Of a stretch of DNA of 64,000 nucleotides, positions 1 to 64,000 are shown piece after piece. Below the pieces are notes generated by a model. That model had not been told where the DNA came from, made no database searches, and was given only the letters and a program-made list of their open reading frames with translations. Positions within the stretch are counted from its first letter, which is position 1; each line of letters opens with the position of its first letter. The translations under genes were made by a program, and so were the position numbers. This DNA is from Pempheris klunzingeri (lineage: Eukaryota > Chordata > Actinopteri > Acropomatiformes > Pempheridae): contig NC_092027.1 in the NCBI RefSeq assembly GCF_042242105.1, forward strand, positions 3,299,506 to 3,363,505. The letters are read 5' to 3'.

Positions 1-2643
1 TCTCTATGGCCATTCTTTACATCATCACTGCGATAATGCACCCTCAGGAAATCCACTTGGTGTTCTATGGCTTTCTTTACATCATCTGTATCCCAAGTGT
101 GTACCTCCTGCTCACCATTTACTTCATGGTCAACATGAACAACGTGTCCTGGGGCACCCGGGAGCCAAAACGTGCCGCTGGAGTTGCCAGTTCTGAAGCC
201 ACCAGCCAGCAAACAACAACCCAGAAAGGTAGACACCGGGTTGAAACTGAAAACATGTTTATTGTCATGCTGCAACACTACTCCAGCATTGTTGTTTGTG
301 CTGACTGAACTGATGATCTTCACCATTGCAGCCAAAAACACCTTCCACCAACTTTTCTCATGGGTCAAATTTTGTAAAAAGTTCAGCGGGAGATCTAAGG
401 ACGGGCAGCTCAGTGTCAGCCAGGACAACCTGATCCCAGAGTGCCATGAGTCCCAAATCACTATTGTGGAGGACATAAGGATCCCAGAGGAAGAACAGAG
501 GTGAGTTCTGACAGTGGAAACCGATTAAAATGGGATGCGTCATTAATCTAAAGTGTGTGATAATACTAATAGTTTTTATGATTGTGCTTCAGGCAGCTGG
601 AGCCTGTTTTTGACGCTCCTTCCCAATGTAAGTCCAAACAACATAAATCAGCATGTTTGTTGTTTTTTTTTTTTTTGCAAAAGACAAATCCAACATACTT
701 TCTAAATGCGATGTCATGTGTTACCCCCCTGTCTCGCTTTTTTCTCCAGGTTGGGTTACACAACTACAGCATGCGTTCAGTGACATGCAGCTGCAGGAGG
801 ACTCACTCGACCAGGTGTGTATGTCTCATCTCATTTTATCAGGTTAGCATGATTATATGTCTCTGAATCACATTTAATCTCTGCCAAGGGTTTATTCTTG
901 CTCCAATTCATCAGAATGATGCTCACCATATATAGTTTCCCAACGCCGACAAAATCAGATCAATCATTAAGGCATTTACAGAGATTAGTTTTTGTTATTT
1001 GCTGTGCCAACAATATTAGACCAAAACCTGTATTGTACAGTAATAATAGGACACTACACAATCTTTCACACTCCACATGAGTTTTTACTGTTGTTAAACT
1101 CAAACGCTAAGAGTGATGATGATTCTTAGAATACACTAGTGAATGTGTTTCTTATCTGTATGAGTTTTAAGCAGCTTCAACATGAAGGACATTTACAGAA
1201 TAATTAGCTGAAAGAGTTGTTTTTTTTCTGCAGGAGGAGGAAGAGTTCTGGAAAGAGCTTCTGGAGAAGTACCTGCACCCCCTGCTTGATGACAAAGAGA
1301 CACAGAAAAAGATAACCAATGACCTGCGGGAGCTGAGAAACAAGGTAGGCGTGGAGCAGTGAACCATCTAGGAGGAAACCACTGTGCAGTTCATGTTAAA
1401 TGACTGATTACTCATTACACACAGATAAACTTCACCTTCTTCATCTTAAATGCCCTGTGGCTGGTGGCGACGTTTACTCTCCAGTTCTTCAAGGCCTCCT
1501 TCTCAATCAGTCTCCCCAAGGTCGGCCTCAACCTCGAGGGCACCGGAGAAGACACACAAGTCGATCCCATTGGCTTCATGTTCATTCTAGGGTTCGCTGC
1601 ATCGGTTGTGATCCAGTTCTTGGCCATGCTGTGTCACAGGTCACCACTTACGTAGAACTCCTTTTCTTCCTCAACAGGGTTTTGATTTGAATGGTATTCT
1701 TAATTTTTCTCTTTCTTTTGTGTTCATCCAGAATCTACACTCTGATCCATTATGTTGCCTTTTTGGACACAGAGCCCAAAGACCAAAAACCTGAAGAAGG
1801 AATATACCTGCCAGGCAAAAAGGTATTTCTAATGATCCCTGCTACTACTGATCCTACTGTCTCTACTAATGCTACAGCAAGTACTCACCTCCTGCTGCTG
1901 CTGCTGCTACTTGTCTACTATTGTGACAACCTGCAATGATGCCAGAACTATATACATGACTGTTACACCAACAAAACAAAAGGTTTACAAAGCAGTGAGG
2001 TTATGCACAAAACTTAACTTGTATTTGTGTATTTGAAATGTTTAAAATACTTTATTCAATAAGTCTATTGCTTATTTGCTACTGTTGTTTTCTTTATTTC
2101 TTTTTTCTATGACTGCTTGTCTTGCTGCTGTAGCATGGGGGATCAATAAAGTAAAAGTCTAAGTCACATAATAAGTGTCAATAAGACACATTTTTATCCC
2201 CAGGTTTAAAACAACCTGTACGACAATTAGTTACTGAATGCCTTAAATGTGATATGATAAAAATATGTATTGTTTTAATTTGCAATCACAAATTAATTGC
2301 ATTTTAATTAACTATATTTTCTCATACCAGTATTCTGTATTTTATTTTGATGAGCTACATTTGATGAGCAAGTATTTGAACATGATCAGGATCTAGCTCA
2401 GTCTAATTATTCTGGCTGTAATTTCCTAATAACAGAAAAAGACATTCAATTACCCTTCACTTACTTTCCTTCCTTACCGTCCTGACGTGTCCAGTTGCAC
2501 CCTGCTGCTGCTGAGGGTAGACCAGAAAATATAGTTTAGTCACCTGCCAGGTGTTCCAGGTGTGGTGGCATTCATGATGTTTCTCCTCCCAGGTCAGCTC
2601 TGTGTCCAACACCAGCTCTAGTTCCACCTCTGAAGGAGTCTGA
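1..2643 (+). CDS. chs1: chitin synthase, C-terminal part (5' end outside window)
   Basis: C-terminal part of a family 2 glycosyltransferase that polymerises UDP-GlcNAc into chitin at the plasma membrane. Exons read: 3-228, 332-500, 593-627, 750-814, 1234-1344, 1425-1639, 1732-1822 and probably 2593-2643. Phases agree throughout and give about 320 residues. The first exon encodes two membrane segments followed by NNVSWGTRE, a motif of the post-catalytic region of animal chitin synthases. A charged stretch with EEEEFWKELLEKYLHP follows, then two more membrane segments (INFTFFILNALWLVATF and a helix near residues 230-250 of the visible part). The last proposed exon gives a short Ser/Thr-rich tail ending SEGV-stop; it is the least certain. 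The catalytic domain lies upstream of the window. Fish and amphibians are known to keep chitin synthase genes that mammals lost. The numeric gene symbol is a guess. A poly(A) signal AATAAA lies at 2892-2897. Confidence 0.85.
2075..2165 (+). repeat. L2-type LINE 3'-tail relic
   Basis: In the last chitin synthase intron, a T-rich stretch leads into GGGGGATCAATAAAGT. This is the same kind of ending as the L2-type LINE at 63.4 kb (GAGGGATCAATAAATA). Only the tail is seen, with no coding part. Confidence 0.5.
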
Positions 2644-4071
2644 ACCTGAAGACAGTCATCATGAGTTCCCCTTGAGCTTGTACAGCAGAAGTCATGATGG
2701 AGGGACTTTGGCGTAAACAGTCTGTGCACAAACAACACTTTTTAGCACTTTGAAATATCCACTGTACGTAAGATTTAAACCAAAAATGCCTTTAATATGT
2801 GTATTATTTTTCAAGTAATGTCTTCTATAGGGTTTTTATAGGACTTTATTGAACCAGAATGCAGAAAACAAATGACACATATTCTAGATGAAATAAAATA
2901 AAAAAGAAAATCACTCAGGGACAAAACGATGAAGGGTGACTGTCTGCATCTCCTGTCACAGACAAACTAATTAAGTTCTTAGTCAAGGAAATCTACCAGT
3001 CAGACAAGGCAGAAATCATCGGAAGTCTTAAATCAGGGAATCTTTTATAGACTTTTCAGTTTCTCTGGACGTCTATCTTTATTGCACAGTAACAATTTAC
3101 ACAGTTTTCCCATGAATAAACAGCCAGACAGTTACAAAGTGAAAAGAGAAGATGTTTTGTGTATTTGTTGTGTATATTTATATATTGATGATGTAAAAAC
3201 TCCTCTTGAAGTTGAAGTCTGATGGGTAAAAAAGAACCAAAACTGTTAAGAGCATTACCAAAAATCAGATCATGATCTTTGTTTGTATTCATTTTTGGAT
3301 AAAGAAAAACCAACTGACTTAATGCAGTGAAATTTTTTTTTTTAATGCAGTGAAAACCTTTTTATGGAATAAGAGTCGTCTGTTGGAGGCCGTTTGGTTT
3401 TGTATTGTATTGTGTCCTTTATCATGAAATTGTAAATGTGAATATTTGTAGGTGCCTTGACGGTTATTGTTCTAAGTGTTCCAAAAAAATAAATACTGCC
3501 CATTATATAGAAGTGTATTTTGTGCAATATTTACTGTAGAAAGAGATGATTATGTTTTAAATAATCATGTTTCAACGCCCCTCAGTATTAGGGACCTGTT
3601 GATAATTTCCCTTCAGCGTACAGCAGCATACCCTTTGGTTTCAGGGGGCCTAAGCATACATCAACGTGAGTAAAGTCATTTAGTTTTGTCTCACAGCTAT
3701 TTACTCTGATTTAATTTTACTGAGGTTAATGTTACGCCACACTTTGCCCCTCAGGCCCCTAAACAAGACACTTCTTTCTTCCTCAGCAGCTCACCTGACT
3801 GGATGACAAAGTTGTAGAAAGTGTGCAGTGAAGGCTGACAGTGGCAGCTCTGCACTGTGTCATACCTTGGTTACAGTCCAAGGGTCGAGCCCCCCCTCGA
3901 CCCTTAAGGATAAAAAGAACAACCCCTCCGACATTAGCTGACCTGTTGCTCCCCCTTGTGGTCAGGTGTGTTAACAGCACATCCATGTTAAACGACAATT
4001 CATTCAACAATCACCTCATAAAACGGCTTTAAGAGTTTTTACCGAAAAGTGATCACTGAAAACTAGGAACG
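2644..4071. other. intergenic stretch between chitin synthase and slc39a7 3' ends
   Basis: The two genes converge here. Apart from the chitin synthase 3' UTR with AATAAA at 2892-2897, and a hairpin at 3880-3905, I see AT-rich unique DNA. Short open frames on both strands resemble no protein and look incidental. Confidence 0.6.
3880..3905. repeat. perfect 10-bp inverted repeat with C6 loop
   Basis: AAGGGTCGAG at 3880-3889 is followed by six C and then CTCGACCCTT at 3896-3905. The arms are perfectly complementary and unusually GC-rich for this AT-rich spacer. It lies just past the likely slc39a7 poly(A) site on the minus strand. No gene is attached to it. Confidence 0.6.
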
Positions 4072-4077
4072 TTTATT
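4072..4077 (-). terminator. candidate poly(A) signal of slc39a7
   Basis: Minus-strand AATAAA (TTTATT on plus), about 740 bases past the slc39a7 stop codon. I found no earlier canonical hexamer in the 3' UTR. A different site could be used. Confidence 0.45.
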
Positions 4078-4818
4078 GGGGATGCTGATAACAGCTGTCA
4101 GCATGTCGATCATTCTTTATCCATCAGCTGAAGAAGCAACAAAACAAAAGATTGAGTGTTGAAGATAAAAAGCAAGTTTTCTGGTCATAAAGATTTTAAT
4201 GATTTGAGAGTAAACACGCTGCCATTTTGAGCACACAACATTTACTTTTCATTTTTGGAATGTAAAAATATTAACATTCAATATCTCCAAACGAAACATT
4301 AAACACGTACAACCGAGCAGGTCACTGAGTCAGAGCGTGGCTTTCGCTGCTCTTTCACCGACCCGACCACAAAAATAATAGAAAATTTAGTGCTCATCTA
4401 CTCTAAGCCGCTCTTGGAGGGGCCGTCAGTTTAAGCTTGATCCAAGTACTGATAATGGCGAGTGAACCTTCCACCTCCTGCCCTGATGGAGGTGAACAAC
4501 ACAGCAGTCCTCAAAAAAACTTTATCACCAGGTTGTTTCTTTCCAGCTGTCAGTCTCTCCTGCGGAACAGTTTTTAAAAAGCCGAAAAAGAAACAATAAC
4601 ACAAAACTGGGACGTGAACTGCTAAAAAAGACACAAACTAACAAAAATCATCCATTCGCCATCAGGGGGGTGGTGTTCGTCCCAAAGCAGAATTAATAGA
4701 AAACAAGAAAACACACCCCTGACAAGTAATAATCCACTTGAGCTCTACTTAAAACCTTTTTTGACCTTTTCCCTCTCTGTCTCACTCGGTAAGGAGCTTC
4801 TGTCGACTCGGCTGCGTC

Positions 4819-7800
4819 TTACTCGTACTCGGCTATGAGCACCATCATGCCGACTCCGAACAGCAGGGCCAGGATCTCCATGAGGGACTGGCCGAAACTG
4901 GAGCGGCCCGCCAGCAGCTCTGGGAGCACGGTCACTGTGGCGATGTAAACGAACCCGCCAGCGGTGAACGGCAGGATCCAGGCGGTCGCCGCAGCGCCCA
5001 CGCCCTCGGCCAATAGGGAGCAAGCTGTGCCGGCCAGCGCTCCCAGGGCTGTCAGCAGCTGTAGACACATGGCCTGATGGGAAAAGGATTACTACTGTCA
5101 GTATTTCAGCACAGTCTCCACACGTACATTAGAACAAAATCTTTGGTCTTAATGTTCTCGTTGTGAACTTTGCTCTCACAACATTTCTGCATTAATATAT
5201 AACTGCGACCAATTTAGCTTGTTTTCTTTTTAATTAGGTTTAGTGTTTTTTTGGCATTTCTGCTTTATTAGACAGGACAGGAAAGCCAGGGGGGATGAAA
5301 AAATAAAAACTATTATCGTATGTATAAACTAAAATTATATCCTAACTTGAAGTTGGATATTTCCTTCAAAGAAGTCCTTAGATTTAATGGAGAGCCAATA
5401 CAGTTTGTTCAGGCTCATAGTCTTTTAAAGGCCCTGCTGATTATCTGTGAAGGAACGATGAGTTATAAACTACAGCTACCTTTCTTTTGGTGCAGCCAGA
5501 CTGGACGAGGATGGCAAAGTCTCCGATCTCATGTGGGACCTCATGCAGCAGGATGGTGAGGGTGGTGACGGCGCCAACGGCCGGACCAACCAGGAACGAC
5601 GCTCCGATTGCCAGGCCGTCGGTAAAATTATGTGTGAAGTCAGCTGCCAGGTTTAGGTAACCTGACACTTTGATGTCTGCTTTAGAGGAGGGAATGGAGA
5701 ATAAATGGAGTTAGGATCTTAAATATTGTGTAAACAGCAAGCCTCCCTCTGGGACAGCGGGTCAGGGAGCAAGTCGACAGCTGTGCAGCCGTTTCTGTCT
5801 GATGGAGGTGATGCTGAGATCACAAAGAAGAACAACATGTTTCTGCCCACAGGAAGCAGCAACATTATAATTTTCCCCCTAACGGCCAATGAAGGACCTG
5901 ATCAACAAGACGCTGATGTTACATAACACAACATGTTGGCAAAGTCCAATTTCAGTAAAGATTTTGCAAACCAATAATGTTTTAACAATCAATTTATTCA
6001 GTTACTTTTGATGCATCCAGGGTTGTTTTTTTAACACTGGCATGAATATCTGGGTTTCAAGAAAAACCTTGTTGTGATACAGTTCATTGCTTTTGAAGTA
6101 AGAACTTGTGAAGTGTAGACATTTAGGTCAACGCCCTGTCAGTCACTATATTTCATCACATTAAAAAGCTGTAGCACACTTTTCACATCAACATCTACAC
6201 ATGAACATATTTCACCTGCAGATCTCCAGATAACTGCATACCAGGTTACTAGGCACACACTCGCTTTTTGTGCTCTGCATCTTATGTCACTGCACTGCAG
6301 TTTGGTAACCAACCAGGATACAGAGCTGTTGAATTCATCTACTTTGTTTCAATAAAAGGTAAATTTATAAAAGAAATCTCTGCACTGTTCACCTGTGCTC
6401 TTCTTCTCCTCTTTCTTTGGCACTTTCTTGTCTTTGCTTTCTTTGTCCTCTTTCTTCTTTTCCTTTTCTTCTTCTCCATCACTGTCCTTTTCTTTGGGAG
6501 CATCTGAAAACAGTATTAAAAGTTCAAATTAGCCCCAGATCAGATGCTGAGAAAAGAAGGAGGAATAAGGAAATAACAGTGCCAGAAACAGCAATCTTAA
6601 ACTTGTGTTGTGCAGATGAATATTCTATCTCTGTCAAAGAAAATATTCTGTCAGGAAGAATTTCCGAACAGCAGATGAGTCTCCACTGATGTACCATGTG
6701 AGTGGCCGTGGGAATGTCCATGTCCTCCCTTCAGCAGACGCACAAATTTCTCCACAACCAGGAAGGCGATGATCCCACCGAGAACCCACAGACCCACAGA
6801 CATCATGTGACCGTGGGCAGCTCCTGTGCAGGTAGAAAGTCACCATATATGTATGTAAAGTAGATACAAGACATTCTTTTGGTCTTTGTACATTTCTTCT
6901 ACCTCTTGGAGATCAGCCGTTAAGAACAAGAGTACCAGCGGACTACACATAAATGTACGGTTACCGTGGGAGTGGCCGTGGTCGTGCGATTCTTCGCTTT
7001 CGTGTGAGTGTTCGTGATCTTCTCCATGGTGAGAGTGAGGCTCTGCAGAATAAATAGGACACAGGAGGAAACAGACATTAAAGTCAGACAAAGTGAAGAC
7101 TGCCCTGCAAAGTCTGTGATTTCAGAGAGAATTTGTTCATCGTTGTCAGTAGTTGACTAAAAACATTATCTGTATCTGTGTCACTTTAAAAAAAGTGTTG
7201 CAGCTGCTCGTGCTCTCATGTGTAGCCACAATAATAACACTGAGGTGTTATTATGTACGTTATAATAATCATGAGAAACGGTGAACAGCCCTCCAACTTA
7301 CAGCTGCAGTAAGCACCATGTTAGCTGTCCTCAAGCATAATGATTTAACATTTATTGTTTTAAGAAGTCTAACAGCTCAGAGAGACTGAGCTGCTCCTTC
7401 CCCAAACACTACAAACACAAAAATGGTTTGAATTAATGAATGAGTCATGGACCAGAGCCTGAGCAAACGGACGAAAAGCACGATCTGAGCTCAAAGAGCA
7501 AAGTGAATGTGAGCTATGAAAAACATAACCAGAGCAAAATGGGTGAGTCGACAGCATTTGAATAAAGAGAGGACTAGTTTCTCTGTCGTAGACTTTTTGT
7601 GAACTCATGAGCCAGATGTGACGGATTTTACATTGAAAATGCACCTTAATAGATCCTTTCGCCTCCTTAGCCTACATCTTAGGGTGGAGAAAGTAAGAAA
7701 AACTCAGCAACAAGCAAAGAAGACAACAAGAAAAAACAGGCGTCTGTGGATCGATTACCTACCCAAAGCGTGCGGTATGAGGTGGAGGAAGGCGTCACCC

Positions 7801-9264
7801 AGCAGTCCCCCTGAAGCGAAGCTGAGCAGCACCTTCAGCAGGTTCTGGTGCTGGTCGCTGTTGGACTGAACTGGGATCAGAAACAGGATGAGGAAAGGAG
7901 CCGCGCTGATCAGCAGGGTTGCTCCGATAGCCTGCGGACAGGGATGGACCAAAGTTTACTTTTCATTAGTGTCCCGCAGGACAGAATGAATCCAACTGAG
8001 AGATCATCAACAACGCAACACGAGGGCAAAACAGGAAATAGAAGAGAAGAGGAGACGAAAGGCAAAGTGATCTGTATAGAGGCAAACCATGTGTGATGAA
8101 TCTGTTCGGATCCAATGCTGTTATTGATCAGTACCAACAACTCACCAGTTAAATATGTGATTACATGGAGGAACTTATGCAGGAGGATAAAACTGACTAC
8201 TCAGTGACCTTTTAAGGGCTTAGATAACACAGCATGGCTGTATAAACCACAGTAAACCAGTTTTAACCAGTGACATAGTGAAAGCTCCACAGACTGGATC
8301 TGTTTAGCCCAAGTACTGCTGTCTACACAGAGGCATCCACCAGCACGACTAAATCTCAATAATTAACATGTTCTATCAAATCTATTCAATTCAATCAATG
8401 AAAAATCTCTGTGTGAAAATGATGAGGCAGGGTTTTAAATCTAGGCAAGAAAGCATAATAGCAGATTTCCAAAACTGTTTAACAATTCTTTTCACATGTT
8501 TCTACAACTTTTATGAGCCTAAACAGACTTTCTGGTTAAACTGGCTCTTCCTAAACAGACTCATGCCCATATTTATCCAGGTGAGTTTACATGTTAGTGC
8601 TTGAACTGTGCAGCTGAATGGGAGGAAACAGACAGACCTGAGGGCACCACTGATAGCTGCTGTAAGAGGTTAAAACTCTGGATCTCCTTCCCAAGTCTAA
8701 TGTAGAACGTTTTGAGCTCGTTTCAAACAGCCATAGCCATGATGACCGACTCTTTATTCCAATTCTAATCTATGACCACACCTGCATCCAGAGCTCCAAC
8801 ACGTCCCTCTTCTCTGCCTCCCTCTTCACTCTCTCTCCTCCGTGTGAGTGCCCGTGTCCACTCTCCACCTTGTGCACCCGCACAACATCCTCCTGATGAG
8901 CGTGTCCGTGATCATGAGCGTGAGCGTGTCCGTGATCATGAGCGTGAGCGTGTCCGTGATCATGAGCGTGTGCGTGTCCGTGATCATGAGCGTGAGCGTG
9001 TCCGTGATCATGAGCGTGTGCGTGTCCATGGTGCTCCTCCTCCGGTGGAGGGAGGTTGGCCTCGGCGCTCCACTTGCTCGCTCCGTGGAACATCTTCACC
9101 TGCGGGCCGTCGTCTCCGTGGGAGTGGCCATGGTGATGGTGGCCGTGGGAGTGGGCGTGTCCGTGGTCGCCATGGGAATGGCTATGAGCGCTGGTGGAAT
9201 GGGAGGCTAGCAGCAGTAGTGCAGATGTGGCCAGTGTCAGTGCCAGCAGACGTAGACAGCCCAT
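4819..9264 (-). CDS. slc39a7: zinc transporter ZIP7 (slc39a7 / HKE4)
   Basis: ZIP-family transporter that moves zinc out of the ER/Golgi into the cytosol. Minus-strand coding exons in order: 8782-9264, 7763-7931, 6965-7042, 6695-6823, 6393-6503, 5480-5676, 4819-5073. They sum to 1422 nt, or 473 residues; human ZIP7 is close to this length. Start: the ATG at 9264 begins a signal peptide ([20 protein letters not shown]) 10 bases after a splice acceptor; the upstream in-frame ATG lies in intron. Next come a His-rich lumenal region, TM segments in exons 2 and 4, a Lys/Glu-rich loop, and the ZIP signature helices with [10 protein letters not shown] and HEVPHEIGD, which bind metal. The loop has KDSDGEEE, a casein kinase 2-type site matching the place where human ZIP7 is phosphorylated to open the gate (known family fact). 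The C-terminus is MMVLIAEYE. Complete and apparently functional. Confidence 0.95.
8900..9028 (-). repeat. 24-bp coding minisatellite for HAHAHDHG repeats in ZIP7
   Basis: Five-plus tandem copies of a 24-bp unit within the first coding exon of slc39a7. They encode HAHAHDHG repeats in the lumenal His-rich region. Two versions of the unit alternate (GAGCGTGAGC and GAGCGTGTGC on plus), so the array likely grew by duplicating pairs. Confidence 0.9.
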
Positions 9265-9274
9265 ATTATCCCCT

Positions 9275-10615
9275 CTGACAAAGAGAAAAGTCATAGAATA
9301 AATAAAAACTCACAGGCTGTCTGATGATTAAACTCAGTGGCCCTGGTTACACTCATATACTTGTGTTCTCTATGTTCTGTCTTGCTACATCATGAACCCT
9401 ATTTATCCCATGCAAATACACCAGTGGTGTCACTTTCATGGTAGATTTAAAAATGTGAATGTGCAATGCTATTAAAATAAAAAAGGAACAATCAACTTGT
9501 CGCTAGCTTATTTTGACTCACACCCATATATGCACACATTAGTCAACTGGAGAGGAATACACAACCTATTTTATTGCACATGAGATGTTACACATTCACA
9601 GTAGCTACATAATATTCACAACAGCTGTGAGTGTGACTTCATACAGTGACACTCTGTGGTCAAGGGCAGTAGATAGAAAGTGGTTAACAAAAGGAAATTA
9701 TCCATCCAAACCCTGTGGCATTAAGACAACAGGAAGTCAGTCAGTCGTACAATAAAGCTATTGCAGCATTTGTGCCCTTCCTCATCAGTGAAACTACTGA
9801 ATGACCCGTGTGGAAATGCTGCTCTGCTTTTATTTCATTTGTGGAGAAATAAAATCAGTGAGACAGTTGTGTTGTGCTACACTTACATCACAATGCCAGT
9901 GGCTGTGTGTCCTGTTACATTCACACCTCAACACACCACATGCAGCCAAAACGTGTTCCAGATCACCACCAAATCTGGTTCAAGCGATCGGACACCGGTG
10001 CACCTTCAGTGGGGTTGAGGTGTATTATCACCTGTATGCACAGCTGCCATTTCCTCTCCAAACCAGCCAGTTACTTTATAGTTCCAACGTGGCAGGTATT
10101 CAAATTGCACAGGACTCAAAATGGGGCTTTCTTCCAATTAAATGTATGAGCAGGATCAGGCGGCTGTGCAGCACATTTTGGGAATCCTGTTGTCCGGCAT
10201 GGAGGTTGTGCCATCTTTGACATATGCATTGTAAAACTGCAGCAATGCTGCAAACACTATGTGCAGTGGTGGCAGTGATTCCTGCTGAGGTGCTCACTGT
10301 GGACATGTTATTACGATGCACTCCTTGTTTGCTAACTCACAGCCACCCGTCTAAGAGGGATGTAGCTCTGCCTTGTGTTTGGGTTTGTTTGTCGGTGGCT
10401 TCACTCTCTACATGTGGATGTACGTTAACGTGATAATCTGTGTGTCGACTTTAATCTCACGGTAAACAGTAAAAAAAAAAAAAAAACTGATCAGCGGTTT
10501 CCTCCAAGTTGTACGCCTGCTAGCTGGTTAGCTAGCTAATATCCAGCTGGCTAACATGTTGCTGCAGCATCACTAACTGCCACAAACAATAAAAAACAAA
10601 CAAAGTGTTTCTTAC
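9275..10615 (-). other. slc39a7 intron 1 (5' UTR intron)
   Basis: Bounded by a minus-strand donor (CCG|GTAAG, exon edge 10616) and the acceptor before the start-codon exon (TTTGTCAG, exon edge 9274). It holds an A-run at about 10471-10486. I see no gene in it; open frames near 9.8-10.2 kb show no recognisable protein. Confidence 0.6.
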
Positions 10616-10984
10616 CGGAGTGTGTCAGATATCACTGACTGTTGGGCCGCTGAATAACTCTCTGTCCTGCCTGGAATATGTTTGGCAAAGTGCTAATATT
10701 TCAGTCTACGCTGATGCTACTGGTAAGACGTGGCATTAGCTCAAGTTAACTCATCGAAATCTCGCGAGGTTTCGCTCCATTCCAAGTGTGCCTCCTCCTG
10801 TGCTTCCTTGTCGTCTGTACTTAGATTAAAAACATACAAAAAAAGTTTGATTTTTAGTGAGATTATAATGGTATATGAACGTACTGCAATATTTCTAAAA
10901 AATAAAAAAAATAAAAACCCTTCCAGCTCATAGATGACATAGACACAGGAGGGATGATGAAGTCTGAGTCGAAATATCGCGAGA
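10616..10984 (-). promoter_or_regulatory. slc39a7 non-coding first exon and CGCG-box promoter
   Basis: A 5' UTR exon ends at the donor at 10616 on minus. Upstream of it lie TCTCGCGAGG at 10760-10769 and TATCGCGAGA at 10975-10984. Both closely match the TCTCGCGAGA element, which is known from TATA-less, often bidirectional housekeeping promoters. No TATA box is obvious. The exact start site is not visible. Confidence 0.5.
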
Positions 10985-11193
10985 CGAACCCTGTGTTTTG
11001 ACTCATCAGTGTGAGCAGGAGCATCCTGGAGGAGAACAGGATGTGGACACTGTTCAAGTATCTGTTAGATTTGTAGAAACATCTGAATAAATATTTTGTT
11101 TTAACTTGACATGCAGTTGCTGGATTGGAAACTTACTTTTGCTGTAAGCTACAATGAAATGTAATGTAATAGTCTAAGCCTTAAAATCTTTTC

Positions 11194-11214
11194 ATTATTA
11201 TTATTATTATTATT

Positions 11215-11262
<48 letters not shown>

Positions 11263-11276
11263 ATTATTATTATTAT
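11194..11276. repeat. ATT/GTT trinucleotide microsatellite
   Basis: (ATT)n, then about fifteen GTT, then (ATT)n again, ending at 11276. It lies between the slc39a7 promoter and class I gene 1. The symmetrical ATT-GTT-ATT layout suggests that a GTT variant spread inside an older ATT run. Confidence 0.95.
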
Positions 11277-11431
11277 AGTGGTAGAATATTTCCATTTGGC
11301 AGCAGTGCTCATTGCAGTGGTCATACAGCCCCCTTGTAGACACGCCCCACTTTTGTCAGGCTCGGTATCAAAGGCAAATGTGCAGAGAGTGAAGCTCCTC
11401 AGCTCCTCAGCTCCAAGCCTCTAGAAACAAG

Positions 11432-14400
11432 ATGAAGGAGGCATTTGTGCTGCTGGTCCTGTGTCACTTTGCATCAACAGGTAAGATGTTACAACCTGTA
11501 AGTGTTGCTGCACCGAAAGTCGTTTTGTTTGGCTTTAATCCTGCGCGACACTCTGGCACAGGAGTTATAGTTTCACTTTCACTTTTTCAGTCACACTGAT
11601 CTTACAATAATTACATCAATACGCAATTACAAAATGAGCAAATCTCAAATAAGAGGTGTACGCTATCATTTCCTGTCTATTAGAAATGATTGTGGACTGG
11701 CCATCCTCATCACCAGCTACAACCAAACCAAAATACTAGTTATGGGAATGGATCCATGACATATTCTTTTTCAGCCCATTGTCATTTTGAAAAAAGTTTC
11801 CGCACACTTCTATGCAGTAAATCACTTTAATAGCTAAGCTTTCGGTCCATCAGCGCTTACATGAGACAACAATGGACAGGCAGGTAGAAATAACCAATCA
11901 TTGGCAGCATGTAGAACACCTGTGTGCACCCTTATGGCAGAGGCTCCACCTCTTGGGAATTGTAGTTTAAGTACTAGATGTGGTACTGTGGCATACCGAC
12001 GGGGGCCATATTTGGAATAAATTACAAAAATCATGGTAGAGCATAATTAGCAAAAACAGGAAGCATCTTTTAGTGGTATCAGACAACTTCAACAAGAAGA
12101 AATGGGGCTCAGAGAGGAATCAGGCTAAGCCTTTATAAATCAGACATCACACCATATCTATCTGTATCGACAAGAGGTCTCAAGGATCCAACACAGAACA
12201 GAGAGCTATGGGGAACCATCAGGCACCATGAGCTCCAAATGTTGGATTACTGCATCACACTGATTTAGATCTACATGCAAAACAGCTCCCTTTGGCATAT
12301 CTTTCTTCCCATATCTCTCCCCCAATAGCCCATTGAGATTTAACAGATTTACACATTTTTAAATGCAGTTCAAAAGCCGAAAACCTTCTTTGTCCTACAG
12401 TGAAACACTCCCTGAAATATTTCCTTACGGCATCTTCTGGAGTCCCAGATTTTCCAGAGTTCATTGGTGCTGCGACGGTTGATGATATTCAGGTGGGTTA
12501 CTGTGACAGCAACATCAAGACTGCAAAACCCAAACAGGACTGGATGAGAAAATTAATAAAGGATGACGCCCAGCACCTGGAGTGGTATGCTCAGAAGTGT
12601 TTGGGCAATAAGGAGGTGTTCAGAGCCAACATCGACAGCTTGAAGCAGCGCTTAAACCAGACCGGAGGTACAGCATGTTTATATTTATCATGTTATTTAC
12701 ATCTGCATCTCCTGTTTATATCCCCACACATTATGCTTTCCTGCCTTCATCACTCAACTACCTACACATCACCTCTCATTAGCACCAGTATACATGTACC
12801 TTCCTAAAACTTTATGCTGCATATAATTCAGAATTTCCCTAACAATCTCCCCTATAAACTCCGCAAACCCTGCGATTGTGATTTTCTGTTGTACTTTATA
12901 CTTTTATTCGGAAATCGAGTCGAGTTGTGCATTCTGGCTCATGCCTCCTGGTTCCCTCCCTGCACGGTGCAGTTGTCTCAGTGGTAGACATTATAGTTTG
13001 TGTTTGGATTTCACCCTGTTTCCCATCAGTCTCCCTGTGATCTGTCCACACCGTCCAGGGGATGATTGGCTGTGAGTGGCTTCCTCTGAGCCAGTAATTG
13101 GTGTCTGTGGATCACTGTGTCTCTGTGATGAACACGTGGTATTAACTTATGCTCCCGTCTCTCTGCCGGTCTCTCTCTCTCTCTCTCAGGCGTCCACATT
13201 TTACAGAGGATGAATGGCTGCGAGTGGGATGATGAGACTGGAGAGGTTATCGGTTTTAATCAGTATGGTTATGATGGAGAAGACTTTATAGCATTGGATC
13301 TGCAGACACTGACATGGATCGCTCCGACACCAGAGGCTTTCAGCACCAAACTAAGATGGGATGCTGAGAGAGCTAGATTAGAATACAATAAGAACTACTA
13401 CATCCACAAATGCCCTGACTGGCTGAAGAAGTATGTGCACTATGGGAGGAGCTTTCTACAGAGAACAGGTAGAATTACAGGGTCAGCTGCACTGTATGTA
13501 CGTTGAATGTTGATATGCCTTTTCTTTGTGTTATGCACAGTAATATTCAAATGATACTACTGTGAGTCTCTTTCTCTTTACTCCCCAGACCGTCCCAAAG
13601 TGTCTCTCCTCCAGAAGTCTCCCTCCTCTCCAGTCACCTGCCACGCTACAGGTTTCTACCCTAACGCAGCCATGATGTTCTGGAGGAAAGGTGGAGAGGA
13701 GCATCATGAGGGCGTGACCCTCGGAGAGATCCTCCCCAACAACGATGGATCCTTCCAGACGAGTGCTGAGTTGTACATTTCATCGGTTACACCTGAAGAC
13801 TGGAGCAGGTACGAATGTGTGTTTCGGCTCTCTGGTGTGAAGGACGACATCGTCACCAAACTGGACAAAGCAGTGATCAGGACCAACGAAGGTAAGACAG
13901 GAATCAGAAGTGATGGAGCTTGGTATATAGTTACCTCTGTCAAGGTAGTTTTGTTTATGATCTTGTGTTTGTTTGTCTGTTACTGTGCTGACATCTCAAA
14001 AACGGTGCCACAGATTTCTATTGAATTTGGTGGACAGTTAGATCATAAACCAAGAGTGTGTGAGAAAATGGTGATTATTGTGCCACCATGTCAACTTCAA
14101 CTTTAATGACCCCAAGGGGAAATTCTGCTTTTATATCCTGAACTCTGAGTTGTAGAAGGAAAATGGTTTCCTCCAAGTTTTCTGGGTTGATGAGAAACCT
14201 ACAGTGTTTTCAATTTGCACTTGAACAGACTTCTGTCAGTGAATAACTGTACCCACTTCATTTAAACCCTTCTCACCTCAAAGTTATATACAGAACTTTT
14301 GTTTGGACAGTAATGATTGACAGAACTGCTTACTCTGATCACATGTTCATAACAATTGAAACCAAAGTAGGTTCAGAGAAGAATATCCAGAAGTGAGGCA

Positions 14401-14556
14401 TTACGTTGTGCTTTGGCTTTAGGTTCTCCCTCAGCGTTCCCTGCTGGTCCTGTCCTTGGAGCTGTGGCAGGACTATTGCTCCTGGTGGTCTGCATCTCTG
14501 GACTCTTCATGTGGAGAAGGAATAATAACAGTGAGGATCAATGTTTATTTTACTGA
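11432..14556 (+). CDS. MHC class I heavy chain, gene 1 (U-lineage-like, all hallmark cysteines present)
   Basis: Antigen-presenting heavy chain. Exons: leader 11432-11480 ([16 protein letters not shown]), alpha1 12401-12667, alpha2 13190-13468, alpha3 13589-13891, TM 14423 onward; all join in phase 1. Read-through gives a stop at 14556 (343 aa). A donor at 14530 and acceptor at 14685 would instead end in RVL-stop at 14695 (338 aa). Alpha1 has KYFLTAS (Tyr7), sequon NQT at the usual N86 site and Arg84, as in non-mammals. Alpha2 has Cys101 (GCEWDDETG) and its partner Cys164 (HKCPDW), Thr143, Trp147 and Tyr171 (KKYV). Alpha3 is an Ig C1 domain with CHATGFYP and YECVF. The tail is short (MWRRNNN). 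Gene 1 is the most diverged member and the only one that can form the alpha2 disulfide. The CCAAT/CRE promoter of genes 4, 5, 6 and 8 is absent upstream. Confidence 0.9.
11569..11582 (+). promoter_or_regulatory. ISRE in intron 1 of gene 1
   Basis: AGTTTCACTTTCAC is a perfect match to the interferon-stimulated response element consensus AGTTTCNNTTTCNY. It lies 89 bases past the leader exon. The same site occurs in intron 1 of genes 5, 6 and 8. Confidence 0.55.
14094..14135 (-). repeat. short L2-type LINE tail relic
   Basis: Read on minus, the stretch gives AATTTCCCCTTGGGGTCATT followed by AAAGTTG. This is a worn version of the GGGATCAATAAAG ending of L2-type LINEs. It lies in the intron between alpha3 and TM of gene 1. 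Confidence 0.35.
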
Positions 14557-14695
14557 ATGTAGAATAAATACCTGTGATAGCCTTGTCCTGCATATTTTGG
14601 GTGGTACTTCTGAGAAGTCAGTCCATTTATCTGACAAGTGATAGAGAGGCATTTAAACTATTTATTAACTTCTTGTTTTGACAGGAGTGCTGTGA

Positions 14696-16391
14696 AGATT
14701 AGATGAAAATGCTGAAGTCCACTGTCTACCTGGTGGTCTCTGATGAACATGCACAACCTTCACGAGAGGTAAACTAATCAGCATTGGCCATCAGCCCCCT
14801 CAGTGGGACTCGGACCCACCAGCACGTTGATGGGGGGGAACCTTGGACAGCTCCAGGGTCACCGGACAGTTTTCATGAGAGTCCGCCATGTTGGAACGCC
14901 TCAGCTGTCTTTAAGCCACTGCAACTGTGGCACAAATTATTTGATAAGCTCTATTACTGTGAGGGAAAGTGGGGAAATACCTTATTGTACGTATACATTC
15001 CCCACTATACAATTATAATATACATGGACAGAAATCCAAGAATAAGCATTTTTCATCATATTCATATTGTCACATTTATGTATGTATTTTATAGGAGGAC
15101 TAAAAGAGCTTGCACACTGTTCAAGGTAGAGACATACAACAAATTACATTTACTGCATTTATCCAGAACCACACTGTGTTCAACCACACTGCCAGAACTT
15201 TTTCTTATCCTCACCTGTTTGTTTTTTCCACCTGTTAAAACAGGTTTGTTCTTGTGATGAGGATTTGATGAATCTATAGTGACAGTAATTTCTTAGAAAT
15301 GTGGAGATCTTGAGGAATAATTGACTAAATTCCACACTGCATTGGGAGGAAAGGAAATGCTGTAACATAAAAGGTAAAGAAAAAGAACATTATTATTAGA
15401 TTGTTTCTCTTTTGTCACAAAAAGAAATGCATTCATTAGTTATTTAATTGTTAAATACAAATAATGTGCAATATGAACGGTCAGTATCAGGGTGTCAATG
15501 AAACAGACAGAAAAAGCAAAATGAACAGATACCATGCTCCCCCAGCCAAATGATGACAGAGATAAGATGTGCTGGTAATCCTGGAGTCAGAAAGTGTCTC
15601 ATGACAACACTGCTGGTTGTCAGGGACTGGAATTAAAGAGAAAGAGAGCCACAGTTGTTCTGCACTGTAGATTAATGGCTAATGTAATGCCTGAGAGTTC
15701 ATCTTAACTGCAGTGGGCAGATGTTTAAAGGAGGTGATGATCTTCATCCTGACTGTGTTACACTGAACACTGTGACCACTGTTTGGTGAAGACAGAATCA
15801 GCCATGCCACCAAACTGGACACCAGGAAATGTTCTATGTTCTACAGGTGTTGCAACAGTTTTGATTTATTCAGATCAGTTTTATATACTAGACTAGATTA
15901 AAGATACATTTATCAGGTACAGTGAACATTACATTATTCAGTTCACTTAATTTTCTGAAGGTTGCCCACTTGCTTTCACATCACTCATAAACTCAGCTGG
16001 TGTTTTTTCCACAGAGGTGCACTTGAAATGTTTTCATTGATTGATATGTAATTCTGAATGGTGTGTGTATAAATCCGGTTTGTCACAATAAGGGTCATGA
16101 AGAAAATGGCCCTATAGGTGTGTCCTTCATCGGGGCTTCAATTTCCTCTTCCCAGCCAAACCAGTATCCAGTAGGACCAACATGCCTGTGCTAAGATACA
16201 CAGTATGTGGAGCTGATGAGTGGTCACTGGCTGAACTTCTGGTCTGCAGTCGGTATTTTTTATTCTACATCAGACAGAAAGCAAAACTGACTTCCAGCCA
16301 GACAGTCACGTCTCATCAAATGAGGAAACGGCTCTGGACATGTGTACCAGCTGGACTCGGTCCTTCAGCTTTTCTTTTTTATCGAGACAAT
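14696..16391 (+). other. spacer between class I genes 1 and 2; right part is copied intron 1 sequence
   Basis: To about 14970 the sequence is the 3' flank of gene 1 with nothing recognised. From about 14980 (TACGTATACATTCCCC) onward it matches intron 1 of gene 4 from about 26168, and through to gene 2 alpha1. The spacer is therefore a copy of the gene-4-type intron 1, cut off before leader A and its promoter. The short frames here recur in the other copies only because the DNA is duplicated. Confidence 0.65.
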
Positions 16392-19300
16392 ATGAAGACG
16401 TTCTTTATTCTGCTAGTCTGCTGTCACTTTGCATCTCAAGGCAAGATCACATTTTATACCTTTGAAATGGCTGTTTGTTTGTGAGTTTGTGTGACCCTGT
16501 TGCTGAGAGCTCAGTTTCACATTTGAATGTGGACCCATTAGGCACAGCAAGGCTAAGTATGTTTCATAAGTATGTTTCATTACATTAAAGCTTTTCTCTG
16601 TTGTGTCATGATGAACATCTTTAGAAGTATTTAACTGTGCCTATGAGTGTGAATTATTATTTATTATAACAAACAGACCCACAGAGATTTGATGACCTGA
16701 CCCCCTTGTAATTGAGTCTACACTGTGGGTTGTGGTATTGATATTTACTTTTTAAAATGATTTTGCAGTGAGTCGTGGTTGACTGAAAACACCACTGACT
16801 GTGGGTGGGAAGTGGGACATGGGAGCTGCGGTCTCTAGTCCAAGTCTTGTGCTTCCTGACAGACACGTGTCATAAATCACATGAGCACTAGAGGCCCCTG
16901 TCAGACAAACAAGGCTCATTTTCACATCACTTTAGGTGTTTGAACAGACGACTGATCATGTCCTGTTTCTGTTGAGTGTAGCCTAGTTATCAGATAATGA
17001 TTAGTGATGAGTTTTCTGCTTTTACTGCTGTTGAAGTTCAACAATACTCAATGATCACTAGTCAATAATGGAGAAGATAAGATGTTCCTTTATTAGTCCA
17101 ACGACAGGGACATTTATTTATATGTTGCATGTAAAACATGAATTATGAAGTAAGAAGAAACCATAGCTGTTAAATAAATGTAGTGGAGTAAAAAATACAA
17201 TATTTGATGCAGAAATGTGGTGGAGTAGAAGTGGCATAGAAGATATTACTTCAATACAAGTACAAGTACTTTGAGTTCAGTGCTCATGTAATGTATTTTG
17301 TCACATTCAACCACTGCATCTATGCATCAGTAAATGTGAGCAAGTGAACACTGATGAGCTTCAGTGGTGGAGGAGGTGGTGAGATCATTTACTGAAAGTA
17401 AAAGCTGCATTAGAAAGAATACTGCATCACCAGTAAAAAGTAAAAGTCCTGCATTAAAACAGCAGTCTGTTTGGAAAATATAGATAAACTTTCAAAAGTA
17501 AAGGTCCTCAAAGTAAAGAAGAATCAATCATATTCTATAAACTGATGAAATGACATATGTGGTGTCTCCAGCTGTCACATTAGTGGAGAGCAGTAGTTCA
17601 GTGGACTTAGACTGAGACGGTCTTTATTGATCCCCCATAGGGGGGAATTCACATGTTACAGCAGCAACAAGTAATAGAAACAAGAAATAAAGAAAACAAC
17701 AGTAGAAAATAAGCAATAGTAAATAAATATGTTGTAATGATAAATGAATATTTACACTATGGACATAAATGTACATGTATGAGACAGGAATATGAAATGA
17801 ATGGAATGATAACGTGACGACCATCACACACACAATGATGTAAAAAAAACCAAACTTTTTTGTCCCACAGTGAAACACTCCATGAAGTATGCCGTCACCG
17901 AATCCTCTGGAGTCCCGGACTTCCCAGAGTTTGTGGCTGTTGCACTGGTTGATGAAGTCCAGGTGGGCTACTGTGACAGCAACATCAGGAGAGCAGAATT
18001 CAAACTGGACTGGGTGAAGAAAATAGTAGATGACGATCCACATCTCTTGGAGTGGCACACTCAAGAGTGTATAACCCATCACTACTTCTTCAAAGACCTC
18101 AGAGAGAGCTTAAAGCAGCGCTTAAACAAAACTGGAGGTACGGTATATAACATGTAACATATCACTTTATGTGTGCACACACTCACAGTGCCTGTACATA
18201 TGTGTTTTATTCATGTACATCTTGATCTGGACATGTAATCATTCACACACCTGACTGATGCACACGGCCACAATATAAATAATATCATTTGGATCTGTGA
18301 GCTCAAATCATGTCATTGGTGCCTTTAATTCATGTGTTACTGCTACTATGATATCATTTTAGTGAACCACAGTTATTCCATTGGTCGTATCTTCTCTTAA
18401 GCTTTAACTTGTTATTTTCTTGAGCTTTTATTATCTTTTACATGCAATTTAATGTTGTTGTGCCTTCTGTCTGAAAGGTGCTACACAAATAAATGTGCCT
18501 TGCCTTTATCCTTAATGGAGCCTCCTTTCAGAGTCTTCCTCTGTTTTCTCAGTTTACAGTAGTACAAGGGTTAAGATAGTAGTAGAGTGTCAATTATATA
18601 CAAAGATAACCAGCAATGGGAAGAGGGTCGATGTTCTGTTTTTGTTGTTTCTTGTATAGTTTAATCATTGGTACAATAAAATCAAACTTGTGAAGTTACG
18701 TAAAGCGTGTGGTGTGATATCAGCCACTAATAACTGACTCTCACTCTGACGTAGTGCAGTCTCTGTCTCTCCCTCCTCAGATATCAGCATTGTCCAGCAG
18801 ATGGGCGGCTGCGAATGGGACGATGAAACCGGAGAGGTTGTCAGTTTCAGTCAGTATAGTTATGATGGAGAAGACTTCATAGCTCTGGACCTGAAGACAA
18901 TGACTTGGATTGCTCTAAAACCAGAGGCCGTCCTCACCAAACACAAGTGGGACAGTGAAAGGGCTCGATTGAACTTCATTAAAATCTACCTCACTGAGCA
19001 AATTCCTGAGTGGCTGAAGAAGATTTTGGACTATGGGAAGAGCTTTCTGCTGAGAACAGGTAGAGTAACATTACAATGAACATGAACCACATGTAGAGAT
19101 ACACTGTATGTAATTCTCTGTCTCTCTCCCTCCAGACCTTCCCGAAGTGTCTCTCCTCCAGAAGTCTCCCTCCTCTCCAGTCACCTGCCACGCTACAGGT
19201 TTCTACCCTAACGCAGCCATGATGTTCTGGAGGAAAGGTGGAGAGGAGCATCATGAGGGCGTGACCCTCGGAGAGATCCTCCCCAACAACGATGGATCCT

Positions 19301-19932
19301 TCCAGACGAGCGTTGACCTCAAACTTTCATCAGTCACACCTGAAGACTGGAGCAGGTACGACTGTGTGTTTCGGCTCTCTGGTTTGAAGGACGACATCGT
19401 CACCAAACTGGACAAAGCAGTGATCAGGACCAACTGGGGTAAGACAGGAATCTGGACTTCACAGTGACTGTGTATTAAACAGAGATAACGTCTGTGCAGT
19501 TAACACTGAGATCTTCTTTATAGGCCTATACTGTTAGTCCTGTGTTAGCGATATGAAGCGTTTACATCAGCACAGGGGTAACAAATGCAACTATTAAAGG
19601 AAACCAAAACTGCTTCTGTGCTCACTTAAATACATTTTGTTCCACACCTGCTTTTTCACATCATTATCTCCATGTAGTTGAACTATAAGTGGCTCCAATA
19701 TCAGGTCCATGCAGTATTATAGTGTTCATGTTTTGTTTTGCCTCCAGTTTCTCCCTCTGAGCTTTCTGCTGGTCCTGTCATCGGAGTTGTTGTAGGACTA
19801 CTGCTCCTCCTGGCACTCTGCATCGCAGGACTCTTCAACTGGAAAAGGAACAACCATGGCAACGGAGAAAGATGCTTCTGCTCGTCACGAAGCCATTTTC
19901 ATTCCACTGTCTCAGCACAGATGTCAGACTAG
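16392..19932 (+). CDS. MHC class I heavy chain, gene 2 (lacks alpha2 Cys164; GC donor after leader)
   Basis: Exons: leader 16392-16440 ([16 protein letters not shown]), alpha1 17871-18137, alpha2 18781-19059, alpha3 19136-19438, TM plus tail 19748-19932; 360 residues, all in phase. The leader exon is followed by GCAAGA, not GTAAGA, so the gene needs a GC-AG intron. Alpha1 keeps KYAVTESSG (Tyr7), YCDSN, QECITHH and sequon NKT. Alpha2 keeps Cys101, Thr143 and Trp147, but Cys164 is Ile (TEQIPEW) and Tyr171 is Ile (KKIL). Alpha3 carries the [13 protein letters not shown] version. The TM ([20 protein letters not shown]) is followed by a 30-residue tail with CFC. The stop is followed at once by a LINE tail. 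Poly(A) signal candidate at 20778-20783. Near-identical to gene 6 from alpha1 on. No copy of the leader A/CCAAT/CRE promoter precedes it, so its promoter is unknown. Confidence 0.82.
17614..17720 (-). repeat. L2-type LINE tail in intron 1, duplicated in genes 2, 4, 5 and 8
   Basis: On minus the unit ends GGGGGATCAATAAAGACCGT, the L2-type 3' terminus. Copies lie at about 28741-28850 (gene 4), 35954-36065 (gene 5) and 60107-60220 (gene 8). Gene 6 lacks it: its intron jumps from TTCAGTGGAC straight to GTGATGACCC near 45861. All copies sit at the same site, so this is one insertion followed by duplication. Confidence 0.55.
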
Positions 19933-20213
19933 GAGATCCATCCATCCATTCTCTATACCGCTTATCCGTAAGGGTCGCAGGGGAGCCAATCCCAGCTGAC
20001 TTCGGGTGAAAGGCGGGGTGCACCCTGGACTGGTCGCCAGCCAATCACAGGGCCAACACATAGAGACAGACAAACACTCACTCTCACATCTACGGGCAAT
20101 TTAGAGTCACCAATTAACCTAATGTGCATGTCTTTGGATTGTGGGAGGAAGCCGGAGTACCCGGAGAGAACCCACGCTAGCATGGGGAGACCAGGATACA
20201 GTACTGGCATTTA
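19933..20213 (+). repeat. teleost LINE/SINE-type 3' tail repeat (RTE-like) in gene 2 3' UTR
   Basis: Starts CCATCCATCCATTCTCTATA just after the stop codon and runs through GTCGCAGGGGAGCCAATCCC, the AATTTAGAGTCACCAATTAA block and GGGAGGAAGCCGGAGTACCC. This layout is very common in fish genomes and I assign it tentatively to RTE-type LINE tails. Copies are at 47975-48255 and, truncated, at 62166-62253. Confidence 0.5.
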
Positions 20214-21831
20214 GCTGATGTATCTTCCAAAGGTTCCTCTCTTACCTTTTTAAATAAAGGCAGAAACCAGTTCAATTAACGGGATGTTTCTATTTAACAC
20301 AAAGAAGTGTTTTCTTTGTTGATCTTAAATGGTTTATTACTCTAATCTCTCACATGTATTTCAGCATTCAGAACTATGAGCTATGTATGTAACTATGTAT
20401 ACAACATCAGTATTATGTCAGTTTATATGTCGTTATGCCGTTTTTCTTGCCGAGCTTCAGACTCTTCCTCTTCTCAAACTTCTGTCATGGATGCAGCTCT
20501 TAACTGATCACAGTGAGTTCTTCATCCTGTCAGCTAAAATGTTTTCATTTTTGCTTCGTGCCTGGTTGTGCAGGAGACAGACGGACTTAGAACTGTAGGA
20601 ATGAGAAAGCAGCTCAGTGAGAAACAGGTTTTAGTTTCCCATATCTACAGCTGTCAGTGACGTTTTCCTGCACACAGTCCAACATTTTTAACTTAAGGTC
20701 TAAGTTTAAATGATTCTTTAAAATTGCAGTTGTATGCAGTTAATGTACATTAACAGTTTAATTGATTTTGCACAAAAAATAAATATTTTATGGATACCTC
20801 CAACTTATTTTGTCAGTTTTTAGCTGAATTTATGCCTCAGGAAACACTGAGACACAGATAACTGTGCAATAAGGCAAAAACTACAATTACTTCTAGTACA
20901 ATGCGTCTCCATTATCACTGTCATTTGCCTTTATTATATATTTAAGTAGTTACAATGGTCGCGTTTAGTTAATCATATCTGTGCATAATTGCATGAGCAC
21001 AATAATGTCACTGTGCTGTCATCATGATTGCACTTAAGCAGCAGAAATGAGAAGTCCCTTCATTTTCCCCTTGACATGTTGAAAGAAAATACTGCAATCG
21101 ACCACAGGAAATGATGTTTTAACTTTATTGAAATTAAAAACATGCTGACAGCTCTGATGGTCCAGGTTTCCAGAGGACAAATGATTTAAGAGAAGTTACG
21201 AACTACAGAATCTGAATCATCATTTACAAAAAAAAGCACTAAAGGCCAGATTCTGCTTTTCTGTCTCTTCCTCAGGCCACATTCCCACTTCCCCAAACCA
21301 AACCATTGCCATTCTCCTTCCACCCTCACATTTTCTCCTGTCATTGCAAATCTGTCCTGCATCTCATTCCCCTCACCTGAGTCCCCCCTGCATCTCCCCT
21401 CCTGCTCCCCACTCCCTCATCAGCCAGCCACTCACCACATGTCCTCCTGACAAACAGAAGAAAAAAGGTTTTACTATTTAAGCAACTGGGATGTAAGAAA
21501 CATATCAAAAAGCTTTTGTTTCTGAAAAATGTTATTAATGTGTCAACTTTGACGAGTCAATCTTTTCCCTCAGTGGCCACAAAGATGCTGTTTGGTGGCT
21601 TTAAAATGAAAGTGTGTTCAAAGGTGTTTTCAAAGGATCCAAAGAAAATATTAGAAAAGTGTGAGATGGTTTTCCTTTTTTTATCAAGTGAAACAGGACA
21701 CCCCCCACACCCCACCCAAATTTCACACAGTTCCCTAATTTAGTTCAGACAGAGTAGAAACTCTGCCACACTGGACGGAGGACATAACCGCCAACCCTGC
21801 TCCTTGACCCAAACATCTTCATCTAAATAAA
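20214..21831 (+). other. gene 2 3' UTR and gene 3 upstream region
   Basis: Holds the gene 2 poly(A) candidate (AATAAA 20778-20783), then non-coding DNA copied at 48256-49878. The last 300 bases before the gene 3 leader have no CCAAT/CRE module of the gene-4 type. AAGTGAAACAGG near 21687 is a partial IRF/ISRE-like site and the only regulatory hint I see. Confidence 0.45.
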
Positions 21832-24262
21832 ATGAAAAAGTTATTTTTGTTGCTTGTCTTTTGTGACGTTTCATCACCAGGTGAGATCACATTTTACAGC
21901 AGACTCTGAATAACTGAACAGAACTGAACAACTGAATAAGACTATATGATTTCACAGAGTCATACTGAGTACATCGTATTAATAATGATATTTATGTAAA
22001 CCTTGTTTGTCCTGCAGTGAAACACTCCCTGAAGTACTACGTCACTGCATCTTCTGGAGTCCCAAACTTCCCAGAGTTTGTGGCTGCTGCAGTGGTTGAT
22101 GAAATTGTGGTTGGTTACTGCGACAGCAACAAAAAGATTGTAGAACCAAAACTGGACTCTGGAAAGAAGTACTTTGAAAAAGATCCTCAGCGGTTGGAGT
22201 GGTACAATCGAGAGTGTGCTGAGATTCAGCCTAACTTCTTCAAAGCCATGATTAACAGTTTGAAGCAGCGCTTCAACCAAAGTGGAGGTACAGTCTATGC
22301 TATGTTATATTTCACATTTTACTGCCAAACTGTTCAGCACCTTGGTTGTTGTTAAGGTGATCCTCTTCAGGGCTGTTGAACAGTTATATTTCTGCCACTT
22401 TCCAACAACTGATGCTTTTAAAAAGCCAGTGGGAGCAAACACTGCTGTGCTGGGATTTATTTTTGTATATAATGTTTTCATTTATATATTTTGACAACAC
22501 ATCCTTTTTGTGCAGGAATATAACAAAGGTTATCATAAACCTTAAGTTGTGGGGCGACACACACTAGTGTGACTTTGTGTCTAAAGTTTATACAGTTTGG
22601 TGTGTACAGAATGAAAGACAACAAAATCATTAAAAAAAAGTTTTATCACTCTTTGAAATAAAATGTGCACTGATTAAATGCTCTTGAATCATAAATACAC
22701 CACAAGACTTTCCACTGGAGACCTCATCTGTACATCGTTGTTAATTACAGTCTCTGTTTCTGTCTCTCAGCCATCCACATCATACAGAGGACCAATGGCT
22801 GTGAGTGGGATGATGAGACTGGAGACGTTAACGCTTTTATGCAGTTTGGTTACGGTGGAGAAGACTTCATAGCATTTGACCTGAACACGTTGACGTGGAT
22901 CGCCCCGAACCCACAGGCTGTCATCACCAAACACAGATGGGATGCTGAGAAAGCTGAACTAAAACACCATGAGATATACCTCACTCAGATTTTTCCTCAG
23001 TGGCTGAAGAAGTATTTGGGCTTTCTCAAGAGCTCTCTGCTGAGAACAGGTAGCAACACGTGACCCGATGTTCATACAGCCTCTTCAGGCTGAACTTCCA
23101 GTGTGATATCACTCCAGTCTGACGTTACTTTCTTCCCTCCTCAATTAGATGAGACATTTTTGGGTGCTATTACATTATATATAAATAGGGAGCTTCTCTC
23201 ATGGTCATGTTGCATTGACATGTTTCTGGACAAAGAAAGGGATTACAATTTTGTGTTGTGACAAATGGAGGATCATTTATATTATTTTGATTTTTTTCTA
23301 CATGCTTGCAAAGGAGGTGAGTCACTGTGCGTAACAATGTGATATCTTTCAGCTCGTTTCACACGTCTTTAATTGGGTCTTTTTATCTATTTCAGAATTA
23401 GATTTTTTTTTCATCATTGACTTGCTTCATCTTTGTCCATCTTTGGTTTCCTTCTGTTTGCCCTTAATTATCTTTCTCTACTAAGGTCCCCCACCCTCTC
23501 TCTCTCCCTCCAGACCTTCCCAAAGTGTCTCTCCTCCAGAAGTCTCCCTCCTCTCCAGTCACCTGCCACGCTACAGGTTTCTACCCTAACGCAGCCATGA
23601 TGTTCTGGAGGAAAGATGGAGAGGAGCATCATGAGGACGTGACCCTCGGAGAGATCCTCCCCAACAACGATGGATCCTTCCAGACGAGCGTTGACCTCAA
23701 ACTTTCATCAATCACATCTGAAGACTGGAGCAGGTACGACTGTGTGTTTCGGCTCTCTGGTGTGAAGGACGACATCGTCACCAAACTGGACAAAGCAGTG
23801 ATCAGGACCAACGAAGGTAAGACTGAGAGTAAAGGGTGCTGATTGGGACTGTATGTCTGTGGTTTGTTGAGTAATTTAGATTTTGGCAATAATGAAACCT
23901 GCAAAACCTGCTTTTATTCCATTGAAGTGTTTAAGTTACATGTTTTATTTGTTTATGATGTATTCATTCATTCATTTAAGGGTCAGTGTCTTTCAAGTCC
24001 AACACACTGGGGGTTTAATATGTCTTTAGAGACACACATGTATGTGTGAATAGATCATTGGATGGATGTACTTCTGTTCTAACCTGCTTCATCTGTGCTG
24101 GTCTTCATTTTTTGTTCCTGTTCAACAGAGAAGCCCACTGACATGACCACCCCCATTTCTGCTGCTGTGGCTGTTCTCGCTCTCCTCCTCATCGCTGCCA
24201 CTGGATTCATCATTTACAAAAGGATGCAAGCTGAGAGAGCTAGGCAAAGATTAGCTCATTAA
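21832..24262 (+). CDS. MHC class I heavy chain, gene 3 (compact, short tail)
   Basis: Exons: leader 21832-21880 (MKKLFLLLVFCDVSSP), alpha1 22018-22287 (one codon longer than other groups), alpha2 22771-23049, alpha3 23514-23816, TM and tail 24129-24262; 344 residues. Intron 1 is only 137 bases, against 0.9-3.4 kb in the others. Alpha1 has KYYVTASSG (Tyr7), YCDSNKK, RECAEI and sequon NQS. Alpha2 has Cys101 ([10 protein letters not shown]), but Cys164 is Phe (LTQIFPQW); Tyr171 is kept (KKYL). The TM (ISAAVAVLALLLIAATGFII) ends KRMQAERARQRLAH-stop. The donor used by genes 4 and 5 at this spot (GAGGTAGG) reads GAGCTAGG, so splicing to the tail exons is lost and the exon runs to a stop. Poly(A) candidate AATAAA 24566-24571. 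Twin of gene 7. Confidence 0.87.
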
Positions 24263-24828
24263 TTGACCTTAATTTGAAATGCTTTCATTCTGATTGCAAA
24301 ATTGATCCGTTTCTCCACTCCACAACTTGAAGCGCTGTAAGAGCCTGAGAGTCATGATAATATGACAACACCATGATGAGGTGGGAGAGATGTGCTAAGA
24401 AAAGAAGCAAAGGTTGAAACAGAAGGGTAAATAATGTATTTATTTAGAAATGCACTTTTCAGTTTGACAGAGTAGAAGAGACAATCACTGTTAACAAAAG
24501 ATATTCTGGCTCTTACAACTGTTCTACTGAAATCATGTGTCTTGTTTTGCAGCTAAATGCCTGCAAATAAAAACAGTGCAGCACCTTCATTAACAGCAGC
24601 TTCCCTTGCTTGTCTTTCCTCCTCTAACTGAACTGATGGTGAACAGTACACACACTTGTCTGTGCAGGTTGTTTCTGGAGTCTGCCTGATATGAAACTTT
24701 AATTTAGCAAAGTCTGCACTCTGCCCTCCAACTATCAGTTATATTAAAATGTGTCCAGATTAAAAATACAACGTTTTCTGTCGCTCATGTTTCTCACCTG
24801 TCCTGCTGCAGTCTGACTGTAGCAGTGC

Positions 24829-25287
24829 TCTCTCTAGTCTCTCTCTAGTCTCTCTCTAGTCTCTCTCTTGTCTCTCTCTAGTCTCTCTCTAGTCTCTCTC
24901 TAGTCTCTCTCTAGTCTCTCTCTCTAGTCTCTCTCTCTAGTCTCTCTCTCTTGTCTCTCTCTAGTCTCTCTCTCTAGTCTCTCTCTCTTGTCTCTCTCTC
25001 TTGTCTCTCTCTCTTGTCTCTCTCTTGTCTCTCTCTAGTCTCTCTCTCTTGTCTCTCTCTAGTCTCTCCCTCTTGTCTCCCTCTTGTCTCTCTCTAGTCT
25101 CTCTCTCTTGTCTCTCTCTAGTCTCTCTCTAGTCTCTCTCTCTTGTCTCTCTCTTGTCTCTCTCTAGTCTCTCCCTCTTGTCTCTCTCTTGTCTCTCTCT
25201 AGTCTCTCCCTCTTGTCTCCCTCTTGTCTCTCTCTAGTCTCTCTCTGTAGTCTCTCTCTCTTGTCTCTCTCTAGTCTCTCTCTTGTG
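24829..25287 (+). repeat. CT-rich minisatellite array 1 (459 bp)
   Basis: Tandem CTCTCTCTAGT and CTCTCTCTTGT units of about 9-13 bp. The plus strand is almost all pyrimidine, broken by AG or TG steps. It ends about 75 bases before the promoter boxes of gene 4. Open frames in it (SLSLLS repeats) are by-products of the repeat. Confidence 0.95.
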
Positions 25288-25360
25288 CTCACTGCTCTGT
25301 GTGTCTGTAAAATCAGAGGCTTTGATTCTTGTGAACGAGTCGCTCTCGTGAATCATCCAG

Positions 25361-25407
25361 TGACGTCACTCCCTGGCCAATCAGTGGCCTGCAGTCTGGT
25401 GACGTCA
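25361..25407 (+). promoter_or_regulatory. class I promoter of gene 4: CRE-CCAAT-CRE
   Basis: TGACGTCA at 25361-25368, CCAATCAG at 25377-25384, and TGACGTCA at 25400-25407. These resemble the X2 (CRE-like) and Y (inverted CCAAT) boxes of MHC promoters; role inferred from position, about 190 bases before the leader ATG. The TATATAG present in genes 5, 6 and 8 is absent here. Confidence 0.6.
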
Positions 25408-25589
25408 CATTGTCAGCTCGACTCAGCTCGCTTGGAGCCCCTGCAGAGGAGGTACTAAAACAGGTAACAGGTAAAACAGGCAACTAAACAGTGCCTGGTA
25501 CCAGGAACTATCACCTGGTGGAAACACAACAAAAGAGCGGCTCTAAGAAGCGGATCGTTCGTGACCGACGCATCACTACTAGAAACAAG

Positions 25590-28500
25590 ATGAAGAAGGC
25601 TTTTGTGCTGCTGGTCCTGTGTCACTTTGCATCAACAGGTAAGATGTTACAACCTGTAAAAGTCGTTTAGTTTGGCCTCGTTTTTTGTCTCTTTTTGTTT
25701 TTGTTTGTTATTATTATTATTCTTATTATTAAAAGTCGATACATGACAAAACTATGCACATATGTGCTTTAGTTTAATTGACTTTAATTAAACTCGTGAT
25801 CGTGGTGCAGAAAACTTTTGTGGTTAAAGAAACCAACCTTGGCTGTTGCTTTTTTGATCAAACGCCCAATGCTGTCTTTTTAAAATGGCACCACCTATTT
25901 GTATTTGGGTGTAGCATAATCAAATGTCAGAACTGTATTACAGTAATTCCAACATATTGATCAAGGCTTCCTCAACAATAATTACATCAATATGCAATTA
26001 CAAAATGAGCAGATCTCAAATAAGAGGTGTACGCTATCATTTCCTGTCTATTAGAAATGATTGTGGACTGGCCATCCTCATCACCAGCTACAACCAAACC
26101 AAAATACTAGTTATGGGAATGGATCCATATTCTTTTTCAGCACGTAGTCATTTAAATACTTTACTGTACGTATACATTCCCCACTATACAATTATAATAT
26201 ACATGGACAGAAATCCAAGAATAAGCATTTTTCATCATATTCATATTGTCACATTTATGTATGTATTTTATAGGAGGACTAAAAGAGCTTGCACACTGTT
26301 CAAGGTAGAGACATACAACAAATTACATTTACTGCATTTATCCAGAACCACACTGTGTTCAACCACACTGCCAGAACTTTTTCTTATCTTCACCTGTTTG
26401 TTTTTTCCACCTGTTAAAACAGGTTTGTTCTTGTGATGAGGATTTGATGAATCTATAGTGACAGTAATTTCTTAGAAATGTGGAGATCTTGAGGAATAAT
26501 TGACTAAATTCCACACTGCATTGGGAGGAAAGGAAATGCTGTAACATAAAAGGTAAAGAAAAAGAACATTATTATTATATTGTTTCTCTTTTGTCACAAA
26601 AAGAAATGCATTCATTAGTTATTTAATTATTAAATAAAAATAATGTCAATGAAACAGACAGAAAAAGCAAAATGAACAGATACCATGCTCCCCCAGCCAA
26701 ATGATAACAGAGATAAGATGTGCTGGTAATCCTGGAGTCAGAAAGTGTCTCATGACAACACTGCTGGTTGTCAGGGACTGGAATTAAAGAGAAAGAGAGC
26801 CACAGTTGTTCTGCTCTGTAGATTAATGGCTAATGTAATGCCTGAGAGTTCATCTTAACTGCAGTGGGCAGATGTTTAAAGGAGGTGATGATCTTCATCC
26901 TGACTGTGTTACACTGAACACTGTGACCACTGTTTGGTGAAGACAGAATCAGCCATGCCACCAAACTGGACACCAGGAAATGTTCTATGTTCTACAGGTG
27001 TTGCAACAGTTTTGATTTATTCAGATCAGTTTTATATACTAGACTAGATTAAAGATACATTTATCAGGTACAGTGAACATTACATTATTCAGTTCACTTA
27101 ATTTTCTGAAGGTTGCCCACTTGCTTTCACATCACTCATAAACTCAGCTGGTGTTTTTTCCACAGAGGTGCACTTGAAATGTTTTCATTGATTGATATGT
27201 AATTCTGAATGGTGTGTGTATAAATCCGGTTTGTCACAATAAGGGTCATGAAGAAAATGTCCCTATAGGTGTGTCCTTTATCGGGGCTTCAATTTCCTCT
27301 TCCCAGCCAAACCAGTATCCAGTAGGACCAACATGCCTGTGCTAAGATACACAGTATGTGGAGCTGATGAGTGGTCACTGGCTGAACTTCTGGTCTGCAG
27401 TCGGTATTTTTTATTCTACATCAGACAGAAAGCAAAACTGACTTCCAGCCAGACAGTCACGTCTCATCAAATGAGGAAACGGCTCTGGACATGTGTACCA
27501 GCTGGACTCGGTCCTTCAGCTTTTCTTTTTTATCGAGACAATATGAAGACGTTCTTTATTCTGCTAGTCTGCTGTCACTTTGCATCTCAAGGCAAGATCA
27601 CATTTTATACCTTTGAAATGGCTGTTTGTTTGTGAGCTTGTGTGACCCTGTTGCTGAGAGCTCAGTTTCACATTTGAATGTGGACCCATTAGGCACAGCA
27701 AGGCTAAATATGTTTCATAAGTATGTTTCATTACATTAAAGCTTTTCTCTGTTGTGTCATGATGAACATCTTTAGAAGTATTTAACTGTGCCTATGAGTG
27801 TGAATTATTATTTATTATAACAAACAGACCCACAGAGATTTGATGACCTGACCCCCTTGTAATTGAGTCTACACTGTGGGTTGTGGTATTGATATTTACT
27901 TTTTAAAATGATTTTGCAGTGAGTCGTGGTTGACTGAAAACACCACTGACTTGTCTTATCTCGTCCAAGTCACGTGCTTCCTGACAGACACGTGTCATAA
28001 ATCACATGAGCACTAGAGGCCCCTGTCAGACAAACAAGGCTCATTTTCACATCACTTTAGGTGTTTGAACAGACGACTGATCATGTCCTGTTTCTGTTGA
28101 GTGTAGCCTAGTTATCAGATAATGATTAGTGATGAGTTTTCTGCTTTTACTGCTGTTGAAGTTCAACAATACTCAATGATCACTAGTCAATAATGGAGAA
28201 GATAAGATGTTCCTTTATTAGTCCAACGACAGGGACATTTATTTATATGTTGCATGTAAAACATGAATTATGAAGTAAGAAGAAACCATAGCTGTTAAAT
28301 AAATGTAGTGGAGTAAAAAATACAATATTTGATGCAGAAATGTGGTGGAGTAGAAGTGGCATAGAAGACATTACTTCAATACAAGTACAAGTACTTTGAG
28401 TTCAGTGCTCATGTAATTTATTTTGTCACATTCAACCACTGCATCTATGCATCAGTAAATATGAGCAAGTGAACACTGATGAGCTTCAGTGGTGGAGGAG

Positions 28501-30255
28501 GTGGTGAGATCATTTACTGAAAGTAAAAGCTGCATTAGAAAGAATACTGCATCACCAGTAAAAAGTAAAAGTCCTGCATTAAAACAGCAGTCTGTTTGGA
28601 AAATATAGATAAACTTTCAAAAGTAAAGGTCCTCAAAGTAAAGAAGAATCAATCATATTCTATAAACTGATGAAATGACATATGTAGTGTCTCCAGCTGT
28701 CACATTAGTGGAGAGCAGTAGTTCAGTGGACTTAGACTGAGACGGTCTTTATTGATCCCCCATAGGGGGAAATTCACATGTTACAGCAGCAACAAGTAAT
28801 AGAAACAAGAAATAAAGAAAACAACAGTAGAAAATAAGCAATAGTAAATAAATATGTTGAAATGATAAATGAATATTTACGCTATGGACATAAATGTACA
28901 TGTATGAGACAGGAATATGAAATGAATGGAATGATAACGTGACGACCCATCACACACACAATGATGTAAAAAACCTTTTTGTCCCACAGTGAAACACTCC
29001 ATGAAGTATGCCGTCACCGGATCCTCTGGAGTCCCAGACTTCCCAGAGTTTGTGGGTGTTCTGCTGGTTGATGAAGTCCAGGTGGGCCACTGTGACAGCA
29101 ACATCAGGAGAGTAGAATTCAAACAGGACTGGGTGAAGAAAATAGAAGTTGACGATGCACATTTCATTGAGTGGCACTCTCAAGAGTGTTTAAACAGTCA
29201 CTACTTCTTCAAACACTTCAGAGAGAGCTTAAAGCAGCGCTTAAACAAAACTGGAGGTACGGTATATAACATGTAACATATCGCTTTATGTGTGCACACA
29301 CTCACAGTGCCTGTACATATGTGTTTTATTCATGTACATCTTGATCTGGACATGTAATCATTCACACACCTGACTGATGCATACGGCCACAATATAAATA
29401 ATATCATTTGGATCTGTGAGCTCAAATCATGTCATTGGTGCCTTTAATTCATGTGTTACTGCTACTATGATATCATTTTAGTGAACCACAGTTATTCCAT
29501 TGGTCGTATCTTCTCTTAAGCTTTAACTTGTTATTTTCTTGAGCTTTTAATTTCTTTTACATGCAATTTAATGTTGTTGTGCCTTCTGTCTGAAAGGTGC
29601 TACACAAATAAATGTGCCTTGCCTTTATCCTTAATGGAGCCTCCTTTCAGAGTCTTCCTCTGTTTTCTCAGTTTACAGTAGTACAAGGGTTAAGATAGTA
29701 GTAGAGTGTCAATTATATACAAAGATAACCAGCAATGGGAAGAGGGTCGATGTTCTGTTTTTGTTGTTTCTTGTATAGTTTAATCATTCGTACAATAAAA
29801 TCAAACTTGTGAAGTTATGTAAAGCGTGTGGTGTGATATCAGCCACTAATAACTGACTCTCACTCTGACGTAGTGCAGTCTCTGTCTCTCCCTCCTCAGA
29901 TATCAGCATTGTCCAGCAGATGGTCGGCTGCGAATGGGACGATGAAACCGGAGAGGTTGTCAGTTTCAATCAGTATAGTTATGATGGAGAAGACTTCATA
30001 GCTCTGGACCTGAAGACAATGACTTGGATTGCTCCAAAACCACAGGCCGTCCTCACCAAACACAAGTGGGACAGTGACAGGGCTCGATTGAACATCATTA
30101 AAATCTACCTCACTGAGCACTTTCCTGAGTGGTTGAAGAAGATTTTGGACTATGGGAAGAGCTTTCTGCTGAGAACAGGTAGAGTAACATTACAATGAAC
30201 ATGAACCACATGTAGAGATACACTGTATGTAATTCATTGTTTCTCACTTTGTGTA

Positions 30256-30309
<54 letters not shown>

Positions 30310-31600
30310 CAGACCGTCCCAAAGTGTCTCTCCTCCAGAAGTCTCCCTCCTCTCCAGTCACCTGCCACGCTACAGGTTTCTACCCTAACGCAGCCATGAT
30401 GTTCTGGAGGAAAGATGGAGAGGAGCATCATGAGGGCGTGACCCTCGGAGAGATCCTCCCCAACAACGATGGATCCTTCCAGACGAGTGCTGACCTGAAA
30501 GCACCAGGAGCATCTGAAGACTGGGGGAGCTACGAATGTGTGTTTCAGCTCTCTGGTGTCGAGGACAACATCGTCACCAAACTGGACAAAGCAGTGATCA
30601 GGACCAACGAAGGTAAGACTGAGAGTAAAGGGTCCTGATTGGGACTGTTGGGACCAATTTAGATGAATTCATCTTCCAAAAACTAATAGTGATTATTAAT
30701 TACACCAGCTCAGAATAATATGGAACAAAGCCAATAATGAAACCTGCAAAACCTGCTTTTATTCCATTGAAGTGTTTAAGTTACATGTTTTATTTGTTTA
30801 TGATGTATTCATTCATTCATTTAAGGGTCAGTGTCTTTCAAGTCCAACACACTGGGGGTTTAATATGTCTTTAGAGACACACATGTATGTGTGAATAGAT
30901 CATTGGATGGATGTACTTCTGTTCTAACCTGCTTCATCTGTGCTGGTCTTCATTTTTTGTTCCTGTTCAACAGAGAAGCCCACTGACATGACCACCCCCA
31001 TTTCTGCTGCTGTGGCTGTTCTCGCTCTCCTCCTCATCGCTGCCACTGGATTCATCATTTACAAAAGGAAGCAGGCTGAGAAAGGTAGGCAAAGATTAGC
31101 TCATTAATTGACCTTAATTTAGTCTTAAAGTCAATTCTGACACATCCGTTTCTCCACTCCACAACTTGAAGCGCTGTAAGAGCCTGAGAGTCATGATAAT
31201 ATGACAACACCATGATGAGGTGGGAGAGATGTGCTAAGAAAAGAAGCAAAGGTTGAAACAGAAGGGTAAATAATGTATTTATTTAGAAATGCACTTTTCA
31301 GTTTGACAGAGTAGAAGAGACAATCACTGTTAACAAAAGATATTCTGGCTCTTACAACTGTTCTACTGAAATCATGTGTCTTGTTTTGCAGCTAAATGCC
31401 TGCAAATAAAAACCTACTTTTATTTCATTTCAGCTGATCTGACTCACACTTTATGATGCAAATTAAAAAAGAGTTTTAAACTCAAGACTGTAGTCTATAT
31501 TTACTGTCTGTAAAAGTTTGTTTCTGACCTTACAGCTCCTGACAGCAGCACTGAGCTCTCTGAAGATGAACCCAGACATCTGATGGATGAACACACTTAG
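25590..31600 (+). CDS. MHC class I heavy chain, gene 4 (chimeric; two candidate leader exons)
   Basis: Exons: leader A 25590-25638 ([16 protein letters not shown], normal GTAAG donor), alpha1 28990-29256, alpha2 29900-30178, alpha3 30313-30612, TM 30974-31084, last exon 31536-31600; 356 residues. A second leader (B) lies at 27543-27591 in intron 1. Alpha1 has Tyr7 (KYAVTGSSG), HCDSN, QECLNSH and sequon NKT. Alpha2 has Cys101 but Phe for Cys164 (TEHFPEW) and Ile for Tyr171. Alpha3 carries the LKAPGASEDWGS version, one codon shorter. The TM is of the gene 3/7 type, so the gene joins a gene-2-like front to a gene-3-like back. The tail ends SEDEPRHLMDEHT. Two other acceptors in the same phase, at 31392 and 31434, could give alternative tails. 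Poly(A) candidate at 31622-31627. Intron 1 lacks the ISRE seen in genes 1, 5, 6 and 8. Confidence 0.87.
27543..27591 (+). other. leader exon B with GC donor inside gene 4 intron 1
   Basis: Encodes [16 protein letters not shown], the same leader exon as gene 2, and is followed by GCAAGA. It could be an alternative first exon of gene 4 or a decayed one. An open frame extends about 70 codons upstream of its ATG but has no recognisable similarity. Confidence 0.6.
30257..30305 (+). repeat. (CT)n microsatellite in the alpha3 acceptor tract of gene 4
   Basis: A pure CT dinucleotide run that ends eight bases before the alpha3 exon and forms its polypyrimidine tract. Genes 2, 6 and 8 have only a short CT run at this place. 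Confidence 0.9.
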
Positions 31601-32148
31601 TGACTCACTTCATGAGGGAAAAATAAAAAATACTTTATACTGGTAAAAACACTTTAGTAGGAATAATATACATGTGCTTGATATGTATATGTTAAAATTC
31701 AGTACAAATATAGAGCTGATGTTTTAAATCATTTTATAAAAGACTGTTTTGTGATCAGATGTTTTCATGAACCTTTATTTTAAGATTAATTTACATTGAT
31801 GCAATAATGTGTTTCCTATTCATGTTTCAAAGCACAGTAAATGAAATGTTAATGAAATGTTTTGATAATAACAATGAATATATAATGTTCACATGAAGGT
31901 GCCCATGAAGCCAGTTGGGCCAGCTAGCGTTCTTTATCCTGAGTAGATGTAGTGTAGATAATATAAGGCTTCGGGGTCAGAGGGCTCGGTAGATCTATGA
32001 CGGTGCAGCCTGATACCAACTGCAGGGCCTGATGGGTCAAAGCATCATTTGGCATCGATTCTGGGTTTGTATTGGAACGCTCACCTAACTGTTGACGCTG
32101 TTTACTGTGTGTAGATGAAGATAAATGGATGCCAAGTGAAAGACTGAA

Positions 32149-32149
<1 letters not shown>

Positions 32150-32202
<53 letters not shown>
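32150..32202. repeat. (GT)n(AT)n microsatellite
   Basis: A GT run of about 38 bases passing into AT, then a T-run, in the 3' flank of gene 4. At the matching place, genes 5 and 7 have only a short TA run (39298-39310 and 53266-53278). Confidence 0.95.
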
Positions 32203-32214
32203 TTTTTTTTTTTA

Positions 32215-32296
32215 TTATTTATGTCTTGTGGTCTGTTATATGGGAGAGGTCAGATGGTCTCAATTGTGCTTTGCTGTATGATGACAATAAATCTGT
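32215..32296 (+). repeat. LINE 3'-tail relic in 3' flank of gene 4
   Basis: TTATGTCTTGTGGTCTGTTA followed by GATGACAATAAATCTG, the ending of another non-LTR element. The duplicates at 39340-39435 and 53308-53404 end GACAATAAGTCTGATTCTGA. Confidence 0.45.
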
Positions 32297-32335
32297 TTCT
32301 CACCTGTCCTGCTGCAGTCTGACTATGTAGCAGTG

Positions 32336-33038
32336 CTCCCTCTTGTCTCCCTCTAGTCTCTCTCTTGTCTCTCTAGTCTCTCTCTTGTCTCTCTCTTGTC
32401 TCCCTCGTCTCTCTCTTGTCTCCCTCTAGTCTCTCTCTCTTGTCTCTCTCTTGTCTCTCTAGTCTCTCTCTCTTGTCTCCCTCTAGTCTCTCTCTAGTCT
32501 CTCTCTCTAGTCTCTCTCTTGTCTCCCTCGTCTCTCTCTTGTCTCTCTAGTTTCTCTCTCTAGTCTCTCTCTAGTCTCTCTCTCTTGTCTCTCTAGTCTC
32601 TCTCTCTTGTCTCTCTAGTCTCTCTCTAGTCTCTCTCTCTTGTCTCTCTAGTCTCTCTTCTCTCTCCCTCTTGTCTCCCTCTAGTCTCTCTCTTGTCTCC
32701 CTCTTGTCTCCCTCTAGTCTCTCCCTTGTCTCTCTCTAGTCTCTCTCTCTTGTCTCCCTCTAGTCTCTCTCTTGTCTCCCTCTTGTCTCCCTCTAGTCTC
32801 TCTCTTGTCTCTCTCTAGTCTCTCTCTCTTGTCTCTCTCTAGTCTTTCTCTCTTGTCTCTCTCTAGTTTCTCTCTTGTCTCTCTCTAGTCTCTCTCTCTA
32901 GTCTCTCTCTAGTCTCCCTCTTGTCTCCCTCTTGTCTCTCTCTAGTCTCTCTCTCTTGTCTCTCTCTAGTCTCCCTCTTGTCTCCCTCTTGTCTCTCTCT
33001 AGTCTCTCTCTCTTGTCTCTCTCTAGTCTCTCTCTTGT
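32336..33038 (+). repeat. CT-rich minisatellite array 2 (703 bp)
   Basis: Same unit family as array 1 (CTCTCTCTAGT / CTCTCTCTTGT), with more CCCTC variants. It ends about 90 bases before the CCAAT box of gene 5. Confidence 0.95.
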
Positions 33039-33100
33039 GCTCACTGCTCTGTGTGTCTGTAAAATCAGAGGCTTTGATTCTTGTGAACGAGTCGCTCTCG

Positions 33101-33179
33101 TGACTCATCCAGTGACTCCGCTCCCTGGCCAATCAGTGGCCTGCAGTCTGGTGACGTCACGTTGTCAGAACTATATAGC
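33101..33179 (+). promoter_or_regulatory. class I promoter of gene 5: AP-1-like, CCAAT, single CRE, TATA
   Basis: TGACTCA at 33101-33107, CCAATCAG at 33129-33136, TGACGTCA at 33152-33159 and TATATAG at 33173-33179. The upstream CRE of genes 4 and 6 is altered to TGACTCCG here. The leader ATG follows 135 bases after the TATA-like box. Confidence 0.6.
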
Positions 33180-33313
33180 TCGCTTGGAGCCCCTGCAGGA
33201 CAGGTAGTAACACAGTGCCTGGTACCAGGAACTATCACCTGGTGGAAACACAACAAAAGAGCGGCTCTCAGAAGCGGATCGTTCGTGACCGACGCATCAC
33301 TACTAGAAACAAG

Positions 33314-36300
33314 ATGAAGAAGGCTTTTGTGCTGCTGGTCCTGTGTCACTTTGCATCAACAGGTAAGATGTTACAACCTGTAAAAGTCGTTTAGTTTGGC
33401 CTCAATCCTGCGCCACACTCTCACAGGAGTTATAGTTTCACTTTCACTTTTTAGTCACACTGATCTCACAATAATGCCACTGACATTATTATTATTATTA
33501 TTCTTATTATTAAAAGTCGATGCATGACAAAACTATGCACATATGTGCTTTAGTTTAATTGACTTTAATTAAACTCGTGATCGTGGTGCAGAAAACTTTT
33601 GTGGTTAAAGAAACCAACCTTGGCTGTTGCTTTTTTGATCAAACGCCCAATGCTGTCTTTTTAAAATGGCACCACCTATTTGTATTTGGGTGTAGCATAA
33701 TCAAATGTCAGAACTGTATTACAGTAATTCCAACATATTGATCAAGGCTTCCTCAACAATAATTACATCAATATGCAATTACAAAATGAGCAGATCTCAA
33801 ATAAGAGGTGTACGCTATCATTTCCTGTCTATTAGAAATGATTGTGGACTGGCCATCCTCATCACCAGCTACAACCAAACCAAAATACTAGTTATGGGAA
33901 TGGATCCATATTCTTTTTCAGCCCGTAGTCATTTAAATACTTTACTGTACGTATACATTCCCCACTATACAATTATAATATACATGGACAGAAATCCAAG
34001 AATAAGCATTTTTCATCATATTCATATTGTCACATTTATGTATGTATTTTATAGGAGGACTAAAAGAGCTTGCACACTGTTCAAGGTAGAGACATACAAC
34101 AAATTACATTTACTGCATTTATCCAGAACCACACTGTGTTCAACCACACTGCCAGAACTTTTTCTTATCTTCACCTGTCCTGTTAAAACAGGTTTGTTCT
34201 TGTGATGAGGATTTGATGAATCGATACTGACAGACATAGTGCACTGAAAAGACATAATGTGGAGATCTTGAGGAATAATTGACTAAATTCCACACTGCAT
34301 TGGGAGGAAAGGAAATGCTGTAACATAAAAGGTAAAGAAAAAGAACATTATTATTAGATTGTTTCTCTTTTGTCACAAAAAGAAATGCATTCATTAGTTT
34401 TTTAATTGTTAAATAAAAATAATGTACAATATGAACGGTCAGTATCAGGGTGTCAATGAAACAGACAGAAAAAGCAAAATGAACAGATACCATGCTCCCC
34501 CAGCCAAATGATAACAGAGATAAGATGTGCTGGTAATCCTGGAGTCAGAAAGTGTCTCATGACAACACTGCTGGTTGTCAGGGACTGGAACATTTTTCAG
34601 CGTTCAATCTTGTTTCATAAATAAAATCTGTTTGTATTTTTTCATTCCTTGTCCAGTTTTTATCAGATGACTTCTGTCCCTAATAGTGCAGAAAAAATAG
34701 TAATTTAGCAAGTCTTTCTCCTTTCCAACAAAACACACGTCCTTCACTATTGTAATCAAAGAGAAAGAGAGCCACAGTTGTTCTGCACTGTAGATTAATG
34801 GCCAATGTACTGCCTGAGAGTTAGGGTTAGGGTCAGTTTCACATTTGAATGTGGACCCATTAGGCACAGCAAGGCTTGTTGCTACTTTAACTAGATATCA
34901 TAAAAAGAAACTCCTTGTCTGCTATAAGAGTTGATAAGAGAATTAAGTATGTTTCATTACATTAAAGCTTTTAGAAGTATTTAACTGTGCCTATAAAACA
35001 AAACATCCTCACATGTGAATTATTATTTATTATAACAAACAGACCCACAGAGATTTGATGACCTGACCCCCTTGTAATTGAGTCTACACTGTGGGTTGTG
35101 GTATTGATATTTACTTTTGCAGATGATTTTGCAGTGAGTCGTGGTTGACTGAAAACACCACTGACTTGTCTTATCTCGTCCAAGTCTTGTGCTTCCTGAT
35201 GGACACGTGTCATAAATCACATGAGCACTAGAGGCTCCTGTCAGACAAACAAGGCTCATTTTCACATCACTTTAGGTGTTTGAACAGACGACTGATCATG
35301 TCCTGTTTCTGTTGAGTGTAGCCTAGTTATCAGATAATGATTAGTGATGAGTTTTCTGCTTTTACTGCTGTTGAAGTTCAACAATACTCAATGATCACTA
35401 GTCAATAATGGAGAAGATAAGATGTTCCTTTATTAGTCCAACGACAGGGACATTTATTTATATGTTGCATGTAAAACATGAATTATGAAGTAAGAAGAAA
35501 CCATAGCTGTTAAATAAATGTAGTGGAGTAAAAAATACAATATTTGATGCAGAAATGTGGTGGAGTAGAAGTGGCATAGAAGATATTACTTCAATACAAG
35601 TACAAGTACTTTGAGTTCAGTGCTCATGTAATGTATTTTGTCACATTCAACCACTGCATCTATGCATCAGTAAATGTGAGCAAGTGAACACTGATGAGCT
35701 TCAGTGGTGGAGGAGGTGGTGAGATCATTTACTGAAAGTAAAAGCTGCATTAGAAAGAATACTGCATCACCAGTAAAAAGTAAAAGTCCTGCATTAAAAC
35801 AGCAGTCTGTTTGGAAAATATAGATAAACTTTCAAAAGTAAAGGTCCTCAAAGTAAAGAAGAATCAATCATATTCTATAAACTGATGAAATGACATATGT
35901 GGTGTCTCCAGCTGTCACATTAGTGGAGAGCAGTAGTTCAGTGGACTTAGACTGAGACGGTCTTTATTGATCCCCCATAGGGGGAAATTCACATGTTACA
36001 GCAGCAACAAGTAATAGAAACAAGAAATAAAGAAAACAACAGTAGAAAATAAGCAATAGTAAATAAATATGTTGAAATGATAAATGAATATTTACACTAT
36101 GGACATAAATGTACATGTATGAGACAGGAATATGAAATGAATGGAATGATAACGTGACGACCCATCACACACACAATGATGTAAAAAAACTTTTTTGTCC
36201 CACAGTGAAACACTCCGTGAAGTATTTCCTCACCGAATCCTCTGGAGTCCCAGACTTCCCAGAGTTTGTGGGTGTTGTGCTGGTTGATGAAGTCCAGGTG

Positions 36301-37465
36301 GGCTACTGTGACAGCAACATCAGGAGAGTAGAATTCAAACAGGACTGGGTGAAGAAAATAGTAGTTGACGATGCACATCTCATGGAGTGGCACACTCAAG
36401 AGTGTTTAAACAGTCACTACTTCTTCAAAGACCTCACAGCGAGCTTAAAGCAGCGCTTAAACAAAACTGGAGGTACGGTATATAACATGTAACATATCAC
36501 TTTATGTGTGCACACACTCACAGTGCCTGTACATATGTGTTTTAATCATGTACATCTTGATCTGGACATGTAATCATTCACACACCTGACTGATGCACAC
36601 GGCCACAATATAAATAATATCATTTGGATCTGTGAGCTCAAATCATGTCATTGGTGCCTTTAATTCATGTGTTACTGCTACTATGATATCATTTTAGTGA
36701 ACCACAGTTATTCCATTGGTCGTATCTTCTCTAAAGCTTTAACTTGTTATTTTCTTGAGCTTTTAATTTCTTTTACATGCAATTTAATGTTGTTGTGCCT
36801 TCTGTCTGAAAGGTGCTACACAAATAAATGTGCCTTGCCTTTATCCTTAATGGAGCCTCCTTTCAGAGTCTTCCTCTGTTTTCTCAGTTTACAGTAGTAC
36901 AAGGGTTAAGATAGTAGTAGAGTGTCAATTATATACAAAGATAACCAGCAATGGGAAGAGGGTCGATGTTCTGTTTTTGTTGTTTCTTGTAATCATTCGT
37001 ACAATAAAATCAAACTTGTGAAGTTATGTAAAGCGTGTGGTGTGATATCAGCCACTAATAACTGACTCTCACTCTGACATAGTGCAGTCTCTGTCTCTCC
37101 CTCCTCAGATATCAGCATTGTCCAGCAGATGGGCGGCTGCGAATGGGACGATGAAACCGGAGAGGTTGTCGGTTTCAATCAGTATAGTTATGATGGAGAA
37201 GACTTCATAGCTCTGGACCTGAAGACAATGACTTGGATTGCTCCAAAACCAGAGGCCGTCCTCACCAAACACAAGTGGGACAGTGAAAGGGCTCGATTGA
37301 ACTCCACTAAAATCTACCTCACTGAGCACTTTCCTGAGTGGCTGAAGAAAATTTTGGACCATGGGAAGAGCTTTCTGCTGAGAACAGGTAGAGTAACAAT
37401 ACAATGAATATGAACCACATGTAGAGATACACTGTATGTAATTCATTGTTTCTCACTTTGTGTAC

Positions 37466-37530
<65 letters not shown>

Positions 37531-38821
37531 CAGACCGTCCCAAAGTGTCTCTCCTCCAGAAGTCTCCCTCCTCTCCAGTCACCTGCCACGCTACAGGTTT
37601 CTACCCTAACGCAGCCATGATGTTCTGGAGGAAAGATGGAGAGGAGCATCATGAGGGCGTGACCCTCGGAGAGATCCTCCCCAACAACGATGGATCCTTC
37701 CAGACGAGCGTCGACCTGAAAGCACCAGGAGCATCTGAAGACTGGGGGAGCTACGAATGTGTGTTTCAGCTCTCTGGTTTGAAGGACAACATCATCACCA
37801 AACTGGACAAAGCAGTGATCAGGACCAACGAAGGTAAGACTGAGAGTAAAGGGTGCTGATTGGGACTGTTGGGACCAATTTAGATGAATTCATCTTCCAA
37901 AAACTAATAGTGATTATTAATTACACCAGCTCAGAATAATATAGAACAAAGCCAATAATGAAACCTGCAAAACCTGCTTTTATTCCATTGAAGTGTTTAA
38001 GTTACATGTTTTATTTGTTTATGATGTATTCATTCATTCATTTAAGGGTCAGTGTCTTTCAAGTCCAACACACTGGGGGTTTAATATGTCTTTAGAGACA
38101 CACATGTCTGTGTGAATAGATCATTGGATGGATGTACTTCTGTTCTAACCTGCTTCATCTGTGCTGGTCCTCATTTTTTGTTCCTGTTCAACAGAGAAGC
38201 CCACTGACATGACCACCCCCATTTCTGCTGCTGTGGCTGTTCTCGCTCTCCTCCTCATCGCTGCCACTGGATTCATCATTTACAAAAGGATGCAAGCTGA
38301 GAGAGGTAGGCAAAGATTAGCTCATTAATTGACCTTAATTTAGTCTTTAAGTCAATTCTGACACATCCGTTTCTCCACTCCACAACTTGAAGCGCTGTAA
38401 GAGCCTGAGAGTCATGATAATATGACAACACCATGATGAGGTGGGAGAGATGTGCTAAGAAAAGAAGCAAAGGTTGAAACAGAAGGGTAAATAATGTATT
38501 TATTTAGAAATGCACTTTTCAGTTTGACAGAGTAGAAGAGACAATCACTGTTAACAAAAGATATTCTGGCTCTTACAACTGTTCTACTGAAATCATGTGT
38601 CTTGTTTTGCAGCTAAATGCCTGCAAATAAAAACCTACTTTTATTTCATTTCAGCTGATCTGACTCACACTTTATGATGCAAATTAAAAAAGAGTTTTAA
38701 ACTCAAGACTGTAGTCTATATTTACTGTCTGTAAAAGTTTGTTTCTGACCTTACAGCTCCTGACAGCAGCACTGAGCTCTCTGAAGATGAACCCAGACAT
38801 CTGATGGATGAACACACTTAG
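33314..38821 (+). CDS. MHC class I heavy chain, gene 5 (chimeric)
   Basis: Exons: leader A 33314-33362 ([16 protein letters not shown]), alpha1 36206-36472, alpha2 37109-37387, alpha3 37534-37833, TM 38195-38305, last exon 38757-38821; 356 residues. Alpha1 has KYFLTESSG (Tyr7), YCDSN, QECLNSH and sequon NKT. Alpha2 has Cys101, Thr143 and Trp147, but Phe for Cys164 (TEHFPEW) and Ile for Tyr171. Alpha3 has the LKAPGASEDWGS version. TM and tail are of the gene 3/7 type with an intact donor (GAGGTAGG) to the tail ending SEDEPRHLMDEHT. Intron 1 has lost the segment with leader B; a TTAGGGTTAGGG tract marks the joint at 34821-34832. Poly(A) candidate 38843-38848. Closest to gene 4 overall. Confidence 0.88.
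33434..33447 (+). promoter_or_regulatory. ISRE in intron 1 of gene 5
   Basis: AGTTTCACTTTCAC, perfect consensus match, 72 bases past the leader exon; same site as in genes 1, 6 and 8. Confidence 0.55.
34821..34832 (+). repeat. telomere-like TTAGGGTTAGGG at a deletion joint (gene 5)
   Basis: In gene 4 and the gene 2 flank, CCTGAGAGTT continues into CATCTTAACTG. Here it continues into AGGGTTAGGGTCAGTTTCAC, skipping about 0.8 kb that holds leader B. The same joint occurs in gene 8 at 58975-58986. Confidence 0.7.
37466..37528 (+). repeat. (CT)n microsatellite in the alpha3 acceptor tract of gene 5
   Basis: CT run longer than that of gene 4, forming the polypyrimidine tract right before the alpha3 exon at 37534. 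Confidence 0.9.
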
Positions 38822-39339
38822 TGACTCACTTCATGAGGGAAAAATAAAAAATACTTCATACTGGTAAAAACACTTTAGTAGGAATAATATACATGTGCTT
38901 GATATGTATATGTTAAAATTCAGTACAAATATAGAGCTGATGTTTTAGATCATTTTATAAAAGACTGTTTTGTGATCAGATGTTTTCATGAACCTTTATT
39001 TTAAGATTCATTTACATTGATGCAATAATGTGTTTCCTATTCATGTTTCAAAGCACAGTAAATGAAATGTTAATGAAATGTTTTGATAATAACAATGAAT
39101 ATATAATGTTCACATGAAGGTGCCCATGAAGCCAGTTGGGCCAGCTAGCGTTCTTTATCCTGAGTAGATGTAGTGTAGATAATATAAGGCTTCGGGGTCA
39201 GAGGGCTCGGTAGATCTATGACGGTGCAGCCTGATACCAACTGCAGGGCCTGATGGGTCAAAGCATCATTTGGCATCGATTCTGGGTTTGTATTGGAATA
39301 TATATATATACATATATCTCTTTTTCTATTTTTCTATTT

Positions 39340-39435
39340 CTATTTATGTCTTGTGGTCTGTTATATAGGAGAGGTCAGACGAAATCTCATTGTACTTTGC
39401 TGTATGATGACAATAAGTCTGATTCTGACTCTGAT
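39340..39435 (+). repeat. LINE 3'-tail relic in 3' flank of gene 5
   Basis: Ends GACAATAAGTCTGATTCTGA, the typical short-repeat ending of a non-LTR element. Duplicate at 53308-53404; a more worn copy lies at 32215-32296. Confidence 0.5.
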
Positions 39436-41033
39436 GTACTGTTATGCTTCTCAATAAAGTCCCAACGTTCAAAGGTTTGTCTCTTTTTGCAAGTCCACAT
39501 ACTCATCAGTGACGGTAGTTGGAGTAACATGAATATTACCTGAGATCGATATCAGCGTCTGAGCAAAGTTAGCTGCCAGATAAGGTCAGCTGCACACAGA
39601 TTCTTGTTGGTCTGTTATCTCAGTACAGGAGAGTTTAACAACCTACTTACTATTTGCAAAAACAATTTTTTTTGTTTTTCTTTAATTGATAGGTCAGTTA
39701 AGATGAATTTTGAGTCTTTTTCTGATGAGATGTGTTGTATTGAAGATCTTAAGTTGCTGGTGTTTTCTTAAGCTACAGTGTGTTCAGCCCTCTGGATATC
39801 ATACAAATGGATCCAAGTGGACTCTGACCTGATGTATGAATCCTCACAAGAGAGGCATTTGTTTTTTAATGTGAAAATACAGATGAATTAATCAGCATCA
39901 CATTTTGCTGTTGCCATTTGTTTGGGTCTGCTCGGGTCAACGGCATCTTAGCTTGGGTCTAATAATCCCAGAAGGGATCATGCAAAGTAAACCCATCATA
40001 AAGGTGAGTAGACTTTTCAGCAACAACACCAGACTAATACTATCAAACGCCTTCAGCATTTCACAGCAAGTGTCCACACCTCTATCACTCTGGCTCTGAG
40101 CAGCACAAAGGACACGTTTAGAAAGAAAGTGAAACAAATAATGAAGCAGAAAACTGAGACTCTGAGAACAACATACATGATGAAACGTGCAGATTCCCAG
40201 TAGTCAGCAGGGCTGGAGGTTACCACACATGAACTTTACTAGCAACACACAACAATACTAGAACTCTCTTACAGTATACTGTACAGAACTCATGTCTGTA
40301 GAGTGATTAGAGTACTAGAGTACTGTTTACTGTTTATTCCTGAATCTAAAGAGTTTAAACTTTATCAGTCAAACTTTGGTGGAAGTCTGATGATAAAGCT
40401 AACGTCAGGTTGTGAAAACAAAGAACACTACAATTGGACACCACCTGTGATTGGAAAACACTATGACTGATAAGTTGGACCGTTTGAGTTAGAATAGTTT
40501 TTTAAAAAACTCTGACTTCCATATGAAGGAACTAGAAGTGCTAAAATGTTTTAGGACTCATTCCTGCAGCACTCTACACACTGCTGGTGGAGCTACCACA
40601 CAATGACAAATGTCTGCTGCCTATCCACTTGATGTGAGCACACACACTTTATCTGTTCTCCCACACTGACGTCCTGATGCCAGTTTATCCAACTGACAGC
40701 TGCTGGGAGTGATGCCTCACACAGTCTGTGTGTCCTTCCTTATGTAACCACTAGACGGCAACATAACCCTGAAAGGTCTCCACAGTGAGAGAAGTTACCA
40801 GAGACTCAAGCTGATTCTGCATTTTCACACCTCCAGCATTTCAGAGTGACTTCTGCAAATGTTGTACACTGTCAGTGACGTCGTGATGATGTTTTATGAG
40901 AAGGAGGTCAAGCAGAGACATGACCACAAAACACATTTATTTCATTTTAATTAAGGACAAATGTTGCATCTATCAAAGGAATATCTTGTTCACATCTTTA
41001 CCACCACAACTCCCTCTGGAGTCTCTAGAAAAT

Positions 41034-41400
41034 CTGGATCAGCTTTATTCACCACGTATGTGTAGGGAGGAGGAACTTCGCTGCGGTTTTTCCGGAGCTT
41101 TCATGGACTTGTGCAGAAACAGGCAAACAGGAAAACATGGACAACAAAGCTGAATAAAGTAAATATGAGCAAAAACACTAACAGGGTTATCACACAGAGA
41201 CTGTCTGTGACCCTGTATGACAGATTCAAGTGTCCACCTGCGTGGGTAGAAAGTGTTCTTGGTTGTTTTGGCGTGCCGGGCCACAGGGGAGAAGTTGGAA
41301 CAGGTTGTGATGGGTCTGCACCAATGTTTCCTGCTCGTTTCCTGACTCTGGACCTGTGTAAGTCCTGGATGGAGGGCAGGTCTGCAGTCCTGACAGTCTG
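41034..41400 (-). repeat. LINE 3' end fragment, minus strand (copy 1)
   Basis: On minus it reads RTADLPSIQDLHRSRVRKRA, which I recognise as the C-terminal tail of teleost L2/Rex1-type reverse transcriptase proteins. A 3' UTR ending GTGAATAAAGCTGATCC follows. Only the last part of the ORF remains and the frame ends in unrelated sequence. An exact-looking copy is at 55002-55368. Confidence 0.6.
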
Positions 41401-41599
41401 TTGTCCAGTTTTTATCAGATGACTTCTGTCCCTAATAGTGCAGAAAAAATAGTAATTTAGCAAGTCTTTCTCCTTTCCAACAAAACACACATCCTTCACT
41501 ATTGTAATCAAAGAGAAAGAGAGCCACAGTCGTTCTGCACTGTAGATTAATGGCCAATGTACTGCCTGAGAGTTATTAGGCACAGCAAGGCTTGTTGCT

Positions 41600-41782
41600 A
41601 CTTTGCTAAAGAAGCAAAGGTTGAAACAGAAGGGTAAATAATGTATTTATTTAGAAATGTACTTTTCAGTTTGACACAGTAGAAGAGACAATCACTGTTA
41701 ACAAAAGATATTCTGGCTCTTACAACTGTTCTACTGAAATCATGTGTCTTGTTTTGCAGCTAAATGCCTGCAAATAAAAACA
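41600..41782 (+). pseudogene. orphan class I 3' fragment (tail-exon region) before array 3
   Basis: GCAAAGGTTGAAACAGAAGG through TTTTGCAGCTAAATGCCTGC matches the DNA downstream of the TM exons of genes 3, 4, 5 and 7. There is no class I body next to it. Duplicate at 55568-55750. It then joins the same AACAGTGCAGCACC flank that follows gene 3, so it marks an old recombination joint. Confidence 0.65.
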
Positions 41783-42034
41783 GTGCAGCACCTTCATTAA
41801 CAGCAGCTTCCCTTGCTTGTCTTTCCTCCTCTAACTGAACTGATGGTGAACAGTACACACACTTGTCTGTGCAGGTTGTTTCTGGAGTCTGCCTGATATG
41901 AAACTTTAATTTAGCAAAGTCTGCACTCTGCCCTCCAACTATCAGTTATATTAAAATGTGTCCAGATTAAAAATACAACGTTTTCTGTCGCTCATGTTTC
42001 TCACCTGTCCTGCTGCAGTCTGACTGTAGCAGTG

Positions 42035-42883
42035 CTCTCTCTAGTCTCTCTCTAGTCTCCCTCTAGTCTCTCTCTAGTCTCTCTCTCTAGTCTCTCTCTA
42101 GTCTCTCTCTCTAGTCTCTCTCTAGTCTCTCTCTAGTCTCTCTCTTGTCTCTCTCTAGTCTCTCTCTCTAGTCTCTCTCTCTAGTCTCTCTCTAGTCTCT
42201 CTCTCTCTTGTCTCTCTCTAGTCTCTCTCTAGTCTCTCTCTCTAGTCTCTCTCTTGTCTCCCTCTTGTCTCTATCTTGTCTCTCTCTAGTCTCTCTCGTC
42301 TCTCTAGTCTCTCTCTCTTGTCTCCCTCTAGTCTCTCTCTAGTCTCTCTCTCTTGTCTCTCTCTAGTCTCTCTCTCTTGTCTCTCTCTAGTCTCTCTCTC
42401 TTGTCTCTCTTCTCTAGTCTCCCTCTAGTCTCTCTCTTCTCTCTCCCTCTTGTCTCTCTCTTCTCTCTCCCTCTTGTCTCCCTCTTGTCTCTCTCTAGTC
42501 TCTCTCTCTTGTCTCTCTCTAGTCTCTCTCTCTTGTCTCTCTTCTCTAGTCTCTCTCTAGTCTCTCTCTCTAGTCTCTCTCTCTTGTCTCTCTCTAGTCT
42601 CTCTCTCTTGTCTCTCTTCTCTAGTCTCTCTCTAGTCTCTCCCTCTAGTCTCTCTCTTCTCTCTCCCTCTTGTCTCTCTCTTCTCTCTCCCTCTTGTCTC
42701 CCTCTTGTCTCTCTCTAGTCTCTCTCTCTTGTCTCTCTCTTCTCTCTCCCTCTTGTCTCCCTCTTGTCTCTCTCTAGTCTCCCTCTTGTCTCTCTCTAGT
42801 CTCTCCCTCTTGTCTCTCTCTAGTTTCTCTCTTGTCTCTCTCTAGTCTCTCTCTCTTGTCTCTCTCTAGTCTCTCTCTCTTGT
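42035..42883 (+). repeat. CT-rich minisatellite array 3 (849 bp)
   Basis: Same unit family as arrays 1, 2 and 4, ending about 75 bases before the promoter boxes of gene 6. It includes a TCTCTTCTCT sub-variant rare in the other arrays. Confidence 0.95.
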
Positions 42884-42957
42884 GCTCACTGCTCTGTGTG
42901 TCTGTAAAATCAGAGGCTTTGATTCTTGTGAACGAGTCGCTCTCGTGACTCATCCAG

Positions 42958-43023
42958 TGACGTCACTCCCTGGCCAATCAGTGGCCTGCAGTCTGGTGAC
43001 GTCACGTTGTCAGAACTATATAG
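42958..43023 (+). promoter_or_regulatory. class I promoter of gene 6: CRE-CCAAT-CRE-TATA
   Basis: TGACGTCA at 42958-42965, CCAATCAG at 42974-42981, TGACGTCA at 42997-43004 and TATATAG at 43017-43023. This is the only one of the four promoters with both CREs and the TATA-like box. Confidence 0.62.
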
Positions 43024-43158
43024 CTCGCTTGGAGCCCCTGCAGGACAGGTACTGACACAGTAGCTGGTATCAGGTACTATCACCTGGTGGAAACACAACA
43101 AAAGAGCGGCTCTAAGAAGCGGATCGTTCGTGACCGACGCATCACTACTAGAAACAAG

Positions 43159-46100
43159 ATGAAGAAGGCTTTTGTGCTGCTGGTCCTGAGTCACTTTGCA
43201 TCAACAGGTAAGATGTTACAACCTGTAAAAGTCGTTTTGTTTGGCCTCAATCCTGCGCCACACTCTCACAGGAGTTATAGTTTCACTTTCACTTTTTAGT
43301 CACACTGATCTCACAATAATGCCACTGACATTATTATTATTATTATTCTTATTATTAAAAGTCGATGCATGACAAAACTATGCACATATGTGCTTTAGTT
43401 TAATTGACTTTAATTAAACTCGTGATCGTGGTGCAGAAAACTTTTGTGGTTAAAGAAACCAACCTTGGCTGTTGCTTTTTTGATCAAACGCCCAATGCTG
43501 TCTTTTTAAAATGGCACCACCTATTTGTATTTGGGTGTAGCATAATCAAATGTCAGAACTGTATTACAGTAATTCCAACATATTGATTAAGGCTTCCTCA
43601 ACAATAATTACATCAATATGCAATTACAAAATGAGCAAATCTCAAATAAGAGGTGTACGCTATCATTTCCTGTCTATTAGAAATGATTGTGGACTGGCCA
43701 TCCTCATCACCAGCTACAACCAAACCAAAATACTAGTTATGGGAATGGATCCATATTCTTTTTCAGCCCGTAGTCATTTAAATACTTTACTGTACGTATA
43801 CATTCCCCACTATACAATTATAATATACATGGACAGAAATCCAAGAATAAGCATTTTTCATCAAATTCATATTGTCACATTTATGTATGTATTTTATAGG
43901 AGGACTAAAAGAGCTTGCACACTGTTCAAGGTAGAGACATACAACAAATTACATTTACTGCATTTATCCAGAACCACACTGTGTTCAACCACACTGCCAG
44001 AACATTTTCTTATCTTCACCTGTTCATTTTTTCCGCCTGTTAAAACCTGTTCCACCTGTTTGTTCTTGTGATGAGGATTTGATGAATCTATAGTGACAGA
44101 CACAGTGCACTGAAAAGACATAATTTCTTAGAAATGTGGAGATCTTGAGGAATAATTGACTAAATTCCACACTGCATTGGGAGGAAAGGAAATGCTGTAA
44201 CATAAAAGGTAAAGAAAAAGAACATTATTATTAGATTGTTTCTCTTTTGTCACAAAAAGAAATGCATTCACTAGTTATTTAATTATTAAATAAAAATAAT
44301 GTGCAATATGAACGGTCAGTATCAGGGTGTCAATGAAACAGACAGAAAAAGCAAAATGAACAGATACCATGCTCCCCCAGCCAAATGATAACAGAGATAA
44401 GATGTGCTGGTAATCCTGGAGTCAGAAACTTCAATGGAATAAAACCAGGTTTTGCAGGTTTCATTACTGCCAAAATCTAAAATACTCAACAAACCACAGA
44501 CATACAGTCCCAATCAGCACCCTTTACTCTCAGTCTTGCCTTCGTTGGTCCTGATCACTGCTTTGTCCAGTTTGGTGACGATGTCGTCCTTCACACCAGA
44601 GAGCCGAAACACACAGTCGTACCTGCTCCAGTCTTCAGGTGTGACTGAAAGTTTGAGGTCGATGCTCGCCTGTAAGGATCCATCGTTGTTGGGGAGGAAA
44701 AAAAAATCTAATTCTGAAATAGATAAAAAGACCCAATTAAAGACGTGTGAAACGAGCTGAAAGATATCACATTGTTACGCACAGTGACTCACCTCCTTTG
44801 CAAGCATGTAGAAAAAAATCTAAATAATATAAATGATCCTCCATTTGTCACAACACAAAATTGTAATCCCTTTCTTTGTCCAGAAACATGTCAATGCAAC
44901 ATGACCATGAGAGAAGCTCCCTATTTATATATAATGTAATAGCACCCAAAAATGTCTCATCTAATTGAGGAGGGAAGAAAGTAACGTCAGACTGGAGTGA
45001 TATCACACTGGAAGTTCAGCCTGAAGAGGCTGTATGAACATCGGGTCACGTGTTGCTACCTGTTCTCAGCAGAGAGCTCTTGAGAAAGCCCAAATACTTC
45101 TTCAGCCACTGAGGAAAAATCTGAGTGAGGTATATCTCATGGTGTTTTAGTTCAGCTTTCTCAGCATCCCATCTGTGTTTGGTGATGACAGCCTGTGGGT
45201 TCGGGGCGATCCACGTCAACGTGTTCAGGTCAAATGCTATGAAGTCTTCTCCACCGTAACCAAACTGCATAAAAGCGTTAACGTCTCCAGTCTCATCATC
45301 CCACTCACAGCCATTCGTCCTCTGTATGATGTGGATGGCTGAGAGACAGAAACAGAGACTGTAATTAACAATGATGTACAGATGAGGTCTCCAGTGGAAA
45401 GTCTTGTGGTGTATTTATGATTCAAGAGCATTTAATCAGTGCACATTTTATTTCAAAGAGTGTTAAAACTTTTTTTTAATGATTTTGTTGTCTTTCATTC
45501 TGTACACACCAAACTGTATAAACTTTAGACACAAAGTCACACTAGTGTGTGTCGCCCCACAACTTAAGGTTTATGATAACCTTTGTTATATTCCTGCACA
45601 AAAAGGATGTGTTGTCAAAATATATAATTGAAAACACTATATACAAAAAATGAATCCCAGCACAGCAGTGTTTGCTCCCAGTGTGGCTAAAAAGTAAAAG
45701 TCCTGCATTAAAACAGCAGTCTGTTTGGAAAATATAGATAAACTTTCAAAAGTAAAGGTCCTCAAAGTAAAGAAGAATCAATCATATTCTATAAACTGAT
45801 GAAATGACATATGTAGTGTCTCCAGCTGTCACATTAGTGGAGAGCAGTAGTTCAGTGGACGTGATGACCCATCACACGCACAATGATGTAAAAAAAACCA
45901 AACTTTTTTGTCCCACAGTGAAACACTCCATGAAGTATGCCGTCACTGGATCCTCTGGAGTCCCGGACTTCCCAGAGTTTGTGGCTGTTGCGCTGGTTGA
46001 TGAAGTCCAGGTGGGCTACTGCGACAGCAACAGCAGGACAGCAGAATTCAAACAGGACTGGGTGAAGAAAATAGTAGTTGACGATCCACGTTTCATTGAG

Positions 46101-47974
46101 TGGCACTCTCGTGAGTGTTTAAACAGTCACTACTTCTTCAAACACTTCAGAGAGAGCTTAAAGCAGCGCTTAAACAAAACTGGAGGTACGGTATATAACA
46201 TGTAACATATCACTTTATGTGTGCACACACTCACAGTGCCTGTACATATGTGTTTTATTCATGTACATCTTGATCTGGACATGTAATCATTCACACACCT
46301 GACTCATGCACACGGCCACAATAAAATCATTTGGATCTGTGAGCTCAAATCATGTCATTGGTGCCTTTAATTCATGTGTTACTGCTACTATGATATCATT
46401 TTAGTGAACCACAGTTATTCCATTGGTCGTATCTTCTCTTAAGCTTTAACTTGTTATTTTCTTGAGCTTTTATTATCTTTTACATGCAATTTAATGTTGT
46501 TGTGCCTTCTGTCTGAAAGGTGCTACACAAATAAATGTGCCTTGCCTTTATCCTTAATGGAGCCTCCTTTCAGAGTCTTCCTCTGTTTTCTCAGTTTACA
46601 GTAGTACAAGGGTTAAGATAGTAGTAGAGTGTCAATTATATACAAAGATAACCAGCAATGGGAAGAGGGTCGATGTTCTGTTTTTGTTGTTTCTTGTATA
46701 GTTTAATCATTGGTACAATAAAATCAAACTTGTGAAGTTATGTAAAGCGTGTGGTGTGATATCAGCCACTAATAACTGACTCTCACTCTGACGTAGTGCA
46801 GTCTCTGTCTCTCCCTCCTCAGATATCAGCATTGTCCAGCAGATGGGCGGCTGCGAATGGGACGATGAAACCGGAGAGGTTGTCACTTTCAATCAGTATA
46901 GTTATGATGGAGAAGACTTCATAGCTCTGGACCTGAAGACAATGACTTGGATTGCTCCAAAACCAGAGGCCGTCCTCACCAAACACAAGTGGGACAGAGA
47001 CAGGGCTCGATTGAACTTCAATAAAATCGACCTCACTGAGCACTTTCCTGAGTGGCTGAAGAAGGGTTTGGACTATGGGAAGAGCTTTCTGCTGAAAACA
47101 GGTAGAGTAACAATACAATGAATATGAACCACATGTAGAGATACACTGTATGTAATTCATTGTCTCTCTCCCCACAGACCTTCCCGAAGTGTCTCTCCTC
47201 CAGAAGTCTCCCTCCTCTCCAGTCACCTGCCACGCTACAGGTTTCTACCCTAACGCAGCCATGATGTTCTGGAGGAAAGGTGGAGAGGAGCATCATGAGG
47301 GCGTGACCCTCGGAGAGATCCTCCCCAACAACGATGGATCCTTCCAGACGAGTGCTGACCTCAAACTTTCATCAGTCACACCTGAAGACTGGAGCAGGTA
47401 CGACTGTGTGTTTCGGCTCTCTGGTGTGAAGGACGACATCGTCACCAAACTGGACAAAGCAGTGATCAGGACCAACTGGGGTAAGACAGGAATCTGGACT
47501 TCACAGTGACTGTGTATTAAACAGAGATAACGTCTGTGCAGTTAACACTGAGATCTTCTTTATAGGCCTATACTGTTAGTCCTGTGTTAGCGATATGAAG
47601 CGTTTACATCAGCACAGGGGTAACAAATGCAAGTATTAAAGGAAACCAAAACTGCTTCTGTGCTCACTTAAATACATTTTGTTCCACACCTGCTTTTTCA
47701 CATCATTATCTCCATGTAGTTGAACTATAAGTGGCTCCAATATCAGGTCCATGCAGTATTATAGTGTTCATGTTTTGTTTTGCCTCCAGTTTCTCCCTCT
47801 GAGCTTTCTGCTGGTCCTGTCATCGGAGTTGTTGTAGGACTACTGCTCCTCCTGGCACTCTGCATCGCAGGACTCTTCAACTGGAAAAGGAACAACCATG
47901 GCAACGGAGAAAGATGCTTCTGCTCGTCACGAAGCCATTTTCATTCCACTGTCTCAGCACAGATGTCAGACTAG
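43159..47974 (+). CDS. MHC class I heavy chain, gene 6 (inverted class I fragment in intron 1)
   Basis: Exons: leader A 43159-43207 (MKKAFVLLVLSHFAST), alpha1 45919-46185, alpha2 46823-47101, alpha3 47178-47480, TM and tail 47790-47974; 360 residues, all in phase. Alpha1 has Tyr7 (KYAVTGSSG), YCDSNSR, RECLNSH and sequon NKT. Alpha2 has Cys101, but Phe for Cys164 (TEHFPEW), Gly for Tyr171 (KKGL), and Asp in place of the usual Tyr in the helix (KIDLTEHF, against KIYLTEHF in genes 4 and 5). Alpha3 carries [13 protein letters not shown] and the TM is the gene 2 type with the CFC tail; poly(A) candidate 48820-48825. Intron 1 (2.7 kb) contains about 1.26 kb of gene-3/7-type sequence in reverse, which a correct transcript must splice out. 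From alpha1 on it is the twin of gene 2, but with leader A and a full promoter. Confidence 0.85.
43279..43292 (+). promoter_or_regulatory. ISRE in intron 1 of gene 6
   Basis: AGTTTCACTTTCAC, perfect consensus match, 72 bases past the leader exon, as in genes 5 and 8. Confidence 0.55.
44424..45685 (-). pseudogene. inverted partial class I gene (gene 3/7 type) in intron 1 of gene 6
   Basis: Reverse complement of the stretch from the alpha1-alpha2 intron to the alpha3-TM intron of a gene 3/7-type gene (like 50476-51977). It holds an intact alpha2 exon at 45060-45338 (minus) and the 3' half of alpha3 at 44540-44698. The 5' half of alpha3 and part of the intron before it are gone. The alpha3 donor reads GCAAGA instead of GTAAGA. 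It replaces the part of intron 1 that in gene 5 runs from about 34556 to 35778. No leader, alpha1 or TM is present, so it cannot make a class I chain. Confidence 0.88.
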
Positions 47975-48255
47975 GAGATCCATCCATCCATTCTCTATAC
48001 CGCTTATCCGTAAGGGTCGCAGGGGAGCCAATCCCAGCTGACTTCGGGTGAAAGGCGGGGTGCACCCTGGACTGGTCGCCAGCCAATCACAGGGCCAACA
48101 CATAGAGACAGACAAACACTCACTCTCACATCTACGGGCAATTTAGAGTCACCAATTAACCTAATGTGCATGTCTTTGGATTGTGGGAGGAAGCCGGAGT
48201 ACCCGGAGAGAACCCACGCTAGCATGGGGAGACCAGGATACAGTACTGGCATTTA
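47975..48255 (+). repeat. teleost LINE/SINE-type 3' tail repeat (RTE-like) in gene 6 3' UTR
   Basis: Duplicate of 19933-20213, at the same place directly after the stop codon. Confidence 0.5.
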
Positions 48256-49878
48256 GCTGATGTATCTTCCAAAGGTTCCTCTCTTACCTTTTTAAATAAA
48301 GGCAGAAACCAGTTCAATTAACGGGATGTTTCTATTTAACACAAAGAAGTGTTTTCTTTGTTGATCTTAAATGGTTTATTACTCTAATCTCTCACATGTA
48401 TTTCAGCATTCAGAACTATGAGCTATGTATGTAACTATGTATACAACATCAGTATTATGTCAGTTTATATGTCGTTATGCCGTTTTTCTTGCCGAGCTTC
48501 AGACTCTTCCTCTTCTCAAACTTCTGTCATGGATGCAGCTCTTAACTGATCACAGTGAGTTCTTCATCCTGTCAGCTAAAATGTTTTCATTTTTGCTTCG
48601 TGCCTGGTTGTGCAGGAGACAGACGGACTTAGAACTGTAGGAATGAGAAAGCAGCTCAGTGAGAAACAGGTTTTAGTTTCCCATATCTACAGCTGTCAGT
48701 GACGTTTTCCTGCACACAGTTCAACATTTTTAACTTAAGGTCTAAGTTTAAATGATTCTTTAAAATTGCAGTTGTATGCAGTTAATGTACATTAACAGTT
48801 TAATTGATTTTGCACAAAAAATAAATATTTTATGGATACCTCCAACTTATTTTGTCAGTTTTTAGCTGAATTTATGCCTCAGGAAACACTGAGACACAGA
48901 TAACTGTGCAATAAGGCAAAAACTACAATTACTTCTAGTACAATGCATGTGTCTCCATTATCACTGTCATTTGCCTTTATTATATATTTAAGTAGTTACA
49001 ATGGTCGCGTTTAGTTAATCATATCTGTGCATAATTGCATGAGCACAATAATGTCACTGTGCTGTCATCATGATTGCACTTAAGCAGCAGAAATGAGAAG
49101 TCCCTTCATTTTCCCCTTGACATGTTGAAAGAAAATACTGCAATCGACCACAGGAAATGATGTTTTAACTTTATTGAAATTAAAAACATGCTGACAGCTC
49201 TGATGGTCCAGGTTTCCAGAGGACAAATGATTTAAGAGAAGTTACGAACTACAGAATCTGAATCATCATTTACAAAAAAAAGCACTAAAGGCCAGATTCT
49301 GCTTTTCTGTCTCTTCCTCAGGCCACATTCCCACTTCCCCAAACCAAACCATTGCCATTCTCCTTCCACCCTCACATTTTCTCCTGTCATTGCAAATCTG
49401 TCCTGCATCTCATTCCCCTCACCTGAGTCCCCCCTGCATCTCCCCTCCTGCTCCCCACTCCCTCATCAGCCAGCCACTCACCACATGTCCTCCTGACAAA
49501 CAGAAGAAAAAAGGTTTTACTATTTAAGCAACTGGGATGTAAGAAACATATCAAAAAGCTTTTGTTTCTGAAAAATGTTATTAATGTGTCAACTTTGACG
49601 AGTCAATCTTTTCCCTCAGTGGCCACAAAGATGCTGTTTGGTGGCTTTAAAATGAAAGTGTGTTCAAAGGTGTTTTCAAAGGATCCAAAGAAAATATTAG
49701 AAAAGTGTGAGATGGTTTTCCTTTTTTTATCAAGTGAAACAGGACACCCCCCCACACCCCACCCAAATTTCACACAGTTCCCTAATTTAGTTCAGACAGA
49801 GTAGAAACTCTGCCACATTGGACGGAGGACATAACCGCCAACCCTGCTCCTTGACCCAAACATCTTCATCTAAATAAA

Positions 49879-52310
49879 ATGAAAAAGTTATTTTTGTTGC
49901 TTGTCTTTTGTGACGTTTCATCACCAGGTGAGATCACATTTTACAGCAGACTCTGAATAACTGAACAGAACTGAACAACTGAATAAGACTATATGATTTC
50001 ACAGAGTCATACTGAGTACATCGTATTAATAATGATATTTATGTAAACCTTGTTTGTCCTGCAGTGAAACACTCCCTGAAGTACTACGTCACTGCATCTT
50101 CTGGAGTCCCAAACTTCCCAGAGTTTGTGGCTGCTGCAGTGGTTGATGAAATTGTTGTTGGTTACTGCGACAGCAACAAAAAGATTGTAGAACCAAAACT
50201 GGACTCTGGAAAGAAGTACTTTGAAAAAGATCCTCAGCGGTTGGAGTGGTACAATCGAGAGTGTGCTGAGATTCAGCCTAACTTCTTCAAAGCCATGATT
50301 AACAGTTTGAAGCAGCGCTTCAACCAAAGTGGAGGTACAGTCTATGCTATGTTATATTTCACATTTTACTGCCAAACTGTTCAGCACCTTGGTTGTTGTT
50401 AAGGTGATCCTCTTCAGGGCTGTTGAACAGTTATATTTCTGCCACTTTCCAACATCTGATGCTTTTAAAAAGCCAGTGGGAGCAAACACTGCTGTGCTGG
50501 GATTCATTTTTTGTATATAGTGTTTTCATTTATATATTTTGACAACACATCCTTTTTGTGCAGGAATATAACAAAGGTTATCATAAACCTTAAGTTGTGG
50601 GGCGACACACACTAGTGTGACTTTGTGTCTAAAGTTTATACAGTTTGGTGTGTACAGAATGAAAGACAACAAAATCATTAAAAAAAAGTTTTAACACTCT
50701 TTGAAATAAAATGTGCACTGATTAAATGCTCTTGAATCATAAATACACCACAAGACTTTCCACTGGAGACCTCATCTGTACTTCATTGTTAATTACAGTC
50801 TCTGTTTCTGTCTCTCAGCCATCCACATCATACAGAGGACGAATGGCTGTGAGTGGGATGATGAGACTGGAGACGTTAACGCTTTTATGCAGTTTGGTTA
50901 CGGTGGAGAAGACTTCATAGCATTTGACCTGAACACGTTGACGTGGATCGCCCCGAACCCACAGGCTGTCATCACCAAACACAGATGGGATGCTGAGAAA
51001 GCTGAACTAAAACACCATGAGATATACCTCACTCAGATTTTTCCTCAGTGGCTGAAGAAGTATTTGGGCTTTCTCAAGAGCTCTCTGCTGAGAACAGGTA
51101 GCAACACGTGACCCGATGTTCATACAGCCTCTTCAGGCTGAACTTCCAGTGTGATATCACTCCAGTCTGACGTTACTTTCTTCCCTCCTCAATTAGATGA
51201 GACATTTTTGGGTGCTATTACATTATATATAAATAGGGAGCTTCTCTCATGGTCATGTTGCATTGACATGTTTCTGGACAAAGAAAGGGATTACAATTTT
51301 GTGTTGTGACAAATGGAGGATCATTTATATTATTTAGCTTTTTTTCTACATGCTTGCAAAGGAGGTGAGTCACTGTGCGTAACAATGTGATATCTTTCAG
51401 CTCGTTTCACACGTCTTTAATTGGGTCTTTTTATCTATTTCAGAATTAGATTTTTTTTTCATCATTGACTTGCTTCATCTTTGTCCATCTTTGGTTTCCT
51501 TCTGTTTGCCCTTAATTATCTTTCTCTACTAAGGTCCCCCACCCTCTCTCTCTCCCTCCAGACCTTCCCAAAGTGTCTCTCCTCCAGAAGTCTCCCTCCT
51601 CTCCAGTCACCTGCCACGCTACAGGTTTCTACCCTAACGCAGCCATGATGTTCTGGAGGAAAGATGGAGAGGAGCATCATGAGGACGTGACCCTCGGAGA
51701 GATCCTCCCCAACAACGATGGATCCTTCCAGACGAGCGTTGACCTCAAACTTTCATCAATCACACCTGAAGACTGGAGCAGGTACGACTGTGTGTTTCGG
51801 CTCTCTGGTGTGAAGGACGACATCGTCACCAAACTGGACAAAGCAGTGATCAGGACCAACGAAGGTAAGACTGAGAGTAAAGGGTCCTGATTGGGACTGT
51901 ATGTCTGTGGTTTGTTGAGTATTTTAGATTTTGGCAATAATGAAACCTGCAAAACCTGCTTTTATTCCATTGAAGTGTTTAAGTTACATGTTTTATTTGT
52001 TTATGATGTATTCATTCATTCATTTAAGGGTCAGTGTCTTTCAAGTCCAACACACTGGGGGTTTAATATGTCTTTAGAGACACACATGTATGTGTGAATA
52101 GATCATTGGATGGATGTACTTCTGTTCTAACCTGCTTCATCTGTGCTGGTCTTCATTTTTTGTTCCTGTTCAACAGAGAAGCCCACAGACATGACCACCC
52201 CCATTTCTGCTGCTGTGGCTGTTCTCGCTCTCCTCCTCATCGCTGCCACTGGATTCATCATTTACAAAAGGAAGCAGGCTGAGAGAGCTAGGCAAAGATT
52301 AGCTCATTAA
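49879..52310 (+). CDS. MHC class I heavy chain, gene 7 (compact, short tail)
   Basis: Exons: leader 49879-49927 (MKKLFLLLVFCDVSSP), alpha1 50065-50334, alpha2 50819-51097, alpha3 51562-51864, TM and tail 52177-52310; 344 residues. Twin of gene 3: only a few residue changes are visible (alpha3 SSITPEDW against SSITSEDW; tail KRKQ against KRMQ). Alpha2 has Cys101, with Phe for Cys164 (LTQIFPQW) and Tyr171 kept. As in gene 3, the TM exon donor reads GAGCTAGG, so translation ends RARQRLAH. Unlike gene 3, the downstream tail exon with SEDEPRHLMDEHT is still there at 52725-52789 but cut off from the donor. Intron 1 is 137 bases. Poly(A) candidate 52811-52816. The promoter is not of the CCAAT/CRE type. 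Confidence 0.87.
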
Positions 52311-52603
52311 TTGACCTTAATTTAGTCTTTAAGTCAATTCTGACACATCCGTTTCTCCACTCCACAACTTGAAGCGCTGTAAGAGCCTGAGAGTCATGAT
52401 AATATGACAACACCATGATGAGGTGGGAGAGATGTGCTAAGAAAAGAAGCAAAGGTTGAAACAGAAGGGTAAATAATGTATTTATTTAGAAATGTACTTT
52501 TCAGTTTGACACAGTAGAAGAGACAATCACTGTTAACAAAAGATATTCTGGCTCTTACAACTGTTCTACTGAAATCATGTGTCTTGTTTTGCAGCTAAAT
52601 GCC

Positions 52604-52789
52604 TGCAAATATTTAATTTCAGCTGATCTGACTCACACTTTATGATGCAAATTAAAAAAGAGTTTTAAACTCAAGACTGTAGTCTATATTTACTGTCTGT
52701 AAAAGTTTGTTTCTGACCTTACAGCTCCTGACAGCAGCACTGAGCTCTCTGAAGATGAACCCAGACATCTGATGGATGAACACACGTAG
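52604..52789 (+). pseudogene. stranded class I tail exons behind gene 7
   Basis: Acceptors at about 52603, 52620 and 52724 match the tail acceptors of genes 4 and 5, and the last exon still reads to DEHT-stop. The upstream donor is lost in gene 7, so these exons likely serve only as 3' UTR. Confidence 0.65.
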
Positions 52790-53307
52790 TGACTCACTTC
52801 ATGAGGGAAAAATAAAAAATACTTCATACTGGTAAAAACACTTTAGTAGGAATAATATACATGTGCTTGATATGTATATGTTAAAATTCAGTACAAATAT
52901 AGAGCTGATGTTTTAGATCATTTTATAAAAGACTGTTTTGTGATCAGATGTTTTCATGAACCTTTATTTTAAGATTCATTTACATTGATGCAATAATGTG
53001 TTTCCTATTCATGTTTCAAAGCACACTAAATGAAATGTTAATGAAATGTTTTGATAATAACAATGAATATATAATGTTCACATGAAGGTGCCCATGAAGC
53101 CAGTTGGGCCAGCTAGCGTTCTTTATCCTGAGTAGATGTAGTGTAGATAATATAAGGCTTCGGGGTCAGAGGGCTCGGTAGATCTATGACGGTGCAGCCT
53201 GATACCAACTGCAGGGCCTGATGGGTCAAAGCATCATTTGGCATTGATTCTGGGTTTGTATTGGAATATATATATATACATATATCTCTTTTTCTATTTT
53301 TATATTT

Positions 53308-53404
53308 CTATTTATGTCTTGTGGTCTGTTATATAGGAGAGGTCAGACGAAATCTCATTGTACTTTGCTGTATGATGACAATAAGTCTGATTCTGACTCT
53401 GATG
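53308..53404 (+). repeat. LINE 3'-tail relic in 3' flank of gene 7
   Basis: Duplicate of 39340-39435, ending in GATTCTGACTCTGATG. Confidence 0.5.
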
Positions 53405-55001
53405 TACTGTTATGCTTCTCAATAAAGTCCCAACGTTCAAAGGTTTGTCTCTTTTTGCAAGTCCACATACTCATCAGTGACGGTAGTTGGAGTAACATGA
53501 ATATTACCTGAGATCGATATCAGCGTCTGAGCAAAGTTAGCTGCCAGATAAGGTCAGCTGCACACAGATTCTTGTTGGTCTGTTATCTCAGTACAGGAGA
53601 GTTTAACAACCTACTTACTATTTGCAAAAACAATTTTTTTTGTTTTTCTTTAATTGATAGGTCAGTTAAGATGAATTTTGAGTCTTTTTCTGATGAGATG
53701 TGTTGTATTGAAGATCTTAAGTTGCTGGTGTTTTCTTAAGCTACAGTGTGTTCAGCCCTCTGGATATCATACAAATGGATCCAAGTGGACTCTGACCTGA
53801 TGTATGAATCCTCACAAGAGAGGCATTTGTTTTTTAATGTGAAAATACAGATGAATTAATCAGCATCACATTTTGCTGTTGCCATTTGTTTGGGTCTGCT
53901 CGGGTCAACGGCATCTTAGCTTGGGTCTAATAATCCCAGAAGGGATCATGCAAAGTAAACCCATCATAAAGGTGAGTAGACTTTTCAGCAACAACACCAG
54001 ACTAATACTATCAAACGCCTTCAGCATTTCACAGCAAGTGTCCACACCTCTATCACTCTGGCTCTGAGCAGCACAAAGGACACGTTTAGAAAGAAAGTGA
54101 AACAAATAATGAAGCAGAAAACTGAGACTCTGAGAACAACATACATGATGAAACGTGCAGATTCCCAGTAGTCAGCAGGGGTGGAGGTTACCACACATGA
54201 ACTTTACTAGCAACACACAACAATACTAGAACTCTCTTACAGTATACTGTACAGAACTCATGTCTGTAGAGTGATTAGAGTACTAGAGTACTGTTTACTG
54301 TTTATTCCTGAATCTAAAGAGTTTAAACTTTATCAGTCAAACTTTGGTGGAAGTCTGATGATAAAGCTAACGTCAGGTTGTGAAAACAAAGAACACTACA
54401 ATTGGACACCACCTGTGATTGGAAAACACTATGACTGATAAGTTGGACCGTTTGAGTTAGAATAGTTTTTTAAAAAACTCTGACTTCCATATGAAGGAAC
54501 TAGAAGTGCTAAAATGTTTTAGGACTCATTCCTGCAGCACTCTACACACTGCTGGTGGAGCTACCACACAATGACAAATGTCTGCTGCCTATCCACTTGA
54601 TGTGAGCACACACACTTTATCTGTTCTCCCACACTGACGTCCTGATGCCAGTTTATCCAACTGACAGCTGCTGGGAGTGATGCCTCACACAGTCTGTGTG
54701 TCCTTCCTTATGTAACCACTAGACGGCAACATAACCCTGAAAGGTCTCCACAGTGAGAGAAGTTACCAGAGACTCAAGCTGATTCTGCATTTTCACACCT
54801 CCAGCATTTCAGAGTGACTTCTGCAAATGTTGTACACTGTCAGTGACGTCGTGATGATGTTTTATGAGAAGGAGGTCAAGCAGAGACATGACCACAAAAC
54901 ACATTTATTTCATTTTAATTAAGGACAAATGTTGCATCTATCAAAGGAATATCTTGTTCACATCTTTACCACCACAACTCCCTCTGGAGTCTCTAGAAAA
55001 T

Positions 55002-55368
55002 CTGGATCAGCTTTATTCACCACGTATGTGTAGGGAGGAGGAACTTCGCTGCGGTTTTTCCGGAGCTTTCATGGACTTGTGCAGAAACAGGCAAACAGGA
55101 AAACATGGACAACAAAGCTGAATAAAGTAAATATGAGCAAAAACACTAACAGGGTTATCACACAGAGACTGTCTGTGACCCTGTATGACAGATTCAAGTG
55201 TCCACCTGCGTGGGTAGAAAGTGTTCTTGGTTGTTTTGGCGTGCCGGGCCACAGGGGAGAAGTTGGAACAGGTTGTGATGGGTCTGCACCAATGTTTCCT
55301 GCTCGTTTCCTGACTCTGGACCTGTGTAAGTCCTGGATGGAGGGCAGGTCTGCAGTCCTGACAGTCTG
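55002..55368 (-). repeat. LINE 3' end fragment, minus strand (copy 2)
   Basis: Duplicate of 41034-41400 at an offset of 13968, with the same ORF remnant. Confidence 0.6.
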
Positions 55369-55567
55369 TTGTCCAGTTTTTATCAGATGACTTCTGTCCC
55401 TAATAGTGCAGAAAAAATAGTAATTTAGCAAGTCTTTCTCCTTTCCAACAAAACACACATCCTTCACTATTGTAATCAAAGAGAAAGAGAGCCACAGTTG
55501 TTCTGCACTGTAGATTAATGGCCAATGTACTGCCTGAGAGTTATTAGGCACAGCAAGGCTTGTTGCT

Positions 55568-55750
55568 ACTTTGCTAAAGAAGCAAAGGTTGAAACAGAAG
55601 GGTAAATAATGTATTTATTTAGAAATGTACTTTTCAGTTTGACACAGTAGAAGAGACAATCACTGTTAACAAAAGATATTCTGGCTCTTACAACTGTTCT
55701 ACTGAAATCATGTGTCTTGTTTTGCAGCTAAATGCCTGCAAATAAAAACA
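55568..55750 (+). pseudogene. orphan class I 3' fragment (tail-exon region) before array 4
   Basis: Duplicate of 41600-41782, again joined to the AACAGTGCAGCACC flank that leads into the minisatellite. Confidence 0.65.
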
Positions 55751-56001
55751 GTGCAGCACCTTCATTAACAGCAGCTTCCCTTGCTTGTCTTTCCTCCTCT
55801 AACTGAACTGATGGTGAACAGTACACACACTTGTCTGTGCAGGTTGTTTCTGGAGTCTGCCTGATATGAAACTTTAATTTAGCAAAGTCTGCACTCTGCC
55901 CTCCAACTATCAGTTATATTAAAATGTGTCCAGATTAAAAATACAACGTTTTCTGTCGCTCATGTTTCTCACCTGTCCTGCTGCAGTCTGACTGTAGCAG
56001 T

Positions 56002-57277
56002 GCTCTCTCTAGTCTCTCTCTAGTCTCTCTCTAGTCTCTCTCTAGTCTCTCTCTAGTCTCTCTCTCTAGTCTCTCTCTAGTCTCTCTCTCTTGTCTCTCT
56101 CTAGTCTCTCTCTTGTCTCTCTCTCTAGTCTCTCTCTAGTCTCTCTCTCTAGTCTCTCTCTAGTCTCTCTCTTGTCTCTCTCTTGTCTCTCTCTAGTCTC
56201 TCTCTAGTCTCTCTCTAGTCTCTCTCTAGTCTCTCTCTCTAGTCTCTCTCTAGTCTCTCTCTAGTCTCTCTCTTGTCTCTCTCTTGTCTCTCTCTAGTCT
56301 CTCTCTCTAGTCTCTCTCTAGTCTCTCTCTTGTCTCTCTCTTGTCTCTCTCTAGTCTCTCTCTCTAGTCTCTCTCTAGTCTCTCTCTAGTCTCTCTCTAG
56401 TCTCTCTCTCTAGTCTCTCTCTAGTCTCTCTCTAGTCTCTCTCTTGTCTCTCTCTTGTCTCTCTCTAGTCTCTCTCTCTTGTCTCTCTCTAGTCTCTCTC
56501 TCTTGTCTCTCTCTAGTCTCTCTCTCTTGTCTCTCCCTCTTGTCTCCCTCTTGTCTCTCTCTAGTCTCTCTCTCTTGTCTCTCTCTAGTCTCTCCCTCTT
56601 GTCTCCCTCTTGTCTCTCTCTAGTCTCTCTCTCTTGTCTCTCTCTAGTCTCTCCCTCTTGTCTCTCTCTTGTCTCTCTCTAGTCTCTCTCTCTTGTCTCT
56701 CTCTAGTCTCTCTCTCTTGTCTCTCTCTAGTCTCTCCCTCTTGTCGCCCTCTTGTCTCTCTCTCTAGTCTCTCTCTCTAGTCTCTCTCTAGTCTCTCTCT
56801 AGTCTCTCTCTCTTGTCTCTCTCTAGTCTCTCCCTCTTGTCTCCCTCTTGTCTCTCTCTAGTCTCTCTCTCTTGTCTCTCTCTAGTCTCTCCCTCTTGTC
56901 TCTCTCTAGTCTCTCTCTCTTGTCTCTCTCTAGTCTCTCTCTCTTGTCTCTCTCTAGTCTCTCCCTCTTGTCGCCCTCTTGTCTCTCTCTCTAGTCTCTC
57001 TCTCTAGTCTCCCTCTTGTCTCTCTCTAGTCTCTCTCTTGTCTCCCTCTTGTCTCCCTCTTGTCTCCCTCTAGTCTCTCTCTTGTCTCTCTCTTGTCTCT
57101 CTCTAGTCTCTCTCTTGTCTCCCTCTTGTCTCCCTCTTGTCTCTCTCTTGTCTCCCTCTTGTCTCTCTCTAGTCTCTCTCTTGTCTCTCTCTAGTCTCCC
57201 TCTAGTCTCTCTCTTGTCTCTCTCTAGTCTCTCTCTAGTCTCTCTCTCTTGTCTCTCTCTAGTCTCTCTCTCTTGTG
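56002..57277 (+). repeat. CT-rich minisatellite array 4 (1276 bp)
   Basis: Longest of the four arrays. Higher-order blocks are visible, for example two copies of a stretch with the rare TTGTCGCCCTCTTGTC variant near 56743 and 56970. It ends about 90 bases before the CCAAT box of gene 8. Confidence 0.95.
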
Positions 57278-57366
57278 CTCACTGCTCTGTGTGTCTGTAA
57301 AATCAGAGGCTTTGATTCTTGTGAACGAGTCGCTCTCGTGACTCATCCAGTGACTCCGCTCCCTGG

Positions 57367-57416
57367 CCAATCAGTGGCCTGCAGTCTGGTGACGTCACGT
57401 TGTCAGAACTATATAG
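57367..57416 (+). promoter_or_regulatory. class I promoter of gene 8: CCAAT, single CRE, TATA
   Basis: CCAATCAG at 57367-57374, TGACGTCA at 57390-57397 and TATATAG at 57410-57416. As in gene 5, the upstream CRE reads TGACTCCG and an AP-1-like TGACTCA lies about 20 bases before it. Confidence 0.6.
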
Positions 57417-57551
57417 CTCGCTTGGAGCCCCTGCAGGACAGGTAGTAACACAGTGCCTGGTACCAGGTACTATCACCTGGTGGAAACACAACAAAAGAGC
57501 GGCTCTAAGAAGCGGATCGTTCGTGACCGACGCATCACTACTAGAAACAAG

Positions 57552-60500
57552 ATGAAGAAGGCTTTTGTGCTGCTGGTCCTGAGTCACTTTGCATCAACAG
57601 GTAAGATGTTACAACCTGTAAAAGTCGTTTTGTTTGGCCTCAATCCTGCGCCACACTCTCACAGGAGTTATAGTTTCACTTTCACTTTTTAGTCACACTG
57701 ATCTCACAATAATGCCACTGACATTATTATTATTATTATTCTTATTATTAAAAGTCGATGCATGACAAAACTATGCACATATGTGCTTTAGTTTAATTGA
57801 CTTTAATTAAACTCGTGATCGTGGTGCAGAAAACTTTTGTGGTTAAAGAAACCAACCTTGGCTGTTGCTTTTTTGATCAAACGCCCAATGCTGTCTTTTT
57901 AAAATGGCACCACCTATTTGTATTTGGGTGTAGCATAATCAAATGTCAGAACTGTATTACAGTAATTCCAACATATTGATCAAGGCTTCCTCAACAATAA
58001 TTACATCAATATGCAATTACAAAATGAGCAAATCTCAAATAAGAGGTGTACGCTATCATTTCCTGTCTATTAGAAATGATTGTGGACTGGCCATCCTCAT
58101 CACCAGCTACAACCAAACCAAATACTAGTTATGGGAATGGATCCATATTCTTTTTCAGCCCGTAGTCATTTAAATACTTTACTGTACGTATACATTCCCC
58201 ACTATACAATTATAATATACATGGACAGAAATCCAAGAATAAGCATTTTTCATCATATTCATATTGTCACATTTATGTATGTATTTTATAGGAGGACTAA
58301 AAGAGCTTGCACACTGTTCAAGGTAGAGACATACAACAAATTACATTTACTGCATTTATTTTTTGTATGCATTTTATTTTTGATGAATCAATAGTGACAG
58401 ACATAGTGCACTGAAAAGACTAATAAAAAGAATAATTGACTAAATTCCACACTGCATTGGGAGGAAAGGAAATTCTGTAACATAAAAGGTAAAGAAAAAG
58501 AACATTATTACTATATTGTTTCTCTTTTGTCACAAAAAGAAATGCATTCACTAGTTATTTAATTATTAAATAAAAATAATGTACAATATGAACGGTCAGT
58601 ATCAGGGTGTCAATGAAACAGACAGAAAAAGCAAAATGAACAGATACCATGCTCCCCCAGCCAAATGATGACAGAGATAAGATGTGCTGGTAATCCTGGA
58701 GTCAGAAAGTGTCTCATGACAACACTGCTGGTTGTCAGGGACTGGAACATTTTTCAGCGTTCAATCTTGTTTCATAAATAAAATCTGTTTGTATTTTTTC
58801 ATTCCTTGTCCAGTTTTTATCAGATGACTTCTGTCCCTAATAGTGCAGAAAAAATAGTAATTTAGCAAGTCTTTCTCCTTTCCAACAAAACACGTCCTTC
58901 ACTATTGTAATCAAAGAGAAAGAGAGCACAGTCGTTCTGCACTGTAGATTAATGGCCAATGTACTGCCTGAGAGTTAGGGTTAGGGTCAGTTTCACATTT
59001 GAATGTGGACCCATTAGGCACAGCAAGGCTTGTTGCTACTTTAACTAGATATCATAAAAAGAAACTCCTTGTCTGCTATAAGAGTTGATAAGAGAATTAA
59101 GTATGTTTCATTACATTAAAGCTTTTAGAAGTATTTAACTGTGCCTATAAAACAAAACATCCTCACATGTGAATTATTATTTATTATAACAAACAGACCC
59201 ACAGAGATTTGATGACCTGACCCCCTTGTAATTGAGTCTACACTGTGGGTTGTGGTATTGATATTTACTTTTGCAGATGATTTTGCAGTGAGTCGTGGTT
59301 GACTGAAAACACCACTGACTTGTCTTATCTCGTCCAAGTCTTGTGCTTCCTGATGGACACGTGTCATAAATCACATGAGCACTAGAGGCTCCTGTCAGAC
59401 AAACAAGGCTCATTTTCACATCACTTTAGGTGTTTGAACAGACGACTGATCATGTCCTGTTTCTGTTGAGTGTAGCCTAGTTATCAGATAATGATTAGTG
59501 ATGAGTTTTCTGCTTTTACTGCTGTTGAAGTTCAACAATACTCAATGATCACTAGTCAATAATGGAGAAGATAAGATGTTCCTTTATTAGTCCAACGACA
59601 GGGACATTTATTTATATGTTGCATGTAAAACATGAATTATGAAGTAAGAAGAAACCATAGCTGTTAAATAAATGTAGTGGAGTAAAAAATACAATATTTG
59701 ATGCAGAAATGTGGTGGAGTAGAAGTGGCATAGAAGATATTACTTTAATACAAGTACAAGTACTTTGAGTTCAGTGCTCATGTAATTTATTTTGTCACAT
59801 TCAACCACTGCATCTATGCATCAGTAAATGTGAGCAAGTGAACACTGATGAGCTTCAGTGGTGGAGGAGGTGGTGAGATCATTTACTGAAAGTAAAAGCT
59901 GCATTAGAAAGAATACTGCATCACCAGTAAAAAGTAAAAGTCCTGCATTAAAACAGCAGTCTGTTTGGAAAATATAGATAAACTTTCAAAAGTAAAGGTC
60001 CTCAAAGTAAAGAAGAATCAATCATATTCTATAAACTGATGAAATGACATATGTGGTGTCTCCAGCTGTCACATTAGTGGAGAGCAGTAGTTCAGTGGAC
60101 TTAGACTGAGACGGTCTTTATTGATCCCCCATAGGGGGAAATTCACATGTTACAGCAGCAACAAGTAATAGAAACAAGAAATAAAGAAAACAACAGTAGA
60201 AAATAAGCAATAGTAAATAAATATGTTGTAATGATAAATGAATATTTACACTATGGACATAAATGTACATGTATGAGACAGGAATATGAAATGAATGGAA
60301 TGATAACGTGACAATGATGTAAAAAACCTTTTTGTCCCACAGTGAAACACTCCATGAAGTATTTCTTCACTGAATCCTCTGGAGTCCCAGACTTCCCAGA
60401 GTTTGTGGGTGTTGCACTGGTTGATGAAGTCCAGGTGGGCCACTGTGACAGCAACATCAGGAGAGTAGAATTCAAACTGGACTGGGTGAAGAAAATAGTA

Positions 60501-62165
60501 GATGACGATCCACATCTCTTGGAGTGGCACTCTCAAGAGTGTATAACCCATCACTACTTCTTGAAACACTTCAGAGAGAGCTTAAAGCAGCGCTTAAACA
60601 AAACTGGAGGTACGGTATATAACATGTAACATATCACTTTATGTGTGCACACACTCACAGTGCCTGTACATATGTGTTTTATTCATGTACTTGTACATTC
60701 TTGCGTCTGAAAGGTGCTACACAAATAAATGTGCCTTGCCTTTATCCTTAATGAAGCCTCCTTTCAGAGTCTTCCTCTGTTTTCTCAGTTTACAGTAGTA
60801 CAAGGGTTAAGATAGTAGTAGAGTGTCAATTATATACAAAGATAACCAGCAATGGGAAGAGGGTCGATGTTCTGTTTTTGTTGTTTCTTGTATAGTTTAA
60901 TCATTCGTACAATAAAATCAAACTTGTGAAGTTATGTAAAGCGTGTGGTGTGATATCAGCCACTAATAACTGACTCTCACTCTGACATAGTGCAGTCTCT
61001 GTCTCTCCCTCCTCAGATATCAGCATTGTCCAGCAGATGGCCGGCTGCGAATGGGACGATGAAACCGGAGAGGTTGTCAGTTTCAATCAGTATAGTTATG
61101 ATGGAGAAGACTTCATAGCTCTGGACCTGAAGACAATGACTTGGATTGCTCCAAAACCACAGGCCGTCCTCACCAAACACAAGTGGGACAGTGAAAGGGC
61201 TCAATTGAACTTCATTAAAATCTACCTCACTGAGCAAATTCCTGAGTGGCTGAAGAAGGGTTTGGACTATGGGAAGAGCTTTCTGCTGAGAACAGGTAGA
61301 GTAACATTACAATGAACATGAACCACATGTAGAGATACACTGTATGTAATTCTCTGTCTCTCTCCCTACAGACCTTCCCAAAGTGTCTCTCCTCCAGAAG
61401 TCTCCCTCCTCTCCAGTCACCTGCCACGCTACAGGTTTCTACCCTAACGCAGCCATGATGTTCTGGAGGAAAGGTGGAGAGGAGCATCATGAGGGCGTGA
61501 CCCTCGGAGAGATCCTCCCCAACAACGATGGATCCTTCCAGACGAGCGTTGACCTGAAAGCACCAGGAGCATCTGAAGACTGGGGGAGCTACGAATGTGT
61601 GTTTCAGCTCTCTGGTTTGAAGGACGACATCGTCACCAAACTGGACAAAGCAGTGATCAGGACCAACTGGGGTAAGACAGGAATCTGGACTTCACAGTGA
61701 CTGTGTATTAAACAGAGATAACGTCTGTGCAGTTAACACTGAGATCTTCTTTATAGGCCTATACTGTTAGTCCTGTGTTAGCGATATGAAGCGTTTACAT
61801 CAGCACAGGGGTAACAAATGCAAGTATTAAAGGAAACCAAAACTGCTTCTGTGCTCACTTAAATACCTTTTGTTCCACACCTGCTTTTTCACATCATTAT
61901 CTCCATGTAGTTGAACTATAAGTGGCTCCAATATCAGGTCCATCCAGTATTATAGTGTTCATGTTTTGTTTTGCCTCCAGTTTCTCCCTCTGAGCTTTCT
62001 GCTGGTCCTGTCATCGGAGTTGTTGTAGGACTACTGCTCCTCCTGGCACTCTGCATCGCAGGACTCTTCAACTGGAAAAGGAACAACCATGGCAACGGAG
62101 AAAGATGCTTCTGCTCGTCACGAAGCCATTTTCATTCCACTGTCTCAGCACAGATGTCAGACTAG
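57552..62165 (+). CDS. MHC class I heavy chain, gene 8
   Basis: Exons: leader A 57552-57600 (MKKAFVLLVLSHFAST), alpha1 60343-60609, alpha2 61017-61295, alpha3 61372-61671, TM and tail 61981-62165; 359 residues. Alpha1 has KYFFTESSG (Tyr7), HCDSN, QECITHH and sequon NKT. Alpha2 has Cys101, but Ile for Cys164 (TEQIPEW) and Gly for Tyr171 (KKGL). Alpha3 carries the LKAPGASEDWGS version, yet the TM and CFC-containing tail are of the gene 2/6 type, so the alpha3 block and the TM type have been reshuffled relative to genes 2, 4, 5 and 6. The intron between alpha1 and alpha2 is about 0.24 kb shorter than in gene 2 through loss near 60690. The 3' UTR is interrupted by an L2-type LINE; poly(A) candidate 63953-63958. 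Confidence 0.88.
57672..57685 (+). promoter_or_regulatory. ISRE in intron 1 of gene 8
   Basis: AGTTTCACTTTCAC, perfect consensus match, 72 bases past the leader exon, as in genes 5 and 6. Confidence 0.55.
58975..58986 (+). repeat. telomere-like TTAGGGTTAGGG at a deletion joint (gene 8)
   Basis: Same joint as in gene 5 intron 1; leader B is missing here as well. Confidence 0.7.
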
Positions 62166-62253
62166 GAGATCCATCCATCCATTCTCTATACCGCTTATCC
62201 GTCAGGGTCGCAGGGGAGCTGGAGCCAATCCCAGCTGACTTCGGGTGAAAGGC
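62166..62253 (+). repeat. truncated RTE-like tail repeat in gene 8 3' UTR
   Basis: Matches the first part of 19933-20213 up to GGTGAAAGGCGGG, then is replaced by the L2-type LINE. It has GGGGAGCTGGAGCCAATCCC where genes 2 and 6 lack six of these bases. Confidence 0.55.
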
Positions 62254-63423
62254 GGGAGTGACCAGCTGGCTGCATGGGTCACTGACTCCCTCACGGACAG
62301 ACCCCAGTATGTGAGACTGCAGGACAGTGTGTCTGATGTGGTGGTTTGCAGCACAGGGGCCCCCCAGGGAACGGTACGGTCACCTTTCCTCTTCACCCTG
62401 TACACATCAGACTTCAGGTACGCTACAGACAGTTGTCACCTCCAGAAGTTCTCTGATGACACTGCCATCGTGGGGTGTGTGTCAGAGGGGAACGACTGTG
62501 AATACAGGACGGTCATCACGGACTTTGTCGACTGGTGTGGACGGAACAACCTCCTAGTCAACGCCAGCAAGACAAAAGAGATGGTGGTCGACTTCCACAA
62601 GAAACCCTCCATCACTGCACCAGTGAGCATCCAGGGACTTGGCATCGAGAGAGTGAGGACATACAAGTACCTGGGTGTTCACCTTAATAATAAACTGGAC
62701 TGGACAGACAACACTGACTCTCTCTACAAGAGGGGTCAGAGTCGTCTATACCTGCTGAGGAGGCTAGGATCCTTTGGAGTGAGCAGACCACGCCTGAGGA
62801 CCTTCTTCGAGACTGTGGTGGCATCTGTGGTTTCATATGCAGTGGTGTGTTGGGGAGGGGGGTGCTCTGAGCGGGACAAGAACAGGCTCAACAGACTAAT
62901 TAAGAGAGCCGGCTCGGTCTGTGGCTGCCCCCTGGACCCCATAGAGGTGGTGGGAGAGAGGAGGACCTTGTCCAAACTGTCCTCCATCTTGGACAACACC
63001 TCCCACCCTCTGCATCAGACTGTGGGGGCCTTAAGCAGCTCCTTCAGTCACAGACTGATACACCCCAGGTGTAAGAAGGAGCGCTTCCGCAGGTCCTTCA
63101 TCCCGACTGCAGTCAGACTGTACAATGCTGCATTATAGTCTGCTGCACCAACCACCACCACCACCTGTGCACTTTACTATAACATAAACTGTACAATAAT
63201 TCTCACCCCACTTCACTTCACCCTGTTGTTGTTGTCTCTGTAATTACATTTTTTTGTGTACATAGGTTTTTACCACTGTATATATTATATTATATTCTGC
63301 TATTTAATTTTTCTAATTCTTAACTGTGTGCTTTTATTTTTTTTTGTCTGTCCCTTTGAGCTGCTGTAACAGCAAAGTTTCCCCACTGAGGGATCAATAA
63401 ATAAATATCTTATCTTATCTTAT
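62254..63423 (+). mobile_element. 5'-truncated L2-type LINE (reverse transcriptase C-terminal part)
   Basis: An open frame to the stop at 63138 covers the back of a reverse transcriptase: GAPQGTV, FSDDTAIV (the YxDD-box position), LLVNASKTKEMVVDF, KYLGVHLNNKLDW and GQSRLYLLRRLGSF, then a tail ending VRLYNAAL. The order and wording match L2-clade elements of fish. A 3' UTR with GAGGGATCAATAAATA runs into (ATCTT)n, the short tandem repeat these elements end in. Everything before the mid-RT region is missing, as is usual for LINE copies. The frame is open, so the insertion is probably recent. It is absent from genes 2 and 6. Confidence 0.85.
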
Positions 63424-64000
63424 CTTAAATAAAGGCAGAAACCAGTTCAATTAACGGGATGTTTCTATTTAACACAAAGAAGTGTTTTCTTTGTTGATCT
63501 TAAATGGTTTATTACTCTAATCTCTCACATGTATTTCAGCATTCAGAACTATGAGCTATGTATGTAACTATGTATACAACATCAGTATTATGTCAGTTTA
63601 TATGTCGTTATGCCGTTTTTCTTGCCGAGCTTCAGACTCTTCCTCTTCTCAAACTTCTGTCATGGATGCAGCTCTTAACTGATCACAGTGAGTTCTTCAT
63701 CCTGTCAGCTAAAATGTTTTCATTTTTGCTTCGTGCCTGGTTGTGCAGGAGACAGACGGACTTAGAACTGTAGGAATGAGAAAGCAGCTCAGTGAGAAAC
63801 AGGTTTTAGTTTCCCATATCTACAGCTGTCAGTGACGTTTTCCTGCACACAGTCCAACATTTTTAACTTAAGGTCTAAGTTTAAATGATTCTTTAAAATT
63901 GCAGTTGTGTGCAGTTAATGTACATTAACAGTTTAATTGATTTTGCACAAAAAATAAATATTTTATGGATACCTCCAACTTATTTTGTCAGTTTTTAGCT
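63424..64000 (+). other. gene 8 3' UTR / downstream region
   Basis: Resumes the sequence found after the RTE-like tail in genes 2 (20256 on) and 6 (48298 on), from AATAAAGGCAGAAACCAG. It carries the poly(A) candidate at 63953-63958. No new gene starts before the window ends. Confidence 0.7.

Follow-up and report, generated by a model that had tools for sequence, protein, structure and literature searches.

Genes 2-8 of a tandem MHC class I array in Pempheris klunzingeri retain Cys101 of the alpha2 domain and carry Ile or Phe at residue 164, as read in their plus-strand alpha2 exons. Judged from its sequence, this array, found in the window (the whole stretch of 64,000 nucleotides analysed here), points to a form of class I that has been restructured yet still works. 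Its exons lie at the following window coordinates; for a membrane exon, the coordinates given are those of the open frame that contains it.

11432..11480 (+) gene 1 leader exon, GT donor
12400..12666 (+) gene 1 alpha1 exon, Cys36 and Cys67
13189..13467 (+) gene 1 alpha2 exon, Cys101 and Cys164, internal control; PF00129 E 3.1e-21
13588..13890 (+) gene 1 alpha3 exon
14371..14553 (+) gene 1 membrane exon, within open frame
16392..16440 (+) gene 2 leader exon, GC donor (CAAG/GCAAGA, exon/intron)
17870..18136 (+) gene 2 alpha1 exon, Cys36/Cys67
18780..19058 (+) gene 2 alpha2 exon, Cys101, Ile164; PF00129 E 1.6e-19
19135..19437 (+) gene 2 alpha3 exon
19723..19929 (+) gene 2 membrane exon, within open frame
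21832..21880 (+) gene 3 leader exon
22017..22286 (+) gene 3 alpha1 exon, Cys36/Cys67
22770..23048 (+) gene 3 alpha2 exon, Cys101, Phe164
23513..23815 (+) gene 3 alpha3 exon
24083..24259 (+) gene 3 membrane exon (second type), within open frame
25590..25638 (+) gene 1-type leader exon upstream of gene 4
27543..27591 (+) gene 2-type leader exon of gene 4, GC donor
28989..29255 (+) gene 4 alpha1 exon, Cys36/Cys67
29899..30177 (+) gene 4 alpha2 exon, Cys101, Phe164
30312..30611 (+) gene 4 alpha3 exon
30928..31104 (+) gene 4 membrane exon (second type), within open frame
33314..33362 (+) gene 5 leader exon (gene 1 type)
36205..36471 (+) gene 5 alpha1 exon, Cys36/Cys67
37108..37386 (+) gene 5 alpha2 exon, Cys101, Phe164
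37533..37832 (+) gene 5 alpha3 exon
38149..38325 (+) gene 5 membrane exon (second type), within open frame
43159..43207 (+) gene 6 leader exon (gene 1 type)
44541..44696 (-) g9 fragment, partial alpha3
45061..45339 (-) g9 fragment, ninth alpha2 exon, Cys101, Phe164
45918..46184 (+) gene 6 alpha1 exon, Cys36/Cys67
46822..47100 (+) gene 6 alpha2 exon, Cys101, Phe164
47177..47479 (+) gene 6 alpha3 exon
47765..47971 (+) gene 6 membrane exon, within open frame
49879..49927 (+) gene 7 leader exon
50064..50333 (+) gene 7 alpha1 exon, Cys36/Cys67
50818..51096 (+) gene 7 alpha2 exon, Cys101, Phe164
51561..51863 (+) gene 7 alpha3 exon
52131..52307 (+) gene 7 membrane exon (second type), within open frame
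57552..57600 (+) gene 8 leader exon (gene 1 type)
60342..60608 (+) gene 8 alpha1 exon, Cys36/Cys67
61016..61294 (+) gene 8 alpha2 exon, Cys101, Ile164
61371..61670 (+) gene 8 alpha3 exon
61956..62162 (+) gene 8 membrane exon, within open frame

Residue 164 in the array and in the genome

The codon for residue 164 is TGC (Cys) in gene 1, TTT (Phe) in genes 3, 4, 5, 6 and 7, and ATT (Ile) in genes 2 and 8, while Cys101 is encoded by TGC or TGT in 8/8 plus-strand alpha2 exons. All eight exons read as the original prediction had described, with the second alpha2 cysteine missing from seven of eight class I genes, and the claimed span 18781-61295 runs from the start of the gene 2 alpha2 to the end of the gene 8 alpha2. 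Its gene count holds for the plus strand but has to be extended by a ninth, minus-strand alpha2 exon in the window (45061-45339, Cys101 and Phe164) and by g10 and g11, two further copies at most 10 kb to the right of it, both with Phe164. The minus-strand copy, g9, is a gene fragment with a partial alpha3 (44541-44696) beside its alpha2; no alpha1 was found for it. Genome-wide, alpha2 was tallied at at least 21 places. Cys164 is missing in 10/11 alpha2 exons of the cluster (genes 2-8, g9, g10 and g11; gene 1 has it) and in 0/10 of the places found outside it; in B1 of the neighbouring cluster B, the alpha2 is split over frames with Cys164 still visible. Only hydrophobic residues, Phe and Ile, replace it. 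Since each Cys164-less alpha2 exon holds a single cysteine, there is no compensating cysteine within alpha2, a possibility raised with the prediction.

The alpha2 exons of 3, 7, 9 and 10 are mutually 99-100% identical (group II), and those of 4, 5, 6, 8 and 11 are 88-94% identical to gene 2 (group I, six genes). Since the ten Cys164-less copies fall into these two sequence groups, they represent one or two losses and cannot be counted as seven separate cases.

Class I membership and lineage

The alpha2 domains of genes 1, 2 and 3 score above the Pfam cut-off for PF00129 and the alpha3 of gene 2 is a C1-set domain; the gene 2 alpha1 alone falls below the cut-off (19.6 of 28.3 bits). Groove domains, a C1 alpha3 and membrane frames follow in the MHC class I order, which supports that the cluster genes are members of the class I superfamily despite the missing Cys101-Cys164 pair. 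In classical molecules the peptide-end residues are Tyr7, Tyr59, Arg84, Thr143, Lys146, Trp147, Tyr159 and Tyr171. Residue 59 is His, Leu, Phe or Arg in all ten full cluster genes and residue 171 is Ile or Gly in the six group-I genes; in clusters B and C residue 59 is Tyr in 7/8. The replacement of Tyr59 throughout, and of Tyr171 in group I, gives the genes a non-classical look, as had been proposed. The gene 2 alpha2 is 53-60% identical to the six cluster B/C genes aligned and 33% to the Z-like gene; the lineage names of clusters B, C and D are those we assume. Proteasome-family exons (C16:3.519-3.530 Mb) lie between the cluster and the more classical-looking cluster B. On these within-genome identities and the proteasome linkage, the cluster is putatively U-lineage-like.

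Gene integrity and selection

The alpha1, alpha2 and alpha3 frames are open in 9/9 full Cys164-less genes, all of which retain Cys101, the alpha3 cysteines, Arg84 and the N86 sequon. Splice sites of the three exons are present in 8/8 plus-strand genes of the window, for which leaders and membrane frames were likewise found (three leader types and two membrane-exon types, mixed among the copies). The description of these genes as intact and copied is borne out by the open frames and the multiple copies in the cluster. Gene 2 depends on a leader with a GC donor. Missing leaders would have pointed to decay of genes 5, 6 and 8, but this reading was dropped: each of the three has a leader of the gene 1 type, 2.8-2.9 kb upstream of alpha1. 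A promoter scan returned TGACGTCA 6 times in the window versus 0.7 expected, always 162-229 bases upstream of four gene 1-type leaders (genes 4, 5, 6 and 8); it was set aside as evidence of expression, the upstream stretches being copies of each other.

In five group-I genes, the alpha1-alpha2 intron varies at 12/629 sites, against 35/267 in alpha1 (p 1e-10) and 22/279 in alpha2 (p 3.5e-5). This exon-over-intron excess in five of the six group-I genes speaks against simple decay. It is not significant once gene 8 is added (p 0.098 and 0.78), because the gene 8 intron carries a divergent stretch. Within group I, alpha1 has a pooled pN/pS of 1.82 and alpha2 one of 2.59. The signal is not specific: alpha3 of clusters B and C gives 3.37, from few changes. 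When the two groups are compared, omega falls below 1 (alpha2, gene 2 versus gene 3: 0.30, CI 0.12-0.58); within-group intervals mostly span 1. Count-based tests lend weak support to an excess of amino-acid changes (binomial p 0.12 in alpha1, 0.10 in alpha2, 0.028 together). Variable sites concentrate at groove positions, with 25/45 falling within 65/182 positions (p 0.0014; alpha1 alone 0.003, alpha2 alone 0.12), by an approximate list of groove positions. The loss had been called tolerated or selected; beyond mere tolerance, the copies seem to diversify at the protein level, with mixed statistical support.

These data bear on relaxed constraint, by which the genes would be dispensable, poorly expressed duplicates in early decay that lost Cys164 without selection. 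The fragment copy in the array and the split alpha2 of B1 nearby are what such decay would leave, and the weak count tests and the omega intervals that include 1 agree with it, as does a human precedent: HLA with this bond lost reportedly shows low expression, going by the title of Hirv 2006. On the other hand, early decay accords poorly with three open domains in every full Cys164-less copy, with the retained residues listed above, with the excess of alpha1 and alpha2 differences over the intron in 5/6 group-I genes and with solely hydrophobic replacements at residue 164. We regard this explanation as possible but unlikely.

Copying within the cluster and the age of the loss

On whether Cys164 was lost once or twice, the trees differ. 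Groups I and II join in the alpha1 tree (bootstrap 77), whereas gene 1 joins group II in the alpha2 tree (bootstrap 77), and a joint tree of 18 genes, built without B1 and g9, is compatible with all three arrangements (support 40/1 for I+II; AU p 0.487 and 0.378 for the other two). Since these trees disagree or leave arrangements open, none was accepted as decisive.

Exon shuffling and gene conversion, in an array with rapid turnover, could also have spread an odd alpha2 exon among functional genes, the loss of Cys164 itself having no function. Between clusters A, B and C, alpha3 exons resemble each other far more closely than alpha1 or alpha2 exons do; recent copying is attested by inverted blocks of 956-990 bases and by the near-identical copies 3/7/9/10, and the leader and membrane-exon types are mixed. 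However, the two alpha2 groups that share the loss differ in protein by about 40%, so that it is not recent; the Phe/Ile variation came later and no Cys164-less copy has reverted to Cys. Such hitch-hiking appears improbable. As for an assembly or annotation artefact, near-identical tandem copies are prone to mis-assembly, but the state is common to two diverged groups, involves two residues (Phe and Ile) and occurs in open exons, which makes sequencing error at the codon very unlikely and an artefact of any kind hardly credible.

An extra cysteine pair in alpha1

Counting gene 1, the cluster has both Cys36 and Cys67 in 10/10 of its alpha1 exons; in clusters B and C, 0/9 have both. Each of the nine full Cys164-less genes has five ectodomain cysteines, and therefore one is unpaired, an odd count that agrees with the claimed unpaired Cys101. 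The seven-gene account was right about the cysteine left unpaired but overlooked this second pair in ten exons. The available parts of PMC4364491 and PMC4810163 describe the pair for P lineage molecules and for some of the teleost U lineage, and propose a sheet-to-helix bond for it. In the best of five models of alpha1 (mean pLDDT 81.8; remaining models 63.7-70.4), residue 35 (Cys36) lies in a strand and residue 67 in a helix. For alpha2, modelled by AlphaFold from one exon, the prediction is weak (pLDDT 64.3, pTM 0.42); the 50 Foldseek matches listed for it are class I or class I-like chains at rmsd near 7 Å, none of them at E <= 0.001.

The alpha1 pair may render the alpha2 bond dispensable. 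It does not force the loss of Cys164, since gene 1 has the pair yet retains Cys164, and the association of the two is confined to one cluster and is not independent evidence.

Proposed explanation

We consider it fairly probable that these are U-like non-classical genes whose groove is stapled in alpha1 instead of alpha2, with Phe or Ile packing on Cys101. In such a tandem array, situated in the fish MHC class I region, the Cys164 codon would have changed in an ancestor, or twice, while Cys101 stayed; the simplest path would lead from TGT to TTT (Phe), with a further change from TTT to ATT (Ile) in part of the copies. A strand-to-helix disulfide Cys36-Cys67 would staple the groove in place of the alpha2 bond, and the chain could still fold because the large hydrophobic residue 164 would occupy the space over the unpaired Cys101. 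Combined with the replaced Tyr59, and in group I also Tyr171, this arrangement would leave the groove end that normally holds the peptide N-terminus looser or differently shaped. Other ligands might then be bound, or peptides in a different manner, with copy-by-copy diversification. The sequence states, the exon structure, the genomic distribution and, in most group-I genes, the excess of protein-level over intron differences are observed; formation of the alpha1 bond and its compensating role, protein expression and ligand identity are what we infer.

A bolder and doubtful version of this scheme has the alpha2 helix region permanently in a reduced, loose state through which classical chains may only pass during loading. 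The staple would have moved to alpha1, the free Cys101 would be used, for a covalent ligand, dimer or redox control, and the groove would diversify.

Significance and comparison with known systems

Cys101 and Cys164 are listed among the class I residues kept since jawed fishes in the available text of PMC12028091, and that of PMC8236899 describes the bond as well conserved across the two classes of MHC. Among the literature matches listed, no title, abstract opening or accessible passage reported a teleost class I molecule without Cys164. The array offers a natural multi-copy class I set with open frames and no alpha2 bond pair, with the sister gene 1 for comparison. It would permit a direct test of the need for the alpha2 bond in folding, loading and ligand choice, and of whether an alpha1 bond can substitute for it.

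HLA alleles with a broken alpha2 disulfide, presumably A*30:14L, have likewise lost one partner of the bond. The human case is a low-expression allele, whereas the fish cluster has ten tandem copies, Phe or Ile at residue 164 and an extra alpha1 pair.

Among teleost lineages, U molecules with extra alpha1 cysteines, of which PMC4364491 names ON3, share with the cluster Cys36/Cys67, a putatively U-like sequence and a proteasome-gene neighbourhood; loss of Cys164, as in the cluster genes, is not reported for them in the available part of that paper. The P lineage shares the alpha1 cysteine pair (10/10 in the cluster) and non-classical groove residues. Unlike the Cys164-less genes, P molecules have kept their alpha2 cysteines; their identity to the other lineages is 11-33%, as given in the same portion of PMC4364491, compared with 53-60% between the gene 2 alpha2 and the cluster B/C genes aligned. 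The H lineage, as presented in the accessible sections of PMC6769792, resembles the cluster in an ectodomain that departs from the class I consensus, but it has lost alpha3 and stretches of alpha1 and alpha2, whereas the ten full cluster genes have all three domains, alpha3 included.

Residue 164 in the window and across the genome

Six-frame reading of the window for class I landmarks recovered all eight plus-strand alpha2 exons of the original prediction (genes 1-8), as well as a ninth on the minus strand. Cys101 is retained in 9/9 of these exons, in line with that prediction. At its disulfide partner position, gene 1 encodes Cys164 (TGC), the codon is TTT in genes 3, 4, 5, 6, 7 and the minus-strand copy, and it is ATT in genes 2 and 8. 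The minus-strand copy (copy 9) belongs to an inverted class I fragment, which shares 99% identity along 956-990 bases with blocks around genes 3 and 7 and for which a search for alpha1 found none:

45061-45339, minus strand: intact alpha2
44541-44696, minus strand: partial alpha3 of the same fragment

The window occupies C16:3299506-3363505 of a 646 Mb genome. Two genome searches (PF00129; gene 3 alpha2) combined with local tblastn of fetched stretches gave at least 21 alpha2 places, among which Cys164 is absent from 10/11 in cluster A vs 0/10 in clusters B and C and place D.

Class I alpha2 places in the genome
Cluster A: window and two copies immediately to its right (g10, g11); 11 places
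Cluster B: C16:3.535-3.614 Mb, minus strand; 7 places, including gene B1, split over frames
Cluster C: C16 4.88-4.90 Mb; 2 places
Place D: 1.636 Mb; 1 place, which we take to be Z-like

Proteasome-family exons, some with stops, lie between clusters A and B (C16:3.519-3.530 Mb), an arrangement matching the teleost MHC class I region as outlined in PMC4364491.

An additional cysteine pair in alpha1

The predicted genes with Cys101 but no Cys164 are real; the prediction overlooked an alpha1 cysteine pair common to cluster A. Cysteines occupy alpha1 exon positions 35 and 67 in 10/10 cluster A exons; hand alignment to HLA numbering equates them with Cys36/Cys67 of PMC4364491. Sections of PMC4364491 and PMC4810163 report the pair from P lineage and from some U lineage molecules, with a suggested bond linking the sheet to the alpha1 helix. 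AlphaFold gave five models of the alpha1 exon of gene 2; the top one (mean pLDDT 81.8; 63.7-70.4 for the other four) has Cys36 in a strand and Cys67 in the helix. None of the nine alpha1 exons of B and C carries both cysteines: Cys67 occurs alone in B1 and B5, and C2 has one different lone cysteine. The ectodomain holds five cysteines in each of the nine full Cys164-less genes (2-8, g10, g11) and six in gene 1; among the eight B/C genes counted (without B1), the number is five in B5 and C2 and four in the other six.

Gene integrity and surroundings

Splice signals, both acceptor and donor, flank the alpha1, alpha2 and alpha3 exons in each of the eight plus-strand window genes. Leader exons were found for genes 1, 3, 7, g10 and g11, and a gene 1-type leader stands upstream of genes 4, 5, 6 and 8. 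Leaders with a GC donor (CAAG|GCAAGA) occur in gene 2 (16392), where it is the sole leader found, and gene 4 (27543). The membrane/cytoplasmic exon frames of the eight genes are of two types (genes 1, 2, 6, 8 vs 3, 4, 5, 7), and the copies combine these with three leader types in a mixed fashion.

Genes 4, 5, 6 and 8 each have one minisatellite, at a distance of about 280-310 bases upstream from the gene 1-type leader; its length varies between copies. All six TGACGTCA sites, which resemble an X2/CRE promoter element, fall 162-229 bases upstream of the same leaders, near CCAAT. The open frame at 8773-9309, reminiscent of SLC39A7, a zinc transporter encoded in the MHC region, matched no Pfam family, and a retrotransposon piece directly follows the gene 8 membrane frame.

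24828-25283, 32336-33038, 42035-42880, 56003-57273: minisatellites, 11-base unit CTCTCTCTAGT/TTGT (alternatively 13, 24, 35)
25361, 25400, 33152, 42958, 42997, 57390: TGACGTCA sites, 6 in the window vs 0.7 expected
8773-9309, minus strand: open frame, signal-like start and histidine-rich repeat
62239-63135, plus strand: open frame with RVT_1 (reverse transcriptase) match, Pfam, E 1.4e-10

Groups, losses and selection

By alpha1 and alpha2, cluster A divides into gene 1, group I (genes 2, 4, 5, 6, 8, 11) and group II (3, 7, 10; copy 9 in alpha2 only). The trees fit groups I and II both as sisters and as non-sisters, so Cys164 was lost once or twice. From TGT, TTT is one step away and ATT two; group II codons adjoining 164 are still like those of cluster B, and within group I residue 163 (Gln/His) varies alongside residue 164 (Ile/Phe). 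The alpha3 tree intermixes the clusters. Identity of B and C exons to gene 1 is 83-86% in alpha3, 48-57% in alpha1 and 54-63% in alpha2 (B1 excluded, C2 scored against gene 2); the alpha3 likeness would fit either gene conversion acting on single domains across 0.2-1.5 Mb or tighter constraint on alpha3.

Omega (dN/dS), a check proposed with the original prediction, was estimated with bootstrap intervals for the alpha1 and alpha2 exons of genes 1, 2 and 3 compared pairwise, gene 2 coming from group I and gene 3 from group II. The interval lies below 1 in 5/6 comparisons, the exception being gene 1-gene 3 alpha2 (0.66; 0.36-1.30). The picture against cluster B is less clear: alpha1 gave 1.31 (0.81-2.38) for gene 3-B5 and 0.62 (0.37-1.10) for gene 2-B5, and alpha2 gave 0.40 and 0.42, both intervals below 1.

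Within group I, amino-acid changes prevail, with pooled pN/pS of 1.82 in alpha1, 2.59 in alpha2 and 0.75 in alpha3 (15 non-independent pairs) and minimum non-synonymous:synonymous counts of 33:4 in alpha1 (p 0.12) and 23:2 in alpha2 (p 0.10; combined p 0.028). Pooled values for B and C are 4.0, 0.72 and 3.37, the last from few changes; given this alpha3 value, high pN/pS is not specific to the groove domains. Among genes 2, 4, 5, 6 and 11, variable sites number 12/629 in the alpha1-alpha2 intron vs 35/267 in alpha1 and 22/279 in alpha2, a strong exon-over-intron excess; it vanishes on adding gene 8 (p 0.098, 0.78), the intron of which contains a divergent stretch. On an approximate groove-position list (65/182 positions), 25/45 variable sites are groove positions, an enrichment driven by alpha1.

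Functional reading and comparison with known class I molecules

Tyr7, Arg84, Thr143, Trp147, Trp167 and the N86 sequon are retained in 10/10 full cluster A genes. Another residue takes the place of Tyr59 in all ten, of Tyr171 in all six group I genes and of Tyr159 in gene 6; these replacements point to a non-classical function, as originally proposed. Most likely, cluster A forms a working set of non-classical U-like genes whose alpha1 cysteine pair, together with a hydrophobic residue 164, would render the alpha2 bond dispensable. From co-occurrence within one cluster, we infer that the alpha1 pair may compensate, an idea that gene 1 weakens, as it carries both cysteine pairs.

The importance of the alpha2 bond in other settings is already in print: passages of the respective sources describe it as canonical across vertebrates (PMC12028091), conserved in both MHC classes (PMC8236899) and conserved among 27 alleles from two frog species (PMC3684511), and in HLA, going by a title cited in PMC6542842 (Hirv 2006), its disruption is reported to lower expression.
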